DNA of 64,000 nt from Neolewinella aurantiaca (GTDB lineage Bacteria; Bacteroidota; Bacteroidia; Chitinophagales; Saprospiraceae), in the NCBI RefSeq assembly GCF_008014675.1, contig NZ_VOXD01000016.1:1-64000 (forward strand), read 5' to 3'. The notes under the pieces were generated by a model that was not told where the DNA came from, searched no databases, and saw only the letters and a list, made by a program, of their open reading frames with translations. Numbering within the stretch: the stretch's first letter is position 1; each line of letters opens with the position of its first letter. A program made the position numbers and the translations under genes. Below, piece after piece: positions 1-64,000 of this stretch.

Positions 1-3000
1 AACGTCAACGGTGGTAGTGATCAGGTCACAAGCAAGTTCCTCGGCTACAACAGCGTCGTAAGAAGGTACTTCCATACAGTCACCGGACTCATCGGTCGGG
101 AAAGTGATGCGGTAGTCGTGGATGCCGATCACGTCGATGATCTGGCTACATACGTTGGTGTTGGTGAAACCAGCTCCGTCGGTAGAAGTGAAACGACGCG
201 TGATGCGGCCTACGCCACAGCTGTTGATCGTTCCGGATACCGTCTGAGTGATGGTCGTACCACAGTTGTCTACACCCGCAGCTTCGCCGAAGAGAGCGTC
301 AAGCTGAGCGAAAGATGCGTCGGTGATGTCGTTGGGCAGGCTTGCGTTGTAGTCAACACAAGTGATGGTGGTGTTACCGGGAGCAACACAGGTAGGAGCA
401 AGCTTGTCCTCAACGAGAACGTCCAGCCAGCAGAAGTTCATGTTACCAAGCGCATCGGTTACTTTGAGGCCAACGCGAACGGTACCAATGTCGTCACAAG
501 TCAGGGTGATCTGAGGACCGTAAAGGCCGATCGGAAGGTCGCTGTCGTTCACACGGGCGATCTCGAGGGTCACACCGGAACAGTCATCGTAAGAACCATT
601 GTCGATGTTCTCAGGCGTCAGTACAGCGAAACCGTTGTTCGCACCGCTGCCGGCGATAGAGATGTTCAGGCCGTCTTCACAGACAGCTACCGGAGGCGTC
701 TGGTCTTCCACGCGGAAGTCGTAGTCGGTTACACCGGTGTTACCACATACGTCAGAGTAAGTGTAACGGAGGATGTGAGTACCGGCTGGGATCGCAGAGC
801 TGAGCTCAGGTGATCCGCCGGGAACCACGGTGAAGGCACCGATCGGAGCAGCAGTGAGGTCGCCGTTAGGAAAGATCTCAGCAGAAACAGTAACGTCACC
901 GTCGCAGTTGTCGGTTACGCTCACGTCGTCAAGGCGGAGGTAAGCAGCACAGATGTTACCGGCGTTGGTACCGTAAACGAGGGTGCCGTCAGCGTCGGTC
1001 TCTACGTTAGGACCAACGAAGGTCGGAGCGGTAGTGTCGCCCACTTTCACCACCTGGGTGAAGGTGCGGATGTCGCCCGCATCACACCAGTCGATGACAG
1101 TGTAGGTACGAACGAATTTGTACGTGTTCGGGCAGGTAACGATGCTCGGTCCGTCGGAGTAAGTAACGCCGATGTTGCAAACTGCAGTACCAGTGGAGAG
1201 GTTGAAGGTGCGGTCACCAATCGCCAGGAATGGGTAGTCGCTGGCACGTGGAGCAGGACGTACTGATGGGTCAGCGCCACAGCTCTCGATCTCAACAACG
1301 TCTTCGATGTTGTCCCCGTCCAGGTCGTCCAGCGTCGGACGGTCGAAGGTGATGGTGTAAGAAGCAGTAACCGATGGGTTTTCTTCGCCGGAAGCAGAAG
1401 CACAAACAGCGATCTCGGTAGCTACGAAGGTGCGCGTGATTACCACGTCGTCACAGTCAGGATCGTCGCCGTAAGCAACGGCGTCGCTCACACATACTTC
1501 GATTTCGTCGGAACAACCATCAGTGAAGGTCGGTACAACCGGAGCGGTAGTGCGAGCCAGCAGGCGTGCGCGGAGCGCAGATGCCATGGTGCCGGGAACG
1601 GTGGCGCCGGTAGAGGCGTCAACAGTGTAGCAGCGGCTGACGCTGGTAGGCAGAGTGGCGAGGTTGTTACCGTCGAGATCAACACAAAGCAGGTCGATGT
1701 TGGCCGGAGTAGTCACCACTGCGGGTGGTGTCTTGTCTTCAGCGCGAACAACGCCCCAGCAGGTCTCGAAGTCGAGACCGAGAAGGTTACCGGTGGAGAA
1801 GCTGAAGTCACGAATCGTCACGAAGCTCTGCTGACCACCAGTAGCGAAACCATCACCCTGCAGGGTGATCATCAGTGTGTTGCCGGGCATTACGGCTTCC
1901 TCAATATCAATAGTGCCAGCGTTGGTAATAACTTCGTCTCCGCTTGTTTCGAAAACAACGTTTCCGTCGAAGTCGATAATCAGCAGGTCAACGATGATGT
2001 CAGCGTCAAGGCTGTAGTCTGCAGAAAAAGAAACAGTACCTTCTTCAGAGAACTGGTAAGCAACCGATGCGATGTCGTCAAGACCTGTACCTCCAGTTAC
2101 GTTAGGAGAAACCATATTGATTTCGTCAGCGGTGAAGGTTACGTCGGCATCAGCACCGGAAACTACCGTAAAGTTGTCTTCAGAGAAGTCGCCGGTGAAA
2201 CCGGTGGTTGTTGTACCGGATGAAGCCGTAGAAGAAATCATGTAGTTGAACTCACCACAGCCGTCGATGATCGGGCCGTTGGAAGGGTCGCTGTCCTGGA
2301 CAATGATTTCGAAACCGAAAGCATCCAGACAAGCAACATTGCCCACCAGAATCATTTGAGGAATCAGGAGCCCCTGACACTCGTCGTTGAGCGTAAGGTT
2401 GATCTCACCAATACAGGCGAGGTTAGGCTGGTCAAATTCTACTGTTACAGCAACAGTCTCTGTTGAAGTAAAGCCGCTGGCGTTCGTTGCGGTAATTTCA
2501 ACATCAACAACACCGATATCTTCACAGCCAAAGGTGAGTTGGCTGGCCTCCAGAGATACTACATCACATTCGTCAGTAGCTGAGGCAAGTTGCTCAATGG
2601 TCGTAGAAGCAAATCCTGTGCTGCTGAGGGTTAAGGTTGTCGGAGTAACGGTGATCATTGGGCCGTCGGGGTTGCAAGTATTACAAGCAGTTCCTTCATT
2701 GGCGTAGTTGCCAGCGTACTGTTCACCTGCTGTGCCTCCCTGAGGGCCTCCGATGATGGTATTGAAAAAATCTGTTCCCAGCATGCCTGCATCAGCGGAT
2801 GTAGGATCACTGTTGTTGATGAATAGTCGGTATCCATCAACACAGTCTGGTGCAGGGTTAGGGAAAAAGAAAAGGAGGGTTTCCTCTCCCGCGGTAAGCG
2901 AAACCGGAGCTCCCAGTGTACCGACCCCGTGAAAATCGCTGTCCGGACTTACGGCAGGACCGTAGATTTGAGAGTTGTCTTCCCAGGCACCGGAAGCAAC

Positions 3001-3219
3001 ACTGGTGATTGCGAATGGGGCATCAGCAACCTCTGCCGGGGCAACGATGGATATCTGGGAAGGTCCCCAAAAAAACGTTGTCGCTGTACTGGCGGGTAGC
3101 GTATAAACTTCGTATTGATCGTCGTCTGCATTATACCTAAGCGTGAATTCCAGGTCCTGAGCCTGTATCCAGGTAGATAATATCACCAAGATGGCGATGA
3201 CTGGTAATATTTTTTTCAT
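1..3219 (-). CDS. Giant secreted HYR/Ig-like repeat protein, partial (C-terminus beyond left edge)
   Basis: The frame is open from the ATG at 3219 to position 1, giving 1073 codons without a stop, so the C-terminus lies outside the window. It starts with a signal peptide (MKKILPVIAILVILSTWIQA) and then a roughly 170-aa module closely related to the N-terminus of the next gene (both contain FFWGPSQI and RLFIN). The rest is HYR/Ig-like repeats rich in paired Cys, with phrases such as TVIDWCDAGDIRTFTQVVKV and VTDALGNMNFCWLDVLVEDK. Its distal part aligns by eye with the giant protein at the right edge (shared LPNDI, NNCGVG-like and ITFPTDESG). Likely a cell-surface or secreted adhesin exported by Sec and T9SS, but the sorting domain is not visible here. 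The preceding gene ends 111 bp upstream, with a hairpin between. Confidence 0.88.
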   Translation of the reverse strand, partial: MKKILPVIAILVILSTWIQAQDLEFTLRYNADDDQYEVYTLPASTATTFFWGPSQISIVAPAEVADAPFAITSVASGAWEDNSQIYGPAVSPDSDFHGVGTLGAPVSLTAGEETLLFFFPNPAPDCVDGYRLFINNSDPTSADAGMLGTDFFNTIIGGPQGGTAGEQYAGNYANEGTACNTCNPDGPMITVTPTTLTLSSTGFASTTIEQLASATDECDVVSLEASQLTFGCEDIGVVDVEITATNASGFTSTETVAVTVEFDQPNLACIGEINLTLNDECQGLLIPQMILVGNVACLDAFGFEIIVQDSDPSNGPIIDGCGEFNYMISSTASSGTTTTGFTGDFSEDNFTVVSGADADVTFTADEINMVSPNVTGGTGLDDIASVAYQFSEEGTVSFSADYSLDADIIVDLLIIDFDGNVVFETSGDEVITNAGTIDIEEAVMPGNTLMITLQGDGFATGGQQSFVTIRDFSFSTGNLLGLDFETCWGVVRAEDKTPPAVVTTPANIDLLCVDLDGNNLATLPTSVSRCYTVDASTGATVPGTMASALRARLLARTTAPVVPTFTDGCSDEIEVCVSDAVAYGDDPDCDDVVITRTFVATEIAVCASASGEENPSVTASYTITFDRPTLDDLDGDNIEDVVEIESCGADPSVRPAPRASDYPFLAIGDRTFNLSTGTAVCNIGVTYSDGPSIVTCPNTYKFVRTYTVIDWCDAGDIRTFTQVVKVGDTTAPTFVGPNVETDADGTLVYGTNAGNICAAYLRLDDVSVTDNCDGDVTVSAEIFPNGDLTAAPIGAFTVVPGGSPELSSAIPAGTHILRYTYSDVCGNTGVTDYDFRVEDQTPPVAVCEDGLNISIAGSGANNGFAVLTPENIDNGSYDDCSGVTLEIARVNDSDLPIGLYGPQITLTCDDIGTVRVGLKVTDALGNMNFCWLDVLVEDKLAPTCVAPGNTTITCVDYNASLPNDITDASFAQLDALFGEAAGVDNCGTTITQTVSGTINSCGVGRITRRFTSTDGAGFTNTNVCSQIIDVIGIHDYRITFPTDESGDCMEVPSYDAVVAEELACDLITTTVDV

Positions 3220-3259
3220 TGTTATGAGATTAAATAAGCTAATATAAATAAGTCAAATT

Positions 3260-3298
3260 AGGATGTTAGACACCTTGGGTTAAGGTGCCTAACATCCT
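3260..3298 (-). terminator. Hairpin, probable terminator of the 3331-8406 gene
   Basis: AGGATGTTAG and CACCTT pair with AAGGTG and CTAACATCCT around a 5-nt loop, forming a 16-bp stem with one mismatch. It lies between the stop at 3331 and the next start at 3219. The T-rich tract after it on the minus strand is weak. Confidence 0.6.
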
Positions 3299-3330
3299 GA
3301 TAATGAAACATGATGTCCCTGTGCTATTCG

Positions 3331-6300
3331 CTAGGGGAGTTGCTCGGTCAGAAAGTCATAGTTGTACAATCCTCCGGCGTTCAAAGTGTAGTTGAACAGC
3401 AGGTTGATGAACAGGTAGCTGGGATCATTCTGGATACCCTGATATTTAGTCTTACCATCCATATTAATATCCGTCAGGCTGTATCCCAGGGAGTTATTAT
3501 AGTTGTAAGAATAAGCGGCGTTTCCAGCATCAGAAACAACACCAGTCAGGATCGGACCATTGTCCGTTCCTGGGCCTTGGTATTTTATCTGGTCGTCACC
3601 ATTTGCATTACCAGCCCAGAGAGCCTGTACACCGTTCATGGTGACTTGCTCAAAACCATTGAAGTTGATGACTCCGGGAAGGTCATAGATTTCGGTTGCA
3701 GTTGCAATTGTAAAGTCAACGGTAACTCCTGCAGAAGAGAAGAGAACTGCTGAGCCTGTCATTACACCAAGGTGATTGCGGTGCTTTACGGCTACGTAGT
3801 AGGTGGTGCCAACGATTCCGCTGAACGTGAGCGGAGTTATTCCGTCTGCCGCTTCAACCACGTCTCCATCCCGTTGAAGTAGGGCAGATCTGGTTTCTAC
3901 GATTACTGACGGATCTGTAGCGTCACGAAGTTCCACGAATACCCAGTCAACGATCGCATCCGGAGTGCCGTCATTGGCCATCAATACAGCGGAAGTCGTG
4001 GTTTCTCCACCACCGTCACCGAAGTGAGTGAACTTGCCCCCCATAGCGGTGTAGGGCTCGGTTGTGGGCAGGAATCCTCCTGTACGCAGGTCGTCGCGCA
4101 TCAGGGAGGAACCGGTATCGAACAGTGAGCCTTGCAGAGCAACCTTCAGCTCTAGCTGGCTCAAACAAGCTGCAGAGTTTTGGTTCGGGTCACATGGGTT
4201 CAGCGGATCACTATTGTCTCCGGGCGTATTCGGGTCACCGTCGGTGCCGTTGATTTCGTCGGCATTAGAAATTCCATCATTGTCGCAATCTCCGGTATCT
4301 GTAGCAAGAACCGTAGCATCGAGGTAATTCAGCGAGCAAGGCAGGTTCGGGTCTGTATTGTCACCTGGTGTGGAGTAATCGCCATCGGTGCCGTTGATTT
4401 CGTCGGCATCGGTGACACCATCGCCGTCACAGTCGCCGGTGCTGGTGGCATTCATGCTTACGTCGGCGAGGTTCAGGGAGCAGGCGCTGTTGGGGTCGGT
4501 GTTGTCACCTGTGGTTGCGTAGTCGTCGTCGGAACCGTTGATTTCGTCGGCGTCGGTGACACCGTCACCGTCACAGTCACTGGTGCTGGTGGCGTTCATG
4601 CTTACGTCGCCGAGGTTCAGGGAGCAGGCGCTGTTAGGGTCGGTATTGTCGCCGGGGGTGGAGTAGTCTCCGTCGGTACCGTTGATTTCGTCGGCATCGG
4701 AGACACCATCGCCATCACAGTCGCCGGTGCTGGTCGCGTTCATGCTTACGCTGGCGATGATGAGGCTACAGGGGCTCTCGGGGTCGGTCATGTCGTCAAT
4801 TTCGTCGGAGTCGAGTACCCCGTCACCGTCGGTGTCCTGGTCGCTGACCGTAACGGTTACGGTTGCGGTAGCACATACATCCGGGTCAGGATCAGTGTTG
4901 CAGACTTCGTACACAATAGTAACCATCATGCCTGCTTCGGAGAAGACAGGAGTGTAGAGTAGTTCTCCGGTTGTTGCGTCGAAGGACACGGTTCCGGCAG
5001 CGGTGCTGCCTGCTCCTTCGGTAATGGTGGTGGTGCCGAGGTTACCCGCAGCGCCATCGGGGAGGAAGTCGTCGTTGGCAAGGATGTCGATCGTCGCCTG
5101 AGTTCCGGGTGTTGCGTTGCCGGTGTCGTCCGTTGCGGTTACGTCTACGGGATTGGGGTCGCCGCCGTTGGGGTTGCCGTCGTCGTCACAGTCTGCTGCG
5201 TCCCATGCCATGCTTGGTGTGCCCTGGTCTGCTTCGTTGTAATCACAAGGGTCAAGCGGGTCGGTGTTGTCACCTGGAGTGGAGTAGTCATCGTCGGTAC
5301 CGTTGATTTCATCGGCATCAATAACACCATCGCCGTCACAATCGCCGGTGCTGGTGGCGTTCATGCTTACGTCGCCGGGGTTCAGGGAGCAGGCGCTGTT
5401 GGGGTCGGTATTGTCGTCGGGGGTGGAGTAGTCTCCGTCGGTACCGTTGATTTCGTCGGCATCGGAGACACCGTCGCCGTCACAGTCGCCGGTGCTGGTC
5501 GCGTTCATGCTTACGCTGGCGATGATGAGGCTACAGGGGCTCTCGGGGTCGGTCATATCGTCGATTTCGTCGGAGTCGAGTACGCCGTCACCGTCGGTGT
5601 CCTGATCGCTGACCGTAACAGTAACGGTTGCGGTAGCACACACGTCGGGGTCAGGATCGGTGTTGCAGACTTCGTACACAATAGTTACCAGCATGCCTGA
5701 CTCAGCAATGACTGGTGTGTAGAGTAGTTCTCCGGTTGTTGCGTCGAAGGACACGGTTCCGGCAGCCGTGCCTCCTGCTCCTTCAGTGATGGTGGTGGTT
5801 CCGAGGTTGCCCGCAGCGCCGTCGGGTAGGAAGTCGTCGTTGGCAAGGATGTCGATCGTCGCCTGAGTTCCGGGTGTTGCGTTACCGGTGTCGTCCGTTG
5901 CGGTTACGTCTACGGGGTTGGGGTCACCGCCGTTGGGGTTGCCGTCGTCGTCACAGTCTGCTGCATCCCAGGCCACGCTTGGTGTGCCCTGATCCGCTTC
6001 GTTGTAATCACATGGATCAAGCGGATCTGTGTTGTCCGCAGTGGTTGCGTAGTCGTCGTCGGAACCGTTGATTTCGTCGGCGTCGGTGACACCGTCACCG
6101 TCACAGTCACTGGTGCTGGTGGCGTTCATGCTTACGTCGCCGAGGTTCAGGGAGCAGGCGCTGTTAGGGTCGGTATTGTCGCCGGGGGTGGAGTAGTCTC
6201 CGTCGGTACCGTTGATTTCGTCGGCGTCGGTGACACCGTCGCCGTCACAGTCGCCGGTGCTGGTAGCGTTCATGCTTACACTGGCGATGACGAGGCTACA

Positions 6301-8406
6301 TGGGCTCTCGGGGTCGGTCATGTCGTCGATTTCGTCGGAGTCGAGTACGCCGTCGCCGTCGGTGTCCTGGTCGCTGACCGTAACAGTAACGGTTGCGGTA
6401 GCACATACATCAGGGTCAGGGTCTGTGTTGCAGACTTCGTACACAATAGTTACCATCATGCCTGACTCCGCAATGACAGGAGTGTAGAGTAGTTCTCCGG
6501 TTGTTGCGTCGAAGGACACGGTTCCGGCAGCGGTGCTGCCTGCTCCTTCGGTAATGGTGGTGGTGCCGAGGTTACCCGCAGCGCCATCGGGGAGGAAGTC
6601 GTCGTTGGCGAGGATGTCGATCATCGCCTGAGTTCCGGGTGTTGCGTTGCCGGTGTCGTCCGTTGCGGTTACGTCTACGGGGTTGGGGTCACCGCCGTTG
6701 GGGTTGCCGTCGTCGTCACAGTCTGCTGCGTCCCATGCCATGCTTGGTGTGCCCTGATCCGCTTCGTTGTAATCACAAGGGTCAAGCGGGTCGGTGTTGT
6801 CACCTGTGGTAGCGTAGTCGTCGTCGGAACCGTTGATTTCGTCGGCGTCAATAACACCATCGCCGTCACAGTCACCGGTGCTGGTGGCGTTCATGCTTAC
6901 GTCGCCGAGGTTCAGGGAGCAGGCGCTGTTGGGGTCGGTATTGTCGCCGGGGGTGGAGTAGTCTCCGTCGGTACCGTTGATTTCGTCGGCATCGGAAACG
7001 CCGTCGCCGTCACAGTCGCCGGTGCTGGTCGCGTTCATGCTTACGCTGGCGATGATGAGGCTACAGGGGCTCTCGGGGTCGGTCATATCGTCGATTTCGT
7101 CGGAGTCGAGCACGCCGTCTCCATCGGTATCCTGATCGCTGACCGTAACGGTTACGGTTGCGGTGGCACACACGTCGGGGTCAGGGTCGGTATTGCAGAC
7201 TTCGTACACAATAGTTACCATCATGCCTGCTTCGGAGAAGACAGGAGTGTAGAGTAGTTCTCCGGTTGTTGCGTCGAAGGACACGGTTCCGGCAGCGGTG
7301 CTGCCTGCTCCTTCAGTGATGGTGGTGGTGCCGAGGTTGCCCGCAGCGCCATCGGGGAGGAAGTCGTCGTTGGCGAGGATGTCGATCATCGCCTGAGTTC
7401 CGGGTGTTGCGTTGCCGGTGTCGTCCGTTGCGGTTACGTCTACTGGATTGGGATCGCCGCCGTTGGGGTTGCCGTCGTCGTCACAGTCCGCTGCATCCCA
7501 GGCCACGCTTGGTGTGCCCTGATCCGCTTCGTTGTAATCACAAGGGTCAAGCGGGTCGGTGTTGTCACCTGTGGTAGCGTAGTCGTCATCAGTGCCGTTG
7601 ATTTCGTCGGCGTCGGTGACACCATCGCCGTCACAGTCACCGGTGCTGGTGGCATGCATGCTTACGCTGCTTAGCACCAGGCTACAAGCATCATACGGGC
7701 TGGTTGTGTCGGCGTCTTCGTCCGCATTGGTGACTCCATCTCCATCACAGTCGGCACTACCCCAGATAGGATTGGTCGGGTCTTCGCTGCCGATAGTGTA
7801 ATCTACACAAGGGTTCATAGGCTCATCGTCCATGTCATCATCGGTTCCGTCACCGTCAGTATCACATACTGTACCGCTGTTGTCGAAGTTTCCTGTATAA
7901 TACTCTCCGCCTCCGGCAGTTCCTACGCCAAAAACGGTGTTCGAGAAATCTCCCATTCCCATACCAGGAGCGGAGGAGTCAGGATCTGAACCATTAATGA
8001 ACAAGCGTATGCCTGGTACACACGTTGAACCAGGGATCGTGAAGTGAAAAATAAGGGTTTCCACGCCGGCTACAAGGGGAGTTGCAGCTCCCAGGGTACC
8101 TACGGCATGGTAGTCGACATCCGGAGTTACAGTAGGGGCATAAATCCTGGAGTTGTCTAGCCATGCTCCACCCTGAACACTGGTTACTGGGAATTGAACG
8201 TCATTTACTGATGCTGGTACAACTAAGGTAATTTGAGAGGGGCCCCAGAAAAAACCAGAGGGCTGGCTGGATGTTGCTGGCAAGGCGTAGACCTCATAGC
8301 GGGATTCTGTGAAATTGTAGCGGACATTGAACTCCATCTCTTGCGCAAAAAGCGCAGTAGCAGAAGTGAAAAATATCACCGCCAATAAAGTAATTAGCTT
8401 TTTCAT
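3331..8406 (-). CDS. Giant secreted thrombospondin-3-type repeat protein with four near-identical 255-aa units
   Basis: 1691 aa. Signal peptide [21 protein letters not shown], then an N-terminal module (about residues 22-172) shared with the neighbour at 1-3219. Residues about 180-1415 are calcium-binding DxDxDG repeats ([33 protein letters not shown]) alternating with Ig/cadherin-like segments containing [13 protein letters not shown]. Four of these compound units repeat at exactly 765 bp. The last 274 residues form a module shared with the gene at 8511-13136; it holds two Asp/Asn-rich dockerin-like loops ([24 protein letters not shown]) and ends EQLP. No standard T9SS tail is visible, although the signal peptide and composition say it is exported. 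ATG start at 8406. Role inferred: Ca2+-stabilised surface fibre or adhesin. Confidence 0.9.
4450..7655. repeat. Tandem 765-bp repeat, four units
   Basis: The string cttggtgtgccct occurs at 7508, 6743, 5978 and 5213, exactly 765 bp (255 codons) apart each time. The flanking DNA is nearly identical between units, with mostly synonymous or conservative differences. Units lie in frame inside the 3331-8406 gene. Confidence 0.92.
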
Positions 8407-8453
8407 TTAGGTTTTATTTTATGAGAAACTGACTGATTGTTGAAAGGTATAGG

Positions 8454-8495
8454 TGTCCAAAGACGCCCACTTAATCAAGCGGCGTTCTTTGGACA
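8454..8495 (-). terminator. Hairpin after the 8511-13136 gene
   Basis: TGTCCAAAGACGCC pairs with GGCGTTCTTTGGACA with a single bulge around a 13-nt loop, just beyond the stop at 8511. No strong T-run follows on the minus strand, so termination is inferred. Confidence 0.55.
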
Positions 8496-8510
8496 TTTTA
8501 AGTGGTTTAT

Positions 8511-11500
8511 CTAGGGCAATTGCTCTAGAAAAATGTTGAAATTGTATAGGTTCTGATCGTTCAGAGAGAAACTGACAAGGTTGATGAAGGCGTACAATCC
8601 ATCATTCCTTACCCCTTGGTATTTAGACTTGCCATCCATGTTGACGTCCGACAAGAAGTAGCCAAATCCTGAGTCGTAATTGTAAGTCTGAACAAGGTTT
8701 TCGGCATCAATGATCACGTTGATCAGGATAGAGGTTACGTCCGCTCCCGGCCCCTGATACTTTATCTGGTTGTCGGCATTTGTATTGCCAGACCAAAGGG
8801 CTTGTACTCCGTTAACGGTAACTTGCTCGTGACCATCAAAATTCTCAACGAGATGGTAGACGTCGGCCGCAGAGGCTGTTGTGAAATCTACTAAGGTTCC
8901 GGTAAGATCAAGGGTGACCGGGGACGCAGTCATTACGCCAAGGTGGTTACGGTGCTTAACTGCGACGTAGTACTGTTCACCGATTAATCCCCTGAAGGAT
9001 AAGGGTGATGTACCATCGGTTGGGCTCACCACATCTCCGTCCCTTTGTAAGAGGGCCGATCTGGTTTCCAGGATTAATGATGGCGTCAAAACGTTCCTCA
9101 ATTCAACGAATACCCAATCGACGATTGCGTCTGCGGTGCCTGAGTTTGCGTCTAAAACGGACTGAGTTGTTATTTCTCCGCCTCCCGCGCCTTTATGAAG
9201 GAACCTGGGGTTGTTGAAGGCGGCATACGGCTCGGTTAACGGGAGGTACCCTCCGGCACGCAGGTCATCCCGCATCAATGGTAGCGGCTGATCAAATAGT
9301 GCCCCCTGAAGCATCACTTTCAGACTCAAGGTTGCTGCTGGTACGTTCTCTACAGTAATCATCACTACCGCAGTATCACACAGGTCAGGCGTGCCGCCGT
9401 CGCAGTACGAGTAGCTAAAGCTGTCGGGGCCGTCGTAGCCAATGTCAGGGGTGTAAGAGAAGGTCCCGTCAGGGTCGAGGGTGAGGCTTCCGTTGTCTAC
9501 GTCGTCGATCAGGGCAACCGTGACGCCCGGCCCGTCACTGTCGGAGTCATTAGCAACTACATTGCCGGTAAGTTCGGTTTCCTCGTCGGTGCTGAGGGTG
9601 TCGTTGACTGCGAAGGGGGCGTCGTTTACCTCTTCTACGGTGATCATCACTATTGCGGTGTCACAGAGATTTGGTGTGCCACCGTCGCAGTACGAGTAGC
9701 TGAAGCTGTCGGGGCCGCTGTAATCATCGTCCGGGGTGTAGGAGAAGGTTCCGTCAGGGTCGAGGGTGAGGCTTCCGTTGTCTACATCGTCAATCAGAGA
9801 AACCGACACACCCGGTCCGTCACCGTCGGAGTCATTAGCAACTACATCGCCGGTCAGTTCGGTGTCTTCGTCGGTGCTGAGGGTGTCGTTGACCGCGAGG
9901 GGAGCGTCGTTTATTTCTTCTACAGTAATCATCACTACCGCAGTATCGCACAGATCAGGCGTGCCGCCGTCGCAGTACGAGTAGCTGAAGCTGTCGGGGC
10001 CGCTGTAATCATCGTCCGGAGTGTAGGAGAAGGTTCCGTCAGGATAGAGGGTGAGGCTTCCGTTGTCCACATCGTCAACAAGGGTTACCGAGACGCCCGG
10101 TCCGTCACCGTCGGAGTCATTAGCAACTACATCGCCGGTAAGTTCGGTGTCCTCATTGGTGCTGAGGGTGTCGTTGACTGCGAGGGGAGCGTCGTTGAGG
10201 TCGAATTCTATAATGACCAGAGCGGTGTCCGAAGAACCATTCAAGTCAGTGATCTGATAAATAAGGGTGTCCATCCCCATGCCCATTGAGGCAGTGTACA
10301 CAATCATGTCATCGGTAGGATCTAGAGGGGTACCCATGTCGTCGACAACAGCAGTGCCGAACGATGGGGGGGAAATCAGTTCAATCGCGGCAGTGTCTGG
10401 TGAGTCAGGACCGAAATCATCGTTGAGCAGAACGTTAAGGGTTACAGGGGCTGTATCGTATACCTGGTAAGTGTCTGCTTCTGCGACAGGGACTCCGTCA
10501 CAACTGTTTGGAATACCGTTACCGTCGTCGTCCATCAGATCATCTCCGGAACAACACTGGTCCATACAATCAGGGACGCCATCTCCGTCCGAATCGACAC
10601 GGATGTAGGCATAGTAGATTTCAAGATTAGAAAGAACTCCTAATTCTACAAGCCCCCCAACCGTAAGTCTGACCTCGTCAAAAGGCAGGGAAGTGGTGAA
10701 TCCGAGAAAACTCACGTCGCTGCTGCCGCTCAATAAAGACAGGTCTACCAGTGGACTGGATGCGGCAAAGGACTCAGCGGGAAGTCCTCCGAGGTAGGTG
10801 GAAATAGATATGTTTCCAAGGACCGCAGCCCCCAGTAAGCCGTTATTTCCGCTGAGCGCAAAACCAGCTTCGTACCCTGCAGGCATAATTACATTGCTTT
10901 TAACAGCAAGGGTACTGTTGTTGGCAACGCCGGCAACGACGTTGAGACTCGTACCATCGGTCAGGTCATTGTCTACCAGTGCTGATAAAGGGGACATATT
11001 GCAACTCACACACGCAATACCACTAAAGCCTGTTGCATCATAATTAATGGTAGCGCAATAGTCAGATTCGGCAATGAGTGGTTCGATGCACAATACAGAG
11101 GGGTCTAAAGCAAAGTCTTCGCCAAAGTCGCAGGCCGCATCTTCGGTAAAGGGATAGTAGACCTGGATGCTTCCCAGTGCACTTACTGTACTGTTATAGA
11201 GGATTTCTACTTCATCGTAAGGAAGAGTAGTGACGAAGCCAACTCGCTGTTGGTTCGCACCACCGAGTGCTGCTGCTGTAACGAGACCTAAACTGGTGTT
11301 TCCGGTTTCCTGTAAAATATCGTTGAGATAAGTTCTGATCTCGATTCCAGAGAGTACACTTGCGTTCAACAGCCCTCCGGGGAATGCAATCACGTAGCCT
11401 GCCCGACTACCCGCAGGGTAGACGTTAACCGTGTCTTTAACCGATATAAGTGAAGAGGAGCCAAGTAGTGAAACCAGGTCATTGTACTCTAGAAAGTTAC

Positions 11501-13136
11501 GGAGGTTTCCGTCTACGACATTCTGGGCATCCCCCGTGTTACAGAGTAGGCATATACCACCGATGGCGCCTGAGTTGTCGACGATTACGTCCGGACCGGT
11601 GATGGGGTCGTTACATCCGGAACTCGCGGCGCTGTCTACGTAAAGCACGGAGACAGTGTCGGAACAGGTTCCGTTAGAAAGAACGAAAGAATAGGTGCCT
11701 GTGGCGTCTAAGCCGGTGATTTCCCCGGTACTGCTAATGATTGCGGGGCTCGGGTTCCCCGGTACTGCGGACCAGGTCTGGCCGGCCTGGGCTGCAATAA
11801 GTTGGGCCGTTCCGGCATCAGTAGAAGGACATGCATTCTGGTCAAGCCCCGCGTCGACATCACACACCGGGTTACATGCGAGTGGCAAGCCATTGATGTT
11901 TAGGGCGTTGTCGTCTCCGACACATTTGTCAATACAATCGGGGACTCCATCGCCATCCGTGTCGTACCGAACGAAAGCGTTTTGAACCGTTATGTTACTG
12001 AGCAGGCCAAGAAGACCAGAGTTTATAACCAACCTGACTTCATTGAAACTTTGAGTAGTCGGAACGGATAAAGACAGCTCGTCTCCACTTGGCAACAATG
12101 CTATGTTGGCTAGTCCTCCTCCCACGGAAATCTGCTCCCTGGGGAGTCCGAAAAAGTAGGTTTCAATGGTGAAGCCACTAAGAACAGATAGGTCCAGCAG
12201 ACCCAGAACGCCTGACTGCCTTACAACGAAGCCAACATCTGTACCTGCACTCTCAACGGTGCCGGTAGCAACAGATGTTGCAAAAACGCCACCGACCGTA
12301 ACACTATAGTCAATCAGAGCTCCGTTGGTGAGGTCGTTATCGATAATCTGATCGGTGTTGTAAACGCCGCATATGACACAAACCCCCGAAACGATACCTG
12401 TACGACTTGCTACAATACTTGGAGAGAAACCGTTGGCCGGAATTATCTCCGTACTGCAGTCTGCATCACAGGTAGGATCTTCATCAAATGCGTAGTAGAC
12501 CCGGATGCTGGTGCCTACTGATAACGCTGTATTGAGGACAAGTTCTATCTCGTCGTACGGTAGAGAGGTGGTAAAGGCAATTCTCTGCTTTCCATCGGTA
12601 CCTGTACCCAGCAAGCCGAGGCTCAGTACTGATCCGCCGGAGAGAGAAAAGGTTTCCTGAAGTACATCGTTCTGATAGGTTTGTATTCCAAGGCCTCCGA
12701 GGGCATCTACTGATAAGAGGCCATTATTGCTCTCGATAACGAAGCCTGCTCTGCGGCCGGCAGGAAATGAGCCGTTGACCCTCTTTACAGAGGCCAGAGA
12801 AGAGCCCAGTACGACCGCAGTAGGGTCAACCTCTGCGTAATTGCTCAAGTCGGTATCTACAAGATTGCCGAGTGTGGTTCCCGATTGCAAAGCGCCTACC
12901 AGACCGGAAGAGACAAGGTCAACAACGTATGACTTTCCGGCCATCGGGTTGTTACAATCCTCGGGCGGCGGAAGTAAACTTAAACCCGTCACGGTTTCCG
13001 GAGGGGGGCAGTCGTCAGGAGGCCCAAGTGATGAATTACTGAATGCCGTGGAAGGCAAAAGTAATATGAATAAGAGTGAGAGGAAATAGGTCCGTCTGGG
13101 CACAGAAGTGCCTGACACCGGGATGGAGTGTCTCAT
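8511..13136 (-). CDS. Giant secreted protein with CxxC-containing repeats, TSP3 loops and three VCBS/cadherin-like repeats
   Basis: 1541 aa from the ATG at 13136, chosen because MRHSIPVSGT followed by RRTYFLSLLFILLLPSTAFS is a good signal peptide; a longer frame to 13184 lacks one. Four copies of an unrecognised domain of about 150 aa fill the first 900 residues; copies 2-4 carry a short C-x-x-C motif (VCVICG, ICLLCN, ACVSCN) followed by a DNDLT/DGNLR-like phrase and end in a Y/F-Y-x-F/Y strand. Two DSDGDGVPDC-type calcium loops separate copies. Three 95-aa VCBS/cadherin-like repeats (AVNDTLST...DGTFSYTPD) follow. The C-terminal ~272 aa match the C-terminal module of the next gene downstream and also end in EQLP. 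No T9SS tail is recognised. Probably a surface adhesin. Confidence 0.88.
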   Translation of the reverse strand: MRHSIPVSGTSVPRRTYFLSLLFILLLPSTAFSNSSLGPPDDCPPPETVTGLSLLPPPEDCNNPMAGKSYVVDLVSSGLVGALQSGTTLGNLVDTDLSNYAEVDPTAVVLGSSLASVKRVNGSFPAGRRAGFVIESNNGLLSVDALGGLGIQTYQNDVLQETFSLSGGSVLSLGLLGTGTDGKQRIAFTTSLPYDEIELVLNTALSVGTSIRVYYAFDEDPTCDADCSTEIIPANGFSPSIVASRTGIVSGVCVICGVYNTDQIIDNDLTNGALIDYSVTVGGVFATSVATGTVESAGTDVGFVVRQSGVLGLLDLSVLSGFTIETYFFGLPREQISVGGGLANIALLPSGDELSLSVPTTQSFNEVRLVINSGLLGLLSNITVQNAFVRYDTDGDGVPDCIDKCVGDDNALNINGLPLACNPVCDVDAGLDQNACPSTDAGTAQLIAAQAGQTWSAVPGNPSPAIISSTGEITGLDATGTYSFVLSNGTCSDTVSVLYVDSAASSGCNDPITGPDVIVDNSGAIGGICLLCNTGDAQNVVDGNLRNFLEYNDLVSLLGSSSLISVKDTVNVYPAGSRAGYVIAFPGGLLNASVLSGIEIRTYLNDILQETGNTSLGLVTAAALGGANQQRVGFVTTLPYDEVEILYNSTVSALGSIQVYYPFTEDAACDFGEDFALDPSVLCIEPLIAESDYCATINYDATGFSGIACVSCNMSPLSALVDNDLTDGTSLNVVAGVANNSTLAVKSNVIMPAGYEAGFALSGNNGLLGAAVLGNISISTYLGGLPAESFAASSPLVDLSLLSGSSDVSFLGFTTSLPFDEVRLTVGGLVELGVLSNLEIYYAYIRVDSDGDGVPDCMDQCCSGDDLMDDDGNGIPNSCDGVPVAEADTYQVYDTAPVTLNVLLNDDFGPDSPDTAAIELISPPSFGTAVVDDMGTPLDPTDDMIVYTASMGMGMDTLIYQITDLNGSSDTALVIIEFDLNDAPLAVNDTLSTNEDTELTGDVVANDSDGDGPGVSVTLVDDVDNGSLTLYPDGTFSYTPDDDYSGPDSFSYSYCDGGTPDLCDTAVVMITVEEINDAPLAVNDTLSTDEDTELTGDVVANDSDGDGPGVSVSLIDDVDNGSLTLDPDGTFSYTPDDDYSGPDSFSYSYCDGGTPNLCDTAIVMITVEEVNDAPFAVNDTLSTDEETELTGNVVANDSDSDGPGVTVALIDDVDNGSLTLDPDGTFSYTPDIGYDGPDSFSYSYCDGGTPDLCDTAVVMITVENVPAATLSLKVMLQGALFDQPLPLMRDDLRAGGYLPLTEPYAAFNNPRFLHKGAGGGEITTQSVLDANSGTADAIVDWVFVELRNVLTPSLILETRSALLQRDGDVVSPTDGTSPLSFRGLIGEQYYVAVKHRNHLGVMTASPVTLDLTGTLVDFTTASAADVYHLVENFDGHEQVTVNGVQALWSGNTNADNQIKYQGPGADVTSILINVIIDAENLVQTYNYDSGFGYFLSDVNMDGKSKYQGVRNDGLYAFINLVSFSLNDQNLYNFNIFLEQLP
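9346..10200. repeat. Three tandem 285-bp repeats
   Basis: The string gtgaggcttccgttgtc recurs at 9481, 9766 and 10051, exactly 285 bp (95 codons) apart, encoding VCBS/cadherin-like repeats inside the 8511-13136 gene. Confidence 0.9.
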
Positions 13137-13858
13137 ATAAAGGTTTATTTCACGAGTTGAATAAAAAAAACGGCCCGGAGGCAATAAAAAGATAAGGGCT
13201 CATCAATGAATAAAAATCAGCAGCAGGCTAATGATTTTATACGCAAAGTTGAAAAAAAACACTTACCTGTATCAGGATATAAGTTTATGTATTGGTGGGT
13301 TTGGAATTGTGTATTTGAAGTGGTCACGAATGCAACTTGTGTGTCAAGCGAAGAATAGACATATGAAATATCCTAAACTATAGGATTGTCTGTTCTTTAG
13401 TAGTTGGCATAAGTACCTTAAGCGTCACTAAGCTAAGGCATTCCCCGCTATTTATCAGGGTTTCAAGGGGGTAAAATTAAAATTTAACACTTTTTATTTT
13501 TGGGTTCAAAATGATTTAAATAGGTGTTTAAACCTCATTCTATCAATATTTGTAATATTGTGTGCAAACATGATTGTGTTGCAAATGTATGCTTATGTAT
13601 TTATTGTTTATACAGGGTTCAGGGGTGTTAGCAACAAGTTGAATACATGTTTTTCTCTTCTTTTTTGTCGGTTTATTTGGAAGGAATTGGGGGGTAAATA
13701 GGATGTTAAATTAGTGTCGAACGTAATTGCATTGTTATGTTTTTTATTTGTTTTAATACGTCTTATAAAATCGTAAAATGCCAGGGTGTAACCACGATGC
13801 ATAGTGAGTTGGATACAGGGTTGATATGCCAGTTTATGAGGGGGAGTACGAGGGTGTT
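13137..13858. other. AT-rich intergenic region, no gene supported
   Basis: About 720 bp, clearly more AT-rich than its surroundings. It contains only short frames with no family resemblance. It must hold the promoter of the minus-strand giant gene starting at 13136, but no convincing TAnnTTTG box could be fixed. Confidence 0.5.
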
Positions 13859-14785
13859 CTAATACTGCCGTAAATCAGAGTATTGCTCCAGGCTGATAAT
13901 TTGCCAGGCATTCAGCGTTCGTTCTACTTCGGCGGGGTGGATAGCTGCAATAGCAACAAGGGTCGTGCCGTGGTCGGGGCGGGGGACCAGGTCATTATAA
14001 TATTCAGGGAAGTTGTTCTTCTCTGCTTCTCCGGCTTCTGTTTTGTTGAGTCGGGTAGCGTGGCTGGAGTTGCTCCAAACCTCAAAGCCGAGACCGGCGT
14101 CAAAGCAAAGCTCTTCAAGCTGGTTGATCGCCTTTGGGGTGCTGGTGTGAAGGAGGCAGCTGAAGGTCTGGTACGGCGAGCGCTTGATGCGATCGAGCGA
14201 AGCATATACCGCAATACGACGATTGTTGACCACGTTTGTTCCCGTTTGTTGACGACGGTCGTACAGCATGAGATCGCGGTAGCGAAGGTTGCCCCCTGGG
14301 TGGGGGATGCTGAGGACCCGACCCCGGCTGGCGTCCAAAGGTTGCATCCACAGGATTTCATACCTGTTGGCTCCTTTTACTTCTAGCGACAGAGGATGGC
14401 TGAGGTCCGGCTTTTCAAAGCCGAATTTAGCCCAAACAGTAGCCGCAACCCTCATTCTGCCAAGACCAACCGCAGCAAGACCAAGGTGCCACCAGGCTTC
14501 GCGGTCGTCGGCGTCAAGGGCAACGGTCTTTTTCCAGTAATGAAACGCAGGCTTCCATTCTCTTCTGCGATGATAAATCTGACCAAGGGCAGCGTGAGGG
14601 TCTGTCCACTCCGGATTGATCCGAATTGCCTTCTTCAGCAACTTCACGGCAGTGTAAACGTCTCCGACTTTGTCGTAACGCAACGCCTCTTCGTAAAGGG
14701 CCCAGGGGTTGGGATCATGTGGGGAGCCGTGGGGCAATTCGTTGTTCTTTTGGTTGGGTGCAAGATAACGGTGATCAGGGTGCAA
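13859..14785 (-). CDS. TPR-repeat protein of unknown function
   Basis: Up to 308 aa. Residues about 25-120 contain at least three tetratricopeptide repeats (WALYEEALRYDKVGDVYTAV, DPHAALGQIYHRRREWKPAF, AWWHLGLAAVGLGRMRVAAT), a fold used for protein-protein contact. The C-terminal 180 residues are a separate region with no family I recognise. No signal peptide or membrane segment is seen, so it is probably cytoplasmic. The start is uncertain: no ATG occurs before the TPRs, the frame is closed by TGA just upstream, and TTG at 14785 is the earliest reasonable start. It lies divergent from rlmN. Confidence 0.7.
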   Translation of the reverse strand: MHPDHRYLAPNQKNNELPHGSPHDPNPWALYEEALRYDKVGDVYTAVKLLKKAIRINPEWTDPHAALGQIYHRRREWKPAFHYWKKTVALDADDREAWWHLGLAAVGLGRMRVAATVWAKFGFEKPDLSHPLSLEVKGANRYEILWMQPLDASRGRVLSIPHPGGNLRYRDLMLYDRRQQTGTNVVNNRRIAVYASLDRIKRSPYQTFSCLLHTSTPKAINQLEELCFDAGLGFEVWSNSSHATRLNKTEAGEAEKNNFPEYYNDLVPRPDHGTTLVAIAAIHPAEVERTLNAWQIISLEQYSDLRQY

Positions 14786-14920
14786 AGTTGTGTTAAGTAC
14801 GTTTGCTGCTCAGTCGGAGCGCGAAGATGAGCACTTTGTGACCTTAGGAAGGTCACGCCAGGTCCGGCCTCCTTTGTAACATCCCCCGAAGGATCGGTAG
14901 GCAGAGTCGGGCAACGGTTG

Positions 14921-14928
14921 TACCTTTG
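14921..14928 (+). promoter_or_regulatory. Bacteroidota -7 box upstream of rlmN
   Basis: TACCTTTG fits TAnnTTTG exactly, 82 bp before the rlmN start. No clear TTG -33 element is found at the usual spacing. Confidence 0.5.
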
Positions 14929-15009
14929 CGGCCGCTAAGGGAAACCCTCTTCGGAGGAAAACTGTTTGACTTCAAATCCTTTCGCTAAACTATTGATTTA
15001 CCCCGCCTT

Positions 15010-16062
15010 ATGGATACTGCTACAAAGCTCACCGACATACGGACCCTCTCCCTGGAAGAACTCACTTCTCAGCTCATCCTGACCGGAGAAAAAAAGTTCC
15101 GGGCCAAGCAGGTCTACCAGTGGCTTTGGGAAAAAGGAGCCCGCAGTTTCGACGATATGACGAATCTTTCGCTCGAGCTGCGCGAAAAACTGAAGGAACG
15201 CTACAGCCTCCTTGTCGTTACCGAAGATAAGGTGCAGCGCAGTAATGACGGCACCATCAAAAGCCGCTTCCGGCTCCACGATGGCCACCTGATCGAATCC
15301 GTTTTGATTCCCGTGGTGGCTGATGATCGTTTCACCGTCTGTGTCTCCAGCCAGGTGGGCTGCAGCCTTACCTGTACTTTCTGCGCGACCGGCCGCATGA
15401 AGCGCCTGCGCAACCTCACCGCGGCTGAAATTTACGATCAGGTGTTCCTCGTCAACCAGCAGTGCATGGAGACGTACGGCAAGCCACTAACTAACATTGT
15501 CTACATGGGAATGGGCGAGCCGTTGCTGGCTTATAAAGAAGTTGTTGGCAGCATCGATCGTATTACCAGCCACACCGGTTTGCATATGGCGCCACGGCGG
15601 CTGACGGTTTCTACTGCCGGTATTGCCAAAATGATCAAAAAATTGGCCGACGACGATACGAAGGTCAACCTGGCCATCAGCCTCCATGCCGCAGACGACG
15701 TGAAGCGCAACGAGATTATGCCCATCAACGAAAGCAATAACCTGGAGGTACTCGTCGACTCTCTGGTCTACTTTTACGCAAAGACCAAGAAGCGCATCGG
15801 TTTCGAGTACATCACCTTTCAGGACTTCAACGACACCCTGGAGGACGCCGAGAAACTCTACCAGATTTGTAAGCAGGTGCCCAGTATGGTCAACATCATC
15901 GAGTACAACCCGATCGACAATGCACCCTTCCGGAAGTCTGCCGAGCACAACATCGATGATTTTGCCACTTACCTCCGGGATCGGGGCGTGATGGTGACCG
16001 TCCGCCGTAGCCGGGGTAAAGACATCGACGCTGCCTGCGGACAGTTGGCGAACAAAGGATAG
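15010..16062 (+). CDS. rlmN: 23S rRNA/tRNA adenine-C2 methyltransferase RlmN
   Basis: 350 aa, the usual length. Radical-SAM enzyme that methylates C2 of A2503 in 23S rRNA and, in many bacteria, A37 of some tRNAs. The [4Fe-4S] motif C-x3-C-x2-C is at C118/C122/C125 (GCSLTCTFCATGRM), with the family motifs MGMGEPLLAY and VSTAGIAKMI, and the conserved C-terminal Cys (about C343, AACGQL) that forms the methyl-Cys intermediate. ATG start at 15010; no strong ribosome-binding site is seen, as is common in this phylum. A -7 box lies at 14921. Stands alone, transcribed away from the TPR gene. Confidence 0.97.
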   Translation: MDTATKLTDIRTLSLEELTSQLILTGEKKFRAKQVYQWLWEKGARSFDDMTNLSLELREKLKERYSLLVVTEDKVQRSNDGTIKSRFRLHDGHLIESVLIPVVADDRFTVCVSSQVGCSLTCTFCATGRMKRLRNLTAAEIYDQVFLVNQQCMETYGKPLTNIVYMGMGEPLLAYKEVVGSIDRITSHTGLHMAPRRLTVSTAGIAKMIKKLADDDTKVNLAISLHAADDVKRNEIMPINESNNLEVLVDSLVYFYAKTKKRIGFEYITFQDFNDTLEDAEKLYQICKQVPSMVNIIEYNPIDNAPFRKSAEHNIDDFATYLRDRGVMVTVRRSRGKDIDAACGQLANKG

Positions 16063-16084
16063 TAAGTCAGCCGTGCTGTTCAGG

Positions 16085-16110
16085 GGGCGCGGCCGCTGGT
16101 GCAAAGAACG
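16085..16110 (-). repeat. Dispersed GC-rich element, copy E5
   Basis: Read on the minus strand: TTTGCACCAGCGGCCGCGCC plus one C. Lies just after rlmN and before the 16238 gene. Confidence 0.75.
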
Positions 16111-16237
16111 TTCTCAAAAACATCGGATGCAGGATAAAAGTAGGCCCCGAGGGCAACGACCAAAGCATCCTTGCGTTCTACTGAAACCAACACAAAAAAC
16201 AAACGTTACAAAGGGCCTTGTGCCCACACACATATAA

Positions 16238-18037
16238 GTGTCTGAATCCATATCTCACGAACATTTTCCCAGAAACATACTTGCCTTGCGTTTTCTACTC
16301 TGCTATTTCATCCTCGGCCTTGCACCCGCGTTGAGCGCCCAGATTGCTGCTCCTGACCTGCTGTGTACCCGCTCCGAATCCGGCGCCGTAATCCTCAATT
16401 GGGAAAACGCAGCCGTCGGCTGCGGCCCTTACGAAGCCACCGAGATTTATTCCGCCACCGCTCCGGATGGCCCTTTCAGTCTGCTGGCCGAAGTGAACGA
16501 TCCCGCCGAAACGATGTATTCCGACGCTAATCCAACGGGAGAATTGCGCTACTACTACATGAGCTACCGCTATAACTGCCCTGGCCAGACGGCCATGAAC
16601 AGTGATACCCTGGACAGTTTCATCCCCCGCAGCCCGGTGGTGCGGTACGTCAGTGTAGAAGACAACGAAATAATCATCGACTGGAGGGCCTCTTCTTCAC
16701 CCGAAGTAACCGGTTACATCATCCTGGAGGTTACCCCAACGGCCTTCATTCCACTTGATACCGTGTACGGAGTTACAGACTACCGGTTTCCGTTTTCTGC
16801 AGCCGACCCCGACCCGGCCAGCCGCGAGTTTCGCCTCGTAGCTATTGATCCATGCGGAAACGACAGCCCGCAGGGCTCCATTGTTTCCGCGATGAACCTG
16901 AGCGCAACGGGCGGATCGGGCTGTACGAGTGAGATCACACTTATGCCGGATTTGACGAGTCTGAGCCGCTACCTGCCCGCTACCGCACTCGAGTTGTTCG
17001 TTTCTACCAACGGCAGCGCTTACGTCTCGGCGGGCACCTTCGGGCCCGCAGCACCAACCGTTGACTACGACGGCGCAAACGACGGCGATGATCTTTGTTT
17101 CTACCTCGAAGCTGCTATCGCCGAAAACAACAGTCGCGCCCGCTCTACCGTGTTTTGTACCTCGGTCGTGATCAATCAACCCGCACGGCAGATGGATCTC
17201 TACGGTGTTGAAGTTAGTGACAACGGCGACCTGCTCTTCCAGTACGACGCCAGCGTTATTCAACCGGTACTGACCGAATCCGTCTACCTCATCGCCCGCA
17301 CCAACGGCGTACTCGAACAGGACAGCTCCCTGCCAACCGACCTGACTGCCGCCGGAGGCCAGGCAACCCTCGCCGGACCGCTGGCCGACCCGTTGGAAAG
17401 TGGCGAAACAGTAGCCTTTCGCCTCACCGATGACTGTATGCGCGAAATAACCACCAACGCGGTGGAGCCCGTTTACCTCACCGCTACTGAATTCTTTCCG
17501 GGGCAGCATCAACTGAGCTGGACGCCCCTCATCAATGGCCTGGCCGGCGAAACTACCTACGATGTCTTCCGCACCGATGCCGGCTCCGCTCCGGTAACCC
17601 TGGCCACAGGGCTTACCGATCTGCGTTTTCTGGACGAAAACTCAGGTGCCGGAGGAGAGGTCTGCTACGAAATTCGGGCGACGTTCCGGCCGGAGGGAGC
17701 CGCTACGGCGGAAACCTATGTGTTTAGCTCTAACACGGACTGCATTACCCCCGTTTCTGAGGTGTTCGTGCCCAATGCTTTCAGCCCCAATGGAGACGGA
17801 ATCAATGATGTATTTCGTCCTTTCTTTTCTCCGCTCCCGGCGGAGGCAGACTACGAGCTTCTCGTATTTGACCGTTGGGGAGCACTCGTTTTCGAGTCCA
17901 ACGTACCCCTGGAAGGGTGGGATGGGTCTTACCGGGGTAAGCTGATGACCAACGGAGTGTTCGTATACAGCCTGCGCTACCAGGCCCGTGAAGGCCTGGT
18001 TTACACCCGTAGCGGTACCGTTAACCTTCTGCGGTAA
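16238..18037 (+). CDS. Secreted protein with gliding-motility-type (T9SS type B) C-terminal domain
   Basis: 599 aa. A hydrophobic signal segment (ALRFLLCYFILGLAPALSAQ) is followed by several fibronectin-III-like beta-sandwich regions. Residues about 509-599 form the gliding-motility-associated C-terminal domain typical of T9SS type B cargo: VPNAFSPNGDGINDVFRPFF, then YELLVFDRWGALVFES and WDGSYRG. Proteins of this kind pass Sec, then the T9SS, and are attached to or released from the surface. The apparent start is GTG at 16238; a later TTG is possible, but no ATG precedes the signal segment. Ligand or enzyme activity is not apparent. Confidence 0.9.
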   Translation: MSESISHEHFPRNILALRFLLCYFILGLAPALSAQIAAPDLLCTRSESGAVILNWENAAVGCGPYEATEIYSATAPDGPFSLLAEVNDPAETMYSDANPTGELRYYYMSYRYNCPGQTAMNSDTLDSFIPRSPVVRYVSVEDNEIIIDWRASSSPEVTGYIILEVTPTAFIPLDTVYGVTDYRFPFSAADPDPASREFRLVAIDPCGNDSPQGSIVSAMNLSATGGSGCTSEITLMPDLTSLSRYLPATALELFVSTNGSAYVSAGTFGPAAPTVDYDGANDGDDLCFYLEAAIAENNSRARSTVFCTSVVINQPARQMDLYGVEVSDNGDLLFQYDASVIQPVLTESVYLIARTNGVLEQDSSLPTDLTAAGGQATLAGPLADPLESGETVAFRLTDDCMREITTNAVEPVYLTATEFFPGQHQLSWTPLINGLAGETTYDVFRTDAGSAPVTLATGLTDLRFLDENSGAGGEVCYEIRATFRPEGAATAETYVFSSNTDCITPVSEVFVPNAFSPNGDGINDVFRPFFSPLPAEADYELLVFDRWGALVFESNVPLEGWDGSYRGKLMTNGVFVYSLRYQAREGLVYTRSGTVNLLR

Positions 18038-18208
18038 AAAGATTCTGCTTGTCCGGTTTAGGATGGTAATGGCTAAAGATTCTGAAATTCGGATAAATTT
18101 ATTTTGACGCAACTTGTCTGTTAATCACGGCGTTATCCTTCTGTCGTGAAAAAAGCCAGGCAAAAGTTTGGTTCAACGGTTTCAATGAGCCTATTTTTGC
18201 GCCCCGAT

Positions 18209-18279
18209 GGTCGGTTGGCCGAGCGGTTAGGCACAGGTCTGCAAAACCTGCTACAGCGGTTCAAGTCCGCTACCGACCT
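18209..18279 (+). tRNA. tRNA-Cys (GCA)
   Basis: A complete 71-nt cloverleaf can be drawn. Acceptor GGTCGGT pairs with ACCGACC; D arm GCC/GGC; anticodon arm CAGGT-CTGCAAA-ACCTG with anticodon GCA; variable loop CTAC; T arm AGCGG-TTCAAGT-CCGCT; discriminator U, as expected for tRNA-Cys. CCA is not encoded. Confidence 0.97.
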
Positions 18280-18285
18280 CATAAG

Positions 18286-18320
18286 AAAAGCCCGGACTGC
18301 TTGCGCAGCTCCGGGCTTTT
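18286..18320 (+). terminator. Intrinsic terminator of tRNA-Cys
   Basis: Perfect 11-bp inverted repeat AAAAGCCCGGA / TCCGGGCTTTT seven bases after the tRNA. Its A- and T-tracts could work on both strands, so it may also serve the minus-strand gene that stops at 18352. Confidence 0.9.
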
Positions 18321-18351
18321 CTGTTTTACAGCTATTTGGCTGAAATCGGTT

Positions 18352-18687
18352 TTACTCTTCATCCACGGATTTATACTCTACCCGGAACTTCTCGATCATT
18401 TCCGGACTGATTGCATCAGCATACACACCATATGCATCGATCAGGATGCCTTTGGTGCCGTCGTCGGCTTCAATACCGTACAGTACGGAGTTGTCAGACG
18501 GGTTGGTCATTCCCTCAAAACGGTAAGTATGGGTGATGGTGAAATTTTCGGGCTTGAAGTTCTTCTTAAGTTTTTTGCACTCAAGGTGAAATTCAGCCTG
18601 ATCGAAATCATGGTCATATCCCTTTTCGCGGAGATCTGCGATTCCGTCGGTAAGGGTAGAGTAATGGTTTTTCTGAATGATTGGCAT
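18352..18687 (-). CDS. Small conserved Bacteroidota protein of unknown function
   Basis: 111 aa, no signal peptide or membrane segment. The phrases DLREKGYDHDF, YRFEGMTNP and VDAYGVYADAISPE resemble a short protein family of this phylum that databases often label phosphoribosylpyrophosphate synthetase; the protein is far too short and lacks the PRPP-binding loop, so I do not adopt that name. ATG at 18687. It is transcribed toward the tRNA terminator, and a terminator for the next upstream gene lies behind it, so it is likely monocistronic. Confidence 0.8.
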   Translation of the reverse strand: MPIIQKNHYSTLTDGIADLREKGYDHDFDQAEFHLECKKLKKNFKPENFTITHTYRFEGMTNPSDNSVLYGIEADDGTKGILIDAYGVYADAISPEMIEKFRVEYKSVDEE

Positions 18688-18765
18688 GGCTGTGGTGGAT
18701 TTGGTTATGTTCTGCAGTTAAAACCGCATCATCCCCCCGCTGTGTTCGCTTTCAGTGCCCTCAAC

Positions 18766-18819
18766 AAAAAAAGCGTTCAGTACTCAGACTGCCCGGAGGG
18801 CAGCCCGAACGCTGAACGC
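18766..18819 (-). terminator. Intrinsic terminator of the sigma/Hsp20 pair
   Basis: On the minus strand GCGTTCAG and CTGCCC pair with GGGCAG and CTGAACGC around a small loop with an internal bulge, followed by seven Ts. It lies about 80 bp after the Hsp20 stop. Confidence 0.8.
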
Positions 18820-18898
18820 TGTTCGGCAAGGCAACCAACCGGAAGCCAGGCTTTTATCGCCCGATATCCGGACGACGTCGGGTGCTTAGCCCTGTCGG

Positions 18899-19366
18899 TT
18901 AGCTGATGGTGATCTCCCGTTCCGGAGCCTGAGCAGCCGACGTTTTCGGAGCTGTAATCACGAGAATACCGTCTTCGAAAGTGGCCGTGATGGCCTCCTG
19001 GTCTACGTGCTCACTGAGCTCGAACCAACGTTCGAACGATTTAATGGGGAATTCCTGCAGCAGCCAGTCGGGGAACTCATTTTCTGGCTGACGGGAGCCG
19101 CTGATGTAAATCATATTGTCGATCAGATTGATCTTGACGTTTTCCTTAGCAAAACCGACGCAGTAAACGCGGGCGATAAAGCTGTTGGCGGTCTCTTCGA
19201 TGTTGACCGGCACGTTGTGGCGGGGCCGACGGCGCCCGGGGCCGCCCATACGGCGACCATGGCCTCCGCCTGGGTGATGATGTCCGCGAGGGCCACCGTG
19301 GCGGTGCGGACGATGATGAGGGTGGTTGGGGTGGCCTCCGGGGCCACGTCTGTGTTGCTTGCGCAT
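18899..19366 (-). CDS. Small heat-shock protein (Hsp20/alpha-crystallin) with His-rich N-terminus
   Basis: 155 aa. Residues about 58-150 form an alpha-crystallin domain (IEETANSFIARVYCVGFAKE, ISGSRQPENEF, ATFEDGILVITAP), the ATP-independent holdase fold. The first 50 residues are unusual: almost only His, Gly, Pro and Arg with 12 histidines, including HPHHRPHRH and HHHPGGGH. Such a stretch could bind metal or nucleic acid; this is inference. The ATG at 19366 keeps this tail in frame, and the tail DNA shows no sign of frameshift. The ECF sigma gene ends upstream on the same strand with a 54-bp gap, so the two are probably co-transcribed and possibly stress-controlled. Confidence 0.9.
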   Translation of the reverse strand: MRKQHRRGPGGHPNHPHHRPHRHGGPRGHHHPGGGHGRRMGGPGRRRPRHNVPVNIEETANSFIARVYCVGFAKENVKINLIDNMIYISGSRQPENEFPDWLLQEFPIKSFERWFELSEHVDQEAITATFEDGILVITAPKTSAAQAPEREITIS

Positions 19367-19420
19367 AATTAATTGTTTTATTTGGTTCAGTAGGGTAGAC
19401 GGGGTAGGGCGGTGATTACT

Positions 19421-19945
19421 TTAATCGTAGCCGAAATAATTGTCGTAGGTCGTTTGTAAAAGGCTGCGTAGACGCGTCCGGGCGTAGCCTTTACGGGAAA
19501 TGATGGTCTTCAGCGGGACACCGAGATCCACAGCTATTTCACGGAGTGTTTCTCCGTCGAGTTCATTGCGGACGAATACTTCGCGCTGGTTGGGCGGCAG
19601 CAGGTCAAGGGCGTCCTCAATGTCGGCCCAGACATCGTCGGGGTCGGCTTCACTGTACTGTTCGTCGGTTTCCGCATCTATGTCTTCCGTAAGGTCCTGG
19701 AAAGCAGGGCGGCCCGAGCGCCGCCGGTAATAATCGGTGATACGGTTGCGGGTAACGCGGTAGAGCCAGGCGCGGGGCTGGTTGATAGAACTGTTGTGTA
19801 GGGCGGTGAGATAGCTGGCCCAGACTTCCTGCAGGAGGTCGGCTGCTTCATCGGCGGGGATGCGATCGCGGACAAAGGCGGCTAACTCGGTGTCATATTC
19901 TCGGTAGGCTTCGTCCCATTCATATTTGGGGTTTTTATCTGTCAT
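19421..19945 (-). CDS. ECF-type RNA polymerase sigma factor
   Basis: 174 aa. Sigma region 2 spans about residues 15-85 (ADEAADLLQEVWASYL, RAWLYRVTRNRITDYYRR) and region 4 about 110-165 (LLPPNQREVFVRNELDGETL, REIAVDLGVPLKTIISRKGY), separated by an acidic linker (DIDAETDEQYSEADPDD). No anti-sigma gene is next to it; the next gene on the strand is the His-rich Hsp20, its most obvious candidate target. ATG at 19945. Confidence 0.93.
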   Translation of the reverse strand: MTDKNPKYEWDEAYREYDTELAAFVRDRIPADEAADLLQEVWASYLTALHNSSINQPRAWLYRVTRNRITDYYRRRSGRPAFQDLTEDIDAETDEQYSEADPDDVWADIEDALDLLPPNQREVFVRNELDGETLREIAVDLGVPLKTIISRKGYARTRLRSLLQTTYDNYFGYD

Positions 19946-20280
19946 TCACATCTGTAGACGCCGCCCGGAGCAATTACTTTAACCGGACTCCTGAATTTAG
20001 GCGTTTTTTAAGAGTTTCAGGAGACTGTAGCTTCCAAAGTATGTCGCCAGATGCACTACCACCGCTAACTTGTTCCCCTTGCCACCTCTCACGTCTCCCC
20101 TCTTGCGAGGACCCGGGAGCACCGGCAGCCGCCAGGCCAACTCACCCCGGCTGCGCGGGGTAAAAGCACCAGACTGGCAAGCCGCCGGATAGTCCCCCCG
20201 GTATTCAGCCATGACCCACTATCTTTTCGGGTCGGGGAAGCGTTCTCTACTTCGCTACGCCAGAGGCGCGGAGTATTCGC
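19946..20280. other. Intergenic region, nothing firm
   Basis: 335 bp between the sigma gene start and the serine hydrolase stop, both minus strand. It shows a short GC-rich palindrome (CCCCGGCTGCGCGGGG, near 20147) but no gene or clear promoter box. Confidence 0.4.
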
Positions 20281-21390
20281 CTAATTGTTTACTTCCAGGA
20301 AAAGAGCGTTACCCAGCGAGGTAAGCACAGTAGTGTAATCGGCGACGTTGGCTAAGAGGATCACCCCCGTTCGCTTGTTTTTGTCGAGGATGAGGATGGA
20401 GGAAAAGCCACCGGTGCCGCCGTCATGAACAAGCAGACTGAATTCTCCTTCTTCGAAAATGGTCCAGCCCAAGCCGAGTGCAAAGTTGTCGTCCCGGTTA
20501 AATGTCGTTTCCTGTGGAAGATCGTACACTGCGTCATTCTCAAAGTTCTTCCGGATAAACCGGGTCATATCTTCTGCCGAAGATTTCAGAGACCCTGCTC
20601 CTGTAGTGATTTCCGAGAAGTTCCAGTGGGGTACAATGTCGCCGTTTTGATCTCTGGGTTCCACGAGTTTAGTTGTATCCGTGTTTTCGAGAACAGAAGT
20701 GGTTTGCTCCATACCCAATGGGCTCAGGACAGTGCGCTGCACCAACTCTTCGTAGGTGGTGTTTCTTTTTTGAGCCAAAGCATAACCCAGTAAACCCGTA
20801 CCCAGGTTTGAGTAAGAATATTCGGTGCCACTGGCTGCACTTAAAACTAAGTGGTTCTGGAGGTAACTTTGCAGGTTCTCCGGCGTGTAAACAGCATAAG
20901 GATCGGTAGGGTCGAACTGCGGAACTTCCTCCTCATTGGTAGGCACTACCGGGAGGCCGGAGGTGTGGTTGGCCAACTGCAGGAAGGTTATGTCTCCGCC
21001 GGTAGGTATATCGTAATCGAATTGGCCCTGAAGGGTCTCCGTCAGGGAGGCTTCTCCGGAAGCAATCATGTCGGACAGGCAGATGCTGGTGAACACTTTG
21101 GTGATAGAGCCGATCTCGAATACGTTGTCGGCGTTGTCGGTCGTCTGCAGTACATCGCTTTCGCGTGTAACACCGATGTATTCGGTATGCGTGTCGTCCA
21201 CTAAGCCGATGGCTACCTGAGCGTTGTTCGGCAAGCCAGAGAGGTAATTGTCCAAAATCTGTACGTAAGCCTGATTGCCTATCTCATCCGACAGCCGGGA
21301 GGGGGGGCTGTCTTCGTCGGGGCAATCTGTGATAATACAACACGAGGAAAGGGTAAAGAAAAGAATGATGATGGGGAGGAACTTTGCCAT
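20281..21390 (-). CDS. Lipoprotein serine hydrolase, class C beta-lactamase/PBP4* fold
   Basis: 369 aa. Signal II sequence with lipobox LSSC (Cys17). The serine-hydrolase triad of the family is visible: S-x-x-K at S95-K98 (GSITKVF), Y-S-N at 193-195 (YSYSNLG), and HDGGTGG near residue 325 in place of KTG. Members are D-amino-acid peptidases, esterases or transpeptidases acting in the periplasm; sequence alone does not separate these, and true beta-lactamase activity is not implied. ATG at 21390. It follows the AraC-type gene on the other side of a 156-bp gap and has no obvious operon partner. Confidence 0.9.
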   Translation of the reverse strand: MAKFLPIIILFFTLSSCCIITDCPDEDSPPSRLSDEIGNQAYVQILDNYLSGLPNNAQVAIGLVDDTHTEYIGVTRESDVLQTTDNADNVFEIGSITKVFTSICLSDMIASGEASLTETLQGQFDYDIPTGGDITFLQLANHTSGLPVVPTNEEEVPQFDPTDPYAVYTPENLQSYLQNHLVLSAASGTEYSYSNLGTGLLGYALAQKRNTTYEELVQRTVLSPLGMEQTTSVLENTDTTKLVEPRDQNGDIVPHWNFSEITTGAGSLKSSAEDMTRFIRKNFENDAVYDLPQETTFNRDDNFALGLGWTIFEEGEFSLLVHDGGTGGFSSILILDKNKRTGVILLANVADYTTVLTSLGNALFLEVNN

Positions 21391-21546
21391 TTTATGGAGG
21401 GTTTTTACTGCGGTTTACGCAGTTGTGAAATTTTGGTTGTCAATTGGTTTCACGGCAAACCTAGGCGCATCCCCGTTCCGGAGAGTCCCGATAGCTCTGA
21501 ACTGTACAAATTGAAACCGATTGAAGGATTTACCCTGAGATTTTCT

Positions 21547-22695
21547 TTATCCCCGGTGTGCTTTCCGGTAAGCATTGGGCGTAACGCCCGTGATTTTCTT
21601 GAAGGAATTGTAATAGGTGGACTTGGAGGAGAAGCCGCACTCCAGGCCAATCGCCAGGAGACTGTAATTGGCGAAGTCGTCGTCCAGAATGAGTTTCTTG
21701 ACGTCTTCTACCCGGTGCCGGTTTATGTAAGTGGCAAAGTTGTCGTCGGTAGCGGCATTGACGATCTGAGAAACATAACCCGGGCTGATGTCAAGCATCT
21801 TCGCTACCGATGCCCGGTCCAGGCTACTGTCCCGGTGGATCTTGTGCTCAAGGCAAAGGTTACTCAGCGTTTGAAAGTACTTATTTTCCTGCGGCGGAAC
21901 GGTTAGGTTTTGCACAGCGTTGCTGCTTTTTTTGAGCAGTGGTACAGAGGGGGCAGGGGGTGCTGCAGTGGCCGGCTTATGGTAAGAAAGCAGAACCCTT
22001 ATTTTCTCCCGGTCGTTGGCAAGTTTTAGCCTGAATACTCCGGAATAGGCGATCCAGTGAATCAGCAGCGTCGAGAAAAGGGCCAGCACCTGCATCGCGT
22101 TGGTCAGTCCGGATTCAATGAACGGGCTCAACAGGATCGCCAGGAGCCAGGAACCCAGAAAAATGATCTCAAAAATCCACAAGCAAGTGAGCCATCTTCT
22201 CACCTGCTTACTCGCTGCGTGTTGGATGATCCGGTGCGTTTTAACCAGAATGAAGGGAATGAGGACCAGAGTAATTAAAAAAGCAACCAGCCCAGCAACG
22301 TTACTGACTATGCTGACGATGGGATCGGTGGGATGTAGTCGCGTTGCGTACTCATCGAACGCACTGGTCAAAATCAGGAAAAGCACCGGAATAAACAGCC
22401 ATTTCGGCTTCCGGCTTTTCTGCAGGGGATGACCAACCTTAGCAACTACGAAAAGCAGGACCAACACCGGAAACAGCAAGGCAGAGTCCACTACGTCAAT
22501 GACGCCAAGAAAGGGGTAGCGTTCAAACGCCTGCGCGTCGTCCAGTAAGAGATTCAACAGAGACAACGAAAGCGAGAAAATTGCGAACGCGAGGTAGCGG
22601 TTGGCGTTGCTTCGGAAAAGAGGAGGAGACAAGAGGATAAGGCCAACCACAATTCCCTGAAAAATGGCAATACTGAGGAGGGCTAAACTGATCAT
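21547..22695 (-). CDS. Membrane-anchored AraC-family transcriptional regulator
   Basis: 382 aa. Residues 1 to about 230 contain some seven hydrophobic segments (LALLSIAIFQGIVVGLILLS, ALLFPVLVLLFVVAKV, FLITLVLIPFILV), followed by a Pro/Ala-rich linker and an AraC HTH domain at about 285-382 (SVAKMLDISPGYVSQIVNAA, LLAIGLECGFSSKSTYYNSF). This 7TM-AraC layout is common in Bacteroidota and is thought to couple an extracellular signal to transcription. Target unknown; the downstream serine hydrolase is a candidate. ATG at 22695. Confidence 0.92.
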   Translation of the reverse strand: MISLALLSIAIFQGIVVGLILLSPPLFRSNANRYLAFAIFSLSLSLLNLLLDDAQAFERYPFLGVIDVVDSALLFPVLVLLFVVAKVGHPLQKSRKPKWLFIPVLFLILTSAFDEYATRLHPTDPIVSIVSNVAGLVAFLITLVLIPFILVKTHRIIQHAASKQVRRWLTCLWIFEIIFLGSWLLAILLSPFIESGLTNAMQVLALFSTLLIHWIAYSGVFRLKLANDREKIRVLLSYHKPATAAPPAPSVPLLKKSSNAVQNLTVPPQENKYFQTLSNLCLEHKIHRDSSLDRASVAKMLDISPGYVSQIVNAATDDNFATYINRHRVEDVKKLILDDDFANYSLLAIGLECGFSSKSTYYNSFKKITGVTPNAYRKAHRG

Positions 22696-22870
22696 CAGGG
22701 CTGTATCTGTGGGGGCATCGGCCGACCAAAAAAGGTCTGCGTCCCGAGCGAAGGGTGTGTTTCTGGCCCGGGGTTGGGGCCCAAACAGGCAACGCTTACT
22801 CCCTGAGGTAGCTGTGCCGCTGTTCCGGATTTTAGATCACTTTAACGGTTGGCAGAGACTCGTGCCTGTT

Positions 22871-23869
22871 TTACACCAACAGTGTATCTACCCCGGCGTA
22901 GATTTTTCGCATTTCCTCGAGTACCTTGAATAGCGTCTCCGGCTCGTACTCGGAAACGAGTGTTTTGCGGTATTCCTTCACGCCGGGCAAGCCGCGGAAG
23001 TAATTGGTGTAATGACGGCGCATTTCCAGAATGCCGAGTTTCGGCCCTTTCCAGTCGATGCTGCGGCGGAGGTGGTCGCGGGCCGCATCAACGCGCTCAT
23101 CGATATTGGGCGGAGCCAGTATTTCGCCGGTAGCGAAGTAGTGCTTGATCTCCCGGAAAATCCAGGGATTGCCGATGGCGGCACGGCCAATCATGATACC
23201 GTCCACGCCGTAGCGGTTGCGGTAAGCTTCGGCTTTTTGCGGCGAGTCGATATCTCCGTTTCCGAAGATGGGAATGGTGATGCGCGGGTTGTCTTTGATG
23301 GCGCCGATGAGGGTCCAGTCGGCTTCGCCTTTATACATCTGTTTGCGGGTACGACCGTGGATAGAGAGGGCTTTGATGCCCACATCCTGCAGGCGTTCGG
23401 CTACTTCTTCGATGTATTTCGTGTTGTCGTCCCAGCCCAGGCGGGTTTTAACCGTCACGGGCAGGTTGGTCCGGTCAACGATGGCTTTCGTGAGTTTGAC
23501 CATTTTGGGGATGTCCTGCAAAATGCCGGCACCAGCACCTTTGCAGGTTACTTTTTTAACGGGGCAGCCGAAGTTGATGTCGAGCAGTTCCGGTTGCGCG
23601 GCCTCAACGATATCGGCGGCTTTTACCATGCTCTCGATGTTGGCTCCGAAGATCTGAATGCCGATGGGCCGTTCGTAATCGTAGATGTCGAGTTTTTCGA
23701 CACTTTTCGTGGCGTCACGGATGAGGCCCTCGACACTGATGAATTCAGTGTACATCAGGTCGCAACCCTGCTCTTTGCAGAGGGCACGGAAGGGAGGATC
23801 GCTCACGTCCTCCATGGGAGCGAGCAGGAGGGGGAATTCCCCGAGTTCGATGTCGGCTATTTTTACCAT
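22871..23869 (-). CDS. dusB: tRNA-dihydrouridine synthase
   Basis: 332 aa from the ATG at 23869 (MVKIADIELGEFPLLLAPME), preferred over a frame ten codons longer. TIM-barrel flavoenzyme reducing uridines in tRNA with FMN and NADPH. The FMN and active-site motifs are clear: LLAPMEDVSDPPFR, the catalytic Cys in INFGCPVKK, SIHGRTRKQMYKGEADW, and IFGNGDIDS plus GVDGIMIGRAAIGNPW. Length and motifs fit the DusB/DUS branch. It stands between AraC and the repeat-rich spacer that follows kdsD. Confidence 0.95.
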   Translation of the reverse strand: MVKIADIELGEFPLLLAPMEDVSDPPFRALCKEQGCDLMYTEFISVEGLIRDATKSVEKLDIYDYERPIGIQIFGANIESMVKAADIVEAAQPELLDINFGCPVKKVTCKGAGAGILQDIPKMVKLTKAIVDRTNLPVTVKTRLGWDDNTKYIEEVAERLQDVGIKALSIHGRTRKQMYKGEADWTLIGAIKDNPRITIPIFGNGDIDSPQKAEAYRNRYGVDGIMIGRAAIGNPWIFREIKHYFATGEILAPPNIDERVDAARDHLRRSIDWKGPKLGILEMRRHYTNYFRGLPGVKEYRKTLVSEYEPETLFKVLEEMRKIYAGVDTLLV

Positions 23870-23918
23870 AGGCTTTGCGGATGCAAAGATAATAACCATT
23901 GAAGTAGGGTGGAGGTTC

Positions 23919-24050
23919 TGGAGTCTGGAAGCGCTACGCTTTGAGTCGGGAGTCTGGAGTCTCGAGTCTGGAGGCGCTGCCGCGTGACTCCCGACTCAAG
24001 ACTCCCGACTCCCCAACTCCCCAACTCCCGACTCCCAAACTCCCGACTCA
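23919..24050. repeat. GAGTC-word repeat cluster A
   Basis: Reiterated GAGTCTGGA/GAGTCGGGA words followed by the complementary CTCCCGACTC words, so the block can fold on itself. It contains a copy of a longer unit (AAGCGCTACGCTTTGAGTC ... GGCGCTGCCGCGTGACTCCC) also found in cluster B. Confidence 0.85.
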
Positions 24051-24053
24051 CAA

Positions 24054-24090
24054 GGCGAGGCCGCAGGTACAAGGGGTGTTGAAAGGCAGG
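24054..24090 (-). repeat. Dispersed GC-rich element, copy E1 (divergent)
   Basis: On the minus strand: CCTGCCTTTCAAC, then TTGTACCTGCGGCCTCGCC. A weaker match to the core, but with the same CTGCCTTTCAAC lead as copy E3. Confidence 0.6.
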
Positions 24091-24167
24091 GTTTGGCCTT
24101 GTCGGGTATGAAGGAGAGAGCTTTTTGCTTCGTCCCGATGAAAGCATTGACGGTAGGGACGGACTCT

Positions 24168-24197
24168 AAAACCTTTCTTCGCACCTGCGTTCGCGCC
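24168..24197 (+). repeat. Dispersed GC-rich element, copy E2
   Basis: AAACCTTTCTTCGCACC then TGCGTTCGCGCC. Opposite in direction to E1, 77 bp away. Confidence 0.75.
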
Positions 24198-24202
24198 GCT
24201 TT

Positions 24203-24368
24203 GGAGTTTCGAGTCGGGAGGCGCTTCGCTTGGAGTCTGGAGTCGGGAGTCTGGAAGCGCTACGCTTTGAGTCGGGAGTCTCGAGTCGGGAGTCTGAAGG
24301 CGCTGCCGCGTGACTCCCGACTCCCGACTCAAGACTCAAGACTCCCAAACTCCCGACTCCCAAACTCC
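24203..24368. repeat. GAGTC-word repeat cluster B, abutting the kdsD stop codon
   Basis: Same words as cluster A, with the duplicated unit at about 24253-24330; it runs directly into the TAG of kdsD (24369-24371). Confidence 0.85.
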
Positions 24369-25343
24369 CTAAACCAGTCCTTCCCGGATGAGGTCATGCA
24401 GGTGCAAAAAGCCGAGGTACTCGCCGGCCCGGCCGGTTACGACCAGCTGGCTGATGTTGTGGGTTCGTAACGACTCCAGCGCCTTGATGGCCAGGGTGTC
24501 GTGATCGACGGTTTTTGGGTTGGTCGTCATGATTTCGGCTGCGGTAACCTCCTCGAGGTCGGGGTTGCCGTTGAGCATGCGGCGCAAATCGCCGTCGGTA
24601 ATGACGCCCGCCAGGAGGCGGGAGCCGGGGAAGAGGACTGCCGTTGCACCGAGACGTTTACCGGTCATCTCCAGCAGGATCTCCCGGAGGGGGCTGTCGG
24701 TGTTCACGGCCGGAACCTGGTTGTTTACGTAGAGGTCGGAGACCCGGAGGTAAAGTTGCTTGCCCAGCGAACCGCCGGGGTGAAAACGGGCAAAATCGTT
24801 GGGCTTGAAGCCCCGCAGGGCCAGCAGGGCCGTGGCCAGAGCGTCTCCCATTGCCATTTGGGCCGTAGTGCTGGCCGTAGGGGCAAGGTCATTGGGGTCA
24901 GCCTCGCGGGCAACGGGGGTAAGCAAAATGTGGTCGGCAAGCTGGGCCAGACTACAGTCTTCGCGGCTTACCATAGCAATGAGGGGATTGCCGGACTGGC
25001 GAACCAGCAGGGCCAGCATCTTCAACTCGGCGGTTTCTCCACTTTTGCTAAGGCACATAACGAGGTCTTCTGGCCTTACCATCCCGATGTCGCCGTGAAT
25101 TGCGTCTGCGGCGTGTAAAAAAAGCGCAGGTGTGCCAGTGGAATTGAGCGTGGCCACAATCTTTTTAGCTACGATCGCCGTTTTACCTATTCCGCTAACA
25201 ACCAGTCTGCCGGGCGAACTATACACCTTGTTGACGCAGGCCACGAAGTCTTCTCCGATGGTGTCCACCAACGAAAGCAGGGTTTGCCCTTCTATTTGAA
25301 GTGTATTCCGGGCAACACGAATGATTTGGCTTGTATTTTTCAC
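24369..25343 (-). CDS. kdsD: D-arabinose 5-phosphate isomerase (KpsF/GutQ family)
   Basis: 324 aa. Converts ribulose 5-phosphate to arabinose 5-phosphate, the first step of KDO synthesis for lipopolysaccharide. An N-terminal SIS domain (about 35-175; VVSGIGKTAIVAKKI, HAADAIHGDIGMV, LSKSGETAELKML) is followed by two CBS domains (about 205-324; GVITDGDLRRML, LHLHDLIREGLV), the standard layout. The start appears to be GTG at 25343; no in-frame ATG lies close upstream. Divergent from recQ, an arrangement I recall from other Bacteroidota. Confidence 0.95.
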   Translation of the reverse strand: MKNTSQIIRVARNTLQIEGQTLLSLVDTIGEDFVACVNKVYSSPGRLVVSGIGKTAIVAKKIVATLNSTGTPALFLHAADAIHGDIGMVRPEDLVMCLSKSGETAELKMLALLVRQSGNPLIAMVSREDCSLAQLADHILLTPVAREADPNDLAPTASTTAQMAMGDALATALLALRGFKPNDFARFHPGGSLGKQLYLRVSDLYVNNQVPAVNTDSPLREILLEMTGKRLGATAVLFPGSRLLAGVITDGDLRRMLNGNPDLEEVTAAEIMTTNPKTVDHDTLAIKALESLRTHNISQLVVTGRAGEYLGFLHLHDLIREGLV

Positions 25344-25646
25344 GTAAAAGTGTATTTTTGAGCGCCGTTAGAGAAATCTTCTCTTGTTTTGACGAAGATT
25401 TCAGTCGATTTTTGCGGTCCAAGAAGAAGTAATCTCATTTTAAACCCTTAATTTAACAACCGGGTTGGCCTAGTTGCCTTTCCTCCATCGCCTATTACTT
25501 TGCCCATTTAATATTTTGACAAATCTTTCATCCGGCGGTACTGCAAAGGTATCGCCCTGAGTTTAAAACAATCCGACGCCGTTTTTCCATAGGAATTTAT
25601 ACGGTGAGCATGACGTACATAAGATTCGGAGCAAAGCGAATATAAA
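25344..25646. other. Divergent promoter region between kdsD and recQ
   Basis: About 300 bp without a gene. It carries a recQ-facing promoter candidate at 25474-25502; the kdsD promoter on the other strand could not be fixed. Confidence 0.5.
25474..25502 (+). promoter_or_regulatory. Candidate recQ promoter
   Basis: TTG (25474-25476), 18 bp, then TTACTTTG (25495-25502), one mismatch from TAnnTTTG. It would give a 5' leader of about 140 nt. Confidence 0.45.
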
Positions 25647-27863
25647 ATGACCGCAAAACCAGTAAACAGTCACCTCGAACAAGCATTGTTTGATCATTTC
25701 GGATTTGATACCTTCAAGGGTAATCAAAAAGCCATCATCGAAGCTCTTTTCGAAGGGCGCGATACGTTCGTTATCATGCCCACTGGTGGTGGGAAGAGTC
25801 TTTGTTACCAATTGCCTGGCCTGATGATGGACGGTTGCGCACTGGTGATTTCTCCCCTCATTGCGCTGATGAAAAACCAGGTAGACAGCATCCGGTCTTA
25901 CGGTGATAATGATGCTGTTGCTCACTTCCTGAACTCGTCGCTTTCCAAGACTCAAATGCGGCAGGTAAAAGAAGACATTACCAGCGGACAAACGAAGTTG
26001 TTGTTTGTAGCTCCGGAGACGCTGACCAAAGAAGAGAACATTGAGTTCTTTCGGGAGTCGAACATCTCTTTTGTTGCCATCGACGAGGCGCACTGTATCT
26101 CTGAATGGGGACACGATTTCCGCCCTGAATACCGCAGAATTCGTGAGATGCTCGATGAAATCGGTCACCAGATTCCGATTATTGCCCTTACGGCAACTGC
26201 TACCCCGAAGGTACAGTCGGACATCGTGAAGAACCTGCGGATGGGGGAGAATCACGCCACCTTCGTGTCCAGCTTCAACCGCGACAATCTTTACTACGAA
26301 GTCCGGCCCAAGGGAAAGAAAGAATATACCTTCAAGCAAATCATTCAGGTCGTCAAAACGATGCCCGGTGAGAGTGGGATCATCTACGTTCAGAGCCGTA
26401 AGTCGGCCGAAGAAATTGCCGAAACTTTGCGCGTAAACGGCGTGAAGGCACTGCCTTACCACGCCGGCCTTGATCCTAAAACCCGTTCGCGGACCCAGGA
26501 TGAGTTCCTGATGGAAGACACCGACGTTATCTGTGCCACCATTGCCTTCGGGATGGGGATCGATAAGCCCGACGTTCGCTTCGTGATCCACTACGATATC
26601 CCGAAGTCTATTGAAAATTATTATCAGGAGACCGGCCGTGCCGGCCGCGACGGACTGGGAGGCAAATGCATTGCTTTTTATGCTTACAAAGACATCCTGA
26701 AGCTGGAGAAATTCCTGCGCGACAAGCCTCTGATGGAGCGCGAAATGGGGGCCCAGCTGATGCAGGAGGTAATGGCGTACTCAGAAACGACCGCTTGCCG
26801 CCGCCGCTTCCTGCTCCACTACTTCGGAGAAGAGTACGACGAGAAGAACTGTGGCGAAAAATGTGATAACTGTCGCCACCCGAAGGAGCGCATTGAAGCC
26901 AAGGACAAGCTGGTTGCTGCGCTCAAGGCCGTTATTGAACTGGACGAAAATTATCCGCTGAAAACCCTGATTGAGTTTGTACTCGGTAAGGAAACCAAGC
27001 AAATGAAGGACTACCGCTTCACTACCCGTGCCGGCTTCGGTTTCGGGAAGGGAGAAGACGAAGTGATGTGGAGCTCGGTCTTCCGGCAGGCATTGCTCAA
27101 CAACATGGTCCGTAAAGACATCGAGAGCTACGGCACCATCAAGATGACGGAGCAGGGGCATGCTTTTCTGAAGAAACCCGTCAGTTTCGAAATCCCAATC
27201 GATCACGATTTCGAAAAAGAACTGGCTGCAGATATGAAAGATGCGGCCGATGACGCCCGCGCTGTAGTACTGGACAAAGCGCTTCTGCTCGCGCTCAAAG
27301 ACCTGCGTAAGAAAGAATCCAAGCGCCTTGACTTGCCGCCTTTTGTGATCTTCCAGGACCCGTCGTTGCACGAAATGGCTACGCGCTACCCGATTACGCT
27401 GGAAGAAATGAAGAACATCAACGGTGTTTCCATTGGTAAGGCGAAGCGTTATGCTACTCCCTTCCTGATGCTGATTGAGAAATACGTTGAGGAGAATGAT
27501 ATTAGCCGACCGAACGACTTTGTGGTGAAGCAAGTGGCCAATAAGTCGAAGAAGAAAGTCAATATCATCCAGGCGGTAGATCGTAAAATCCCGTTGGAAG
27601 ACATCGCCTCCGGCAACCAGCTGAGCATGGATGAGTTGATGGAAGAAATGGTCTCGATCGTGCTCTCCGGAACGAAGCTTAACATCGATTACTACATCGA
27701 AGATGAAGTAGACGAATACAGCCTCGAAGAAACGACAGACTATTTCATGCAGGCTGAAACAGATGATCCCGACATCGCCTTCCAGACGTTGAAGGAAGAA
27801 GACATCACCATCGAGGAAATTAAGCTCGTTCGGATCAAGTTCCTCTCGGAAGTGGCGAACTAG
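25647..27863 (+). CDS. recQ: ATP-dependent DNA helicase RecQ
   Basis: 738 aa. 3'-5' superfamily 2 helicase of recombination and replication repair. Walker A MPTGGGKS (about 44-51), DEAH box with the aromatic-rich loop at 146-160 (IDEAHCISEWGHDFR), motif VI QETGRAGRDG, then the zinc-binding Cys cluster (C-x-RRRFLLHYFGE, NCGEKCDNC), winged helix, and an HRDC-like region at about 545-620. The extra ~110 acidic C-terminal residues are commonly seen in this phylum. ATG at 25647. A truncated Rhs gene begins two bases after its stop. Confidence 0.97.
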   Translation: MTAKPVNSHLEQALFDHFGFDTFKGNQKAIIEALFEGRDTFVIMPTGGGKSLCYQLPGLMMDGCALVISPLIALMKNQVDSIRSYGDNDAVAHFLNSSLSKTQMRQVKEDITSGQTKLLFVAPETLTKEENIEFFRESNISFVAIDEAHCISEWGHDFRPEYRRIREMLDEIGHQIPIIALTATATPKVQSDIVKNLRMGENHATFVSSFNRDNLYYEVRPKGKKEYTFKQIIQVVKTMPGESGIIYVQSRKSAEEIAETLRVNGVKALPYHAGLDPKTRSRTQDEFLMEDTDVICATIAFGMGIDKPDVRFVIHYDIPKSIENYYQETGRAGRDGLGGKCIAFYAYKDILKLEKFLRDKPLMEREMGAQLMQEVMAYSETTACRRRFLLHYFGEEYDEKNCGEKCDNCRHPKERIEAKDKLVAALKAVIELDENYPLKTLIEFVLGKETKQMKDYRFTTRAGFGFGKGEDEVMWSSVFRQALLNNMVRKDIESYGTIKMTEQGHAFLKKPVSFEIPIDHDFEKELAADMKDAADDARAVVLDKALLLALKDLRKKESKRLDLPPFVIFQDPSLHEMATRYPITLEEMKNINGVSIGKAKRYATPFLMLIEKYVEENDISRPNDFVVKQVANKSKKKVNIIQAVDRKIPLEDIASGNQLSMDELMEEMVSIVLSGTKLNIDYYIEDEVDEYSLEETTDYFMQAETDDPDIAFQTLKEEDITIEEIKLVRIKFLSEVAN

Positions 27864-27865
27864 AA

Positions 27866-28606
27866 TTGGTTGGGATTTTGCGGGAGTTTTTAGGGGTGGA
27901 TCCGCTGGCTAGTGACTACGCAGCTTGGAGTCCTTACAACTACGTAGAAGACAATCCGATCGGCAAGACTGACCCTGATGGGCGTAGTAGTGAAGATTGT
28001 TGCGGAGGACCAACAATTGCAGATGAGATAATACCAAGTTTAGTTGCTGCAGGCAAGCAATTAACTCACAGTATTAGTCGAAATGCACAAATAATTTTTG
28101 GAGGTAAGAAACCAGAGGATATCCCATATCGTACCTACTCTACGGAATGGGATGGTGAGCGCTCTGTTGTTGTTTACTCGGAAAGTAGTGTTGAGCCTTC
28201 TACCGCAAGTAGAGTATTCGATAACACAACTTCTGGATTAGTATTAGCGGGAGCGGTGCCGTCCTCTGGAGCAGTATTGTCTGCAAAGAGTGGGGTAGCT
28301 GCGGCGGGAATTGCTGAAGCTGCAAAGAGAGCAAGAGTTCCTGCTGGAGAGACGTGGGCTAAATTGTCAGATATGGTAGACGGGGCATCAGTAAGTGGTC
28401 AGAGGGGAGGAACGTTTACCACAGGTAATCCAAATGACTATATGCGAATAGTGGGAGGTAGCCAAGGAACACCTCCCGTTGGTAATGCTAGTACTGGGCG
28501 GCCAGACTTCATGATTTTGAAACCGAGGCCGAACCCTAAAAAGGAAGCTCTTGATGGATTGATTCAATTGATGGGAGGAAATGCATTCAATCCCCCAGGG
28601 ATATAA
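27866..28606 (+). CDS. Orphan Rhs C-terminal tip with putative toxin domain
   Basis: 246 aa, starting at TTG two bases after recQ. The first ~35 residues are the end of an Rhs/YD-repeat core (EFLGVDPLASDYAAWSPYNY followed by VEDNPIGKTDPDGR); everything upstream of that in an Rhs protein is missing. After the PDG hallmark comes a variable region: a Gly/Ala-rich stretch (residues about 125-160) and a C-terminal ~85 aa (from GETWAKLSDMVDG through RPDFMILKP to the end) that I do not recognise and that has no His. Base composition is visibly more AT-rich than recQ. With no ATG or ribosome-binding site it is probably a silent cassette or translationally coupled to recQ. The toxin role is inferred from architecture only. 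Confidence 0.75.
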   Translation: MVGILREFLGVDPLASDYAAWSPYNYVEDNPIGKTDPDGRSSEDCCGGPTIADEIIPSLVAAGKQLTHSISRNAQIIFGGKKPEDIPYRTYSTEWDGERSVVVYSESSVEPSTASRVFDNTTSGLVLAGAVPSSGAVLSAKSGVAAAGIAEAAKRARVPAGETWAKLSDMVDGASVSGQRGGTFTTGNPNDYMRIVGGSQGTPPVGNASTGRPDFMILKPRPNPKKEALDGLIQLMGGNAFNPPGI

Positions 28607-28617
28607 ATAAAACAAAC

Positions 28618-29055
28618 ATGAAGAAAATTATATTTCCGTTGCCACCCGATCTTTCCGCTTTCTTAGAGGAAGGTGGTGAAACTATAAGTCAACTGGGGGA
28701 GCATACTTTTGTAGTAGATAAGGAGAAGGTAATAACTTTAGGTTCACTAAATTTTCCTGATCCAGTCGATACATTAGGTTTTGAGGTATGGCTTTGGACA
28801 GAGTTCGCAAAGGAGTCTTTATTCAATAGGGTGCCTCATGGAGGTGATAACTTCTCATGTAAAGGAAAGATTGTTTCTTTCATTGATAGTTTACCTTGTT
28901 CTGTAACCTTGCTGTTTAATCGTGATCCTGAGTATTTTTTATATCCATCTATAAGGCTTGAATCTAAGAGTGTGTTTTCTAAATGGGTGAATGGTGAAAG
29001 TATAAGTTCCAAATTTTTATCTAATATTAGTGAACTTGGGTCAATACCAACCTGA
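28618..29055 (+). CDS. Putative immunity protein for the Rhs tip
   Basis: 145 aa, ATG at 28618, 11 bp after the Rhs-tip stop, on the same strand and with the same low GC. No signal peptide, so cytoplasmic, as expected for immunity to a delivered toxin. Its layout (LGFEVWLWTEFAKE, then LLFNRDPEYFLYPSIRLES and FSKWVNGES) recalls DUF2199-type proteins, a weak resemblance. The immunity role is inferred from position. Several rare-codon AT-rich stretches set it apart from flanking genes. Confidence 0.65.
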   Translation: MKKIIFPLPPDLSAFLEEGGETISQLGEHTFVVDKEKVITLGSLNFPDPVDTLGFEVWLWTEFAKESLFNRVPHGGDNFSCKGKIVSFIDSLPCSVTLLFNRDPEYFLYPSIRLESKSVFSKWVNGESISSKFLSNISELGSIPT

Positions 29056-29113
29056 GAGTAACAGGAGTACAAAATCTATAGTTTCCCTTTTTCAACGATT
29101 CTGAAAGCCGAAA

Positions 29114-29452
29114 TCACCTTGCGGCGTAAGTCATCTGCACTTTAGCATCCCGGATATAAGTATCGATCAGATCGTAGAGGATCTTCTTTTTATCACCGGC
29201 CAGTAGTTCCAGTTCCGCGAGTCGTTGGAGGTTCTGACTGTTCAGCTTTTTGGCTGAGTCTTTGCCCGCGAGGTAATCCAGGCTGACATCGAGGGCATCA
29301 GCAATTTTGCGTGCCACTTCGAGCGAAGGGACGGCGTCGTCCCGTTCGTATTTACCGATCATGACGTGGGAACTGCCCGTTTGTTTAGCCAGTTGGCTGC
29401 GGGAGAGTCCTAAATGTTCCCGTCGTTCCGCGATGATTTTACCGGTTGTCAT
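29114..29452 (-). CDS. XRE-family transcriptional regulator
   Basis: 112 aa from the ATG at 29452 (MTTGKIIAERREHLGLSRSQ); a longer frame starts with TTG and adds an unlikely leader. HTH of the Cro/CI type at about residues 4-60 (LAKQTGSSHVMIGKYERDDA, VARKIADALDVSLDYLAG) and an alpha-helical tail probably for dimerisation. Its promoter region holds three copies of a short sequence (29451-29563), suggesting autoregulation and control of the divergent gene at 29630. Typical of mobile-element regulators. Confidence 0.88.
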   Translation of the reverse strand: MTTGKIIAERREHLGLSRSQLAKQTGSSHVMIGKYERDDAVPSLEVARKIADALDVSLDYLAGKDSAKKLNSQNLQRLAELELLAGDKKKILYDLIDTYIRDAKVQMTYAAR

Positions 29453-29563
29453 GTCTGAAAGGGTATGAAAATACTTGATTTTGCTTGTGCAGGTCAAAAA
29501 TACGGAACTAAAGGGTAAAAAAGAAGCCAATACTTTCTTTGCTTTAATGTCTTAAAGGGTATG
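29451..29563. promoter_or_regulatory. Three operator-like direct repeats at the XRE promoter
   Basis: ATGTCTGAAAGGGTATG (29451-29467), ACTAAAGGGTA (29507-29517) and ATGTCTTAAAGGGTATG (29547-29563). The shared AAAGGGTA cores start at 29458, 29510 and 29554, spacings of 52 and 44 bp, close to whole helical turns. The first overlaps the XRE start codon and the second sits just upstream of its -7 box. Confidence 0.65.
29495..29502 (-). promoter_or_regulatory. -7 box of the XRE gene
   Basis: TATTTTTG on the minus strand fits TAnnTTTG; predicted transcript start about 35 nt before the ATG at 29452. Confidence 0.5.
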
Positions 29564-29629
29564 TTTGTGTCCGATAGTTACAGACTCAATTTTTTCTTCA
29601 CTTGAAAAAAGAACTGAAATCAACCAAAT

Positions 29630-29989
29630 ATGACCATCCCCGCCATAAAATCTACTCTCTCGATCCAAACCGTCCTGGCTCACTACGGGCTGAAAGCGGG
29701 AGCAAAGGGTGCGATGAAATGCCCCTTCCACGATGACAAAGCGGCTTCGATGAAAGTCTACCCGGACACGAACACGGCTTACTGCTTCGCGAGGAGCTGC
29801 GAAGTACAGAGCGTGGACGTCATCGACTTCATTCTGTACATGGAAAAGTGCGATAAGCGGACGGCGATTATGAAGGCGAAAGAGTTGTGCGGCGGGCCGA
29901 TAGTGAAAGCGGCAGCGGGAAAGCCTGAGCGATATTCTTGGCGATGTCGACAGACGGCGTACGCTAGCCACGTTCGTAGCGGCCGATGA
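29630..29989 (+). pseudogene. CHC2 zinc-finger (DNA primase-type) protein fragment
   Basis: 119 codons. Residues 1 to about 95 match the CHC2 zinc finger of DnaG-type primases and mobile-element primases: C31-x2-H34 (MKCPFHDDKAASMKVYP), then C52 and C57 (AYCFARSC) and VDVIDFILYME. After about codon 95-100 the frame reads SWRCRQTAYASHVRSGR, which is unrelated and comes from DNA of the oppositely oriented XRE fragment. The Toprim and helicase parts of such proteins are absent, so this is a 5' remnant of a mobile-element gene, broken near 29940. Confidence 0.75.
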
Positions 29990-30086
29990 TGGCTTGGGAG
30001 GTACCGATCTTTTGGGCGACCTCGTCCCGCTTCATGCCCTTCTCTTCTCTGATAGTTTTTAGTCGAAGTCCGAAATCTGCGCTCAT
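29964..30086 (-). pseudogene. Truncated XRE-type HTH gene
   Basis: Forty codons from the ATG at 30086: MSADFGLRLKTIREEKGMKR and DEVAQKIGTSQAIIGRYERG, then TAG. This is the first two-thirds of a Cro/CI-type HTH, cut exactly where the fold needs helices 4-5. Not a copy of the XRE gene at 29114. Its 3' end is fused to the CHC2 fragment and its promoter side to a truncated IS3, so it is a remnant. Confidence 0.75.
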
Positions 30087-30493
30087 AATGTGCTAGATGT
30101 TACTGTTTTGTACTTGATAACGCTAACATAGATTTCATCCGGTGCTCTGGCTGGCTCCCTTTCCAGTAATAAATTGGGACTACGCCTTAAGTTCGGGTGA
30201 GTTCTCGTCGTCTTGGGAACAAATGATTTAGGCTGAATCGCCCGTAATCCGTGGTCTGCCAGAATAGTTCGAACTGTTTGACGACCTACTTGAATTCCAT
30301 CGTCAGCCAACTCCGACACCAGACGCCGGGTACCATATCTGCGTTTGTGAAAGTGAAAAGCCGCAATCAATTTACGGGTTATTTCGCTTTGTGATGACGT
30401 GACCGAAACGCGTTCGAAACGGTCATAGTAACTGCTCCTGCTGACCCGCATCAACTCACAAAGTAAGGAGATCGAGTGAGCATTTCCGTGCAT
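30083..30493 (-). pseudogene. IS3-family transposase OrfB, truncated before the catalytic core
   Basis: 136 codons. Contains the OrfB N-terminal HTH_21 region (RKLIAAFHFHKRRYGTRRLV, VGRQTVRTILADHGLRA) and the start of the rve integrase domain (SPNLLLEREPARAPDEIYVS), then diverges and ends; the D-D-E catalytic residues are all lost. In intact elements OrfB is made by -1 frameshifting from OrfA. Confidence 0.88.
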
Positions 30494-30837
30494 CTCAATA
30501 AACCGGTAGCGGTCTAATCGAGACGGCTGAAAATGCTCAATGCTTTTTTTAAAATCTCATTTTCTTCTTTCAACCGCTTCATCTCCTTGCGAAGCTGTAG
30601 GGTCTCTGCAGAAGGACCCGTGGATCCTCCTTTAGACTGCTTCTTCCAGCGGTGAAGTAGACTTTGCCCCCCCCCCAGAGATGTAGATAATTCCGCTACA
30701 GAACGACCTTGTTCCATCTGACGGATTGCCTCCGCTTTGAAGGCCGCGTCGTACTTTCGGTACTTCTTCTTTGTATTCGCTTCTTGTTTCATTAGACTGA
30801 AAATTACAAAAATTTTCTGTCCGGTATTTCAGGACCA
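30087..30837 (-). mobile_element. IS3-family insertion sequence remnant
   Basis: Holds orfA and the 5' third of orfB, about 750 bp of an element that is usually near 1.2-1.5 kb. A plausible outer end on the minus strand is TGGTCCTGAAATACCGGACA (ending at 30837). The other end is missing, replaced by the truncated XRE gene. An A7G slippery tract (TTTTAAAAAAAG, minus strand, 30543-30554) lies near the end of orfA, as expected for OrfAB frameshifting. Confidence 0.8.
30514..30792 (-). CDS. IS3-family transposase OrfA
   Basis: 92 aa. HTH_Tnp_1 type DNA-binding protein (KYRKYDAAFKAEAIRQMEQG, SVAELSTSLG) followed by a leucine-zipper-like helix (LQLRKEMKRLKEENEILKKA). The HTH contains GGG from a run of ten Gs (30667-30676) where family members usually have a V-S- or V-S-E-type sequence, so a length change of the run may have altered the protein. 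Full length, but without a functional OrfB it cannot transpose the element. Confidence 0.85.
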   Translation of the reverse strand: MKQEANTKKKYRKYDAAFKAEAIRQMEQGRSVAELSTSLGGGQSLLHRWKKQSKGGSTGPSAETLQLRKEMKRLKEENEILKKALSIFSRLD

Positions 30838-30974
30838 TCTCAGAGAAGAATACTTCAAAGCAAATTATCTCAGATGTACGGGGTGAGCACCTGATTGCAG
30901 CTGCCACGCCACCCATCGGGTAGCTCAAGTTAGACGGACTAAGCCTCCGCTACGGTTTTGCTATCAGATATTAC

Positions 30975-31011
30975 GGCGCGAACGCAGGTGCAAAAAAACG
31001 TTGAAAGGCAG
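30975..31011 (-). repeat. Dispersed GC-rich element, copy E3
   Basis: On the minus strand: CTGCCTTTCAACG, seven Ts, then GCACCTGCGTTCGCGCC. Paired in inverted orientation with E4 about 50 bp away. Confidence 0.8.
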
Positions 31012-31036
31012 TGCGAAGGAATTCGCCTGGCGTTTC

Positions 31037-31044
31037 TAACTTTG
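31037..31044 (+). promoter_or_regulatory. -7 box upstream of the 31083 lipoprotein
   Basis: TAACTTTG fits TAnnTTTG. The predicted leader (about 30 nt) would consist almost wholly of element E4. Confidence 0.5.
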
Positions 31045-31059
31045 TTCTTATGACCTCAC

Positions 31060-31080
31060 TATGCACCCGCGACCGCGCCC
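31060..31080 (+). repeat. Dispersed GC-rich element, copy E4
   Basis: TATGCACCCGCGACCGCGCC plus one C, ending two bases before the ATG at 31083. Confidence 0.8.
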
Positions 31081-31082
31081 AG

Positions 31083-31841
31083 ATGCCGGCTTTATTTCCC
31101 TTAGTTCTTTTATTATCTCTGTTTTTTGCCTGTGATCCCGCTCCGCGGGATATCCGGGATTATTACTTCCCCGCCCGCGAATTGGCAGAACGGGGGCTGG
31201 TGTACGTATACGAAAACACGGGTTCGCTGCCCGGCCCCGATCAGGAATTTACCTACTGCCTGGGGGTGGCTCAGGATACAGCGCTCTTCCTGAGCGTAAC
31301 CCAGTATGATGGGAATTTCAGCCCCCGCCAGCAAACCCGGCAGGAAATAAAAAATGACGGAGTGTACATCCGTGACCTCATGTTACTACAAACCGACAGC
31401 TCAGGAGTACCTGTTCCCGTAGCGACAGAACTCCTCTACGACCGGGCTTTCCCGTTTTACCTAAACGGTATGACGGACAATGCAGCCAACGGCTACCGGC
31501 TCCGCTTCCAGGCTCCCTCCAACGAAACAACGACTACTTATGTCTCACTGAACCGGACAGTGCGGGGAGATACCTCCATCACGGTGTTGGGCAAAAGCTA
31601 CCCGGCTATTGTGTTTGACCTGGCCGGAGAGGTGAGTGAACGGGATACTGAGCTGGGAGACATCAGCCCTCAGTTTACCGGGTTCGAGATTTATGCAAAA
31701 GGCCTTGGTCTGGTAGAATACCAGCGCGTGCTGAGTGTAGGCGCCACCCTGGGGGGGCGGCTAACGGAGCGTGTAGATATGGATACTTTCCTGGAACGGG
31801 TGGAGCGGCCCGCCGAAGACCACAGTACACACGGGCATTAA
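31083..31841 (+). CDS. Lipoprotein of unknown function
   Basis: 252 aa from the ATG at 31083, chosen because it opens a lipoprotein signal (MPALFPLVLLLSLFFACDPA, lipobox Cys at residue 17); an earlier GTG frame adds 24 residues coded by the repeat-containing spacer. The rest is beta-rich without a family I recognise: phrases YFPARELAERGLVYVYENTG and GFEIYAKGLGLVEYQRVLSV suggest a fold of the kind used by outer-membrane-anchored lipoproteins of this phylum. The C-terminus is His-rich (DHSTHGH). Convergent with the next gene, only 8 bp apart. Confidence 0.8.
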   Translation: MPALFPLVLLLSLFFACDPAPRDIRDYYFPARELAERGLVYVYENTGSLPGPDQEFTYCLGVAQDTALFLSVTQYDGNFSPRQQTRQEIKNDGVYIRDLMLLQTDSSGVPVPVATELLYDRAFPFYLNGMTDNAANGYRLRFQAPSNETTTTYVSLNRTVRGDTSITVLGKSYPAIVFDLAGEVSERDTELGDISPQFTGFEIYAKGLGLVEYQRVLSVGATLGGRLTERVDMDTFLERVERPAEDHSTHGH

Positions 31842-31849
31842 TACACTAG

Positions 31850-32146
31850 CTATTCACGGAACAGCTTGACGTCGGCCCAGAATGTCCCGAAGGGAACGAT
31901 AGAAGCCAAAAGGCCGAGGCCGATCTTTTGCCAGCTCCATTTCCGGTCGATGCCAACGTTGAGAACGAGAAAGCAATAGCTGATGAACAAGAGGCCATGA
32001 ACCATGCCGATGGCCTTGTTGGGGCCGGGCGTGTCGTACCAGTACTTCAGTGGCATGGTAACGAAGAGGATGAGCAGGAAGGAAACTCCTTCGATGAAGC
32101 CCAGTACACGCAGGCGCCCAAGTTGGTTGCTTAGTAGTTTTTGCAT
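31850..32146 (-). CDS. DUF3817 small membrane protein
   Basis: 98 aa with three hydrophobic segments (LGFIEGVSFLLILFVTMPLK, VHGLLFISYCFLVLNVGI, IGLGLLASIVPFGTFWAD) matching the DUF3817/YdzA-like family, which often lies next to transporters; its activity is unknown. The conserved signature GFIEGVS...PLKY and MVHG...HG-type positions are present. ATG at 32146. Probably monocistronic. Confidence 0.88.
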   Translation of the reverse strand: MQKLLSNQLGRLRVLGFIEGVSFLLILFVTMPLKYWYDTPGPNKAIGMVHGLLFISYCFLVLNVGIDRKWSWQKIGLGLLASIVPFGTFWADVKLFRE

Positions 32147-32231
32147 GGCGCAAAGGTCTGTAATTCAACCGTAAGCTACCGTCAGGAGAAGGTAAGTTTA
32201 AGCCTGTCTACACTCAGTGTAGACAAAGAAA

Positions 32232-32266
32232 AGCGCCCTGCAGACCAATACGGTTTACAGGGCGCT
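32232..32266 (-). terminator. Intrinsic terminator of the thioredoxin-fold pair
   Basis: AGCGCCCTG / CAGGGCGCT, a perfect 9-bp stem followed on the minus strand by TTTTCTTTGTCT; about 45 bp past the stop at 32313. Confidence 0.85.
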
Positions 32267-32312
32267 GTGTTTTGCCGGTAGATTATAGCGGGCCGTCAAT
32301 CATGGCGGGTTG

Positions 32313-33068
32313 TTAGCTGTGCTTGATCGGGCAGCCGATCGCCTTAGTGTAAGTTACCCCGGGAGCTTCGCCTTTGCTTAGCGCTTTGAGTACATCTTCT
32401 ACGTAGCTTGTCTTTACGCTACTCGCGTCACGCGCGTTATCGTCGATGGCTCCGATGTAGCGAACGGCGAGATCCTGATCGAGAACGAAAACGTGAGGGG
32501 TACGCACGGCACCGTACTGCGGGAAGATTTCCTGTCCTTCGTCCATGAGGTATACGAAGGGGAAGTCTTTTTCTTTGGCGCGGGCCTGCATGGCCTCCAT
32601 GCTTTCCTGACCGGCACCGCCGTTGGAGTTGATGGCAACAACAGGATAGCCTTTAGGCGCCCACTTGTTGTGCAGCTCGATCAGGCGGTCTTCGTACATT
32701 TTGGCGAAGGGGCATTCGTTGCAGGTGAAAGTTACAACGTAGCCTTTGGCATCGGTCATTCCTGCCAGAGAGACCATTTTGCCGCTTACGTCTTTGAGGT
32801 TGAAGTCGGTAGCGGTAGCTCCGATTTGGTAACCGCCGATCTCTTCGAGGGTTTTGGTTTGCTCGGGGCCGCCGCCTCCGCCACGGGGCGGGCCGGGGCG
32901 ATCACCGGGGGGCGGCCCCGGGCGGTTGCCGGGAGGAGGTCCGGGGCGATCGGATTGCTCCATGGCTGTTTTGTCGTTAGAGGTTCCGCTGCTCTTGCAG
33001 GAGGTGGCCACGAAAAGGCCCAGGCCCGCAATAAGCAGGAGTTGGAAGGAAATATGCTTGATTTTCAT
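32313..33068 (-). CDS. Thioredoxin-fold (redoxin/AhpC-TSA-like) lipoprotein with Pro/Gly-rich linker
   Basis: 251 aa. Lipoprotein signal (LFVATSCKS), then a linker made of repeated DRPGPPPG/NRPGPPPG units (residues about 40-70) that would hold the domain away from the membrane. Residues about 75-235 are a redoxin domain with a C-x-x-C active site TCNECPFAK and cis-Pro motif AVRTPHVFVLD. The family includes AhpC/TSA-like proteins and peroxiredoxin-related resistance proteins; the two-Cys site suggests thiol-disulfide exchange in the periplasm. ATG at 33068, 40 bp after the stop of another thioredoxin-like lipoprotein gene, so very likely one operon. Confidence 0.9.
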   Translation of the reverse strand: MKIKHISFQLLLIAGLGLFVATSCKSSGTSNDKTAMEQSDRPGPPPGNRPGPPPGDRPGPPRGGGGGPEQTKTLEEIGGYQIGATATDFNLKDVSGKMVSLAGMTDAKGYVVTFTCNECPFAKMYEDRLIELHNKWAPKGYPVVAINSNGGAGQESMEAMQARAKEKDFPFVYLMDEGQEIFPQYGAVRTPHVFVLDQDLAVRYIGAIDDNARDASSVKTSYVEDVLKALSKGEAPGVTYTKAIGCPIKHS

Positions 33069-33108
33069 TGATGAATTTTGGTGGATGATGATTTAATGAC
33101 TGAGCGCT

Positions 33109-33651
33109 CTACTGGTTAATGGAGGCTACAGCGGCTTCCAGGTCTTCCAGATCGGCAAATGGCCGGGCAAAGAAAACGCTGGTGTCGCGATTGAAGATCA
33201 GGGTGGCGGGGATGGCCCCCGACCAGGCGGGGTCTACCCGGGGAATCCAGCTGTTGGCATCTGGTGCGTCGAGCAGGACTACATCGGAGCGGAAAATTTT
33301 TCGTGTATTCAGGAACGGCAGCAGCTTGCTGTCTATGTCTTTGGGGAAGTCCATACTAACCAGCAGGGCGGCGGTTTTTTCGCCAGCATGTTTGGCTAGG
33401 AAACGCTCAAAATAAGGCAACTCCTTTACGCAGGGTGCGCACCACATTGCCCAGAAATTGACGATGTAAGTGGAGTCACTGCTGGTGTAGAGGCGTTTTT
33501 CTAATTCTGCAAAGTCGTAAACCGATACTTCCGTTACAGTATCCCGCACTGGTTCAGGAAGCGTTGGAGCCGAGGCCTGAGAGATGGACTGGCCGCAGGC
33601 CAGGTACAGGAAGGAAACAAGAATTGCAGCTACTGAAAGTAGTTTGTGCAT
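33109..33651 (-). CDS. TlpA-like thioredoxin lipoprotein
   Basis: 180 aa from the ATG at 33651 (MHKLLSVAAILVSFLYLACG, lipobox Cys19); an upstream in-frame ATG at 33756 gives a 35-residue leader that hides the signal peptide. Thioredoxin-fold with W-C-x-x-C at NFWAMWCAPCVKELP and the cis-Pro loop GAIPATLIFN. Periplasmic reductase type. First gene of the pair with the redoxin at 32313. Confidence 0.92.
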   Translation of the reverse strand: MHKLLSVAAILVSFLYLACGQSISQASAPTLPEPVRDTVTEVSVYDFAELEKRLYTSSDSTYIVNFWAMWCAPCVKELPYFERFLAKHAGEKTAALLVSMDFPKDIDSKLLPFLNTRKIFRSDVVLLDAPDANSWIPRVDPAWSGAIPATLIFNRDTSVFFARPFADLEDLEAAVASINQ

Positions 33652-33910
33652 AGAACTGATTTTACCCTTTAACCCCGGGAAACGGAGGAGGTTTGTTCTT
33701 TGACTCAGGAAAACGATGAATCCTTCGCTTTGCAACAGCGCATTTTTCCGAGGCATGTCTTTACTTCCTGGCTGAAGCAGCCTCCGGCTGCGGAGGTGAT
33801 TCCGTGACGATGACCAACCAGCTTCTGCCGCTATAGCTTGCGGCTTGCTTGGGCTACTCTCGCTCAGAAAGCGACTTGGCCGGGTGCCGTCAGGTGGTGA
33901 AATAAAAAAA

Positions 33911-34003
33911 GATGCCTTTTGGAGCCGGGTTTCGCAGGAGGTTTTCTTTCGTATTTGTTGTTACGGAAGTATTCCTTCGCTTTACGCAGCGCCAAAAGGC
34001 ATC
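33911..34003. repeat. Long inverted repeat I
   Basis: GATGCCTTTTGG (33911-33922) pairs with CCAAAAGGCATC (33992-34003) around about 70 nt. An A-run precedes the left arm. Confidence 0.75.
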
Positions 34004-34021
34004 AGTGATCTATCCTTGCTT

Positions 34022-34184
34022 ATACCGGAACCAAAGTGGTTTGGGACTTTATCGCTTGTTATCGCGGCGTCTGGCAGCGTTGTTGAAAACCTTACCTGGC
34101 TCAGGCCAGGCGCGGCTTTCAGCGCCTTACCAGCCACCACGCTAACGGCGCGCTAATTGTCCCAAATCACTTCGTTTCCGGTAT
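34022..34184. repeat. Long inverted repeat II
   Basis: A 26-nt arm at 34022-34047 (ATACCGGAACC...TTTGGGAC) pairs with 34159-34184 (GTCCCAAATC...TTCCGGTAT) with three mismatches. A nested perfect hairpin CCTGGC-TCAG-GCCAGG sits in the loop near 34095-34110. Confidence 0.75.
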
Positions 34185-34198
34185 ATAAGGAAGTCCGG

Positions 34199-35875
34199 TT
34201 AGGTGGTTTCGAAGTTGGTGATGTTTAACTGGTTAGAAGGGATTCTGGTGCCATTCTTTATCTGTCCGGACGATAACCCTTCACCGTTTTCGGAGGCGGC
34301 TGAAGTTACGTGTGATTGCGAGTTTTCGATGTTGTATTCCTTCCGGAAGCCGATAGTTTTTACTGAAATGTCGCGTTCTTCGGCACCCTCTTCGACAAAT
34401 TCCTTGATGGTCTGAAGTACGTCGTGATCTATGTAGACGGTATTAGAAGCGTCTATGACCAATTGGCTGTTTTCGGGCAGGTTCGCGAAGGTCCTCTTAA
34501 TGGCTGCTTTGTTGAGGAAAGATACTTCCTGGGCCAGTTCCATGTTGATGATTTCACCTTCGTTGTACTGGTCTTTCCGGAAGAAGTACGCAAGTTTGAG
34601 GTTGCCGCTAAGGATGAAGAATACACTAACAGCAAGTCCGATTCCTACTCCAACCAGAAGGTCGGTAAAGACAATAGCAACTACGGTTACTACGAAAGGA
34701 ATAAACTGGAACTTCTTGCTGCTGTTCCACATGTGGATGAATTTTTGAGGGCTTGCCAGCTTAAAACCAATCACGAGCAGAATTGCTGCGAGTGATGAAA
34801 GGGGGATTTTATTGAGGAGAAAGGGAATGCTCAATACCGCGATCATGAGGAAGAAACCGTGTGAGATGGCTGCAATTTTGGTGCGTCCGCCAGAAGCTAC
34901 GTTCGCGGAAGTTCTTACGATTACCGAAGTAACCGGGATGCCGCCGATGAGGCAGCTAACCATATTGCCTACACCCTGGGCTTTCAGCTCGCGGTTGGTG
35001 TCGGTGTATCTTTTGAGCGGGTCCATCTTGTCGGCAGCTTCGATGCAAAGCAGCGTCTCGATGCTGGCTACTGCGGCAATGGTAAGCGCGACAACCCAGA
35101 TATCCATTCTTCCTACCTGGGCAAAGTCGGGTAGACTAAATTGCCCCCAGAACTGATCCATGCTTTGGGGAACAGGAAGACTTACGAGGTGATCTGGTGT
35201 AATAGCAAGGGAAGAACCGGTAGCGATGAAAGCTTCGTTGATTGCTATACCGGCGAGAACTGCTACCAGTGCCCCGGGAATCGATTTGATTTTTTGCAGG
35301 AAGGGGACCTTCATGAAGGCAATGAGGATTGCCAGAGAGACAAGAACCACAATGAGAGCTCCCGGATGGATGAAGTTAATGGTATCAGCCAGGGTAACAA
35401 AGAGCTGATGCTGTCCTTCGGCATTAATGAAGAAGAAATCTCCCTCGTGCATTTCATCGAAGCCGACAGCATGCGGAAGTTGAGAAAGGATGATGATGAT
35501 ACCGATCGCGGCAAGCATTCCTTCAATTACGTTCGAAGGCAGGTAGTTAGAAAGAATACCTGCTTTTGCAAAGCCCAAAACAATCTGAATGACTCCGGCC
35601 AGGACTCCTGCAAGGAGAAAAGCCTCGAAAGATCCAAGGCTTGAAATTGCAGCGACTACAATCGCCGTCAGTCCCGCAGCCGGGCCAGATACGCTAAGTT
35701 GAGATCCACTCAGCGTGCCCACAACAATACCCGCCACTACGCCTGAAATGATGCCCGAAAATAGAGGCGCACCACTGGCAAGAGCGATACCGAGACAAAG
35801 CGGAAGAGCGACCAAAAAGACGACCAGGCCGGATTTTATGTCGGATTTTAAATATTTCGTTGTGAAGTTTTCCAT
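34199..35875 (-). CDS. SulP-family inorganic anion transporter with STAS domain
   Basis: 558 aa from the ATG at 35875 (MENFTTKYLKSDIKSGLVVF); a longer frame adds 52 residues without membrane character and overlaps the upstream gene. About 11-14 hydrophobic segments with SulP signatures (LPLCLGIALASGAPLFSGII, SVSGPAAGLTAIV, IGGIPVTSVIVRTSANVASG), then a C-terminal STAS domain (about 445-530; SQLVIDASNTVYIDHDVL). SulP proteins carry sulfate, bicarbonate or related anions; no carbonic anhydrase is fused or adjacent. Directly downstream of a UspA-like gene (32-bp gap), and probably co-transcribed with it and perhaps with the two-component genes above. Confidence 0.93.
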   Translation of the reverse strand: MENFTTKYLKSDIKSGLVVFLVALPLCLGIALASGAPLFSGIISGVVAGIVVGTLSGSQLSVSGPAAGLTAIVVAAISSLGSFEAFLLAGVLAGVIQIVLGFAKAGILSNYLPSNVIEGMLAAIGIIIILSQLPHAVGFDEMHEGDFFFINAEGQHQLFVTLADTINFIHPGALIVVLVSLAILIAFMKVPFLQKIKSIPGALVAVLAGIAINEAFIATGSSLAITPDHLVSLPVPQSMDQFWGQFSLPDFAQVGRMDIWVVALTIAAVASIETLLCIEAADKMDPLKRYTDTNRELKAQGVGNMVSCLIGGIPVTSVIVRTSANVASGGRTKIAAISHGFFLMIAVLSIPFLLNKIPLSSLAAILLVIGFKLASPQKFIHMWNSSKKFQFIPFVVTVVAIVFTDLLVGVGIGLAVSVFFILSGNLKLAYFFRKDQYNEGEIINMELAQEVSFLNKAAIKRTFANLPENSQLVIDASNTVYIDHDVLQTIKEFVEEGAEERDISVKTIGFRKEYNIENSQSHVTSAASENGEGLSSGQIKNGTRIPSNQLNITNFETT

Positions 35876-35907
35876 AGTAAATATAGTTTTCAGCCCAATG
35901 GGCCGAT

Positions 35908-36393
35908 TTAAAGGTCGAAGAGACTGTTGAATAATGTTTGCTGCCGTGCAGGTTGGTTGTTTCTCCTTTCTACCGGGGCCTGAATGATGTTTGCTACACT
36001 CTTGCGGAGATAGCTGGTAGTATCGAACCATTTGCGGTCAGGGTTCATCAAAACTCCGTCGTCGGGTAGGACAGCAGTGTCAGCATCCAGCGTTAAAAGA
36101 AAGTTCTGAAAAGCGAAAGAGTTACTTCCTGTGAACAATTCGAATTGAATCTGGCCCAACTGCCCTTTGTGCTCCAGGATCATATGCCTTTTTTCTTGAA
36201 TGAACTCATCGTTCATTTGTTGGTAAATGAAATCCTGAGGAGTGAAGTGCATTATTCTCCACTTAGATTCAAACATCTTACAGCCTGCGAGGAGAACAAT
36301 ATCTAACCGGGTGTCGGGGAAATTCAGGAATGCGTACTCAATAAGTTGAAGAGACTCAGGGGTGTAATCGGTGGGGATGAGTATTCTTTTCAT
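35908..36393 (-). CDS. UspA-like universal stress protein
   Basis: 161 aa from the ATG at 36393 (MKRILIPTDYTPESLQLIEY); a frame seven codons longer begins with TTG. The opening beta-strand (RILIPTDYT) fits a Usp/HUP-fold N-terminus. The ATP-binding G-x2-G-x9-G(S/T) signature of ATP-binding Usp proteins is not evident, so it may be a non-nucleotide-binding member. Sits between the histidine kinase (122-bp gap) and the SulP gene. Confidence 0.7.
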   Translation of the reverse strand: MKRILIPTDYTPESLQLIEYAFLNFPDTRLDIVLLAGCKMFESKWRIMHFTPQDFIYQQMNDEFIQEKRHMILEHKGQLGQIQFELFTGSNSFAFQNFLLTLDADTAVLPDDGVLMNPDRKWFDTTSYLRKSVANIIQAPVERRNNQPARQQTLFNSLFDL

Positions 36394-36514
36394 CTTATGT
36401 TGCGTTTGCAACAAAAGTAGGTACGGTCAATTAGAGCGGAATAAGAGCCAGATTAGAATGAAATTAGAATTCGGTAAATTCGCTTGATGTCCGGAAAGAA
36501 TTATGTAAAGGAGA

Positions 36515-37900
36515 CTATACTTTTGCCTTCCGGGTTCTTTTGTTGGGGAGCATTATCTTCACGACGGTGCCTTTGTCTATTTTAGAAAAGACTTGTATTT
36601 CTCCCCCATGCATTTGTATGATGCGGTAGGCGAGGGGAAGTCCGAAGCCGAAACCGGTGATTCCCCTTGCGTTGGAGGCTCTGAAAAAGGGCTCATAAAT
36701 CTTCTTGAGCTCATTTTCGGGGATGCCTACCCCCCGATCTTTTATGATCAGAAATATTTTCTGAGCATCAGAAAACAGTTTCAGTTTTACTTCTTTGTTA
36801 TTTGAGAATTTACAGGCGTTCTCCAGAATGTTCCCAAGGGCGACGCTAATGAGAGACTCACTCCCCAGAAGCGAAATGGTGTCCTGCTGTCGGGGCAGGT
36901 CTTCAAAATCCAGAATTATGTTGTTTTCAGGGATTGATACATCAAGGGTGTTTTTTACGTCCAAAACAAGCTCGTCGACCCGAATTTCACCGATGATCAT
37001 CCCCTGAGAATCGAAGTTGGCTTTTGCCAATTTGAGAAGACCATTCACCAAAAAGTCCAATCTGGATGCTTCACGCTCCACACTTTTCAGGGTGGCCCGG
37101 TAATCCTGGTCGCTCCTGTCTTTATTCAGCGCAATTTCTGTTTGCCCCAGTATTGCGGCAAGCGGGTTGCGCAGCTCGTGTGATGCATTGTTGATGAAGT
37201 TACTTTGCAGGTCGAACGATATCTGAAGCCGGTCGAGCATGTTGTTGAAGGTGATGGCCAGCTGTGCCAGTTCGTCTTTTCCGGTAGTTGTAGCCAGGCG
37301 CAACGACAGGTTTTCCGCGCTGATTGAGTTGACTTCGTTTATGATCTTGGCAATAGGACTGAGCGCTTGTTTTGCGTAGTACCAGCCCAGGATGAAAATG
37401 AATATTATACTGATGAAGAAAGCCGATATCAGAATCGATCTGAGGTTGTTCAACTTGCCGACTCCGTATAAATCCCGGGCCGAGAGCACCACAATGAAGT
37501 CGCCTTCATTGTCGCGGTACAAAAGCCCGGTGTAGAAATACTCTCCCAGTTGTAATTCGGCGTACTCCTTCTGAAAGATGGTCTCGAAGAAGGTGTATGG
37601 CAGGTTTGAATCGGGCGTACTTAGCAGTTTTTTCTCTTTAGCATTTACGGGGTAAATAACTTCTGTTTCGTTCGGAAGTGTTTGCAGGTGCTTGATCCTG
37701 ACGTCTTCGTAGATGTCGAGGTTCATTTCGTCCTCTTCCAGGTAAGCCTGGGCGGCAATGGTTGCTCTTTGGCTCAACCTCAGGTAAAATTCGCTCTCTG
37801 TGTACTGTTCGGAAGAGTAGTAGATCAGGATGAAAATTCCGGTCAGAAAGAAACTGGTCAGTATTACGAATACTGCAGTGATTTTGGTTCTTAAGCGCAT
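36515..37900 (-). CDS. Sensor histidine kinase
   Basis: 461 aa. TM1 (residues 7-29), a periplasmic sensor region of about 120 aa with no named domain recognised, TM2 (about 155-173), HAMP (LSPIAKIINEVNSISAENLS), HisKA with the phospho-acceptor H241 (NNASHELRNPLAAI), and a HATPase domain with N, G1 and G2 boxes (NILENACKFS, DRGVGIP, GFGFGLPLA). ATG at 37900, 10 bp after the response-regulator stop; an operon pair. Confidence 0.96.
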   Translation of the reverse strand: MRLRTKITAVFVILTSFFLTGIFILIYYSSEQYTESEFYLRLSQRATIAAQAYLEEDEMNLDIYEDVRIKHLQTLPNETEVIYPVNAKEKKLLSTPDSNLPYTFFETIFQKEYAELQLGEYFYTGLLYRDNEGDFIVVLSARDLYGVGKLNNLRSILISAFFISIIFIFILGWYYAKQALSPIAKIINEVNSISAENLSLRLATTTGKDELAQLAITFNNMLDRLQISFDLQSNFINNASHELRNPLAAILGQTEIALNKDRSDQDYRATLKSVEREASRLDFLVNGLLKLAKANFDSQGMIIGEIRVDELVLDVKNTLDVSIPENNIILDFEDLPRQQDTISLLGSESLISVALGNILENACKFSNNKEVKLKLFSDAQKIFLIIKDRGVGIPENELKKIYEPFFRASNARGITGFGFGLPLAYRIIQMHGGEIQVFSKIDKGTVVKIMLPNKRTRKAKV

Positions 37901-37910
37901 CTGCCCGGAT

Positions 37911-38603
37911 TTAGGTTTTAATTACGTAGCCCATTCCCACAACGGTGTGGATCAGCTTGGTGTCGAACTCCTTATCGATCTTATTTCTCAGGTAATTGAC
38001 GTACACATCAACCACGTTCGTGCCCATATTGAAGTTGATGTCCCACACGTTTTCGAGAATACTTATCCGGCTAAGGACTTTCCCCTTATTGAGCAGCAGG
38101 TAGTGCAGCAACCGGAACTCGGTGGCCGTTAATTTTATTTCTTTCCCGGCTCTTATAACCTGCTTGGCGTCGTAATCGAGCTCCAGGTCGGAAACGGACA
38201 GAAGGTTGAGGTTGGTCTCTTTACTGTTTTTGTTGCGGGTGCGTGCCCGGATCCGCGCGAGCAATTCTTTAAACTTAAACGGTTTTACGAGATAGTCATC
38301 CGCGCCAGCGTCGAGCCCCTTCACGATATTATCCGTAGCGCCAAGGGCGGTGAGCATGATGATGGGTAAGGAAGTATAGCCCATCGCTCTTATGGTGCTT
38401 GCAATCTCAAGGCCACTCATTCCGGGGAGAATAACATCGAGGACAACCAGGTCGATATTTTTTTGCTTGAGTAACTCAAGCCCGGTTGGGCCATCAAAGG
38501 CTACAAAGGCGTTGTAACCGGACTCTTTGAGGCCCTGCCTGATGAAAGAGGCAACGTTTGCTTCGTCCTCAATGATCAGTATTTGCTTGGTGGAAGATTG
38601 CAT
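37911..38603 (-). CDS. OmpR-family response regulator
   Basis: 230 aa. Receiver domain (1-120) with the acidic pair E12-D13, phospho-acceptor D56 (LVVLDVILPG), T84 and K106 (DDYLVKPFKF), then a winged-helix DNA-binding domain (about 130-230; EIKLTATEFRLLHYLL, VVDVYVNYLRNKID). Partner of the kinase that follows. Plausible targets are the Usp and SulP genes next in line, which is inference. Confidence 0.96.
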   Translation of the reverse strand: MQSSTKQILIIEDEANVASFIRQGLKESGYNAFVAFDGPTGLELLKQKNIDLVVLDVILPGMSGLEIASTIRAMGYTSLPIIMLTALGATDNIVKGLDAGADDYLVKPFKFKELLARIRARTRNKNSKETNLNLLSVSDLELDYDAKQVIRAGKEIKLTATEFRLLHYLLLNKGKVLSRISILENVWDINFNMGTNVVDVYVNYLRNKIDKEFDTKLIHTVVGMGYVIKT

Positions 38604-39110
38604 GAAAGGGGCGTTTGGGTATCACGAGGAACCAGCGTTCAACAATGGTTGGTCCGGAGGGCGAGAGTGTTTATCTTCGGTGGGGTCCTGAAACGCTAAG
38701 ATACGGCGGGTTGTCGTGTCGCCCCTGGCCGAATCGCGCTCCGGGCATCCTCCGGCTGCTGGTTCCGGTGATGATGTGAGCGGGGCGCAAAACATACCGC
38801 TTCGTGATACGCCCGCGCCCGGAGGTCGCGTTGGCCGTTCGCAGCCGAAGGCTGCAGCAACCCTGGTGGGAGGAGTAACCCGGTGCTCCCAAAAACCTTC
38901 CCCTGCACCTGCGGCCGCGCCCACAAGAATTAAACTTAATTACATCAATAGCATTAGTTTAGATTGTGCAGGCGCGCCATTTTTAACGCCAAAACAACCG
39001 CAACTTAATACAGGTCAGAGGATTGGCGGAGCATTTGTATACACACTTGCGTAGCCTCTGATTATTCCCTCCCGCGAATTTTCGCTAACTTCGCGACAAA
39101 GTCGAAAACC
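38604..39110. other. Intergenic region between response regulator and acyl-CoA dehydrogenase
   Basis: About 500 bp, divergent promoters. GC-rich in its first half with several small palindromes, then dispersed element E6 and an AT-rich stretch before 39111. No gene supported. Confidence 0.5.
38894..38922 (+). repeat. Dispersed GC-rich element, copy E6
   Basis: AACCTTCCCC then TGCACCTGCGGCCGCGCC plus one C. Confidence 0.8.
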
Positions 39111-40274
39111 ATGAATTTTTCCCTAACTGAAGAACAACTAGCCGTACAGGAAGCCGCCCGCGATTTCGCCCAGCGCGTCCTCAAACCCGGCGTTATTGAA
39201 CGCGATAAGCACATGACTTACCCAACCGACGAGGTCCGCCAGATGGCCGAACTCGGTTTTATGGGTATGATGGTGAGCCCCGAGTACGGAGGCGGTGGTA
39301 TGGATGCCCTCAGCTACGTGTTGGCCATCGAAGAAATCTCGAAAGTAGACAACAGTTGCTCGGTCATCATGTCCGTTAACAACAGTTTGGTGTGCTATGG
39401 TCTCGAAGCTTACGGCACCGAGATGCAAAAAGACAAATACCTCCGCAAGCTCGCTACCGGCGAGTGGATCGGTGCTTTCTGCCTCAGCGAGCCCGAAGCG
39501 GGCTCCGACGCAACCAGCCAGCGGACCACCGCTGTTGACATGGGCGATCATTACCTCCTGAACGGAACCAAGAACTGGATCACCAACGGTGGTAGCAGCA
39601 GTGTCCATCTCGTTATGGCGCAAACCGACGCCGAAAAGGGCCACCGGGGTATCAACTGCCTCGTCGTGGAAGCGGACTGGGAAGGGGTAACCATCGGAGC
39701 AAAAGAAGATAAGCTCGGCATCCGCAGTTCCGATACCCACACCATCATGTACACCGACGTCAAGGTGCCCAAAGAAAACCGCATTGGCGACGATGGTTTC
39801 GGCTTCAAGTTTGCGATGAAAACCCTGGCCGGTGGCCGCATCGGGATCGCAGCGCAGGCACTTGGCATCGCCGGAGGTGCTTACGAACTCGCTACGGCAT
39901 ACAGCCACGAACGCGAAGCGTTCGGCAAGCCCATCAGTAACCACCAGGCCATCGCCTTCAAGCTGGCCGATATGGCGACCGACATCGAAGCAGCCAAAAT
40001 GCTCGTATACCGCGCTGCCTGGCTCAAAGACGAAGGCAAAGACTACAACCAGGCCGGTGCAATGGCCAAACTCTTCGCCAGTTCCGTCGCCATGAAGCAC
40101 ACCGTCGAGGCCGTTCAGGTGCACGGCGGCTACGGCTTCGTGAAAGAATACCACGTGGAGCGCCTGATGCGCGACGCCAAGATCACCCAGATCTACGAAG
40201 GAACCAGCGAGGTGCAGAAGATCGTCATCAGCCGGGGCTTGCTGAAGGGAGACCTTTACGTGCCGGTGGAGTAG
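39111..40274 (+). CDS. Acyl-CoA dehydrogenase
   Basis: 387 aa, the usual length for short/branched-chain acyl-CoA dehydrogenases. FAD enzyme oxidising acyl-CoA to 2-enoyl-CoA. Signatures visible: GAFCLSEPEAGSDATSQRTT and KNWITNGGSSSVHLV (FAD loop), FGKPISNHQAIAFKLADMA, and the catalytic Glu in IYEGTSEVQKIVISRGLLK. Substrate length is not determined. ATG at 39111; an approximate -7 box TAACTTCG is at 39086. Probably monocistronic; a hairpin-forming repeat follows. Confidence 0.95.
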   Translation: MNFSLTEEQLAVQEAARDFAQRVLKPGVIERDKHMTYPTDEVRQMAELGFMGMMVSPEYGGGGMDALSYVLAIEEISKVDNSCSVIMSVNNSLVCYGLEAYGTEMQKDKYLRKLATGEWIGAFCLSEPEAGSDATSQRTTAVDMGDHYLLNGTKNWITNGGSSSVHLVMAQTDAEKGHRGINCLVVEADWEGVTIGAKEDKLGIRSSDTHTIMYTDVKVPKENRIGDDGFGFKFAMKTLAGGRIGIAAQALGIAGGAYELATAYSHEREAFGKPISNHQAIAFKLADMATDIEAAKMLVYRAAWLKDEGKDYNQAGAMAKLFASSVAMKHTVEAVQVHGGYGFVKEYHVERLMRDAKITQIYEGTSEVQKIVISRGLLKGDLYVPVE

Positions 40275-40381
40275 AGGGCAGATTGCAGAAATCAGGATGC
40301 AGAGGGCAGAATGCAGAGAGCAGAATGTTTTGACATTGCACTCTGCCTTCTGTACTCTGCTTCCTGCCTTCTGCCTTCTGT
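40275..40381. repeat. GCAGA-word repeat able to form a long hairpin
   Basis: Left arm of reiterated GCAGAnnGCAGA/GGCAGAATGCAGAG words (40279-40325), right arm of complementary TCTGCCTTCTG words (40341-40380). It starts a few bases after the acyl-CoA dehydrogenase stop. Confidence 0.85.
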
Positions 40382-40384
40382 CCC

Positions 40385-40392
40385 TACCTTTG
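40385..40392 (+). promoter_or_regulatory. -7 box directly before the 40398 start codon
   Basis: TACCTTTG fits TAnnTTTG and ends five bases before the ATG, so transcription from it would begin at or within a base or two of the start codon. Confidence 0.55.
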
Positions 40393-40397
40393 CGGAG

Positions 40398-42086
40398 ATG
40401 CACCCCCCAAACCACACCAAGCTCCCTTTTTGGCTCAAACTCGCAATTGCAGCGTTTACCCTGGTTTACACCTGGTTCTATTACCAGCCGATGTTAACCG
40501 AGCCGTATATGCTCAACGATGACGTAGTGCAGCACTACCTGTGGTTGTTCGTCGATTACTACGGGCTCAATTGGAAGGATACTTTTTACGCCGATGCTTC
40601 GGCAGCCATTCAGCCGCGCGGTTTTTATTACCTGCTTTGGCTGCTTGGCCGGGTATTTGATCCCATCACGATTTCGCGGGGAGGCCCCTTCCTTATATCC
40701 CTGCTTACGGTGGGCTTTGGTATGGGGTTGCTGCGGCGGTACACGCACTTTTTCATTGCTCTGGCGGGCTGTTTACTGGCGGTTCACCTGGGGCTTCACA
40801 CCAGTGTCGGCTTTTTGGCAAGATCGTTTTTGATGCCGCTGTTGCTTGCCTTTGGGTATTACCTTTTGCGGGCCGACCAGCCCTGGGGGCTGGCGGGGGT
40901 TACCGTAGCGTCGGCATTGTTTTATCCGCCGGCTCTGCTGCTCAACGGTGGCATTTTTGGCTTGTGGAAACTGGGCGAACTGGTACAGTGGTTACGTGGG
41001 CGCGGCCGCAGGATGCAAGGAAAGGTTGAAGAAGCAAAGCAGCTTCGTTCTCCGTTCCATCGCTGGTACGTTCATCTGCTGGGTTTCGGAATCGCCCTGT
41101 TGGTGGTGCTGGCGCACGCCCAGCGGGTAGATACGCACCCGACACTGGGCGGGTACCTGCCCAACGAGGAAATGATGAGCCTGCCGGAACTTGGCATCGG
41201 AGGACGGGTAGACATCAGTGGCGCGCTGCGGGCAACTCCCTCCCGACGGATAGCGTACTTCTTCTACAACGACGCAAGAACTCCTTTTGGAGACTGGTTT
41301 GCTAACGCGGTACTCGTGTTGGTGGTCATCTTTACCGGTTTACGCTATAAGAAACTGGGAAAACCGGGTGCCTGGCTAATTGCTTTCGGCGTCAGCTCCC
41401 TTGTTTTATTTTACTTTGCCCGGCACGAGTTTCCCCTGCTTTTTCTGCCAAGCCGCTACCTGGCTTACCCGTATCGCCTTTGGATTCCTATGCTCTTTAC
41501 TTTTCTGTTGGCGGTAGGGTGGTCTTACTATCCTAAAACATGGTTGGCGGTTTTGTGCGGATCGCTGCTGCTGGGCCTTGGCTATTACCGGCAGCCCCCG
41601 TCGAAGATGCCTGTCCATACGGAGTCTGGCCGAGCATATCTCTTCGATGCAATCGCTCAATTGCCGGAAAGTGCACTTATTGCGCTTCCTCCTCACATGG
41701 CCGACCAGGTGCCCGTCTTTGCACGGCGTAATGTGTTCATCAGCTTTGAATCGGCCCACGCCCTCTACTTTCAGAACTACCACGATTACGTGATTCCCCG
41801 CTATCAGGACTATATCGAAGCGATGACAACTACCGGCAATGACCTGGCCGGAACGGTCGCCTTTATGAATAAGTGGGACATCGACTACCTAATCATCGAC
41901 CGACAGCAACTGCGGGAAGCAGAGTTCAGTTCCTTCGTGCCCTTTCGCCGCCAGTTTGAGGATCGCCTGAAGGGTACAAATGTTGAAGACCGAACGCTGT
42001 TGCAGCTGCCCGACTCGGTCGGGATGCTCCTGCGGGAGCGGTTGCATATTGTCTCGCGGGAGGAGATTGAAGAGTTGGTTCAATGA
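40398..42086 (+). CDS. Polytopic membrane protein, GT-C glycosyltransferase-like
   Basis: 562 aa from the ATG at 40398 (MHPPNHTKLPFWLKLAIAAF); an in-frame ATG 29 codons earlier lies inside the hairpin repeat and is rejected. About ten hydrophobic segments over residues 10-415, then a soluble C-terminal region of about 150 aa (FDAIAQLPESALIALPPHMA, NKWDIDYLIIDRQQLRE). An early acidic pair ND-D (YMLNDDVVQHY, residues 34-44) suits the first-loop acid of GT-C enzymes, but no named family is certain. Residues about 201-210 (LRGRGRRMQGK) are encoded by a copy of the dispersed GC-rich element and look like an insertion in a cytoplasmic loop. Confidence 0.75.
   Translation: MHPPNHTKLPFWLKLAIAAFTLVYTWFYYQPMLTEPYMLNDDVVQHYLWLFVDYYGLNWKDTFYADASAAIQPRGFYYLLWLLGRVFDPITISRGGPFLISLLTVGFGMGLLRRYTHFFIALAGCLLAVHLGLHTSVGFLARSFLMPLLLAFGYYLLRADQPWGLAGVTVASALFYPPALLLNGGIFGLWKLGELVQWLRGRGRRMQGKVEEAKQLRSPFHRWYVHLLGFGIALLVVLAHAQRVDTHPTLGGYLPNEEMMSLPELGIGGRVDISGALRATPSRRIAYFFYNDARTPFGDWFANAVLVLVVIFTGLRYKKLGKPGAWLIAFGVSSLVLFYFARHEFPLLFLPSRYLAYPYRLWIPMLFTFLLAVGWSYYPKTWLAVLCGSLLLGLGYYRQPPSKMPVHTESGRAYLFDAIAQLPESALIALPPHMADQVPVFARRNVFISFESAHALYFQNYHDYVIPRYQDYIEAMTTTGNDLAGTVAFMNKWDIDYLIIDRQQLREAEFSSFVPFRRQFEDRLKGTNVEDRTLLQLPDSVGMLLRERLHIVSREEIEELVQ
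40998..41028 (-). repeat. Dispersed GC-rich element, copy E7, inside a coding sequence
   Basis: On the minus strand: CAACCTTTCCTTGCATCC then TGCGGCCGCGCCC. The copy keeps the frame of the 40398 gene. Confidence 0.75.
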
Positions 42087-42120
42087 TTGCCAACCTCCGA
42101 CAGCCCATTAAGTATTGGAC

Positions 42121-43677
42121 TTATCTGATGACGATTTTTCCCCGGGCTATCCCCAGCGATGTTTCAACCATCAACAAATAGACACCCGGAGCTAAGGTTT
42201 TGGCGGGCACCACGTTTTCCGCTGCCGTAAAGCGCCGATGATAAACTTCCCGACCACCTACATCAAAAACACTCAGGGTCTTAACTCCTGATGTCTCATA
42301 CGCAGCGGGCAGGCGAACGGTGAAAGATTCGCTTGCCGGGTTCGGGAAAATTCCCAGTCCGATTTCCGCTGGTTCTGGGGTGTTTGTAGCGACGACGTCC
42401 TCGTGGATGAAAATGGTATCTTTTATTTCCGTACAATCATCCGGATCATAGCAACCGTCTGCGCTCAATTTCAGCAGCCAGCTGCCTCGTTTGCCTTCTT
42501 CTAGATCACGTGCTCCCGCAAGCAATAAGTCCCCACTAGGCGTTTCCACCCCATCATAAAACACGAGCTGAGGAGCTACTTCGGCGGTGGGATAAGCAAT
42601 GAGCCGCTCCCATATCTTTTCTCCCGTAGGAGAGAGCCTAAAGACCCAGCCAACGTTGCCCGCTGCACCATCTAGTACCATTCCCTTCCAGCCCATCCCT
42701 AGCACATCACCGTTCGCGAGCAACTCTAGGTTGTGCAGCTTCCCGAATATAGGCCCTAACATGGTCCGACTTTTGAATTCTCCCAAGCTGTCCAGAAAGA
42801 AAACAGCCACGGGATCTCTAACGTAGTATGCAGGTGGATGACTAGTGCTGAAAGAATCCTTCGTCCAGCCGTAGACTATGTCTCCGTTTGGTAAAGGAAG
42901 AAGCTTCGGGTGAAAGTCTATTCTAAGGCCTGGGTAGATGTCTTTTTCCCAGAGCACCCTACCGTCAGCACTAATTTTTTGTAAAAAGCCCCGCTCTCTA
43001 TCGTTTGATAAAGAATAGTCGATTGCTCCAAAAGCCATTAGTAAGTCTCCGTTGGGTAGACTTCTAATCTCTCCTGGTTGTGGTCTATGGTAAACACCCT
43101 TGTAGGAAATCGTACTATCTACCCTTGTTTCAGTATTGTAAAAAGTTAGAGAGTTAACCCACTTGGATGTATCATCTCCCCTTATCTCATCAATATATAA
43201 AATCAAGCTATCTTCTTTCCCTTTTATCAGGGAATAGCCTGCTAAGCTACTCGCATCCGTGTAGCTCTTGTGAGTAGCTGCACTTGTAGCAAAGTCTAGG
43301 TCTAACAGCCCTAATGATTGAGGCTGGCCTTGTCTCAAATTAAACACCAAACTATATACTTTGTCGTTGAACACTTGGTCTCCCGTCGACTTTACTGGGT
43401 ATATGTTAAAATCAAAGTCGTCCACCAAATATTCTTCTAAAATATCACCTTGAGTATTTACTTTCAAATACCGAATCCGGGCATACTCTTGTGAAGATGT
43501 AGGATAGTCTGACAGGGTGAACAAGTAACCACCATCCACTAAGTTTAGATTTGTCCCTACAGACAAGTTGCCCCCTTCAACAAGATAAGTCTTAGAAAAA
43601 TTTGGTTGTGCGTCAAGGTCAATCGACAGGACCGAAACGAGAAGCAGCGCGTACAAAATAGCAGCGGATTTAAGCAT
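42121..43677 (-). CDS. T9SS type A cargo protein
   Basis: 518 aa. Signal peptide (LKSAAILYALLLVSVLSIDLDA), a central region of about 390 aa with repeated LPNGDLLMAFG / LPNGDIVYGWTKD / LANGDVLGMGWKG / TPSGDLLLAGARD phrases that look like beta-propeller blades, and a Por-secretion-system C-terminal sorting domain from about residue 438 (GLGIFPNPASESFTVRLP through LAPGVYLLMVETSLG to KIVIR). Exported by the T9SS and anchored or released; the propeller's ligand is unknown. ATG at 43677. Lies immediately downstream of the remnant of another T9SS tail. Confidence 0.9.
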   Translation of the reverse strand: MLKSAAILYALLLVSVLSIDLDAQPNFSKTYLVEGGNLSVGTNLNLVDGGYLFTLSDYPTSSQEYARIRYLKVNTQGDILEEYLVDDFDFNIYPVKSTGDQVFNDKVYSLVFNLRQGQPQSLGLLDLDFATSAATHKSYTDASSLAGYSLIKGKEDSLILYIDEIRGDDTSKWVNSLTFYNTETRVDSTISYKGVYHRPQPGEIRSLPNGDLLMAFGAIDYSLSNDRERGFLQKISADGRVLWEKDIYPGLRIDFHPKLLPLPNGDIVYGWTKDSFSTSHPPAYYVRDPVAVFFLDSLGEFKSRTMLGPIFGKLHNLELLANGDVLGMGWKGMVLDGAAGNVGWVFRLSPTGEKIWERLIAYPTAEVAPQLVFYDGVETPSGDLLLAGARDLEEGKRGSWLLKLSADGCYDPDDCTEIKDTIFIHEDVVATNTPEPAEIGLGIFPNPASESFTVRLPAAYETSGVKTLSVFDVGGREVYHRRFTAAENVVPAKTLAPGVYLLMVETSLGIARGKIVIR

Positions 43678-43684
43678 GCCTTAT

Positions 43685-43780
43685 TTATTTGATCACAGTT
43701 ATTTTCTTGGTGTAATGTTGGTTTCCGGGGATGTTTACCTCAAGGAAGTACGTGCCGGGGGGTATTCCGTTCAGATTCAT
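43685..43780 (-). pseudogene. Remnant of a T9SS C-terminal sorting domain
   Basis: About 31 codons, MNLNGIPPGTYFLEVNIPGN followed by QHYTKKITVIK and stop. This matches the last third of a type A sorting domain (…G-x-Y-x-L-x-V… K-I-x-V-I-K). The upstream DNA in this frame is unrelated, so the rest of the gene is gone. It precedes another T9SS cargo gene by only 7 bp. Confidence 0.75.
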
Positions 43781-43924
43781 GTTTGTATAGTGTCTAGGGG
43801 GGCTTTTTTGTAATTTAGGAAGAAAATATTCAACAATACAGCCAAAATGAGCGGACACCGGACATTTGTTAGTCACCATATATAAAAGATCGTACCCTCA
43901 CTTCCCGGTCCATCCCATCATTTT

Positions 43925-43952
43925 AACCAAGCCCGCACCCGCGTCCGCGCCC
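43925..43952 (+). repeat. Dispersed GC-rich element, copy E8
   Basis: AACCAAGCC then CGCACCCGCGTCCGCGCCC, about 80 bp before nadA. Confidence 0.75.
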
Positions 43953-44030
43953 AAAAAAAGGTTAGCTTAAAAAATAAGTAAACTAAATCAGTAACCTTCT
44001 CGTTATCTTGTCGTCTCAAAAGTAAAACTT

Positions 44031-45038
44031 ATGTCCGCTGAACTGAACCTTGCCACTAAGAACCTGAATAAGATGGGCTACCTCGAACTCGATGTAGACC
44101 CTACCCTCGACCTTGTTGCCGAAATCAATAAGCTTAAGAAAGAAAAGAACGCCGTCATCCTGGCGCACTACTACCAGGAGTCGGAAATTCAGGACATTGC
44201 GGATTATATCGGCGACAGCCTCGGCCTGAGCCAGCAGGCCGCCGAGACCGACGCCGACATCATCGTTTTCGCCGGAGTGCACTTCATGGCCGAAACGGCC
44301 AAGATGCTGAGCCCCTCCAAAAAGGTTCTGCTGCCTGACCTGAAGGCCGGCTGCTCTCTGGCCGATAGCTGTCCCGCTCCGGTTTTTCGTAAATTCAAGG
44401 AGAAGTACCCCGACCATAAAGTAGTCAGCTACATCAACTGTACGGCCGAGCTGAAAACCCTCACCGATGTTTGTTGCACCAGCACCAACGCCAAGCACAT
44501 CATCGACTCCTTCCCGCCCGAGCAAAAACTGATCTTTGCGCCAGACGTAAACCTCGGCCGCTGGCTCGTGAAGGAAACCGGTCGCGATATGGTGCTCTGG
44601 AACGGATCCTGCATGGTGCACGAAATCTTCAGCCACGAGAAAATCACTAAGCTGCGCATTAAGCACCCCGATGCGGCCTTCATCGCCCACCCTGAGTGCG
44701 AAGCCCATATCCTCGATATTGCGGACCACGTAGGTTCTACTTCCAGCCTGCTGCGCTTCACCCGCGAGAGCGACTACCAGGAGTTCATCGTGGCTACCGA
44801 GCCGGGCATCATCCACCAAATGGTCAAAGAGAGCCCGGACAAGGTCTTCATTCCCGCGCCGCCGAACAACGCCTGTGCCTGTAACGAATGCCCGCACATG
44901 AAGCGTAATACGATGGAGAAACTCTACCTGTGCATGAAGCACGAACTGCCCGAAATTCACCTGCCCGAGTGGGTGATCGAGCAAGGCGTTGCTTCAATCG
45001 ACCGGATGCTGGAGATCTCGGCTAAGGCAGGGTTGTAG
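44031..45038 (+). CDS. nadA: Quinolinate synthase NadA
   Basis: 335 aa. [4Fe-4S] enzyme joining iminoaspartate and dihydroxyacetone phosphate to quinolinate in NAD synthesis. Family motifs: [34 protein letters not shown], and the three cluster Cys in [14 protein letters not shown] and [18 protein letters not shown]. No nadB or nadC neighbour is seen. ATG at 44031. Confidence 0.97.
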
Positions 45039-45272
45039 GGGCAACAATGCCTTCACGAGAGATCTGCCGCCTTCACCTCCGGTAAACAGCCGGGATGAGC
45101 GCCTTCAAGTCGCGTGAATTTGGCGTTGGTTCAGATTTTAAGATTGGAGATTGGTTTGCGCCCGTTTAACCCTTAGCTTGAGGATAGGTCGGAGTACAAC
45201 GCCTCTACCGGAGACCGGTTTTTATAATTTGCGCGAATGTGGCGTATTGGAAGGAAAGGGTCGTTAATCTAC

Positions 45273-46676
45273 CTACTTCCTCACCACTCCCTCCGGCAAC
45301 AAGGCTCCGATACTTTGGCAAAAAACCGCAAACCGCTCCTGGTATTTTTCGTTACCGGGCACAGCGTTCCTGTTCTCCTGAAAGCGTTGCTGGAAAGTCT
45401 TGTCGTCGGTAAATCCTTCCCGCCAGCGGGCAAGGTCGAGGAGTATGGGAATGGTGGGTAAGTAGCCCGCTTTAACGGAATACGCCCGGTCTTTGTCTTC
45501 CAGTTTGAACTGGCGGGACAGCTTCAGCGCCTTCTCGTTGTGGTTTTGCAGCAGCAAAACCTGGAGGTAGACGGTAAAGAACAGGTGCCAGCGGTACCTG
45601 AGGATTTCTTTGCGGTAGGCCCTCAGGTAGCTGTCTCCGTAAGATTCGGCCTGGGCGTGGCGCCCGTTTCTGATCAGTGCTTCGAGGTAGAAAGCGGTGT
45701 ATCCGATCCGGTTGTGCGGGTTGACGGTCGTCTTGGCGGGCTCCTTGGCGGATTGGAGCAAGTTCAGTGCTTCCTGCTGCCGGCCGAGGCGCAGTAAAAC
45801 TGCGGCGAGGTTGTTGACGTAAAAGAGGTAGTCGTAGTTTCGGGCCCGGACGGAAAGCATGCCGTAGTAGACCGCCTTATTGTACTCCCGCCGTTGCGAG
45901 TGGAGCAGGAGACGATTACCATAGTAATTGGCCAGGATGCGCCGGGAATAATTGTTGCCTTCCTGAAAGGATTCATCGAGATAATCGAAATGTGCCAGTA
46001 CCCGGTCGTAGTTGTGGTAATTGAAGCCGATAAAGGTGAGTCGGACGAGGGCAAGGTAACGGTTCAGCCCGTCCATCTCTTCGTTCAGAAAAACACCTTC
46101 CAGTAAGTCCTGCCATTGCTCGCTTTCGTTGCTTTGGCTGGCGTATTGTTCCACGACGTCCTGGGTGACAGCATGAAGCTGATCATAACACTCTTTGCTC
46201 TGCCGGTAGGATGCAGCGTGGGCAACGATGAAGTCATTCACCAGCCGGTGGTCCTGGTAGCGCAGCCTGATGTGCAGGAAATGACGGTAGTGTTGGAGTA
46301 CCTCGTAGAACTTCATGAAGAAGTAACTGGGGTGCTGGTAGTGGCGAACCTGCTTCAACAGTTTCTTTTCGTCTTCCTTTTCGATCGAATCGGTCATGAT
46401 CCGCCGTTCGACTTCGAGGAGCCATTCGTGGTGTACGTCGACGTCGATGTCGTCGAGGCGCTGGCGGATCCAGTTTTGGAGGTGATGGTACTTCCGTTTG
46501 TCGATCTCCAGGTCGTAGGGTGTAAACTGCTCCACCTGGCGGCAATTGAGGTCAACCCGCCGGAGGATTGCGAGGCGTTCGGGGTCTTCGAGTTGCTGCG
46601 TCCGCAATAGGTACGCGGTTTCATGCGGGAGGAGTTGCCCGGTGAATTCCGTGAATTTATGCAGGCGGTTGCGCAT
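45273..46676 (-). CDS. Unknown 467-aa helical protein with TPR-like repeats
   Basis: 467 aa, no signal peptide or membrane segment; very rich in Tyr, His, Arg and Leu. Almost entirely predicted helix, with TPR-like pairs in the C-terminal half (YYGNRLLLHSQRREYNKAVY, LAAVLLRLGRQQEALNLLQS, YLEALIRNGRHAQAESYGDS). I do not recognise the family; it may be a lineage-specific protein. ATG at 46676, preceded by fabG's hairpin. Confidence 0.8.
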   Translation of the reverse strand: MRNRLHKFTEFTGQLLPHETAYLLRTQQLEDPERLAILRRVDLNCRQVEQFTPYDLEIDKRKYHHLQNWIRQRLDDIDVDVHHEWLLEVERRIMTDSIEKEDEKKLLKQVRHYQHPSYFFMKFYEVLQHYRHFLHIRLRYQDHRLVNDFIVAHAASYRQSKECYDQLHAVTQDVVEQYASQSNESEQWQDLLEGVFLNEEMDGLNRYLALVRLTFIGFNYHNYDRVLAHFDYLDESFQEGNNYSRRILANYYGNRLLLHSQRREYNKAVYYGMLSVRARNYDYLFYVNNLAAVLLRLGRQQEALNLLQSAKEPAKTTVNPHNRIGYTAFYLEALIRNGRHAQAESYGDSYLRAYRKEILRYRWHLFFTVYLQVLLLQNHNEKALKLSRQFKLEDKDRAYSVKAGYLPTIPILLDLARWREGFTDDKTFQQRFQENRNAVPGNEKYQERFAVFCQSIGALLPEGVVRK

Positions 46677-46721
46677 GGTTTTACATTTGGTTAAAGACCT
46701 AAGCCCGGTAGTAGCCAGTGT

Positions 46722-46770
46722 GCAGCAATCAGAGTGCAGTAAAATTTATGCGCTGTATTCTGATTGCTGC
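46722..46770 (-). terminator. Hairpin after fabG
   Basis: GCAGCAATCAGA / TCTGATTGCTGC is a perfect 12-bp stem, extended by an imperfect GTGCAG/CTGTAT pairing, 15 bp past the fabG stop. No T-run follows. Confidence 0.6.
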
Positions 46771-46784
46771 ATGCCGAAATTGAA

Positions 46785-47528
46785 TTAGAGGATAAGTCCC
46801 CCGTCTACACTAAGGCAGGTTCCGGTAATGAAGGAGGCTTCTTCGGAGGCGAGGAAAGCGTAGGCGTTGGCGATGTCTTCGGGCTGGCCGAGGCGGCGGA
46901 GTGGTGTTTTGTCTTTCATTCCGGCGAGGACGGCTTCGGGCATCGCTTCCGTCATTTCGGTGGCGATGAAGCCGGGGGCTACGGCGTTGACGGTGATGCC
47001 GTACTTGCCGAATTCGCGGGCCCAGGTTTTGGTCATCCCGATGAGGCCGGCCTTGGTGGCGGCGTAGTTGGTTTGTCCGAAATTGCCGTAGAGACCGACG
47101 ACGGAAGAAGCGTTCATGATCCGGCCGAACTTAGCTTCGGCCATGTAAGTATAGACGGCCTTGGTGCAGTTGAATACACCGGTTAGGTTGACGTCAATGA
47201 CCTGTTGCCATTGCTGATGGGTCATTTTTTTGAAGCTGCTGTCGCGGGTGATGCCGGCATTGTTGATGAGGACATCGATGCGGCCGAAGTCGGCAAAGAC
47301 GGCGGCTGCGGCTTTTTCGCAGGCCTCCGGGGTGACGGTGTTGACGGCGTAGAATTTTGCCGGGTAACCGGTGGAGTTGAGGGTTTCGACCAGCTCGTGG
47401 CCAGCGGCCTCGTCGATGTCCCAGATGGCGAGGGTGGCGCCTTTGGCGCCACATTTCAGCGCGGTTGCTTTGCCGATACCACGGGCGCCGCCCGTGATGA
47501 TGATTACTCTGTCTTTAAGTTGTTGCAT
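46785..47528 (-). CDS. fabG: 3-oxoacyl-ACP reductase FabG-type SDR
   Basis: 247 aa. NADPH-dependent short-chain dehydrogenase of fatty acid elongation. TGGARGIG nucleotide loop (12-19), NNAG (89-92), and catalytic S142, Y155 and K159 (MNASSVVGLYGNFGQTNYAA-TK). The C-terminus ITGTCLSVDGGLIL is typical of FabG. It could instead be an acetoacetyl-CoA reductase; no other fatty-acid genes flank it. Confidence 0.92.
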   Translation of the reverse strand: MQQLKDRVIIITGGARGIGKATALKCGAKGATLAIWDIDEAAGHELVETLNSTGYPAKFYAVNTVTPEACEKAAAAVFADFGRIDVLINNAGITRDSSFKKMTHQQWQQVIDVNLTGVFNCTKAVYTYMAEAKFGRIMNASSVVGLYGNFGQTNYAATKAGLIGMTKTWAREFGKYGITVNAVAPGFIATEMTEAMPEAVLAGMKDKTPLRRLGQPEDIANAYAFLASEEASFITGTCLSVDGGLIL

Positions 47529-47710
47529 GACCTTCGTTTTTAATGAGGTGAGGTCCGAAAACTAGCGGCTCCGGTGGGGGAGTAGTTAGGGGAATGCAAG
47601 GTAATAAAGGTTGACTAAACGAAGTAGGTGAAATTAAGCTACTGAAAATAAGGGTTTTATATCTCAAAAATAAAGGGTTGACCAGTTTTCAAACTTTGCC
47701 CTCTACATCC

Positions 47711-47733
47711 GCTTTGCACCCGCGGCTGCGCCC
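47711..47733 (+). repeat. Dispersed GC-rich element, copy E9
   Basis: GCTTTGCACCCGCGGCTGCG then CCC, 28 bp before the 47761 start. Confidence 0.8.
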
Positions 47734-47760
47734 TAATTTGCCATCTGAAAACTTTCGATC

Positions 47761-48711
47761 ATGCGCTTTTTACAATACCTGACTCTCTTTCCGATCATTC
47801 TGCTGTTAACCTCCTGTGCAACAGCGCAAAACCCCGCTACCGTGACTACCTGGAACTACCCCTTCAATGTCCACTACGCTGAAGTGAACGACAGTGTACG
47901 CCTCGCTTACGTAGACGAAGGGACCGGGCCGGAAACCCTCCTTTTCCTTCACGGCCTGGGCTCTAACCTTCAGGCCTGGCAAAAAACGATCGCCGGCCTG
48001 AGCAACGATTACCGCTGTATTGCCCTTGACCTGCCCGGTTACGGGAAGTCGAGCCAGGGAGACTACGCCTTCGGGATGAGTTTTTTTGCGAACCAGGTCG
48101 CCGCGTTTATTGAATCATTGGGGCTGAAGGAGGTCACTTTGGTGGGCCACTCGATGGGCGGACAGGTTGCGATCACCCTCGCTTTGCAGCAACCAAAGTA
48201 CCTGAAGCAACTGGTGCTGGCCGCGCCCGCCGGACTGGAAACCTTCTCGGCCGAAAACCGGGTGTTTTTTGCCACCTATGTGCAACCGCACATCGTGAGG
48301 GCGGCCACCGAGGCGCAGATTGAGGCCAACTTTGCCATGAATTTTTACGACATGCCCGAGGATGCCCGCTTCATGGTGGAAGACCGGCTGGAGATGCGGG
48401 AAGACTCCCAGGCTTACCACTATTACTCCGAAATGATTCCCCGCTGCGTACTGGGAATGCTCGATGAGCCGGTCGCCGACCGGCTGGCTGCCCTGGACCT
48501 GCCGACGCTCCTGATCTTTGGTTACGAAGACCAGTTGATCCCCAACAAATTATTGCACCCGGAATTGAGCGTTGAAGCGGTTGGCGAATTTGGCCAACAA
48601 TCAATTCAAGGGTCCAAACTTGTCTTTCTTAATGAAGCAGGACACTTCGTTCAGTGGGACCAGGCACAGGCCTTCAATAATGAGGTGCGGGCTTTCATCG
48701 AAAAAAAATAA
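47761..48711 (+). CDS. Lipoprotein alpha/beta hydrolase
   Basis: 316 aa. Lipoprotein signal with Cys19 (PIILLLTSCATA). Alpha/beta-hydrolase fold: oxyanion HGLGSN (64-69), nucleophile elbow GHSMGG with S131, cap region about 155-235, likely acid in FGYEDQLIPN and His in NEAGHFVQWDQ. Esterase, lipase or epoxide-hydrolase-like; substrate not determined. ATG at 47761. Same strand as the TonB receptor that follows after 255 bp. Confidence 0.92.
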   Translation: MRFLQYLTLFPIILLLTSCATAQNPATVTTWNYPFNVHYAEVNDSVRLAYVDEGTGPETLLFLHGLGSNLQAWQKTIAGLSNDYRCIALDLPGYGKSSQGDYAFGMSFFANQVAAFIESLGLKEVTLVGHSMGGQVAITLALQQPKYLKQLVLAAPAGLETFSAENRVFFATYVQPHIVRAATEAQIEANFAMNFYDMPEDARFMVEDRLEMREDSQAYHYYSEMIPRCVLGMLDEPVADRLAALDLPTLLIFGYEDQLIPNKLLHPELSVEAVGEFGQQSIQGSKLVFLNEAGHFVQWDQAQAFNNEVRAFIEKK

Positions 48712-48966
48712 CAGGATTTCGAAATTTTCGGTCAACCCTTTTTTGAGAGGTGTATAATTTACAGTATTTCTAGGTTTTGTGGAATTTTTAGGGGTATAGT
48801 GTCTTTTCAGTCAACCCCGTATTATTGAAAAATACAGTGTCTGGCTTTCCTGCCTGCGCATACATTGGCAAAGTAAATATTGTTTGGAGGGATGGGCCAG
48901 TATTTGGGTTCGTGTCCGAAAATGAAACTATTTGCCAAATATGTGACTGTTTTTAAATTAGAGATC

Positions 48967-51456
48967 ATGCATAATACACTACTGGTTTTAATCTTAAGTC
49001 TTTTCACCACGGCGGCCATGGCCCAGCAGGCAACGCTATCGGGAAGAGTGGCTACCGGAGATGGTGAGCCTCTGCCCGGTGCCACGGTTGGGGTAGAGAA
49101 CAGCTCCCTGGGTACCTTCTCTGACGAAGACGGGGAATACTCTCTTTCGCTGGCGGCGGGCACTTACATCGTTCAGGTAAGTTTTACGGGGTTTTCGGTA
49201 GAAAAAGCAACCGTTACGGTTGCTGCCGGCGAAGCCGCGACCCTCGACTTCATGCTGAAGGAGGGCTTCGAACTCAGCGAAATTGTGGTTTCCGGATCAC
49301 GGAAACCGGAAAGGATAACCGAAAGCCCGGCTACGATCGAAACAATCTACTCCCGCGAAATTCTGGAGTACGCCGGTAATCCGGCGGAGCTCGTCGCCCG
49401 GCAAAAAGGCGTGGATTACTTCCGCGCGGGCCTCGCTGCGCCGGCCTTCAACATCCGGGGCTTCAACTCCAACTTCAACGCCAAGAACCTGCAGGTAACC
49501 GATGGCCGTTTCAGTACGCTGGTGGCTACGGGACTACCACTGGGGCCTCTGAACACCACGATCAAAGAAGACATCGAACAGGTTGAGCTGATTCTGGGGC
49601 CCAACTCAACGCTCTATGGTCCGAATGCCCACAATGGTTTGCTCAATACCATCACCAAAGACCCACGGCAGTACCAGGGAACCACGATTACCCTTAACCC
49701 GGGAGTGACCGGCGACGGCGACGCTTACTACAGCGCGCGGATTCGTCACGCGCAGGCCCTCAACGACAAATTTGCCTTCAAGGTAACCGCAGAATACACC
49801 GCCGGTACGGAGTTTGAATACACCGATTCGGTATTCATCGACCGGACCGGAGCCTTTGATGATATGGGCAACGCTATCCCCGATGGTATCAAAGAAGGAT
49901 ACGAAGAGCTGGAACTGGACCGCGATGTCGAGTTCATGCGCGGTGAATTTGCCCTGCACTACGATCCGTCCGATAAGCTCAAGCTTGAACTCGCGGGCGG
50001 TATGAGCAACAGTACTTACCTCTCGCCCACCAACGTTGGCCGCAACCAGATCAAAGACTGGCAGGTAGGCTACGTTCAGCTCAAGGCCAGTGGCGAGCAC
50101 TGGTTCGCCCAGGCTTACTACACTACCTCTAAAACCGACAGTACCTATTCCATTGATGACCGGACGAAGGCCTACTACTCGCTCCTCGATGCCGGCCAAT
50201 CCGACGCCGTAGCCCGTGGCCCGCTCTCTTACTCGACGGGAGCCATCTTCCAGGATGCCTCAAACCGGGTGAACGCCGAGGCGCAGTACAATAATTCTTT
50301 TGGTGACCTGAAGGTAGTTGGTGGGGTACAGTACCAACTGGACAATGCCAACAGCCGGGGGAGTTACCTGCTGGACGAAAACGCTGATGACTACATCACC
50401 GTATCTCAGCTCGGTGCCTACGCTCACCTTACCTACGACTTCGGTGGTGGCTGGCGGGCCCTGGCGGCGGCACGAGCCGATAACCACGAGGTGTACGATT
50501 TCAACTTCGTACCCAAAGTCGGCTTGCTGAACATCGGCAAGATGGGAACCTGGCGCCTGACGTACGGTCAGGGCATCGCCGCGCCAACCATTCTCAACCT
50601 GTACGGTAATCTCTTTGGTGGCCTCATCCTCGGCAACGCCGAGGGATTCACCCTTACCGACGGTTCCAAAGTGGAAAAGCAACGTGTGGAGAAAATCTCT
50701 ACCCTCGAGCTGGGCTACCGCGGGCAGCTGATCAAGAACAAGCTGTTCATCGACGCAAATACCTACTATAATAAGTCCAAAGACTTCCTCAGTCCGGTGA
50801 CCGTAGTTGGCGTTACGACCGAGAGGGGAGACACGCCCATCGCCGACGTTCAGGATGCCTTCGCGGTGTACGGTGGCCTGGTGGCTACTTACGTCAACTT
50901 CGGTGAAATCAATACCTACGGCCTCGACATTGGCCTCACCTATTACTTCACACCCGAATTCAGCGGGTTCCTCAACTATTCTTACTTCGACTACAGCGCC
51001 GACGAAGACGACCCGGAAAACGATTTCAACAACGACGGTGTGGTCAACTTCCTCGACCTGCTGGTAAATGCGCCTACCCACAAAATGGGAGCCGGCCTGA
51101 ATTACTCCGGCGATAAGTGGTTCGGCAGCCTTTTCGGCCGTTGGGTGCAGGAGTACGATTACTTCAGCAGTTTCCAGATCGCCAGCCGCAGCTACCCCGA
51201 ACTCACCTACCGGGGCCTCCCGATCATTGAAGGTGCCCGCTCGGGTGACTCCTTCAACTACGGTCCGCTCGGTGGCTTCGTTACCTTCGATGCCAGCCTC
51301 GGTTACCGTTTCAGCGAAAAGGTTACCCTGTCTGCCGCCGCCAACAATCTCTTCAATACCGAACTGCGCGAATTCACCGCTGCTGCGCCAACTAAAGGGC
51401 TCTACACCCTCGAGCTCCGCTTCAATCTGCCGGCTATCCGTAGTGGTAAGAAGTAA
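48967..51456 (+). CDS. TonB-dependent outer-membrane receptor
   Basis: 829 aa from the ATG at 48967 (MHNTLLVLILSLFTTAAMAQ, a good signal peptide); an earlier in-frame ATG lacks one. A CarboxypepD_reg-like domain (about 20-105; LSGRVATGDGEPLPGATVGV) precedes the plug (about 115-225; ESPATIETIYSREILEYAGN, FNIRGFNSNFNAKNL) and a 22-strand-type barrel ending in NLFNTELREF...LELRFNLPAI. No SusD partner is adjacent, so it is unlikely to be a polysaccharide-utilisation pair; substrate unknown. A hydrolase lies upstream and a solute symporter follows. Confidence 0.94.
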   Translation: MHNTLLVLILSLFTTAAMAQQATLSGRVATGDGEPLPGATVGVENSSLGTFSDEDGEYSLSLAAGTYIVQVSFTGFSVEKATVTVAAGEAATLDFMLKEGFELSEIVVSGSRKPERITESPATIETIYSREILEYAGNPAELVARQKGVDYFRAGLAAPAFNIRGFNSNFNAKNLQVTDGRFSTLVATGLPLGPLNTTIKEDIEQVELILGPNSTLYGPNAHNGLLNTITKDPRQYQGTTITLNPGVTGDGDAYYSARIRHAQALNDKFAFKVTAEYTAGTEFEYTDSVFIDRTGAFDDMGNAIPDGIKEGYEELELDRDVEFMRGEFALHYDPSDKLKLELAGGMSNSTYLSPTNVGRNQIKDWQVGYVQLKASGEHWFAQAYYTTSKTDSTYSIDDRTKAYYSLLDAGQSDAVARGPLSYSTGAIFQDASNRVNAEAQYNNSFGDLKVVGGVQYQLDNANSRGSYLLDENADDYITVSQLGAYAHLTYDFGGGWRALAAARADNHEVYDFNFVPKVGLLNIGKMGTWRLTYGQGIAAPTILNLYGNLFGGLILGNAEGFTLTDGSKVEKQRVEKISTLELGYRGQLIKNKLFIDANTYYNKSKDFLSPVTVVGVTTERGDTPIADVQDAFAVYGGLVATYVNFGEINTYGLDIGLTYYFTPEFSGFLNYSYFDYSADEDDPENDFNNDGVVNFLDLLVNAPTHKMGAGLNYSGDKWFGSLFGRWVQEYDYFSSFQIASRSYPELTYRGLPIIEGARSGDSFNYGPLGGFVTFDASLGYRFSEKVTLSAAANNLFNTELREFTAAAPTKGLYTLELRFNLPAIRSGKK

Positions 51457-51564
51457 GCTGCGCTGGAATTCCGATTGGCACAGCCCCGGATGTAGAAACC
51501 GGAACCCTAACCCCATAGTCTGCCCGCCGGGGGAGTAGGCATACCGCCTGACTCTCCCGTGGGT

Positions 51565-51572
51565 TAGCTTTG
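51565..51572 (+). promoter_or_regulatory. -7 box before the symporter operon
   Basis: TAGCTTTG fits TAnnTTTG; the start codon is 35 bp on. An imperfect hairpin (GGGAGTAGGC / GCCTGACTCTCCC) just before it may terminate the TonB receptor. Confidence 0.5.
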
Positions 51573-51607
51573 GGAAACTCAAGATTCTTCGAATATTAAC
51601 CCTCCAA

Positions 51608-53107
51608 ATGGTACTTGCCTGGACGCTTTTCTTACTCTACCTGCTGGGTACCTCCTACCTCGGGTGGTTGGGCCTGAAAAAAACCGACGGGTTCAGCAGC
51701 TTTGCGATTGGTAAGGGAGACCTGTCTCCTTTGCAGGTGGGGGTTACCCTGGCGGCCGCAACGGCCTCGGCGGCAACCTTCATCATCAACCCGGGCTTCG
51801 TTTACGTCGATGGACTGGCGGCTTTCATGCACCTGGGACTGAGCGTGTATTTAGGTTTCGTCCTCATGTTGCTGTTGCTCTCGTTTCGTTTTCGGGAGCT
51901 TGGCTCGGCGTTTCACGCCCTGACCATTCCTGACTGGATCGGTAAACGGTACAACTCCCGGAATTTTTCCCTCTACTTCGCGGTCATCAACCTTCTGAGC
52001 TTCGCTTTCATCGTGTTGCTGGTTGGTGGGATATCGATCGTGATGCAGCAACTTCTGGAGGTTTCCAACCTGGTTGCGCTGGCCATTACGCTCGTTTTCG
52101 TTACGGGCTACGTACTGATCGGGGGCACCTACGCCCACGTTTACACCAATATGTTTCAGGGCTTCCTGATGGTGGGTGTATCGGTGCTGGTTATCGGGTC
52201 TGGCATCGTACTCATGGCCGGTACCGAAGATTTTTGGGGCGCGATCGCAGGTGCCGGGGAAGGGTTAATGGGGTACGTTAACCCCGAAAGCCGGTTCTTC
52301 AAAGATGTTTTCTCGACGTATATCGCCGGGTTTTGTATTGGTGGTGCCCTGGTTTGTCAGCCGCATATCCTGACTAAGGCGCTGTACGTAAAAACCAACC
52401 GGGAAGTCGGCCGCTACATCGCCATCTTTTCGGTGGTGTACCTCCTCTTCACGATGCTCTTGCTCGTGGGCTTCTGGGCCCACGTTGCGGTGCCAGCCGA
52501 AGCACTGACCGATCCTGCTACCGGGCTCTTTCGCCAGGACCTGGTGATGACGGCCTACCTGAAAGAAACCTTTCCCGACTGGCTCTTCACCATCGTCAGT
52601 GTGGTTCTGCTGGCCGCAGCTATGTCGACCCTCGATGGCTTGCTGGTGGGTATCTCAACGATCACCGCCAACGACCTGGTGCTCAATCTGCTCCGCAGGA
52701 AGAAGGAAGGAGACGAAGAAAAACAACTGCGGCTGGCCATGCGGGTCAGCCAACTGGTGCTGGTGTTGGTGGCCATTGCTGCATTTTTTGTCGCGTTGCA
52801 CCCACCGCAACTACTGGGCATTTTCGGACAGGTGGGGGTTTACGGGCTGGTGCTTGCAGCGGTCCCGCCCTTACTCGCTGGTGTGCTGTTCACAAATGTT
52901 CATAAAGGCCTTGTCTGGGCCTTCTCCGTCCTGGCTCTGCTTATCCATTTTACGCTTTACCGTTACGGAACCATCTGGTTCCCCGACACAACGCTGGCGT
53001 TTGCCAACCCCGGCGTTACGGCCGCAATTGCCCTGCTCGCAACGGCCGTTCCTTCAACCATAATCTCCTGGGCCCTCCGTAACCGGCCTGCTCCCGTAAA
53101 GGACTAA
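51608..53107 (+). CDS. Sodium/solute symporter (SSS family)
   Basis: 499 aa with about 13 hydrophobic segments. SSS features: an N-terminal region with FSSFAIGKGDLSPLQVGVTL, the Na2-region phrase AATASAATFIINPGFVYV, the GGTYAHVYTNMFQGFLMV segment and VVLLAAAMSTLDGLLVGIST near TM8. Substrates of the family include carboxylates, amino acids and sugars; none can be assigned. First gene of a three-gene unit with an 11-bp gap to the next. Confidence 0.93.
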   Translation: MVLAWTLFLLYLLGTSYLGWLGLKKTDGFSSFAIGKGDLSPLQVGVTLAAATASAATFIINPGFVYVDGLAAFMHLGLSVYLGFVLMLLLLSFRFRELGSAFHALTIPDWIGKRYNSRNFSLYFAVINLLSFAFIVLLVGGISIVMQQLLEVSNLVALAITLVFVTGYVLIGGTYAHVYTNMFQGFLMVGVSVLVIGSGIVLMAGTEDFWGAIAGAGEGLMGYVNPESRFFKDVFSTYIAGFCIGGALVCQPHILTKALYVKTNREVGRYIAIFSVVYLLFTMLLLVGFWAHVAVPAEALTDPATGLFRQDLVMTAYLKETFPDWLFTIVSVVLLAAAMSTLDGLLVGISTITANDLVLNLLRRKKEGDEEKQLRLAMRVSQLVLVLVAIAAFFVALHPPQLLGIFGQVGVYGLVLAAVPPLLAGVLFTNVHKGLVWAFSVLALLIHFTLYRYGTIWFPDTTLAFANPGVTAAIALLATAVPSTIISWALRNRPAPVKD

Positions 53108-53118
53108 AATCTCTATTT

Positions 53119-54108
53119 ATGCGAAACGCAAAAATCAGTGCGTGCGGCGCTTACGCTCCCGCACGTGTCATCCCCAACGCTTATTTCAACGAATTACTGG
53201 GCGAAGACGTAGATACCTGGCTGCGCACCAACGTCGAAATATTTGAAAGGCGTTGGTCTGCACCAGATGAGAGTTGTGCCGATCTGGCCGAGCACGCTGC
53301 CCGTCAGGCACTCGAACGCGCCAGCCTGAAAGCGGACCAGTTGGACCTGATCATCGTTGCAACCGATACACCGGAGTTTGTCTCTCCTTCCACGGCGTCC
53401 GTTGTGCAGGCCCGCCTCGGGGCGGGCAACGCTGGTACATTCGATATAAACACTGCCTGCGCGGGCTTCGTCACCGCGCTGGACATTGGCTCCAAGTACG
53501 TCCGTAGCGACGAGGCCTACAACCGCGTCCTGATCATAGGTGCTTACGCCATGAGCAAATACCTCAATATGGAGGATAAAAAGACTGTTACCCTGTTCGC
53601 CGATGGGGCCGGAGCCGTTGTACTTGAGTCCACCGAAAAAGAAGGCGAAGGCTTCCTGGCCAGCGAGCTCCGGTCTAAAGGGGAGTACAACGAATGGATG
53701 GGCATTTACGGCGGCGCCACCCGCTACCCGAATACCCCGGAGAGTATGGCTAACCACCAGCACCAACTTCAGTTTGTCCATCGTTTTCCCAAAGAACTGA
53801 ACCCGCTTACCTGGAGCGATATGGCCCGGAAACTATCGGACCGAACCAACGTGGCTCCTCCTCAGGTAGACCATTACTTTATCACTCAGATCAACATCAA
53901 CGCCATCCGGGAAACCCTGAACCTGCTGGAAGCGGACGAAGCGAAGGCGCACACCATAATGCATCACTACGGCTATACCGGCTCGGCCTGCATCCCGATG
54001 GCTTTTAATGATGCCTGGGAGAAAGGCTTGGTCAAACCCGGTGAGTTGGTGTACTTTATTGGCTCGGGGGGCGGACTTGCTTTTGCCAGCGCTGCTTTCA
54101 GGATGTAA
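53119..54108 (+). CDS. KASIII-like thiolase-fold enzyme lacking catalytic His and Asn
   Basis: 329 aa of the FabH/thiolase fold. The nucleophile C114 is present (DINTACAGF). The His of the FabH VPHQAN motif is Thr here (about T256, FITQIN) and the Asn of HGNTSAAS is Tyr (about Y286, HYGYTGSAC), so two of the three decarboxylation residues are replaced. Thiolase-fold enzymes with such changes are known to transfer acyl groups to alcohols or amines without decarboxylation; an analogous role is inferred. An acyl-CoA ligase starts 11 bp downstream and could supply its donor. Confidence 0.88.
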   Translation: MRNAKISACGAYAPARVIPNAYFNELLGEDVDTWLRTNVEIFERRWSAPDESCADLAEHAARQALERASLKADQLDLIIVATDTPEFVSPSTASVVQARLGAGNAGTFDINTACAGFVTALDIGSKYVRSDEAYNRVLIIGAYAMSKYLNMEDKKTVTLFADGAGAVVLESTEKEGEGFLASELRSKGEYNEWMGIYGGATRYPNTPESMANHQHQLQFVHRFPKELNPLTWSDMARKLSDRTNVAPPQVDHYFITQININAIRETLNLLEADEAKAHTIMHHYGYTGSACIPMAFNDAWEKGLVKPGELVYFIGSGGGLAFASAAFRM

Positions 54109-54119
54109 AAACAAAAACC

Positions 54120-55685
54120 ATGACTGCCACAGATTGGGCCGCCCGCTGGGCCGGGTACTCGCCAGAAGCCATCGCGTTTACGGATGGGGATACGGGAGAA
54201 GAACTTACTTACGGAGAACTGAACCAGGGAGGGATGAACCTCGTCGTTCATTTTCTTTCAACCCTTGGTTTGGGTCACGGAGACCGCATCGCAATTCTGG
54301 CCGAAAATAGTCTGGCTTATCCTCTGCTCTTCGTCGCTGCTCAGAAAGCCGGCTTCGTGCTCGTTCCGGTCAACTACCGGCTCAGCGCGCACGAACTCGC
54401 CTATATCCTGAAGGATGCCGCACCTGCTCTGTTGATCGCAGAAGCACAATTTTCAGCATTGGCGGCTGCTGCCTGCCAACAGTCCGGACTTAACCCGGAA
54501 TGCTGGTTACTGGAAGAAGTGTTCAACCATGCCGTAGAAGCAACCGGAGCCGTACCCCCTCTCCGAAGGAGAGCGGCCGGGGGAGAGGGCGAAGAACCAC
54601 AAAGAACCAGCCGTCAGTTGGGCACACCTCGATGGCCAACAGTGTCAGAAACAGACCCAATTTTCATTCTCTACACTTCCGGTACGACCGGCTTCCCGAA
54701 GGGGGCTTTGTACACCCACCGGATGCTGTTCTGGAACAGCGTGAATACAGCGCTTTCGTTGGTCATCAATTCCGAGAGCCGCACGCTCAACGTTATGCCG
54801 CCGTTTCATACCGGAGGCTGGAATGTGCTGGTCACTCCGCTGCTTCACCGGGGCGGACATACCGTTCTACTGAGGAAGTTCTCTGCCGGCGGGGTGTTGG
54901 AATGGCTTGAAAAAAGCAAGTCGACGGTATTCATGGCCGTGCCCACTATGCTGCGTATGCTGACGGACGACCCGGCTTTTGCAACTGCGGATCTCACGAG
55001 CTTGCGCTACATCATTGTTGGCGGCGAGCCTTTGCCTTTACCGGTTATCGAGCAGTGGCACCGAAGGGGGATTCCCATTCGGCAAGGCTTCGGGATGACG
55101 GAAGTCGGGCCAAATCTGTTCTCACTCCACCAAAACGATGCTACCCGAAAGATCGGGTCTATCGGTCGTCCCAATTTCTACGTTGAGACCAGAATAGTAG
55201 ATGAGAACGGCAGAGATTGCCCGGCTAACGTTTCCGGAGAATTGCTCCTGCGTGGCCCGATGGTAACGCCGGGCTACTGGCAAAATGAGGCTGCGACCCA
55301 ATCTGCCTTTCAGGGCGAGTGGTTCAAAACGGGAGATGTCGTACAACGGGACGAAGATGGCTACTTCTTTGTCGTTGGCCGTCTGAAAGAGATGTACATC
55401 TCCGGAGGTGAAAATGTCTACCCCGCCGAGATCGAACGCTGGCTGGAGAAGCATCCGGAAATCGCGGAGGTTGCCGTCGTCGGAACCGAAGATGAAAAAT
55501 GGGGGGAGGTTGGAAGCGCTTTCGTTGTTCCGGTGCCCGGCCATTCTCCTTCGGCAGAATCACTTGGTGGTTATTGTCGGGAAGGTTTGGCCCGGTTCAA
55601 GGTGCCTAAGTATTTCCTCCTGGTAACGGAACTACCTAAAAACGCTACGGGGAAAATTGACCGTCGGGCATTGGCCAATCTCTGA
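54120..55685 (+). CDS. Acyl-CoA ligase (AMP-dependent, fatty-acid type)
   Basis: 521 aa of the ANL superfamily. Phosphate loop YTSGTTGFPKGA (about 183-194), A5 motif QGFGMTEVGP, A7/A8 TGDVVQRDEDGYFFVVGRLK and A10 Lys in PKNATGKIDRRAL. It activates a carboxylic acid to acyl-AMP, then acyl-CoA; chain length not determined. Residues about 146-157 (PPLRRRAAGGEGE) are coded by a palindromic repeat element inserted in frame just before the phosphate-loop domain (54556-54590). Last gene of the symporter unit. Confidence 0.93.
   Translation: MTATDWAARWAGYSPEAIAFTDGDTGEELTYGELNQGGMNLVVHFLSTLGLGHGDRIAILAENSLAYPLLFVAAQKAGFVLVPVNYRLSAHELAYILKDAAPALLIAEAQFSALAAAACQQSGLNPECWLLEEVFNHAVEATGAVPPLRRRAAGGEGEEPQRTSRQLGTPRWPTVSETDPIFILYTSGTTGFPKGALYTHRMLFWNSVNTALSLVINSESRTLNVMPPFHTGGWNVLVTPLLHRGGHTVLLRKFSAGGVLEWLEKSKSTVFMAVPTMLRMLTDDPAFATADLTSLRYIIVGGEPLPLPVIEQWHRRGIPIRQGFGMTEVGPNLFSLHQNDATRKIGSIGRPNFYVETRIVDENGRDCPANVSGELLLRGPMVTPGYWQNEAATQSAFQGEWFKTGDVVQRDEDGYFFVVGRLKEMYISGGENVYPAEIERWLEKHPEIAEVAVVGTEDEKWGEVGSAFVVPVPGHSPSAESLGGYCREGLARFKVPKYFLLVTELPKNATGKIDRRALANL
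54556..54590 (+). repeat. Palindromic repeat element in frame within the acyl-CoA ligase
   Basis: CCCCTCTCCGAAGGAGAGCG followed by GCCGGGGGAGAGGGC. Its inverted arms CTCTCC-GAA-GGAGAG are perfect. I know similar CCCTCTCC...GGAGAGG palindromes as intergenic repeats in many bacterial genomes. Confidence 0.75.
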
Positions 55686-55712
55686 GGAGCGTCTCTGTTT
55701 CCCCAAGCTTTT

Positions 55713-55734
55713 CTTTGCACCCGCGGCCGCGCCC
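55713..55734 (+). repeat. Dispersed GC-rich element, copy E10
   Basis: CTTTGCACCCGCGGCCGCGC plus CC. Lies between two convergent genes, so it cannot be a promoter for either. Confidence 0.8.
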
Positions 55735-55754
55735 GGATGCCCCTTCGGTAAAGT

Positions 55755-55790
55755 AAAAACGCCGCCTACCCGAAGGAAGACGGCGTTTTT
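55755..55790. terminator. Bidirectional intrinsic terminator
   Basis: AAAAACGCCG / CGGCGTTTTT, a perfect 10-bp stem with A- and T-tracts on either side, between the convergent ligase and giant-protein genes. Confidence 0.92.
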
Positions 55791-55810
55791 ATCGTTTGTA
55801 CCGAGTGTAC

Positions 55811-58800
55811 TTACCGGAGTATAATCATCCGTTTTGTAGCTACCCAGTCACCGGCTTTTACCGTGTAGGAGTAAACGCCGGCAGGTGTGCCAAGCAAACG
55901 GTTGTCGATTACAAGGCTGTTACTTCCCGCAAGACCTTCCTGCTTGAATTCACCCACAAGGCGGCCAGCGGCATCACGGACAGAAACAACTACCTCGGGA
56001 TGAGCGGTCGCAAGGCGGAAACCGATCAGGGTCTGATTCCGTACCGGGTTGGGTACGTTCTGCAGTAACTCGTTGGTACCCACGCTCAACGCATCCTCGT
56101 TGAAAACTAAGGCGAGGTTGCGCAGGTTGCCACTGTCGCGTTCGTACGCTTCCGCATGGGTGTAGCGACTGTTGATCTCGAGGCCTTCACTGATTTTTCC
56201 GTTGGCGTTGGCCTGAACGTTGAGGGTGAAGAGCACTTCGTCTGCCTGCCAGTCTGAAGCAACGTTTCCGCTTGCCCAGTTCCAGCTGGTCGTGATTAAA
56301 CCTTGATCAGCGAAATTCCAGCCAAAGTTACCTGCGGCTACCAGACCTGGTTCTATGCTTGTGACCTCAAGAACGGACGGGTTGAACCGGAGCGTGAACT
56401 GGTAGCCATCAACCTCATCCAGGGCGGATGCATAAACGGGCACCAGGTATGTTTGACCACGGAGGAGTTCTGCTTCGTTGATCTCGAATTCCAGGGTTCC
56501 GTTCAGGTTCCTCGGGGCACCACTAACCAGTGAATTTGGTTGTGCGGACTGGTTGACGTCTCCAAGTTTCACCCCGATGAAATCGGCGTCGGCTATGGTG
56601 CCGACGAGGTTGTTGTAATTACTAACATTCGGGAATTCTGCAGACCAGGGGTCGAGTGCAGCAGGGAAGTCATAGTCCGCAGGAATAAACATCCAGCTTG
56701 GCATACCTGCGGGGAAAGCATCCGACAGCCCCAGGATGAGACGACGAATGGAAATGATGTCTCCCACGTCAATGCTTGTATTGCCGTCGACGTCGGCAGC
56801 AAGCATACTGAATACATTTGGTAACGACTGGGTGCTCAGTATATGACGGGTGACAGCGACGATGTCTGAGGTGCGGACGCCATTGCCATAGTCCTCGAAA
56901 TGAGTGGGGCTGATGGTGTAGTCCTGACCAAGCGGAAGGCCGGAGAAGGTGAATGTTCCTTCAGCAGGAGTTGTCAGATCGGTGTTCATGCCGGTTGGCC
57001 CGGTGAGGTTTACCGTAACTCCTTCAATTGGGTTCATCTCTCCGTCAACGATCACTCCGGCGAGATGGCCGAGCAATTCGCCAAATTCGCAGGGAGAGGT
57101 GGAGCCCTCCTGAATTTCGACAAAGACGGTACAGTAGTCGTTATTTCCCGCAGCATCGAAAGCATAGACCCGGACAGGATAGCCACTGCTGCCAATTTCT
57201 TCGAGTTCAGTACAGGTAAGGGTTATTCCCAATTGGTCTTCCTCCGCGATGAAGCCAAAGGTGGATGCTTCCGCTTCGGAGTAGAGGCTGTAGGAGTCGA
57301 TCTCATTGCCGAAGCAGTCCGTAATCGGACTGGCAATGAAGTCGGAAGCCCAGATGGCTGCTGCTCCTCCTCCGTTACCGTCGTCGGAGAGGGTAACGGT
57401 GAGGGTCTGAACACAGATTGGGGTCGGAGCCAGCACCGGATCTACACAGAACTCAAGAATGACGTTTTCGGAATTTCCACAACCGTCGTTGGCATTGATG
57501 AGAATAGCGTGTGCACCCACGGGCGCCTCATTGAGGCGGATGATGTAGGTGCCGGTCACGTCGATCGTCAGTTCTGCCGGCGTGAGTTGGCGGGTAGACA
57601 CAAAGCCGGCCGTTTCGTTGAAGTCGAGGTCGAGCTGAGCAGTTACCTGCGCGTCGGAACAGTCGTCGGTAGCGGTGAAGCTCAGCGTTACTTCTGCGGC
57701 ACAGTTGTCACCGTTTCCACTAAAGCACTCAGCAGGTTCGTCAACAACGATGACCGGAGCCACTTCGTCGTAAACTTTGATGAACTGCACGTAGCGGAAG
57801 GCTCCCCGGCTGTCGTCCTGAGCGTATGCGAAAGCGTCGTTTTCGCCGTTACCGTCATTCGTGCCGGCAACATCGTTGCCATCGTCAACGAGTTTGTCGG
57901 CCTGCTGAGTGTTGGCGTTGAAGATACGATCCGTGAAACGGGACAGGAAGGCGAAGTCATCGGAGGTGATGTTGACGTCGGTGCCGGGTTTCACGTTCAG
58001 GTACAGGAGTTCAGTTTCCGGATCCCGGCCGTTGTTCCCGTCTCTGGGCAGGAGGTAAGGTTCTCCCAGGGAGTTGTATTCACACCAGTTTACGGCATCG
58101 TACGTGATGCGGAGTTTAAAGCATTCCTCGCCGGCCTCCGTAGTGCGGAGTGTGTCTATCGCTGTGGTGACGGTGAGAAGGTCGCAACCGAAGTCGGTGA
58201 ACGCAAGGTCATCGTAGTCAGGTATCTCAGCGCAGGTACCACTCTCATCGGTAGGGAAGGTGATCTGGTAATCGAATACCGGAACAATACTGATTTGCTG
58301 GGTGCACTGTACATTGTTGGTCAGTCCGCCTCCATCGGTTACGGTGAATATACGGGTGAGTTGGCCCACGCCACAGTTGTTGGTGCTTCCGGTAATCATC
58401 TGGGTGATTCCGAAACTGCAGTTGTCGGCTCCTCCGGCAGTGCCGAACATGGCGTTTAGTTGAGCTTCGGTAGCGTCTGCGATATCGTTCGGGAGGTTGT
58501 TGCTGTACTCGACGCAGGTGATGGTTACGTCTTCCGGAGGAAGACAGGTTGGAGCAATCTTATCCTCCACGAGAATTTCTGTCCAGCAAACCGAACTGTT
58601 GCCGTCTTCGTCGGTTACCCGCAGTTCAACGGTTACCAGATCCTGAAGGTCACAACAGTTCAGGCCGATCGATGCGTCCCAGTCGGTGTAGTACGGGGTT
58701 ACTGCCTGACAGGAGCCAGGATCGAGTTCGTAGAGCCGGCGAATGGCCAGTTCTACCTCGCCGCAGAGGTCTTCACTGTTGCCATCGATGTCTGCGGTAG

Positions 58801-61800
58801 AGACAATCGCTAATCCGTTGCCATCAAGTGAAACGTTGAGACCATCTTCACAGGCTGCAGTTGGGCCAACCTGATCTACTACCGTGAGGTTGAAGATGCA
58901 CTCGCTGTAGCGGCCACACTCATCTTCTACTTCGTAGCGGATGGTGTAGCCCCCTTCGTCGAGGCCAGAAAGCAGGTAGGTCCCGTTGTGGAGCTGGCTG
59001 AGCTCGCCGTTGCTGGCAGAGACGGTGTATTCCCAGTTGGTACATCCGGTTTCTACGACAGGCTCAGGGATGAGGTAAGCACCGTTGCAATCGATACTGC
59101 TGGTACTGATCGTTACATCATCGGGACACTCCAGAGCCGGATTCTCGAAGTCGAGTACCCGTATAATCTGAACGGCTTCAATCGGGTTAACGCCCGGGAC
59201 AACTGGCTGACAGGTATTGCGAACCTTCCAGGTTCGCAGGATTTCGTAGCTGCCGGCGCAAATGTTGAACACTTCATCGGAGTACAGGTAACTCGCACTA
59301 CAGAAGTTAGTGGTGAATATGTCCGAACCGTCGTCGACAAATGGGAAGCCGGTGTTTTCCGGGTCGGTCAGGGTTGGATCGGCCGCTGCCGCGGCGCAGT
59401 AGATTGCCGGTGATGCGTCGCCATCGCGGTTGGCCGGGAAACGAACTACAGCCAGGTCGAAGGCTTCGATGGTGACGGTCTGAACGCAGCTCGCAGAGTT
59501 GCCGTAAGCATCAGTTACGGTCCAGGTACGCCGGAGGATTGCGCGGGGATCGTCGCAGGCGTCGTTCCTCTGCAGGGTATCCGCAAAAGCAATCGTTGCA
59601 CCTGCGATCGCGCAGCTCTGAAGTATCGGAACGCCCAGAAGGCTGGTGTCGGTGGCAGCATTACAACTTACCGTCGTGTCGGACGGACAAATAAATTCTG
59701 GTGCTTCGAAGAAGCCCACGTCGATGTTGCCCCAACAACTTACATCGTTGCGTGGGTCATAAACCTGGTAACGGACAACTTCGCCGATCTGATCGATGCC
59801 GGCTATGTTTGGCGTGATGGTGTCGAATGAACCGGTTTCGTTTTGCTGCAGCAGCGTCAGTACGTAGTTGTCGAAACAGTAGTACTCGTTGCCAGCGAGC
59901 ACCAGGGCAGGAATGATTTCCTGTTCACAATCTCCGTCTAAGTGGATGTTGATCTGATCAAGACAGGCCATTTGCGGGTTAGCGGGGATGTACTCAAGGA
60001 TCGTGACCACGTAGGTACAGGTAGTGTCGTTGCCGGCAGCGTCCACTACGGTAAATTCAATTGTATTGTCGCCAATCGGGAGTGGCTGGTTGAAAGGCGG
60101 AGTGCCGAAAATATCCACAACGGCGCAGTTGTCCGTAGCGGTATAGTCGGTGGGGCGATAAGCCCTCTCGCATTCACCTCCGCTGAGTTGAATCGTAGCG
60201 TCGGCGGGGCAGGTGATCACCGGAGCTTCGGTATCGTTTACCGTTACGTCGAAACTACAGTTACTGGTGTTGCCGTTGCCGTCGGTGAGGGCGTAGTTCA
60301 CAGTGGAGACACCAACGGGGAAGAAGAAGGTCACCTCGGTGTTCTCGGGGAAGATCGGTATTGGCTGGCTTGCCAGTGTTGTGCCGCTTGAGTCGATGAT
60401 CGTCCAGAGGATTGAACCTCCTTCGCAATTGTCGAAAAGGATGGCGTGATTCCAGGTGTATTCGGCACCACAGAGACGGAAGTCGTTTTCCAAAGTAGTG
60501 GTGTAATCCGGGTAAACTTCCCGGGAACTCACGAAGAGGATGGAGGAGGCGAATGACGCAGGTGCAGTGTTTACCTGGGCATTGTGACCTATCTCGAGGG
60601 TCCAGTCTCCTGCGGCGGCTTCTCCGTTGAATATTTCGATGTCGCCAACGGGCATGATCAGCTCGCCAGCGTTATTGAGGAACCCGCACCCGGCACTGAT
60701 GGAAGGGCCGAAATCTCCGTCAAAGGTGAATTCTACGGCGTCGGTACCAGCGCACACAGCTGCTGCCAGTACAACTTCGGTGCCTTCGGGGCTGATGAGC
60801 GTAAAGGTCAGGTTACCCATGTCGCCCGCCAATCCCTGAATATTCAGGTTGACATCAGATACGGTGTACGCTTCCCCGACGGTGTAAACTGCCTCGACAC
60901 ACTCGCCGTAGGCGAGATCGATAGCTCCGGATGAATAACTGTTCCACTCACCGTACAGACCGCAAACAGGGGCCTCATCGTCGGAGACAGTAACCGTAAA
61001 GTCACATTCTACCCGGACAGTAGGCTGCGCCTGAATCGCCGTACTTGCTCCGTTGGGTGTTGGTTGCTCAAGGCCGGGGTTAAGTGCTCCGATGGTAGTA
61101 GGCAAACAAGCTTCGCCGGGAGCGAAGTCTGCCGCGGTGTTCGTATCCCAAACCGTTGTCCGGACAATGCCAGAGCCGTTTACGGGGCCTGTCGTGCCCG
61201 ACCAGTAGTTTCCAGCATCCGTTCCGCTGATGTCGAAGCCATTCATGATGGCTACGTCAATTACAGACCGGGATAAGCCGATGCTGTACGCGGCGGGCTC
61301 GTCGGCCGCAAGGTTTGCTGCTCCGGGAACGTTGAAGAAATCATCGGCAGGTGAGTTCGTGCCATCACCGAAATGGATGGTCAGCGTGCCTCCCGGCTGC
61401 AAAATCGTAAAGGTGGGAACGGCATATTCTTCCAGTCCTGCGGCGTGGGAGCGGGTGATCATCAGACAGCTTACGTCCAGCGCAGCGCGGTTGAAGTTGG
61501 TGATCTCCAGGTAGTCCCCGTCCGCAGGGTTGCCGGTAGTAAAGCCGGGCACCGGAAGGGTTCCGTCTACAGCGTCGGAAAGGTCGTGCGTTATCTCGGT
61601 AATCAACAGCAGGGGCATATCCTGTACGGAGTAGCTGACGGTGTTTGAGCCAAGCCCGAAGGAGTTGCCACTGGCATCGTCAAAGCCACTGGCGACTTCG
61701 TTGCCGTCAGCATCGTCGATGCGGTAAACCACGGTTAGGTTCGGAAGGCAATTGTCCTCGATATTGGTAGGCGCGATGTTATCGACGACCGCAACGCAGT

Positions 61801-64000
61801 CGCCTGCGTCGGTACTGACGTTTACGTCATCAGGGCAGTCGTAGGTCGGTGGGGTGTGGAAGTCATTTACGATGATCTTCACGTCGCACCGGACGGTGTT
61901 TCCGGTAGGGTCAACGGCTTCGAAAGTGTTGATGGTAATTCCAACGGGGTAGAGGTCGCCGGAGGTCAGTCCGGTGTCATCTACCTGGGTAACAACGGGG
62001 ATGCTGCAATTGTCCTCGGCCAGGGGCAGTGAGTAGTTCGCAAAGGCAGAGCACCAGGTGTCTGGGGCATCTACAATCACCGCCGGCTCGGGGCAGTTGA
62101 TGAAGCGGGGCGGATCGTCGTCCGTTACGGTTACCTCGAAACTGCACTGAGAGAAGTTGCCGACGGCGTCTTCGGCGTAGTAAGTAACGGTTGAAGTTTT
62201 CTGAGTAGGGCTTACGTGCTCGAAGTCGTAAGAGCCGTTGAACTGATCAGGCAGCGGGTTAGTAATGTCGGGGTTCAACAGAGCGGTAATGTCGAACGGG
62301 CCGGCCACTGAACCATCAGGGTTGGTGATCGTGTAGGTGTACAGGATCACGTCGCAGTTATCGGTAGGCAAGGTATGTGCCCACAGGTACTGAGCTTCGC
62401 AGGCGAGCGGCTCGGTAAAGAGAGCAACAGGCCCCAGGTTCTCGCAGAGAATCTCTGGTGTGCCGTTTTCGTCGTCGTTGTCACAGCTTCCGGAACGAAA
62501 GATTTCACAACCCCGGGCGTCAATTACGGTAAACGACCAGGTAGGCTGTGTGTAGTCAACGAGCAGGTTGCCGAGGTCTTCGGTGAAGTCCTCGTTGTCG
62601 TAGTTGATTACCGCTCCGTTAGAGCCGATGTAAGAGCCCTGGTAGGTGAAAGAGCCATTTACGTCATCAGCAATCTGGTCGTTGTCGACGTCTAAGTGAA
62701 CGCCGGAAAACTGGATGGTGTAGGGCTCGAGACCACCGGTAACTTCTCCGAGGTTAACGACGCGGTCATTCTGAACGATACACTCACATTCCGGAGAGTC
62801 CATGTCGAGTGGTTGCCGGAGCTCGAACGTAGCGTGGGCAATTTCAACACATCCGGTGAGGGCAACGTTGCCGTTTTGCATAACGGCTCCGGGAAGGGCC
62901 AGTACATAAGACACCGTTACAAAGCCGGTACCGTCGCCTGGGGTGTAAACACCATCGGTAGAGATGCTTCCGGGGTTGGCCGAAGCTGAACCAGCGGCAG
63001 GAGCGAAAGCTGTAATGCCGAAGCCACCTACAGCGTCGCCGAGGTAAGTGTTGTTGGCTACTTCTGCGTGAGACAGTGTGGTTCCGTCAGGAAGCGTAAC
63101 TACGAGGTAGTTAGAGAAGTCGAGCTGAGAGGGGTTGTTGGCTTCCAGACAGATTTCCGGTGCATCGAGGTCAAAGGAAATGCCTTCGAAGAAATCATCG
63201 ACTTTAATCTGAGAAAGACAAGTTGTAACGTTACCGCTGTTGTCGGTCACGGATAAGGTTACGAGGTTGTAGCCGGTTTCCGTACAGTCGAACATGGTTG
63301 ATGCTGATGGCATCTCGTTTGGCTTGGCAATGAGAATGCTTTCGATTCCGCAGTTGTCGGTACTTCCTCCATTGATGAAAGCGGTGTCGTCCATCTGGTC
63401 TTCAGCGAAAACGGTTACGTTCCCGGTGTTGTCCAGGCGTACGTCGATGTCGACACAAACTGCTTCGGGACGTTGGACATCGACGATTTGGACGTCGAAA
63501 TCACAGGTTTGGGTCTCGGAGCCATCGTCGGCGATGATGTTATCACCGTTGATGTCAACGAGCATGGTGTAGGTCACGGTGCTGGTGCCGAAGGGGAATT
63601 CTATTCCGCTTACGTCGTTGTGGGTGCCACGGGTTGCCAGAGAGTAAGGTGTGGTGGTCTCGGCTGTGGTTCCGTCTGCAAAAGCAATGCTGTAGTTGAT
63701 TACCGTCGCACAGTTGAGGCCCTGCAACGGGGCGATTCCGGTCACAACGGTAGTACAGACATCGCCGTCTACTTTAAGAGCTACGTCGTCAGGACAAGCA
63801 AGAACGGGATCTCCGCTGGTGACCAGAACTTCGAAGGAACAAGTTCCAACGATTCCGGAACAAGAATAGGCGCTGTAAGCAACAGTATAGGTGCCTGGCT
63901 CCAGATCAGAACCGGGAAGGGGGCCGGCGGTTTGGTAAACGCCTGAAGAGGCAACCGCTACCGGAGTAGGTGTTGACGGGCCATTGTAGTACATCGTTGC
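55811..64000 (-). CDS. Giant T9SS cargo protein with HYR, lamin-tail, P-domain, dockerin-like and cohesin-like modules, partial (N-terminus beyond right edge)
   Basis: Frame open to 64000, so the N-terminus is missing; over 2720 residues are visible. Residues counted from 63994: HYR/Ig-like repeats with paired Cys (about 1-780), a lamin-tail-like domain (about 794-968; LLITEITHDLSDA, DYLEITNFNRAALDVSC), a proprotein-convertase P-domain (about 1013-1160; SDVNLNIQGLAGDMGNLTFT), more HYR repeats, a carboxypeptidase-regulatory-like domain (about 2306; AGVIVDGEMNPIEGVTVNLT), a dockerin-type-I-like loop (DVDGNTSIDVGDIISIRRLI), a cohesin-like domain (about 2498-2621) and a type A T9SS tail (about 2638-2727; LLQNVPNPVRNQTLIGFRLA to RMIILR). 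A paralogue of the left-edge gene. Likely a large adhesin. Confidence 0.9.
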   Translation of the reverse strand, partial: ATMYYNGPSTPTPVAVASSGVYQTAGPLPGSDLEPGTYTVAYSAYSCSGIVGTCSFEVLVTSGDPVLACPDDVALKVDGDVCTTVVTGIAPLQGLNCATVINYSIAFADGTTAETTTPYSLATRGTHNDVSGIEFPFGTSTVTYTMLVDINGDNIIADDGSETQTCDFDVQIVDVQRPEAVCVDIDVRLDNTGNVTVFAEDQMDDTAFINGGSTDNCGIESILIAKPNEMPSASTMFDCTETGYNLVTLSVTDNSGNVTTCLSQIKVDDFFEGISFDLDAPEICLEANNPSQLDFSNYLVVTLPDGTTLSHAEVANNTYLGDAVGGFGITAFAPAAGSASANPGSISTDGVYTPGDGTGFVTVSYVLALPGAVMQNGNVALTGCVEIAHATFELRQPLDMDSPECECIVQNDRVVNLGEVTGGLEPYTIQFSGVHLDVDNDQIADDVNGSFTYQGSYIGSNGAVINYDNEDFTEDLGNLLVDYTQPTWSFTVIDARGCEIFRSGSCDNDDENGTPEILCENLGPVALFTEPLACEAQYLWAHTLPTDNCDVILYTYTITNPDGSVAGPFDITALLNPDITNPLPDQFNGSYDFEHVSPTQKTSTVTYYAEDAVGNFSQCSFEVTVTDDDPPRFINCPEPAVIVDAPDTWCSAFANYSLPLAEDNCSIPVVTQVDDTGLTSGDLYPVGITINTFEAVDPTGNTVRCDVKIIVNDFHTPPTYDCPDDVNVSTDAGDCVAVVDNIAPTNIEDNCLPNLTVVYRIDDADGNEVASGFDDASGNSFGLGSNTVSYSVQDMPLLLITEITHDLSDAVDGTLPVPGFTTGNPADGDYLEITNFNRAALDVSCLMITRSHAAGLEEYAVPTFTILQPGGTLTIHFGDGTNSPADDFFNVPGAANLAADEPAAYSIGLSRSVIDVAIMNGFDISGTDAGNYWSGTTGPVNGSGIVRTTVWDTNTAADFAPGEACLPTTIGALNPGLEQPTPNGASTAIQAQPTVRVECDFTVTVSDDEAPVCGLYGEWNSYSSGAIDLAYGECVEAVYTVGEAYTVSDVNLNIQGLAGDMGNLTFTLISPEGTEVVLAAAVCAGTDAVEFTFDGDFGPSISAGCGFLNNAGELIMPVGDIEIFNGEAAAGDWTLEIGHNAQVNTAPASFASSILFVSSREVYPDYTTTLENDFRLCGAEYTWNHAILFDNCEGGSILWTIIDSSGTTLASQPIPIFPENTEVTFFFPVGVSTVNYALTDGNGNTSNCSFDVTVNDTEAPVITCPADATIQLSGGECERAYRPTDYTATDNCAVVDIFGTPPFNQPLPIGDNTIEFTVVDAAGNDTTCTYVVTILEYIPANPQMACLDQINIHLDGDCEQEIIPALVLAGNEYYCFDNYVLTLLQQNETGSFDTITPNIAGIDQIGEVVRYQVYDPRNDVSCWGNIDVGFFEAPEFICPSDTTVSCNAATDTSLLGVPILQSCAIAGATIAFADTLQRNDACDDPRAILRRTWTVTDAYGNSASCVQTVTIEAFDLAVVRFPANRDGDASPAIYCAAAAADPTLTDPENTGFPFVDDGSDIFTTNFCSASYLYSDEVFNICAGSYEILRTWKVRNTCQPVVPGVNPIEAVQIIRVLDFENPALECPDDVTISTSSIDCNGAYLIPEPVVETGCTNWEYTVSASNGELSQLHNGTYLLSGLDEGGYTIRYEVEDECGRYSECIFNLTVVDQVGPTAACEDGLNVSLDGNGLAIVSTADIDGNSEDLCGEVELAIRRLYELDPGSCQAVTPYYTDWDASIGLNCCDLQDLVTVELRVTDEDGNSSVCWTEILVEDKIAPTCLPPEDVTITCVEYSNNLPNDIADATEAQLNAMFGTAGGADNCSFGITQMITGSTNNCGVGQLTRIFTVTDGGGLTNNVQCTQQISIVPVFDYQITFPTDESGTCAEIPDYDDLAFTDFGCDLLTVTTAIDTLRTTEAGEECFKLRITYDAVNWCEYNSLGEPYLLPRDGNNGRDPETELLYLNVKPGTDVNITSDDFAFLSRFTDRIFNANTQQADKLVDDGNDVAGTNDGNGENDAFAYAQDDSRGAFRYVQFIKVYDEVAPVIVVDEPAECFSGNGDNCAAEVTLSFTATDDCSDAQVTAQLDLDFNETAGFVSTRQLTPAELTIDVTGTYIIRLNEAPVGAHAILINANDGCGNSENVILEFCVDPVLAPTPICVQTLTVTLSDDGNGGGAAAIWASDFIASPITDCFGNEIDSYSLYSEAEASTFGFIAEEDQLGITLTCTELEEIGSSGYPVRVYAFDAAGNNDYCTVFVEIQEGSTSPCEFGELLGHLAGVIVDGEMNPIEGVTVNLTGPTGMNTDLTTPAEGTFTFSGLPLGQDYTISPTHFEDYGNGVRTSDIVAVTRHILSTQSLPNVFSMLAADVDGNTSIDVGDIISIRRLILGLSDAFPAGMPSWMFIPADYDFPAALDPWSAEFPNVSNYNNLVGTIADADFIGVKLGDVNQSAQPNSLVSGAPRNLNGTLEFEINEAELLRGQTYLVPVYASALDEVDGYQFTLRFNPSVLEVTSIEPGLVAAGNFGWNFADQGLITTSWNWASGNVASDWQADEVLFTLNVQANANGKISEGLEINSRYTHAEAYERDSGNLRNLALVFNEDALSVGTNELLQNVPNPVRNQTLIGFRLATAHPEVVVSVRDAAGRLVGEFKQEGLAGSNSLVIDNRLLGTPAGVYSYTVKAGDWVATKRMIILR

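Follow-up and report, generated by a model that had tools for sequence, protein, structure and literature searches.

A dispersed, oriented sequence element in Neolewinella genomes as a candidate uptake-type self-DNA recognition site

Copies of the element in a 64-kb stretch of DNA

The 64-kb stretch of Neolewinella DNA analyzed here (hereafter, the window) contains 17 matches to the core GCACCYGCGnnCGCGCC when up to three mismatches are allowed, as compared to a mean of 4.77 in shuffled versions, with the largest count in any shuffle being 11 and none of 100 shuffles reaching 17. Scoring of the window with a weight matrix derived from fetched copies identified 12 sites of at least 8 bits (Table 1). 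All ten copies listed in a first-pass annotation of this DNA are present, 0–13 bases from the positions given there, with some of those positions marking the leader rather than the core (i.e., 24168 and 38894, for cores beginning at 24181 and 38905, respectively). Two further copies, 52238- and 59598+, both genic, had been missed.

The same annotation considered nine of its ten copies to be intergenic. By gene calls made with a simple script of our own rather than a standard gene finder, this is true of eight, with the 40999- copy being genic and the 31063+ copy lying at the N-terminus of an ORF. The called start of that ORF (31050-31841), near which the 31063+ copy is found, is uncertain. The CTTTC or CTTTG leader said to precede many cores was recovered only in part, with CTTT appearing at position -4 in 54 of 246 copies, while TTTGCGGCCGC, noted near position 14925 in the rlmN promoter, is not a copy, no site of at least 8 bits being found there.

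Table 1. Core copies of the element in the window, with weight matrix scores
Position	Strand	Score (bits)	Context
16086..16102	-	39.6	Intergenic
24054..24070	-	31.6	Intergenic; left half of diverging pair
24181..24197	+	37.6	Intergenic; right half of diverging pair with 24054 copy (127 bp apart)
30975..30991	-	40.4	Intergenic; left half of diverging pair
31063..31079	+	35.7	Right half of diverging pair with 30975 copy (88 bp apart)
38905..38921	+	47.2	Upstream of acyl-CoA dehydrogenase gene
40999..41015	-	16.8	Weak copy (3 mismatches) in gene 40311-42086
43935..43951	+	32.2	Upstream of nadA
47716..47732	+	34.6	
52238..52254	-	38.6	In sodium:solute symporter gene 51608-53107
55717..55733	+	39.4	
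59598..59614	+	24.8	In gene 55811-63994

Examination of the corresponding loci in relatives revealed the position of the 52238- copy to be kept in all four genomes covering the locus (G005, G015, G004, and G017). The 38905+ copy has a counterpart at about the same distance upstream in G005 and is absent at the loci fetched from the other ten relatives. In G003 and G005, the 43935+ copy is matched in both position and orientation; it is absent in G002, G015, and G018, with G006 presenting an opposite-orientation copy ~70 bp off. The intergenic place of the 47716+ copy is common to G005 and G015, with no copy in G004 and G017, and the 55717+ copy has a counterpart at the same place in G005.

Genome-wide abundance and architecture

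The dispersed core is real and found genome-wide in Neolewinella (Saprospiraceae). In a 6.0-Mb Neolewinella genome, 1712 matches with at most two mismatches were obtained (853 + 859), as opposed to 85 (34 + 51) for the reversed pattern, such that the count lies well above expectation. The hundreds of copies initially foreseen are, in fact, well over a thousand, with a mean density of one per ~3.4 kb.

Comparison of copies revealed a conserved core and diverged flanks. The element is oriented and spans ~45 bp, comprising the strong 17-bp core, weak boxes 5' of the core at about -21 (TGCTC) and -11 (AACC), and an A-tract directly after the core, with boxes, core, and A-tract being spaced by roughly one helical turn. 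Such an element, with boxes phased at ~10 bp, suggests recognition as duplex DNA. Few decayed copies are seen, with 275 sites scoring at least 8 bits and 246 at least 16 bits, using a matrix trained on the same copies that it scores and for which a reversed-matrix control gave 0 sites at 16 bits. The suggestion that the element is a structural RNA did not hold up, as folding of the motif strand for seven of the 12 copies in the window gave z-scores of -0.35 to +1.98; an Rfam search of the window returned tRNA only.

Relation to genes

Intergenic regions contain 0.88–1.69 copies per kb, as compared to 0.149 per kb in genes, with density peaking between divergent genes; 106 of the 246 copies are genic. 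That the element is not a promoter, as originally argued, is borne out by the gaps between co-directional genes, where 40 matrix copies are sense and 29 antisense. With 47 genic pattern matches on the same strand as the gene and 56 on the opposite strand, a promoter or per-operon element was rejected. When 17 diverging pairs less than 150 bp apart were considered, ten were found between divergent genes, six between co-directional genes, and one between convergent genes. The enrichment between divergent genes is a leftover hint of a promoter link.

In 14 of 245 matches (at most two mismatches), the motif is translated in frame close to a called start, usually giving, as judged by eye, CTCVRAQ or a near variant. 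A coding repeat for signal peptides was nonetheless rejected, and we take these in-frame copies as probable co-option rather than cause, because most copies do not read in this manner.

Site gain, dialects, and mobility

In alignments of G004 and G017, eight species-specific sites were found, five ungapped and three with gaps of 6, 12, and 15 letters. In alignments of G001 and G020, 15 such sites were found, six ungapped, seven with gaps of 2–8 letters, and two with gaps of 17 and 31 letters. Among these 23 sites (11 ungapped), all within aligned stretches, no clean insertion of the element was seen. Sites would thus seem to arise by substitution and not by insertion, as do uptake sequences.

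The first-pass annotation had raised the possibility of a REP-like mobile palindrome. Like RAYT-associated REP sequences, the element is a dispersed short repeat occurring in inverted pairs. Its high copy number, restriction to the genus, and close inverted pairs, along with the presence of PF01797 genes in all but one of 21 genomes, would fit mobilization by RAYT or a comparable transposase. Against this stand an element that is not palindromic overall and formed no hairpin in the folded copies, the many genic copies, the scarcity of decayed ones, the lack of clean insertions among the aligned sites, and the case of G018, whose fragmented assembly contains 1172 copies and no PF01797 match. 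Nor was the association with such transposases that the annotation had proposed as a check observed, since 20 Y1_Tnp (PF01797) loci (of 70 matches, one per genome, mostly ~3.3 kb) contain 12 sites of at least 14 bits, as compared to about 9–11 predicted by the counts of the respective genomes. Such an origin is accordingly considered extremely unlikely. Two of the loci, L041 and L049, contain two sites each.

Sister species carry other dialects of the element, one of which, TGCTACTTTG, is almost unrecognisable. G011 contains 1023 copies of YTGCTACTTTGNNAGYC (at most one mismatch), as compared to 0–5 in the other 20 genomes, while CCYGCGCNCCGBCGCC is found 509 times in G007 and 457 times in G001, as compared to 0–189 times in the other 19 genomes. 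Genomes of different dialect have fewer sites in common than do similarly diverged genomes of the same dialect.

Strand-specific spacing

Pairs of copies on opposite strands and up to ~2 kb apart occur as often as in random placement (78 observed, ~79 at random), whereas only eight same-strand pairs were seen where ~79 would be expected, namely two vs. ~43 below 1 kb and six vs. ~36 at 1–2 kb. This depletion exceeds tenfold out to 1.5 kb. Pairs less than 300 bp apart comprise 23 in the (-,+) arrangement, three in the (+,-) arrangement, and none in the same orientation. Spacing is also more regular than random, with a coefficient of variation (CV) of 0.655 vs. 0.916 ± 0.063 across four contigs and per-strand values of 0.61 and 0.56 vs. 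about 1.0. The strand-specific exclusion recurs across dialects, as assessed against uniform random placements in a set whose blocks from G001, G004, G017, and G020 share synteny and hence are not independent. No clear strand bias was detected in any fetched piece (51/53, 29/26, 20/20, 12/10, and smaller ones), and no compensatory same-strand site was seen near one missing in another species, a result that counts against the uptake reading.

The spacing rule alone could be trivial, were recombination between close direct repeats to delete the intervening DNA and so purge same-strand neighbors. Although such deletion would strike same-strand pairs only, the depletion extends to 1.5 kb despite copies being imperfect and ~17–45 bp long, and no such effect is seen with ordinary 7-mers, which are shorter than the element. 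This explanation is considered very unlikely.

Phages

Tailed phages carry the full element. They were found by means of the motif, and of four phage types that were compared, three had been identified in this way. Matches to the G011 or G019 dialect (four and two contigs, respectively, with one match each) were not convincing. Dialects may prove useful in assigning Neolewinella phages to their hosts.

Intracellular readings

The main rival of the uptake reading is a Chi-like checkpoint, at which a directional helicase-nuclease acting at a double-strand end would read one strand and switch from degradation to recombination. Further same-orientation sites would then be redundant, while sites on the other strand would serve enzymes arriving from the other side. 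Like the Chi sites of RecBCD and AddAB, the element is directional, over-represented, and species-specific. The strand-specific exclusion is as expected from a one-way reader, both strands are evenly tiled, phages carry the site, and a protein of ~1060–1105 residues with a PD-(D/E)XK domain (PF12705) was found in all eight genomes searched. Judged by its first residues only, this protein is a putative UvrD-type helicase. Known Chi sequences are, however, 5–8 nt long, much shorter than the element, whose 17-bp core and phased boxes hint at duplex binding. Moreover, some Chi sites are strand-biased along the replichore, whereas each piece fetched here is balanced, and we know of no pairing or same-strand exclusion for Chi. 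Finally, the nuclease of G001, the dialect-switch genome, has not diverged further than the others, being 79–80% identical to those of G004, G017, and G020, as compared to 80% identity between G004 and G020. A Chi-like role is, as such, judged to be fairly unlikely.

Alternatively, an oriented intracellular site serving nucleoid or loop architecture, segregation, or a replication-linked process could be read on each strand by a moving protein, as the regular per-strand tiling, the diverging pairs, and the strong conservation of the core would allow. Sites read by the replication fork or FtsK are strand-biased, while no piece considered here is clearly so; chromosome architecture is of no evident use to phages; and the reduced sharing of sites across a dialect change also argues against a role of this kind, which we deem distinctly improbable.

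A proposed uptake-type site with a directional reader

Among the three ideas put forward in the first-pass annotation, that of a protein-binding or uptake-type site finds the strongest support, with binding and uptake being inferred from sequence patterns. These are the copy number, the oriented element, the conserved core, the absence of clean insertions, the dialects, the carriage by phages, and the strand-specific spacing. We see about an even chance that Neolewinella uses the element as an uptake-type site for recognizing self-DNA, one that is read directionally and is functionally analogous to the DNA uptake sequence (DUS) and uptake signal sequence (USS). A DNA-binding receptor would recognize the ~45-bp element as duplex DNA, and binding would favor uptake or retention of conspecific DNA. 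Were the reader to work one way from the site, a second same-orientation site within ~2 kb would be superfluous, unlike one on the opposite strand. Copies would be kept by biased recombination of site-bearing DNA and not by need at each locus.

ComEC is found in all 21 genomes and DprA in 20; both are widespread and prove nothing. Secretin (PF00263) was found in none of the 21 genomes. PF00437 (pilus ATPase family) has matches in 20 of 21, of which 11 pass the cut-off (24.9 bits), yet these reach at most 25.5 bits, cover about 24–85 of 370 positions in long frames, and are read here as other ATPases. No route through a type IV pilus is thus apparent, which counts against the uptake reading; under it, DNA would have to enter by machinery of another kind. 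To our knowledge, competence has not been reported in Saprospiraceae. Elsewhere in Bacteroidota, Riemerella columbina was reported to favor its own DNA in transformation (PMC7965970).

Comparison with known systems

The sites of Neisseriaceae and Pasteurellaceae are thought to be read by the type IV pilus, and we know of dialect-forming self-recognition sites only from these families. Their DUS and USS are the closest known kind, sharing most genomic hallmarks with the Neolewinella element, as compared against those listed in the portions of PMC1626085 available. Like DUS, the element occurs in very many copies per genome and forms dialects among related species (PMC3630211, in part). The DUS 10-mer is present about 940 to 5900 times per genome (same source), and its receptor, ComP, is described as a type IV minor pilin. 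The Neolewinella element differs in consisting of 17 bp plus flanks, in its strand-specific spacing, in the lack of a detected secretin, and in a density of one per ~3.4 kb rather than ~1 per kb, this last point being counted against the uptake reading.

As with USS, a core is joined by flanking segments, sites arise by substitutions and not insertions, spacing is regular, and some pairs are oppositely oriented (excerpts of PMC1626085, PMC1939737, PMC7811141, and PMC6776037). USS were earlier claimed by Karlin et al. to be significantly evenly spaced, as cited in PMC1939737, and accumulate in Pasteurellaceae temperate phages, as stated in the sections seen of PMC6776037. By contrast, the AT-rich segments of USS lie 3' of a 9-bp core, as far as these sources describe, while the weak boxes of the Neolewinella element lie mostly 5'. 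Moreover, orientation governs spacing in Neolewinella, with the strand-specific exclusion suggesting that orientation matters there, whereas USS uptake in H. influenzae is reported to be independent of orientation (PMC1939737, in part). Uptake of the latter kind would not lead one to expect a strand-specific rule, a point that speaks against the uptake reading.

Open-licence literature yielded no description of a comparable site from Lewinella, Saprospiraceae, or Bacteroidota, nor any of strand-specific spacing of uptake sequences. We tentatively suggest, while holding it somewhat doubtful, that the element is an undescribed kind of site, namely a directional signal distributed independently over the two strands of chromosomes and phages, with a ~2-kb exclusion zone on each, and read by a one-way Bacteroidota DNA-processing machine that changes its specificity from one sister species to another. 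Were DNA import the function of this machine, bacteria lacking type IV pili would possess a sequence-specific DNA gate. The uptake reading, if true, would supply an independent third example, from a different phylum and apparently without secretin or pilus ATPase, showing repeated evolution of self-DNA marking and pointing to a novel DNA receptor. Strand-by-strand spacing would offer a quantitative signature separating a directional from an orientation-blind reader.

In a small sample of other genera, 64–120 kb of each of G021, G023, G025, and G055, no comparable motif was detected. In G021, a 10-mer, CTGCAGGCCG, is over-represented (18 copies, with none for the reversed control), lacks an extended consensus, and forms two same-orientation and six opposite-orientation close pairs.

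Copy number and anatomy of the element

The pattern GCACCYGCGNNCGCGCC was matched 853+859 times in the 5,995,659-base genome when up to two mismatches were allowed, as compared to 34+51 times for the same pattern read backwards. Copies thus number well over a thousand and far exceed this control, in line with the hundreds that the first-pass annotation had suggested. Within the window, 17 matches (up to three mismatches) were found, with 4.77 expected. A weight matrix spanning positions -22 to +24 relative to the core and built from fetched copies was run on 828,532 bases, corresponding to part of the genome. This revealed 246 sites of at least 16 bits, with the reversed matrix yielding none; degenerate copies were few, given that lowering the threshold to 8 bits raised the count only to 275.

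In terms of organization, copies share TGCTC near -21, TTCAACC near -13 to -8 and CYTT at -4 upstream of the core and a C plus an A-tract directly downstream, and the element has an orientation. One variant of the core contains additional bases (CCYGCGCNCCGBCGCC) and often retains a similar leader; it was found 12 times in the sample and 55 times in the whole genome. The earlier suggestion of a structural RNA did not fare well, with 7 of the 12 window copies folded presenting no RNA structure beyond that of shuffled sequences.

Placement relative to genes

Called genes contain 106 of the 246 copies (0.149 per kb). Intergenic densities, by arrangement of the flanking genes, were 1.69 per kb (divergent), 1.07 per kb (co-directional) and 0.88 per kb (convergent). 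With respect to the genes, copies were of mixed orientation, in agreement with the first-pass annotation, with 47 copies within genes reading in the same and 56 in the opposite direction among 245 pattern matches. As judged by eye, many genic copies encode stretches of small residues. Moreover, 14 of the 245 matches lie in frame near the start of a gene and encode the end of an apparent signal peptide (CTCVRAQ and near variants); such sites were seen on contigs C1, C2 and C8 and at window position 31063, with some also being found in relatives G016 and G019. PF01797 loci contained 12 element sites, with about 9-11 expected.

Strand-specific spacing

Spacing in the N. aurantiaca sample was compared with placements preserving the genic/intergenic split. 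Among pairs less than 2 kb apart, 8 same-strand pairs were observed versus ~79 in the placements, and 78 opposite-strand pairs versus ~79. Per-strand spacing across four contigs had coefficients of variation of 0.61 and 0.56 versus ~1.0, with a mean of ~6.5 kb; in the window, nearest same-strand neighbors are 3.8 kb apart. With positions taken as given, the same-strand share of close pairs was 8/86 (binomial P 8e-16), or 8/60 (P 3e-9) once pairs under 300 bp were omitted. The same-strand fraction of 0.093 compares with values of at least 0.325 (mean 0.556) for all 300 control 7-mers of like abundance. The rule holds whether both, one or neither member of a pair is genic, same-strand pairs at 300-2000 bp accounting for 2/16, 3/29 and 3/15, respectively. 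Weak sites (8-22 bits, n=47) also obey: within 2 kb, a strong site was present on the same strand for 3 and on the opposite strand for 27. Of the 12 variant cores, 1 has a main site within 2 kb on the same strand and 5 have one on the opposite strand. In six other genomes, representing four dialect types, 9 same-strand pairs under 2 kb were observed versus ~50 expected, and 60 opposite-strand pairs versus ~49.

Same-strand pairs less than 2 kb apart in six relatives
Genome	Observed	Expected	Remark
G011	2	12.7	
G019	1	11.8	
G004	2	9.9	
G017	3	8.3	
G001	0	3.4	
G020	1	3.7	alone not significant, P 0.097

A Chi-like checkpoint, encountered by a one-way helicase-nuclease, would account for this strand rule at least as well as would an uptake sequence. 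Such a checkpoint, however, leaves both the length of the element and its phased boxes unexplained and is considered unlikely.

Diverging pairs less than 150 bp apart were enriched (17 versus 5.5). Rare converging pairs, 36-40 bp apart, were also seen and could form terminator hairpins. In Haemophilus, USS pairs form terminator hairpins.

Dialects and conservation among relatives

With one mismatch allowed, the first motif occurs 7 to 1675 times across 20 relatives of the genus and 0-12 times in 39 genomes outside it (16 from the family and 23 from the order). G011 is almost devoid of this motif and instead contains 1023 copies of YTGCTACTTTGNNAGYC, versus 0-5 in the other 20 genomes. G007 and G001, likewise poor in the first motif, contain 509 and 457 copies of the variant core; as this core appears 0-189 times in the other 19 genomes (control, 0-2), it predominates in these two and is a secondary form in most genomes. 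GCACCCGCG is preferred in G019, and C often replaces G at core position 13 in G004, G017 and G020. With divergence nearly equal (75%), the same-dialect pair G004/G020 has 12/30 or 13/21 mapped sites in common, as compared to 4/21 for the different-dialect pair G001/G020.

When 137 kb of G004 and G017 were aligned at 78%, the motif was found at the same place (within 40 bp) for 25/28 aligned-through sites from G004 and 25/30 from G017, a comparison leaving out 17/45 and 6/36 sites not aligned through. At 26 fully aligned sites, differences amounted to 6.7% at fixed core positions, 22% at degenerate core positions and 21-31% in the flanks. Of the aligned species-specific sites, 5 of 8 in G004/G017 were ungapped, with the remainder having gaps of 6, 12 and 15 letters, while in G001/G020, 6 of 15 were ungapped, 7 had 2-8 gap letters and 2 had 17 and 31. 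No clean insertion of the element was detected among these aligned sites, unaligned stretches lying outside the comparison. The places of four window copies are matched in one to four relatives, and some of these copies are absent from others.

Phage-borne sites

Scanning IMG/VR for exact matches to TTGCACCTGCGNCCGCGCC returned 23 stretches from 22 contigs. Five (L286, L291, L292, L302 and L304) look like chance matches, as they score 18-21 bits and most differ in base composition. In the remaining 18, one or more sites per stretch reach 30-41 bits, and several stretches have 2-4 sites in 6-15 kb; nearest same-strand sites are at least 3.3 kb apart, many of the contigs being interrelated. This sample, having been retrieved via the motif, is uninformative on phages lacking it. 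When 20 proteins from 7 of the 18 stretches were compared with PHROGs, six stretches yielded named families (tape measure, portal, terminase large subunit, head protease, tail proteins or integrase), and L297 matched solely a family of unknown function. Around one site, the DNA of four phage types is 47-69% identical, and the 19-base block TGCACCTGCGTCCGCGCCC is invariant among them, although three of these types (all but L288) were retrieved via that very site, such that the identity partly reflects selection. The shared place of the site within the gene is not due to selection by the search.

Comparison with known uptake sequences

Most of the traits reported in PMC1626085 are matched by the Neolewinella element, which likewise has dialects, as do DUS (PMC3630211), and is likewise carried by phages, as are the uptake sequences in PMC6776037. 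By contrast, the pilus machinery of DUS/USS was not found in the Neolewinella genomes examined, ComEC and DprA being present, and spacing is strand-specific, whereas uptake in H. influenzae is reported to be orientation-independent (PMC1939737). Since most traits fit but machinery and strand spacing differ, the element is likened to an uptake sequence rather than filed as DUS or USS. The observed part consists of sequence patterns, from which everything further is inferred; the element is given an even chance of acting as uptake sequences do, but with a reader that works in one direction.

Other features near the element

Another dispersed repeat, ~50 bp long and of the CGCCTTCACCTCYGGTGAACAGC.. 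type, lies immediately downstream of nadA, with a folding energy of -32 kcal/mol; four copies (83-85% identity) are found on C1 and C2, with more matches elsewhere. Arrays of 7-base units flank one diverging pair on both sides.

Features of the window and of other contigs
Location	Strand	Feature
window 23910-24060, 24200-24370		GGAGTCG/GGAGTCT (plus complement) arrays
window 30083-30493	-	HTH_21 (transposase-type) fragment adjoining site pair 30975/31063
window 43935, 47716, 52238, 55717		element copies with place matched in relatives
window 45066-45120		second dispersed repeat
window 55811-63994	-	very large gene, 2727 aa
C8		21-kb gene called
G011:C126 66614/66650, 81068/81107		converging pairs
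G000:C9 34545/34585		converging pair
near C1:284894		array resembling the GGAGTCG/GGAGTCT arrays
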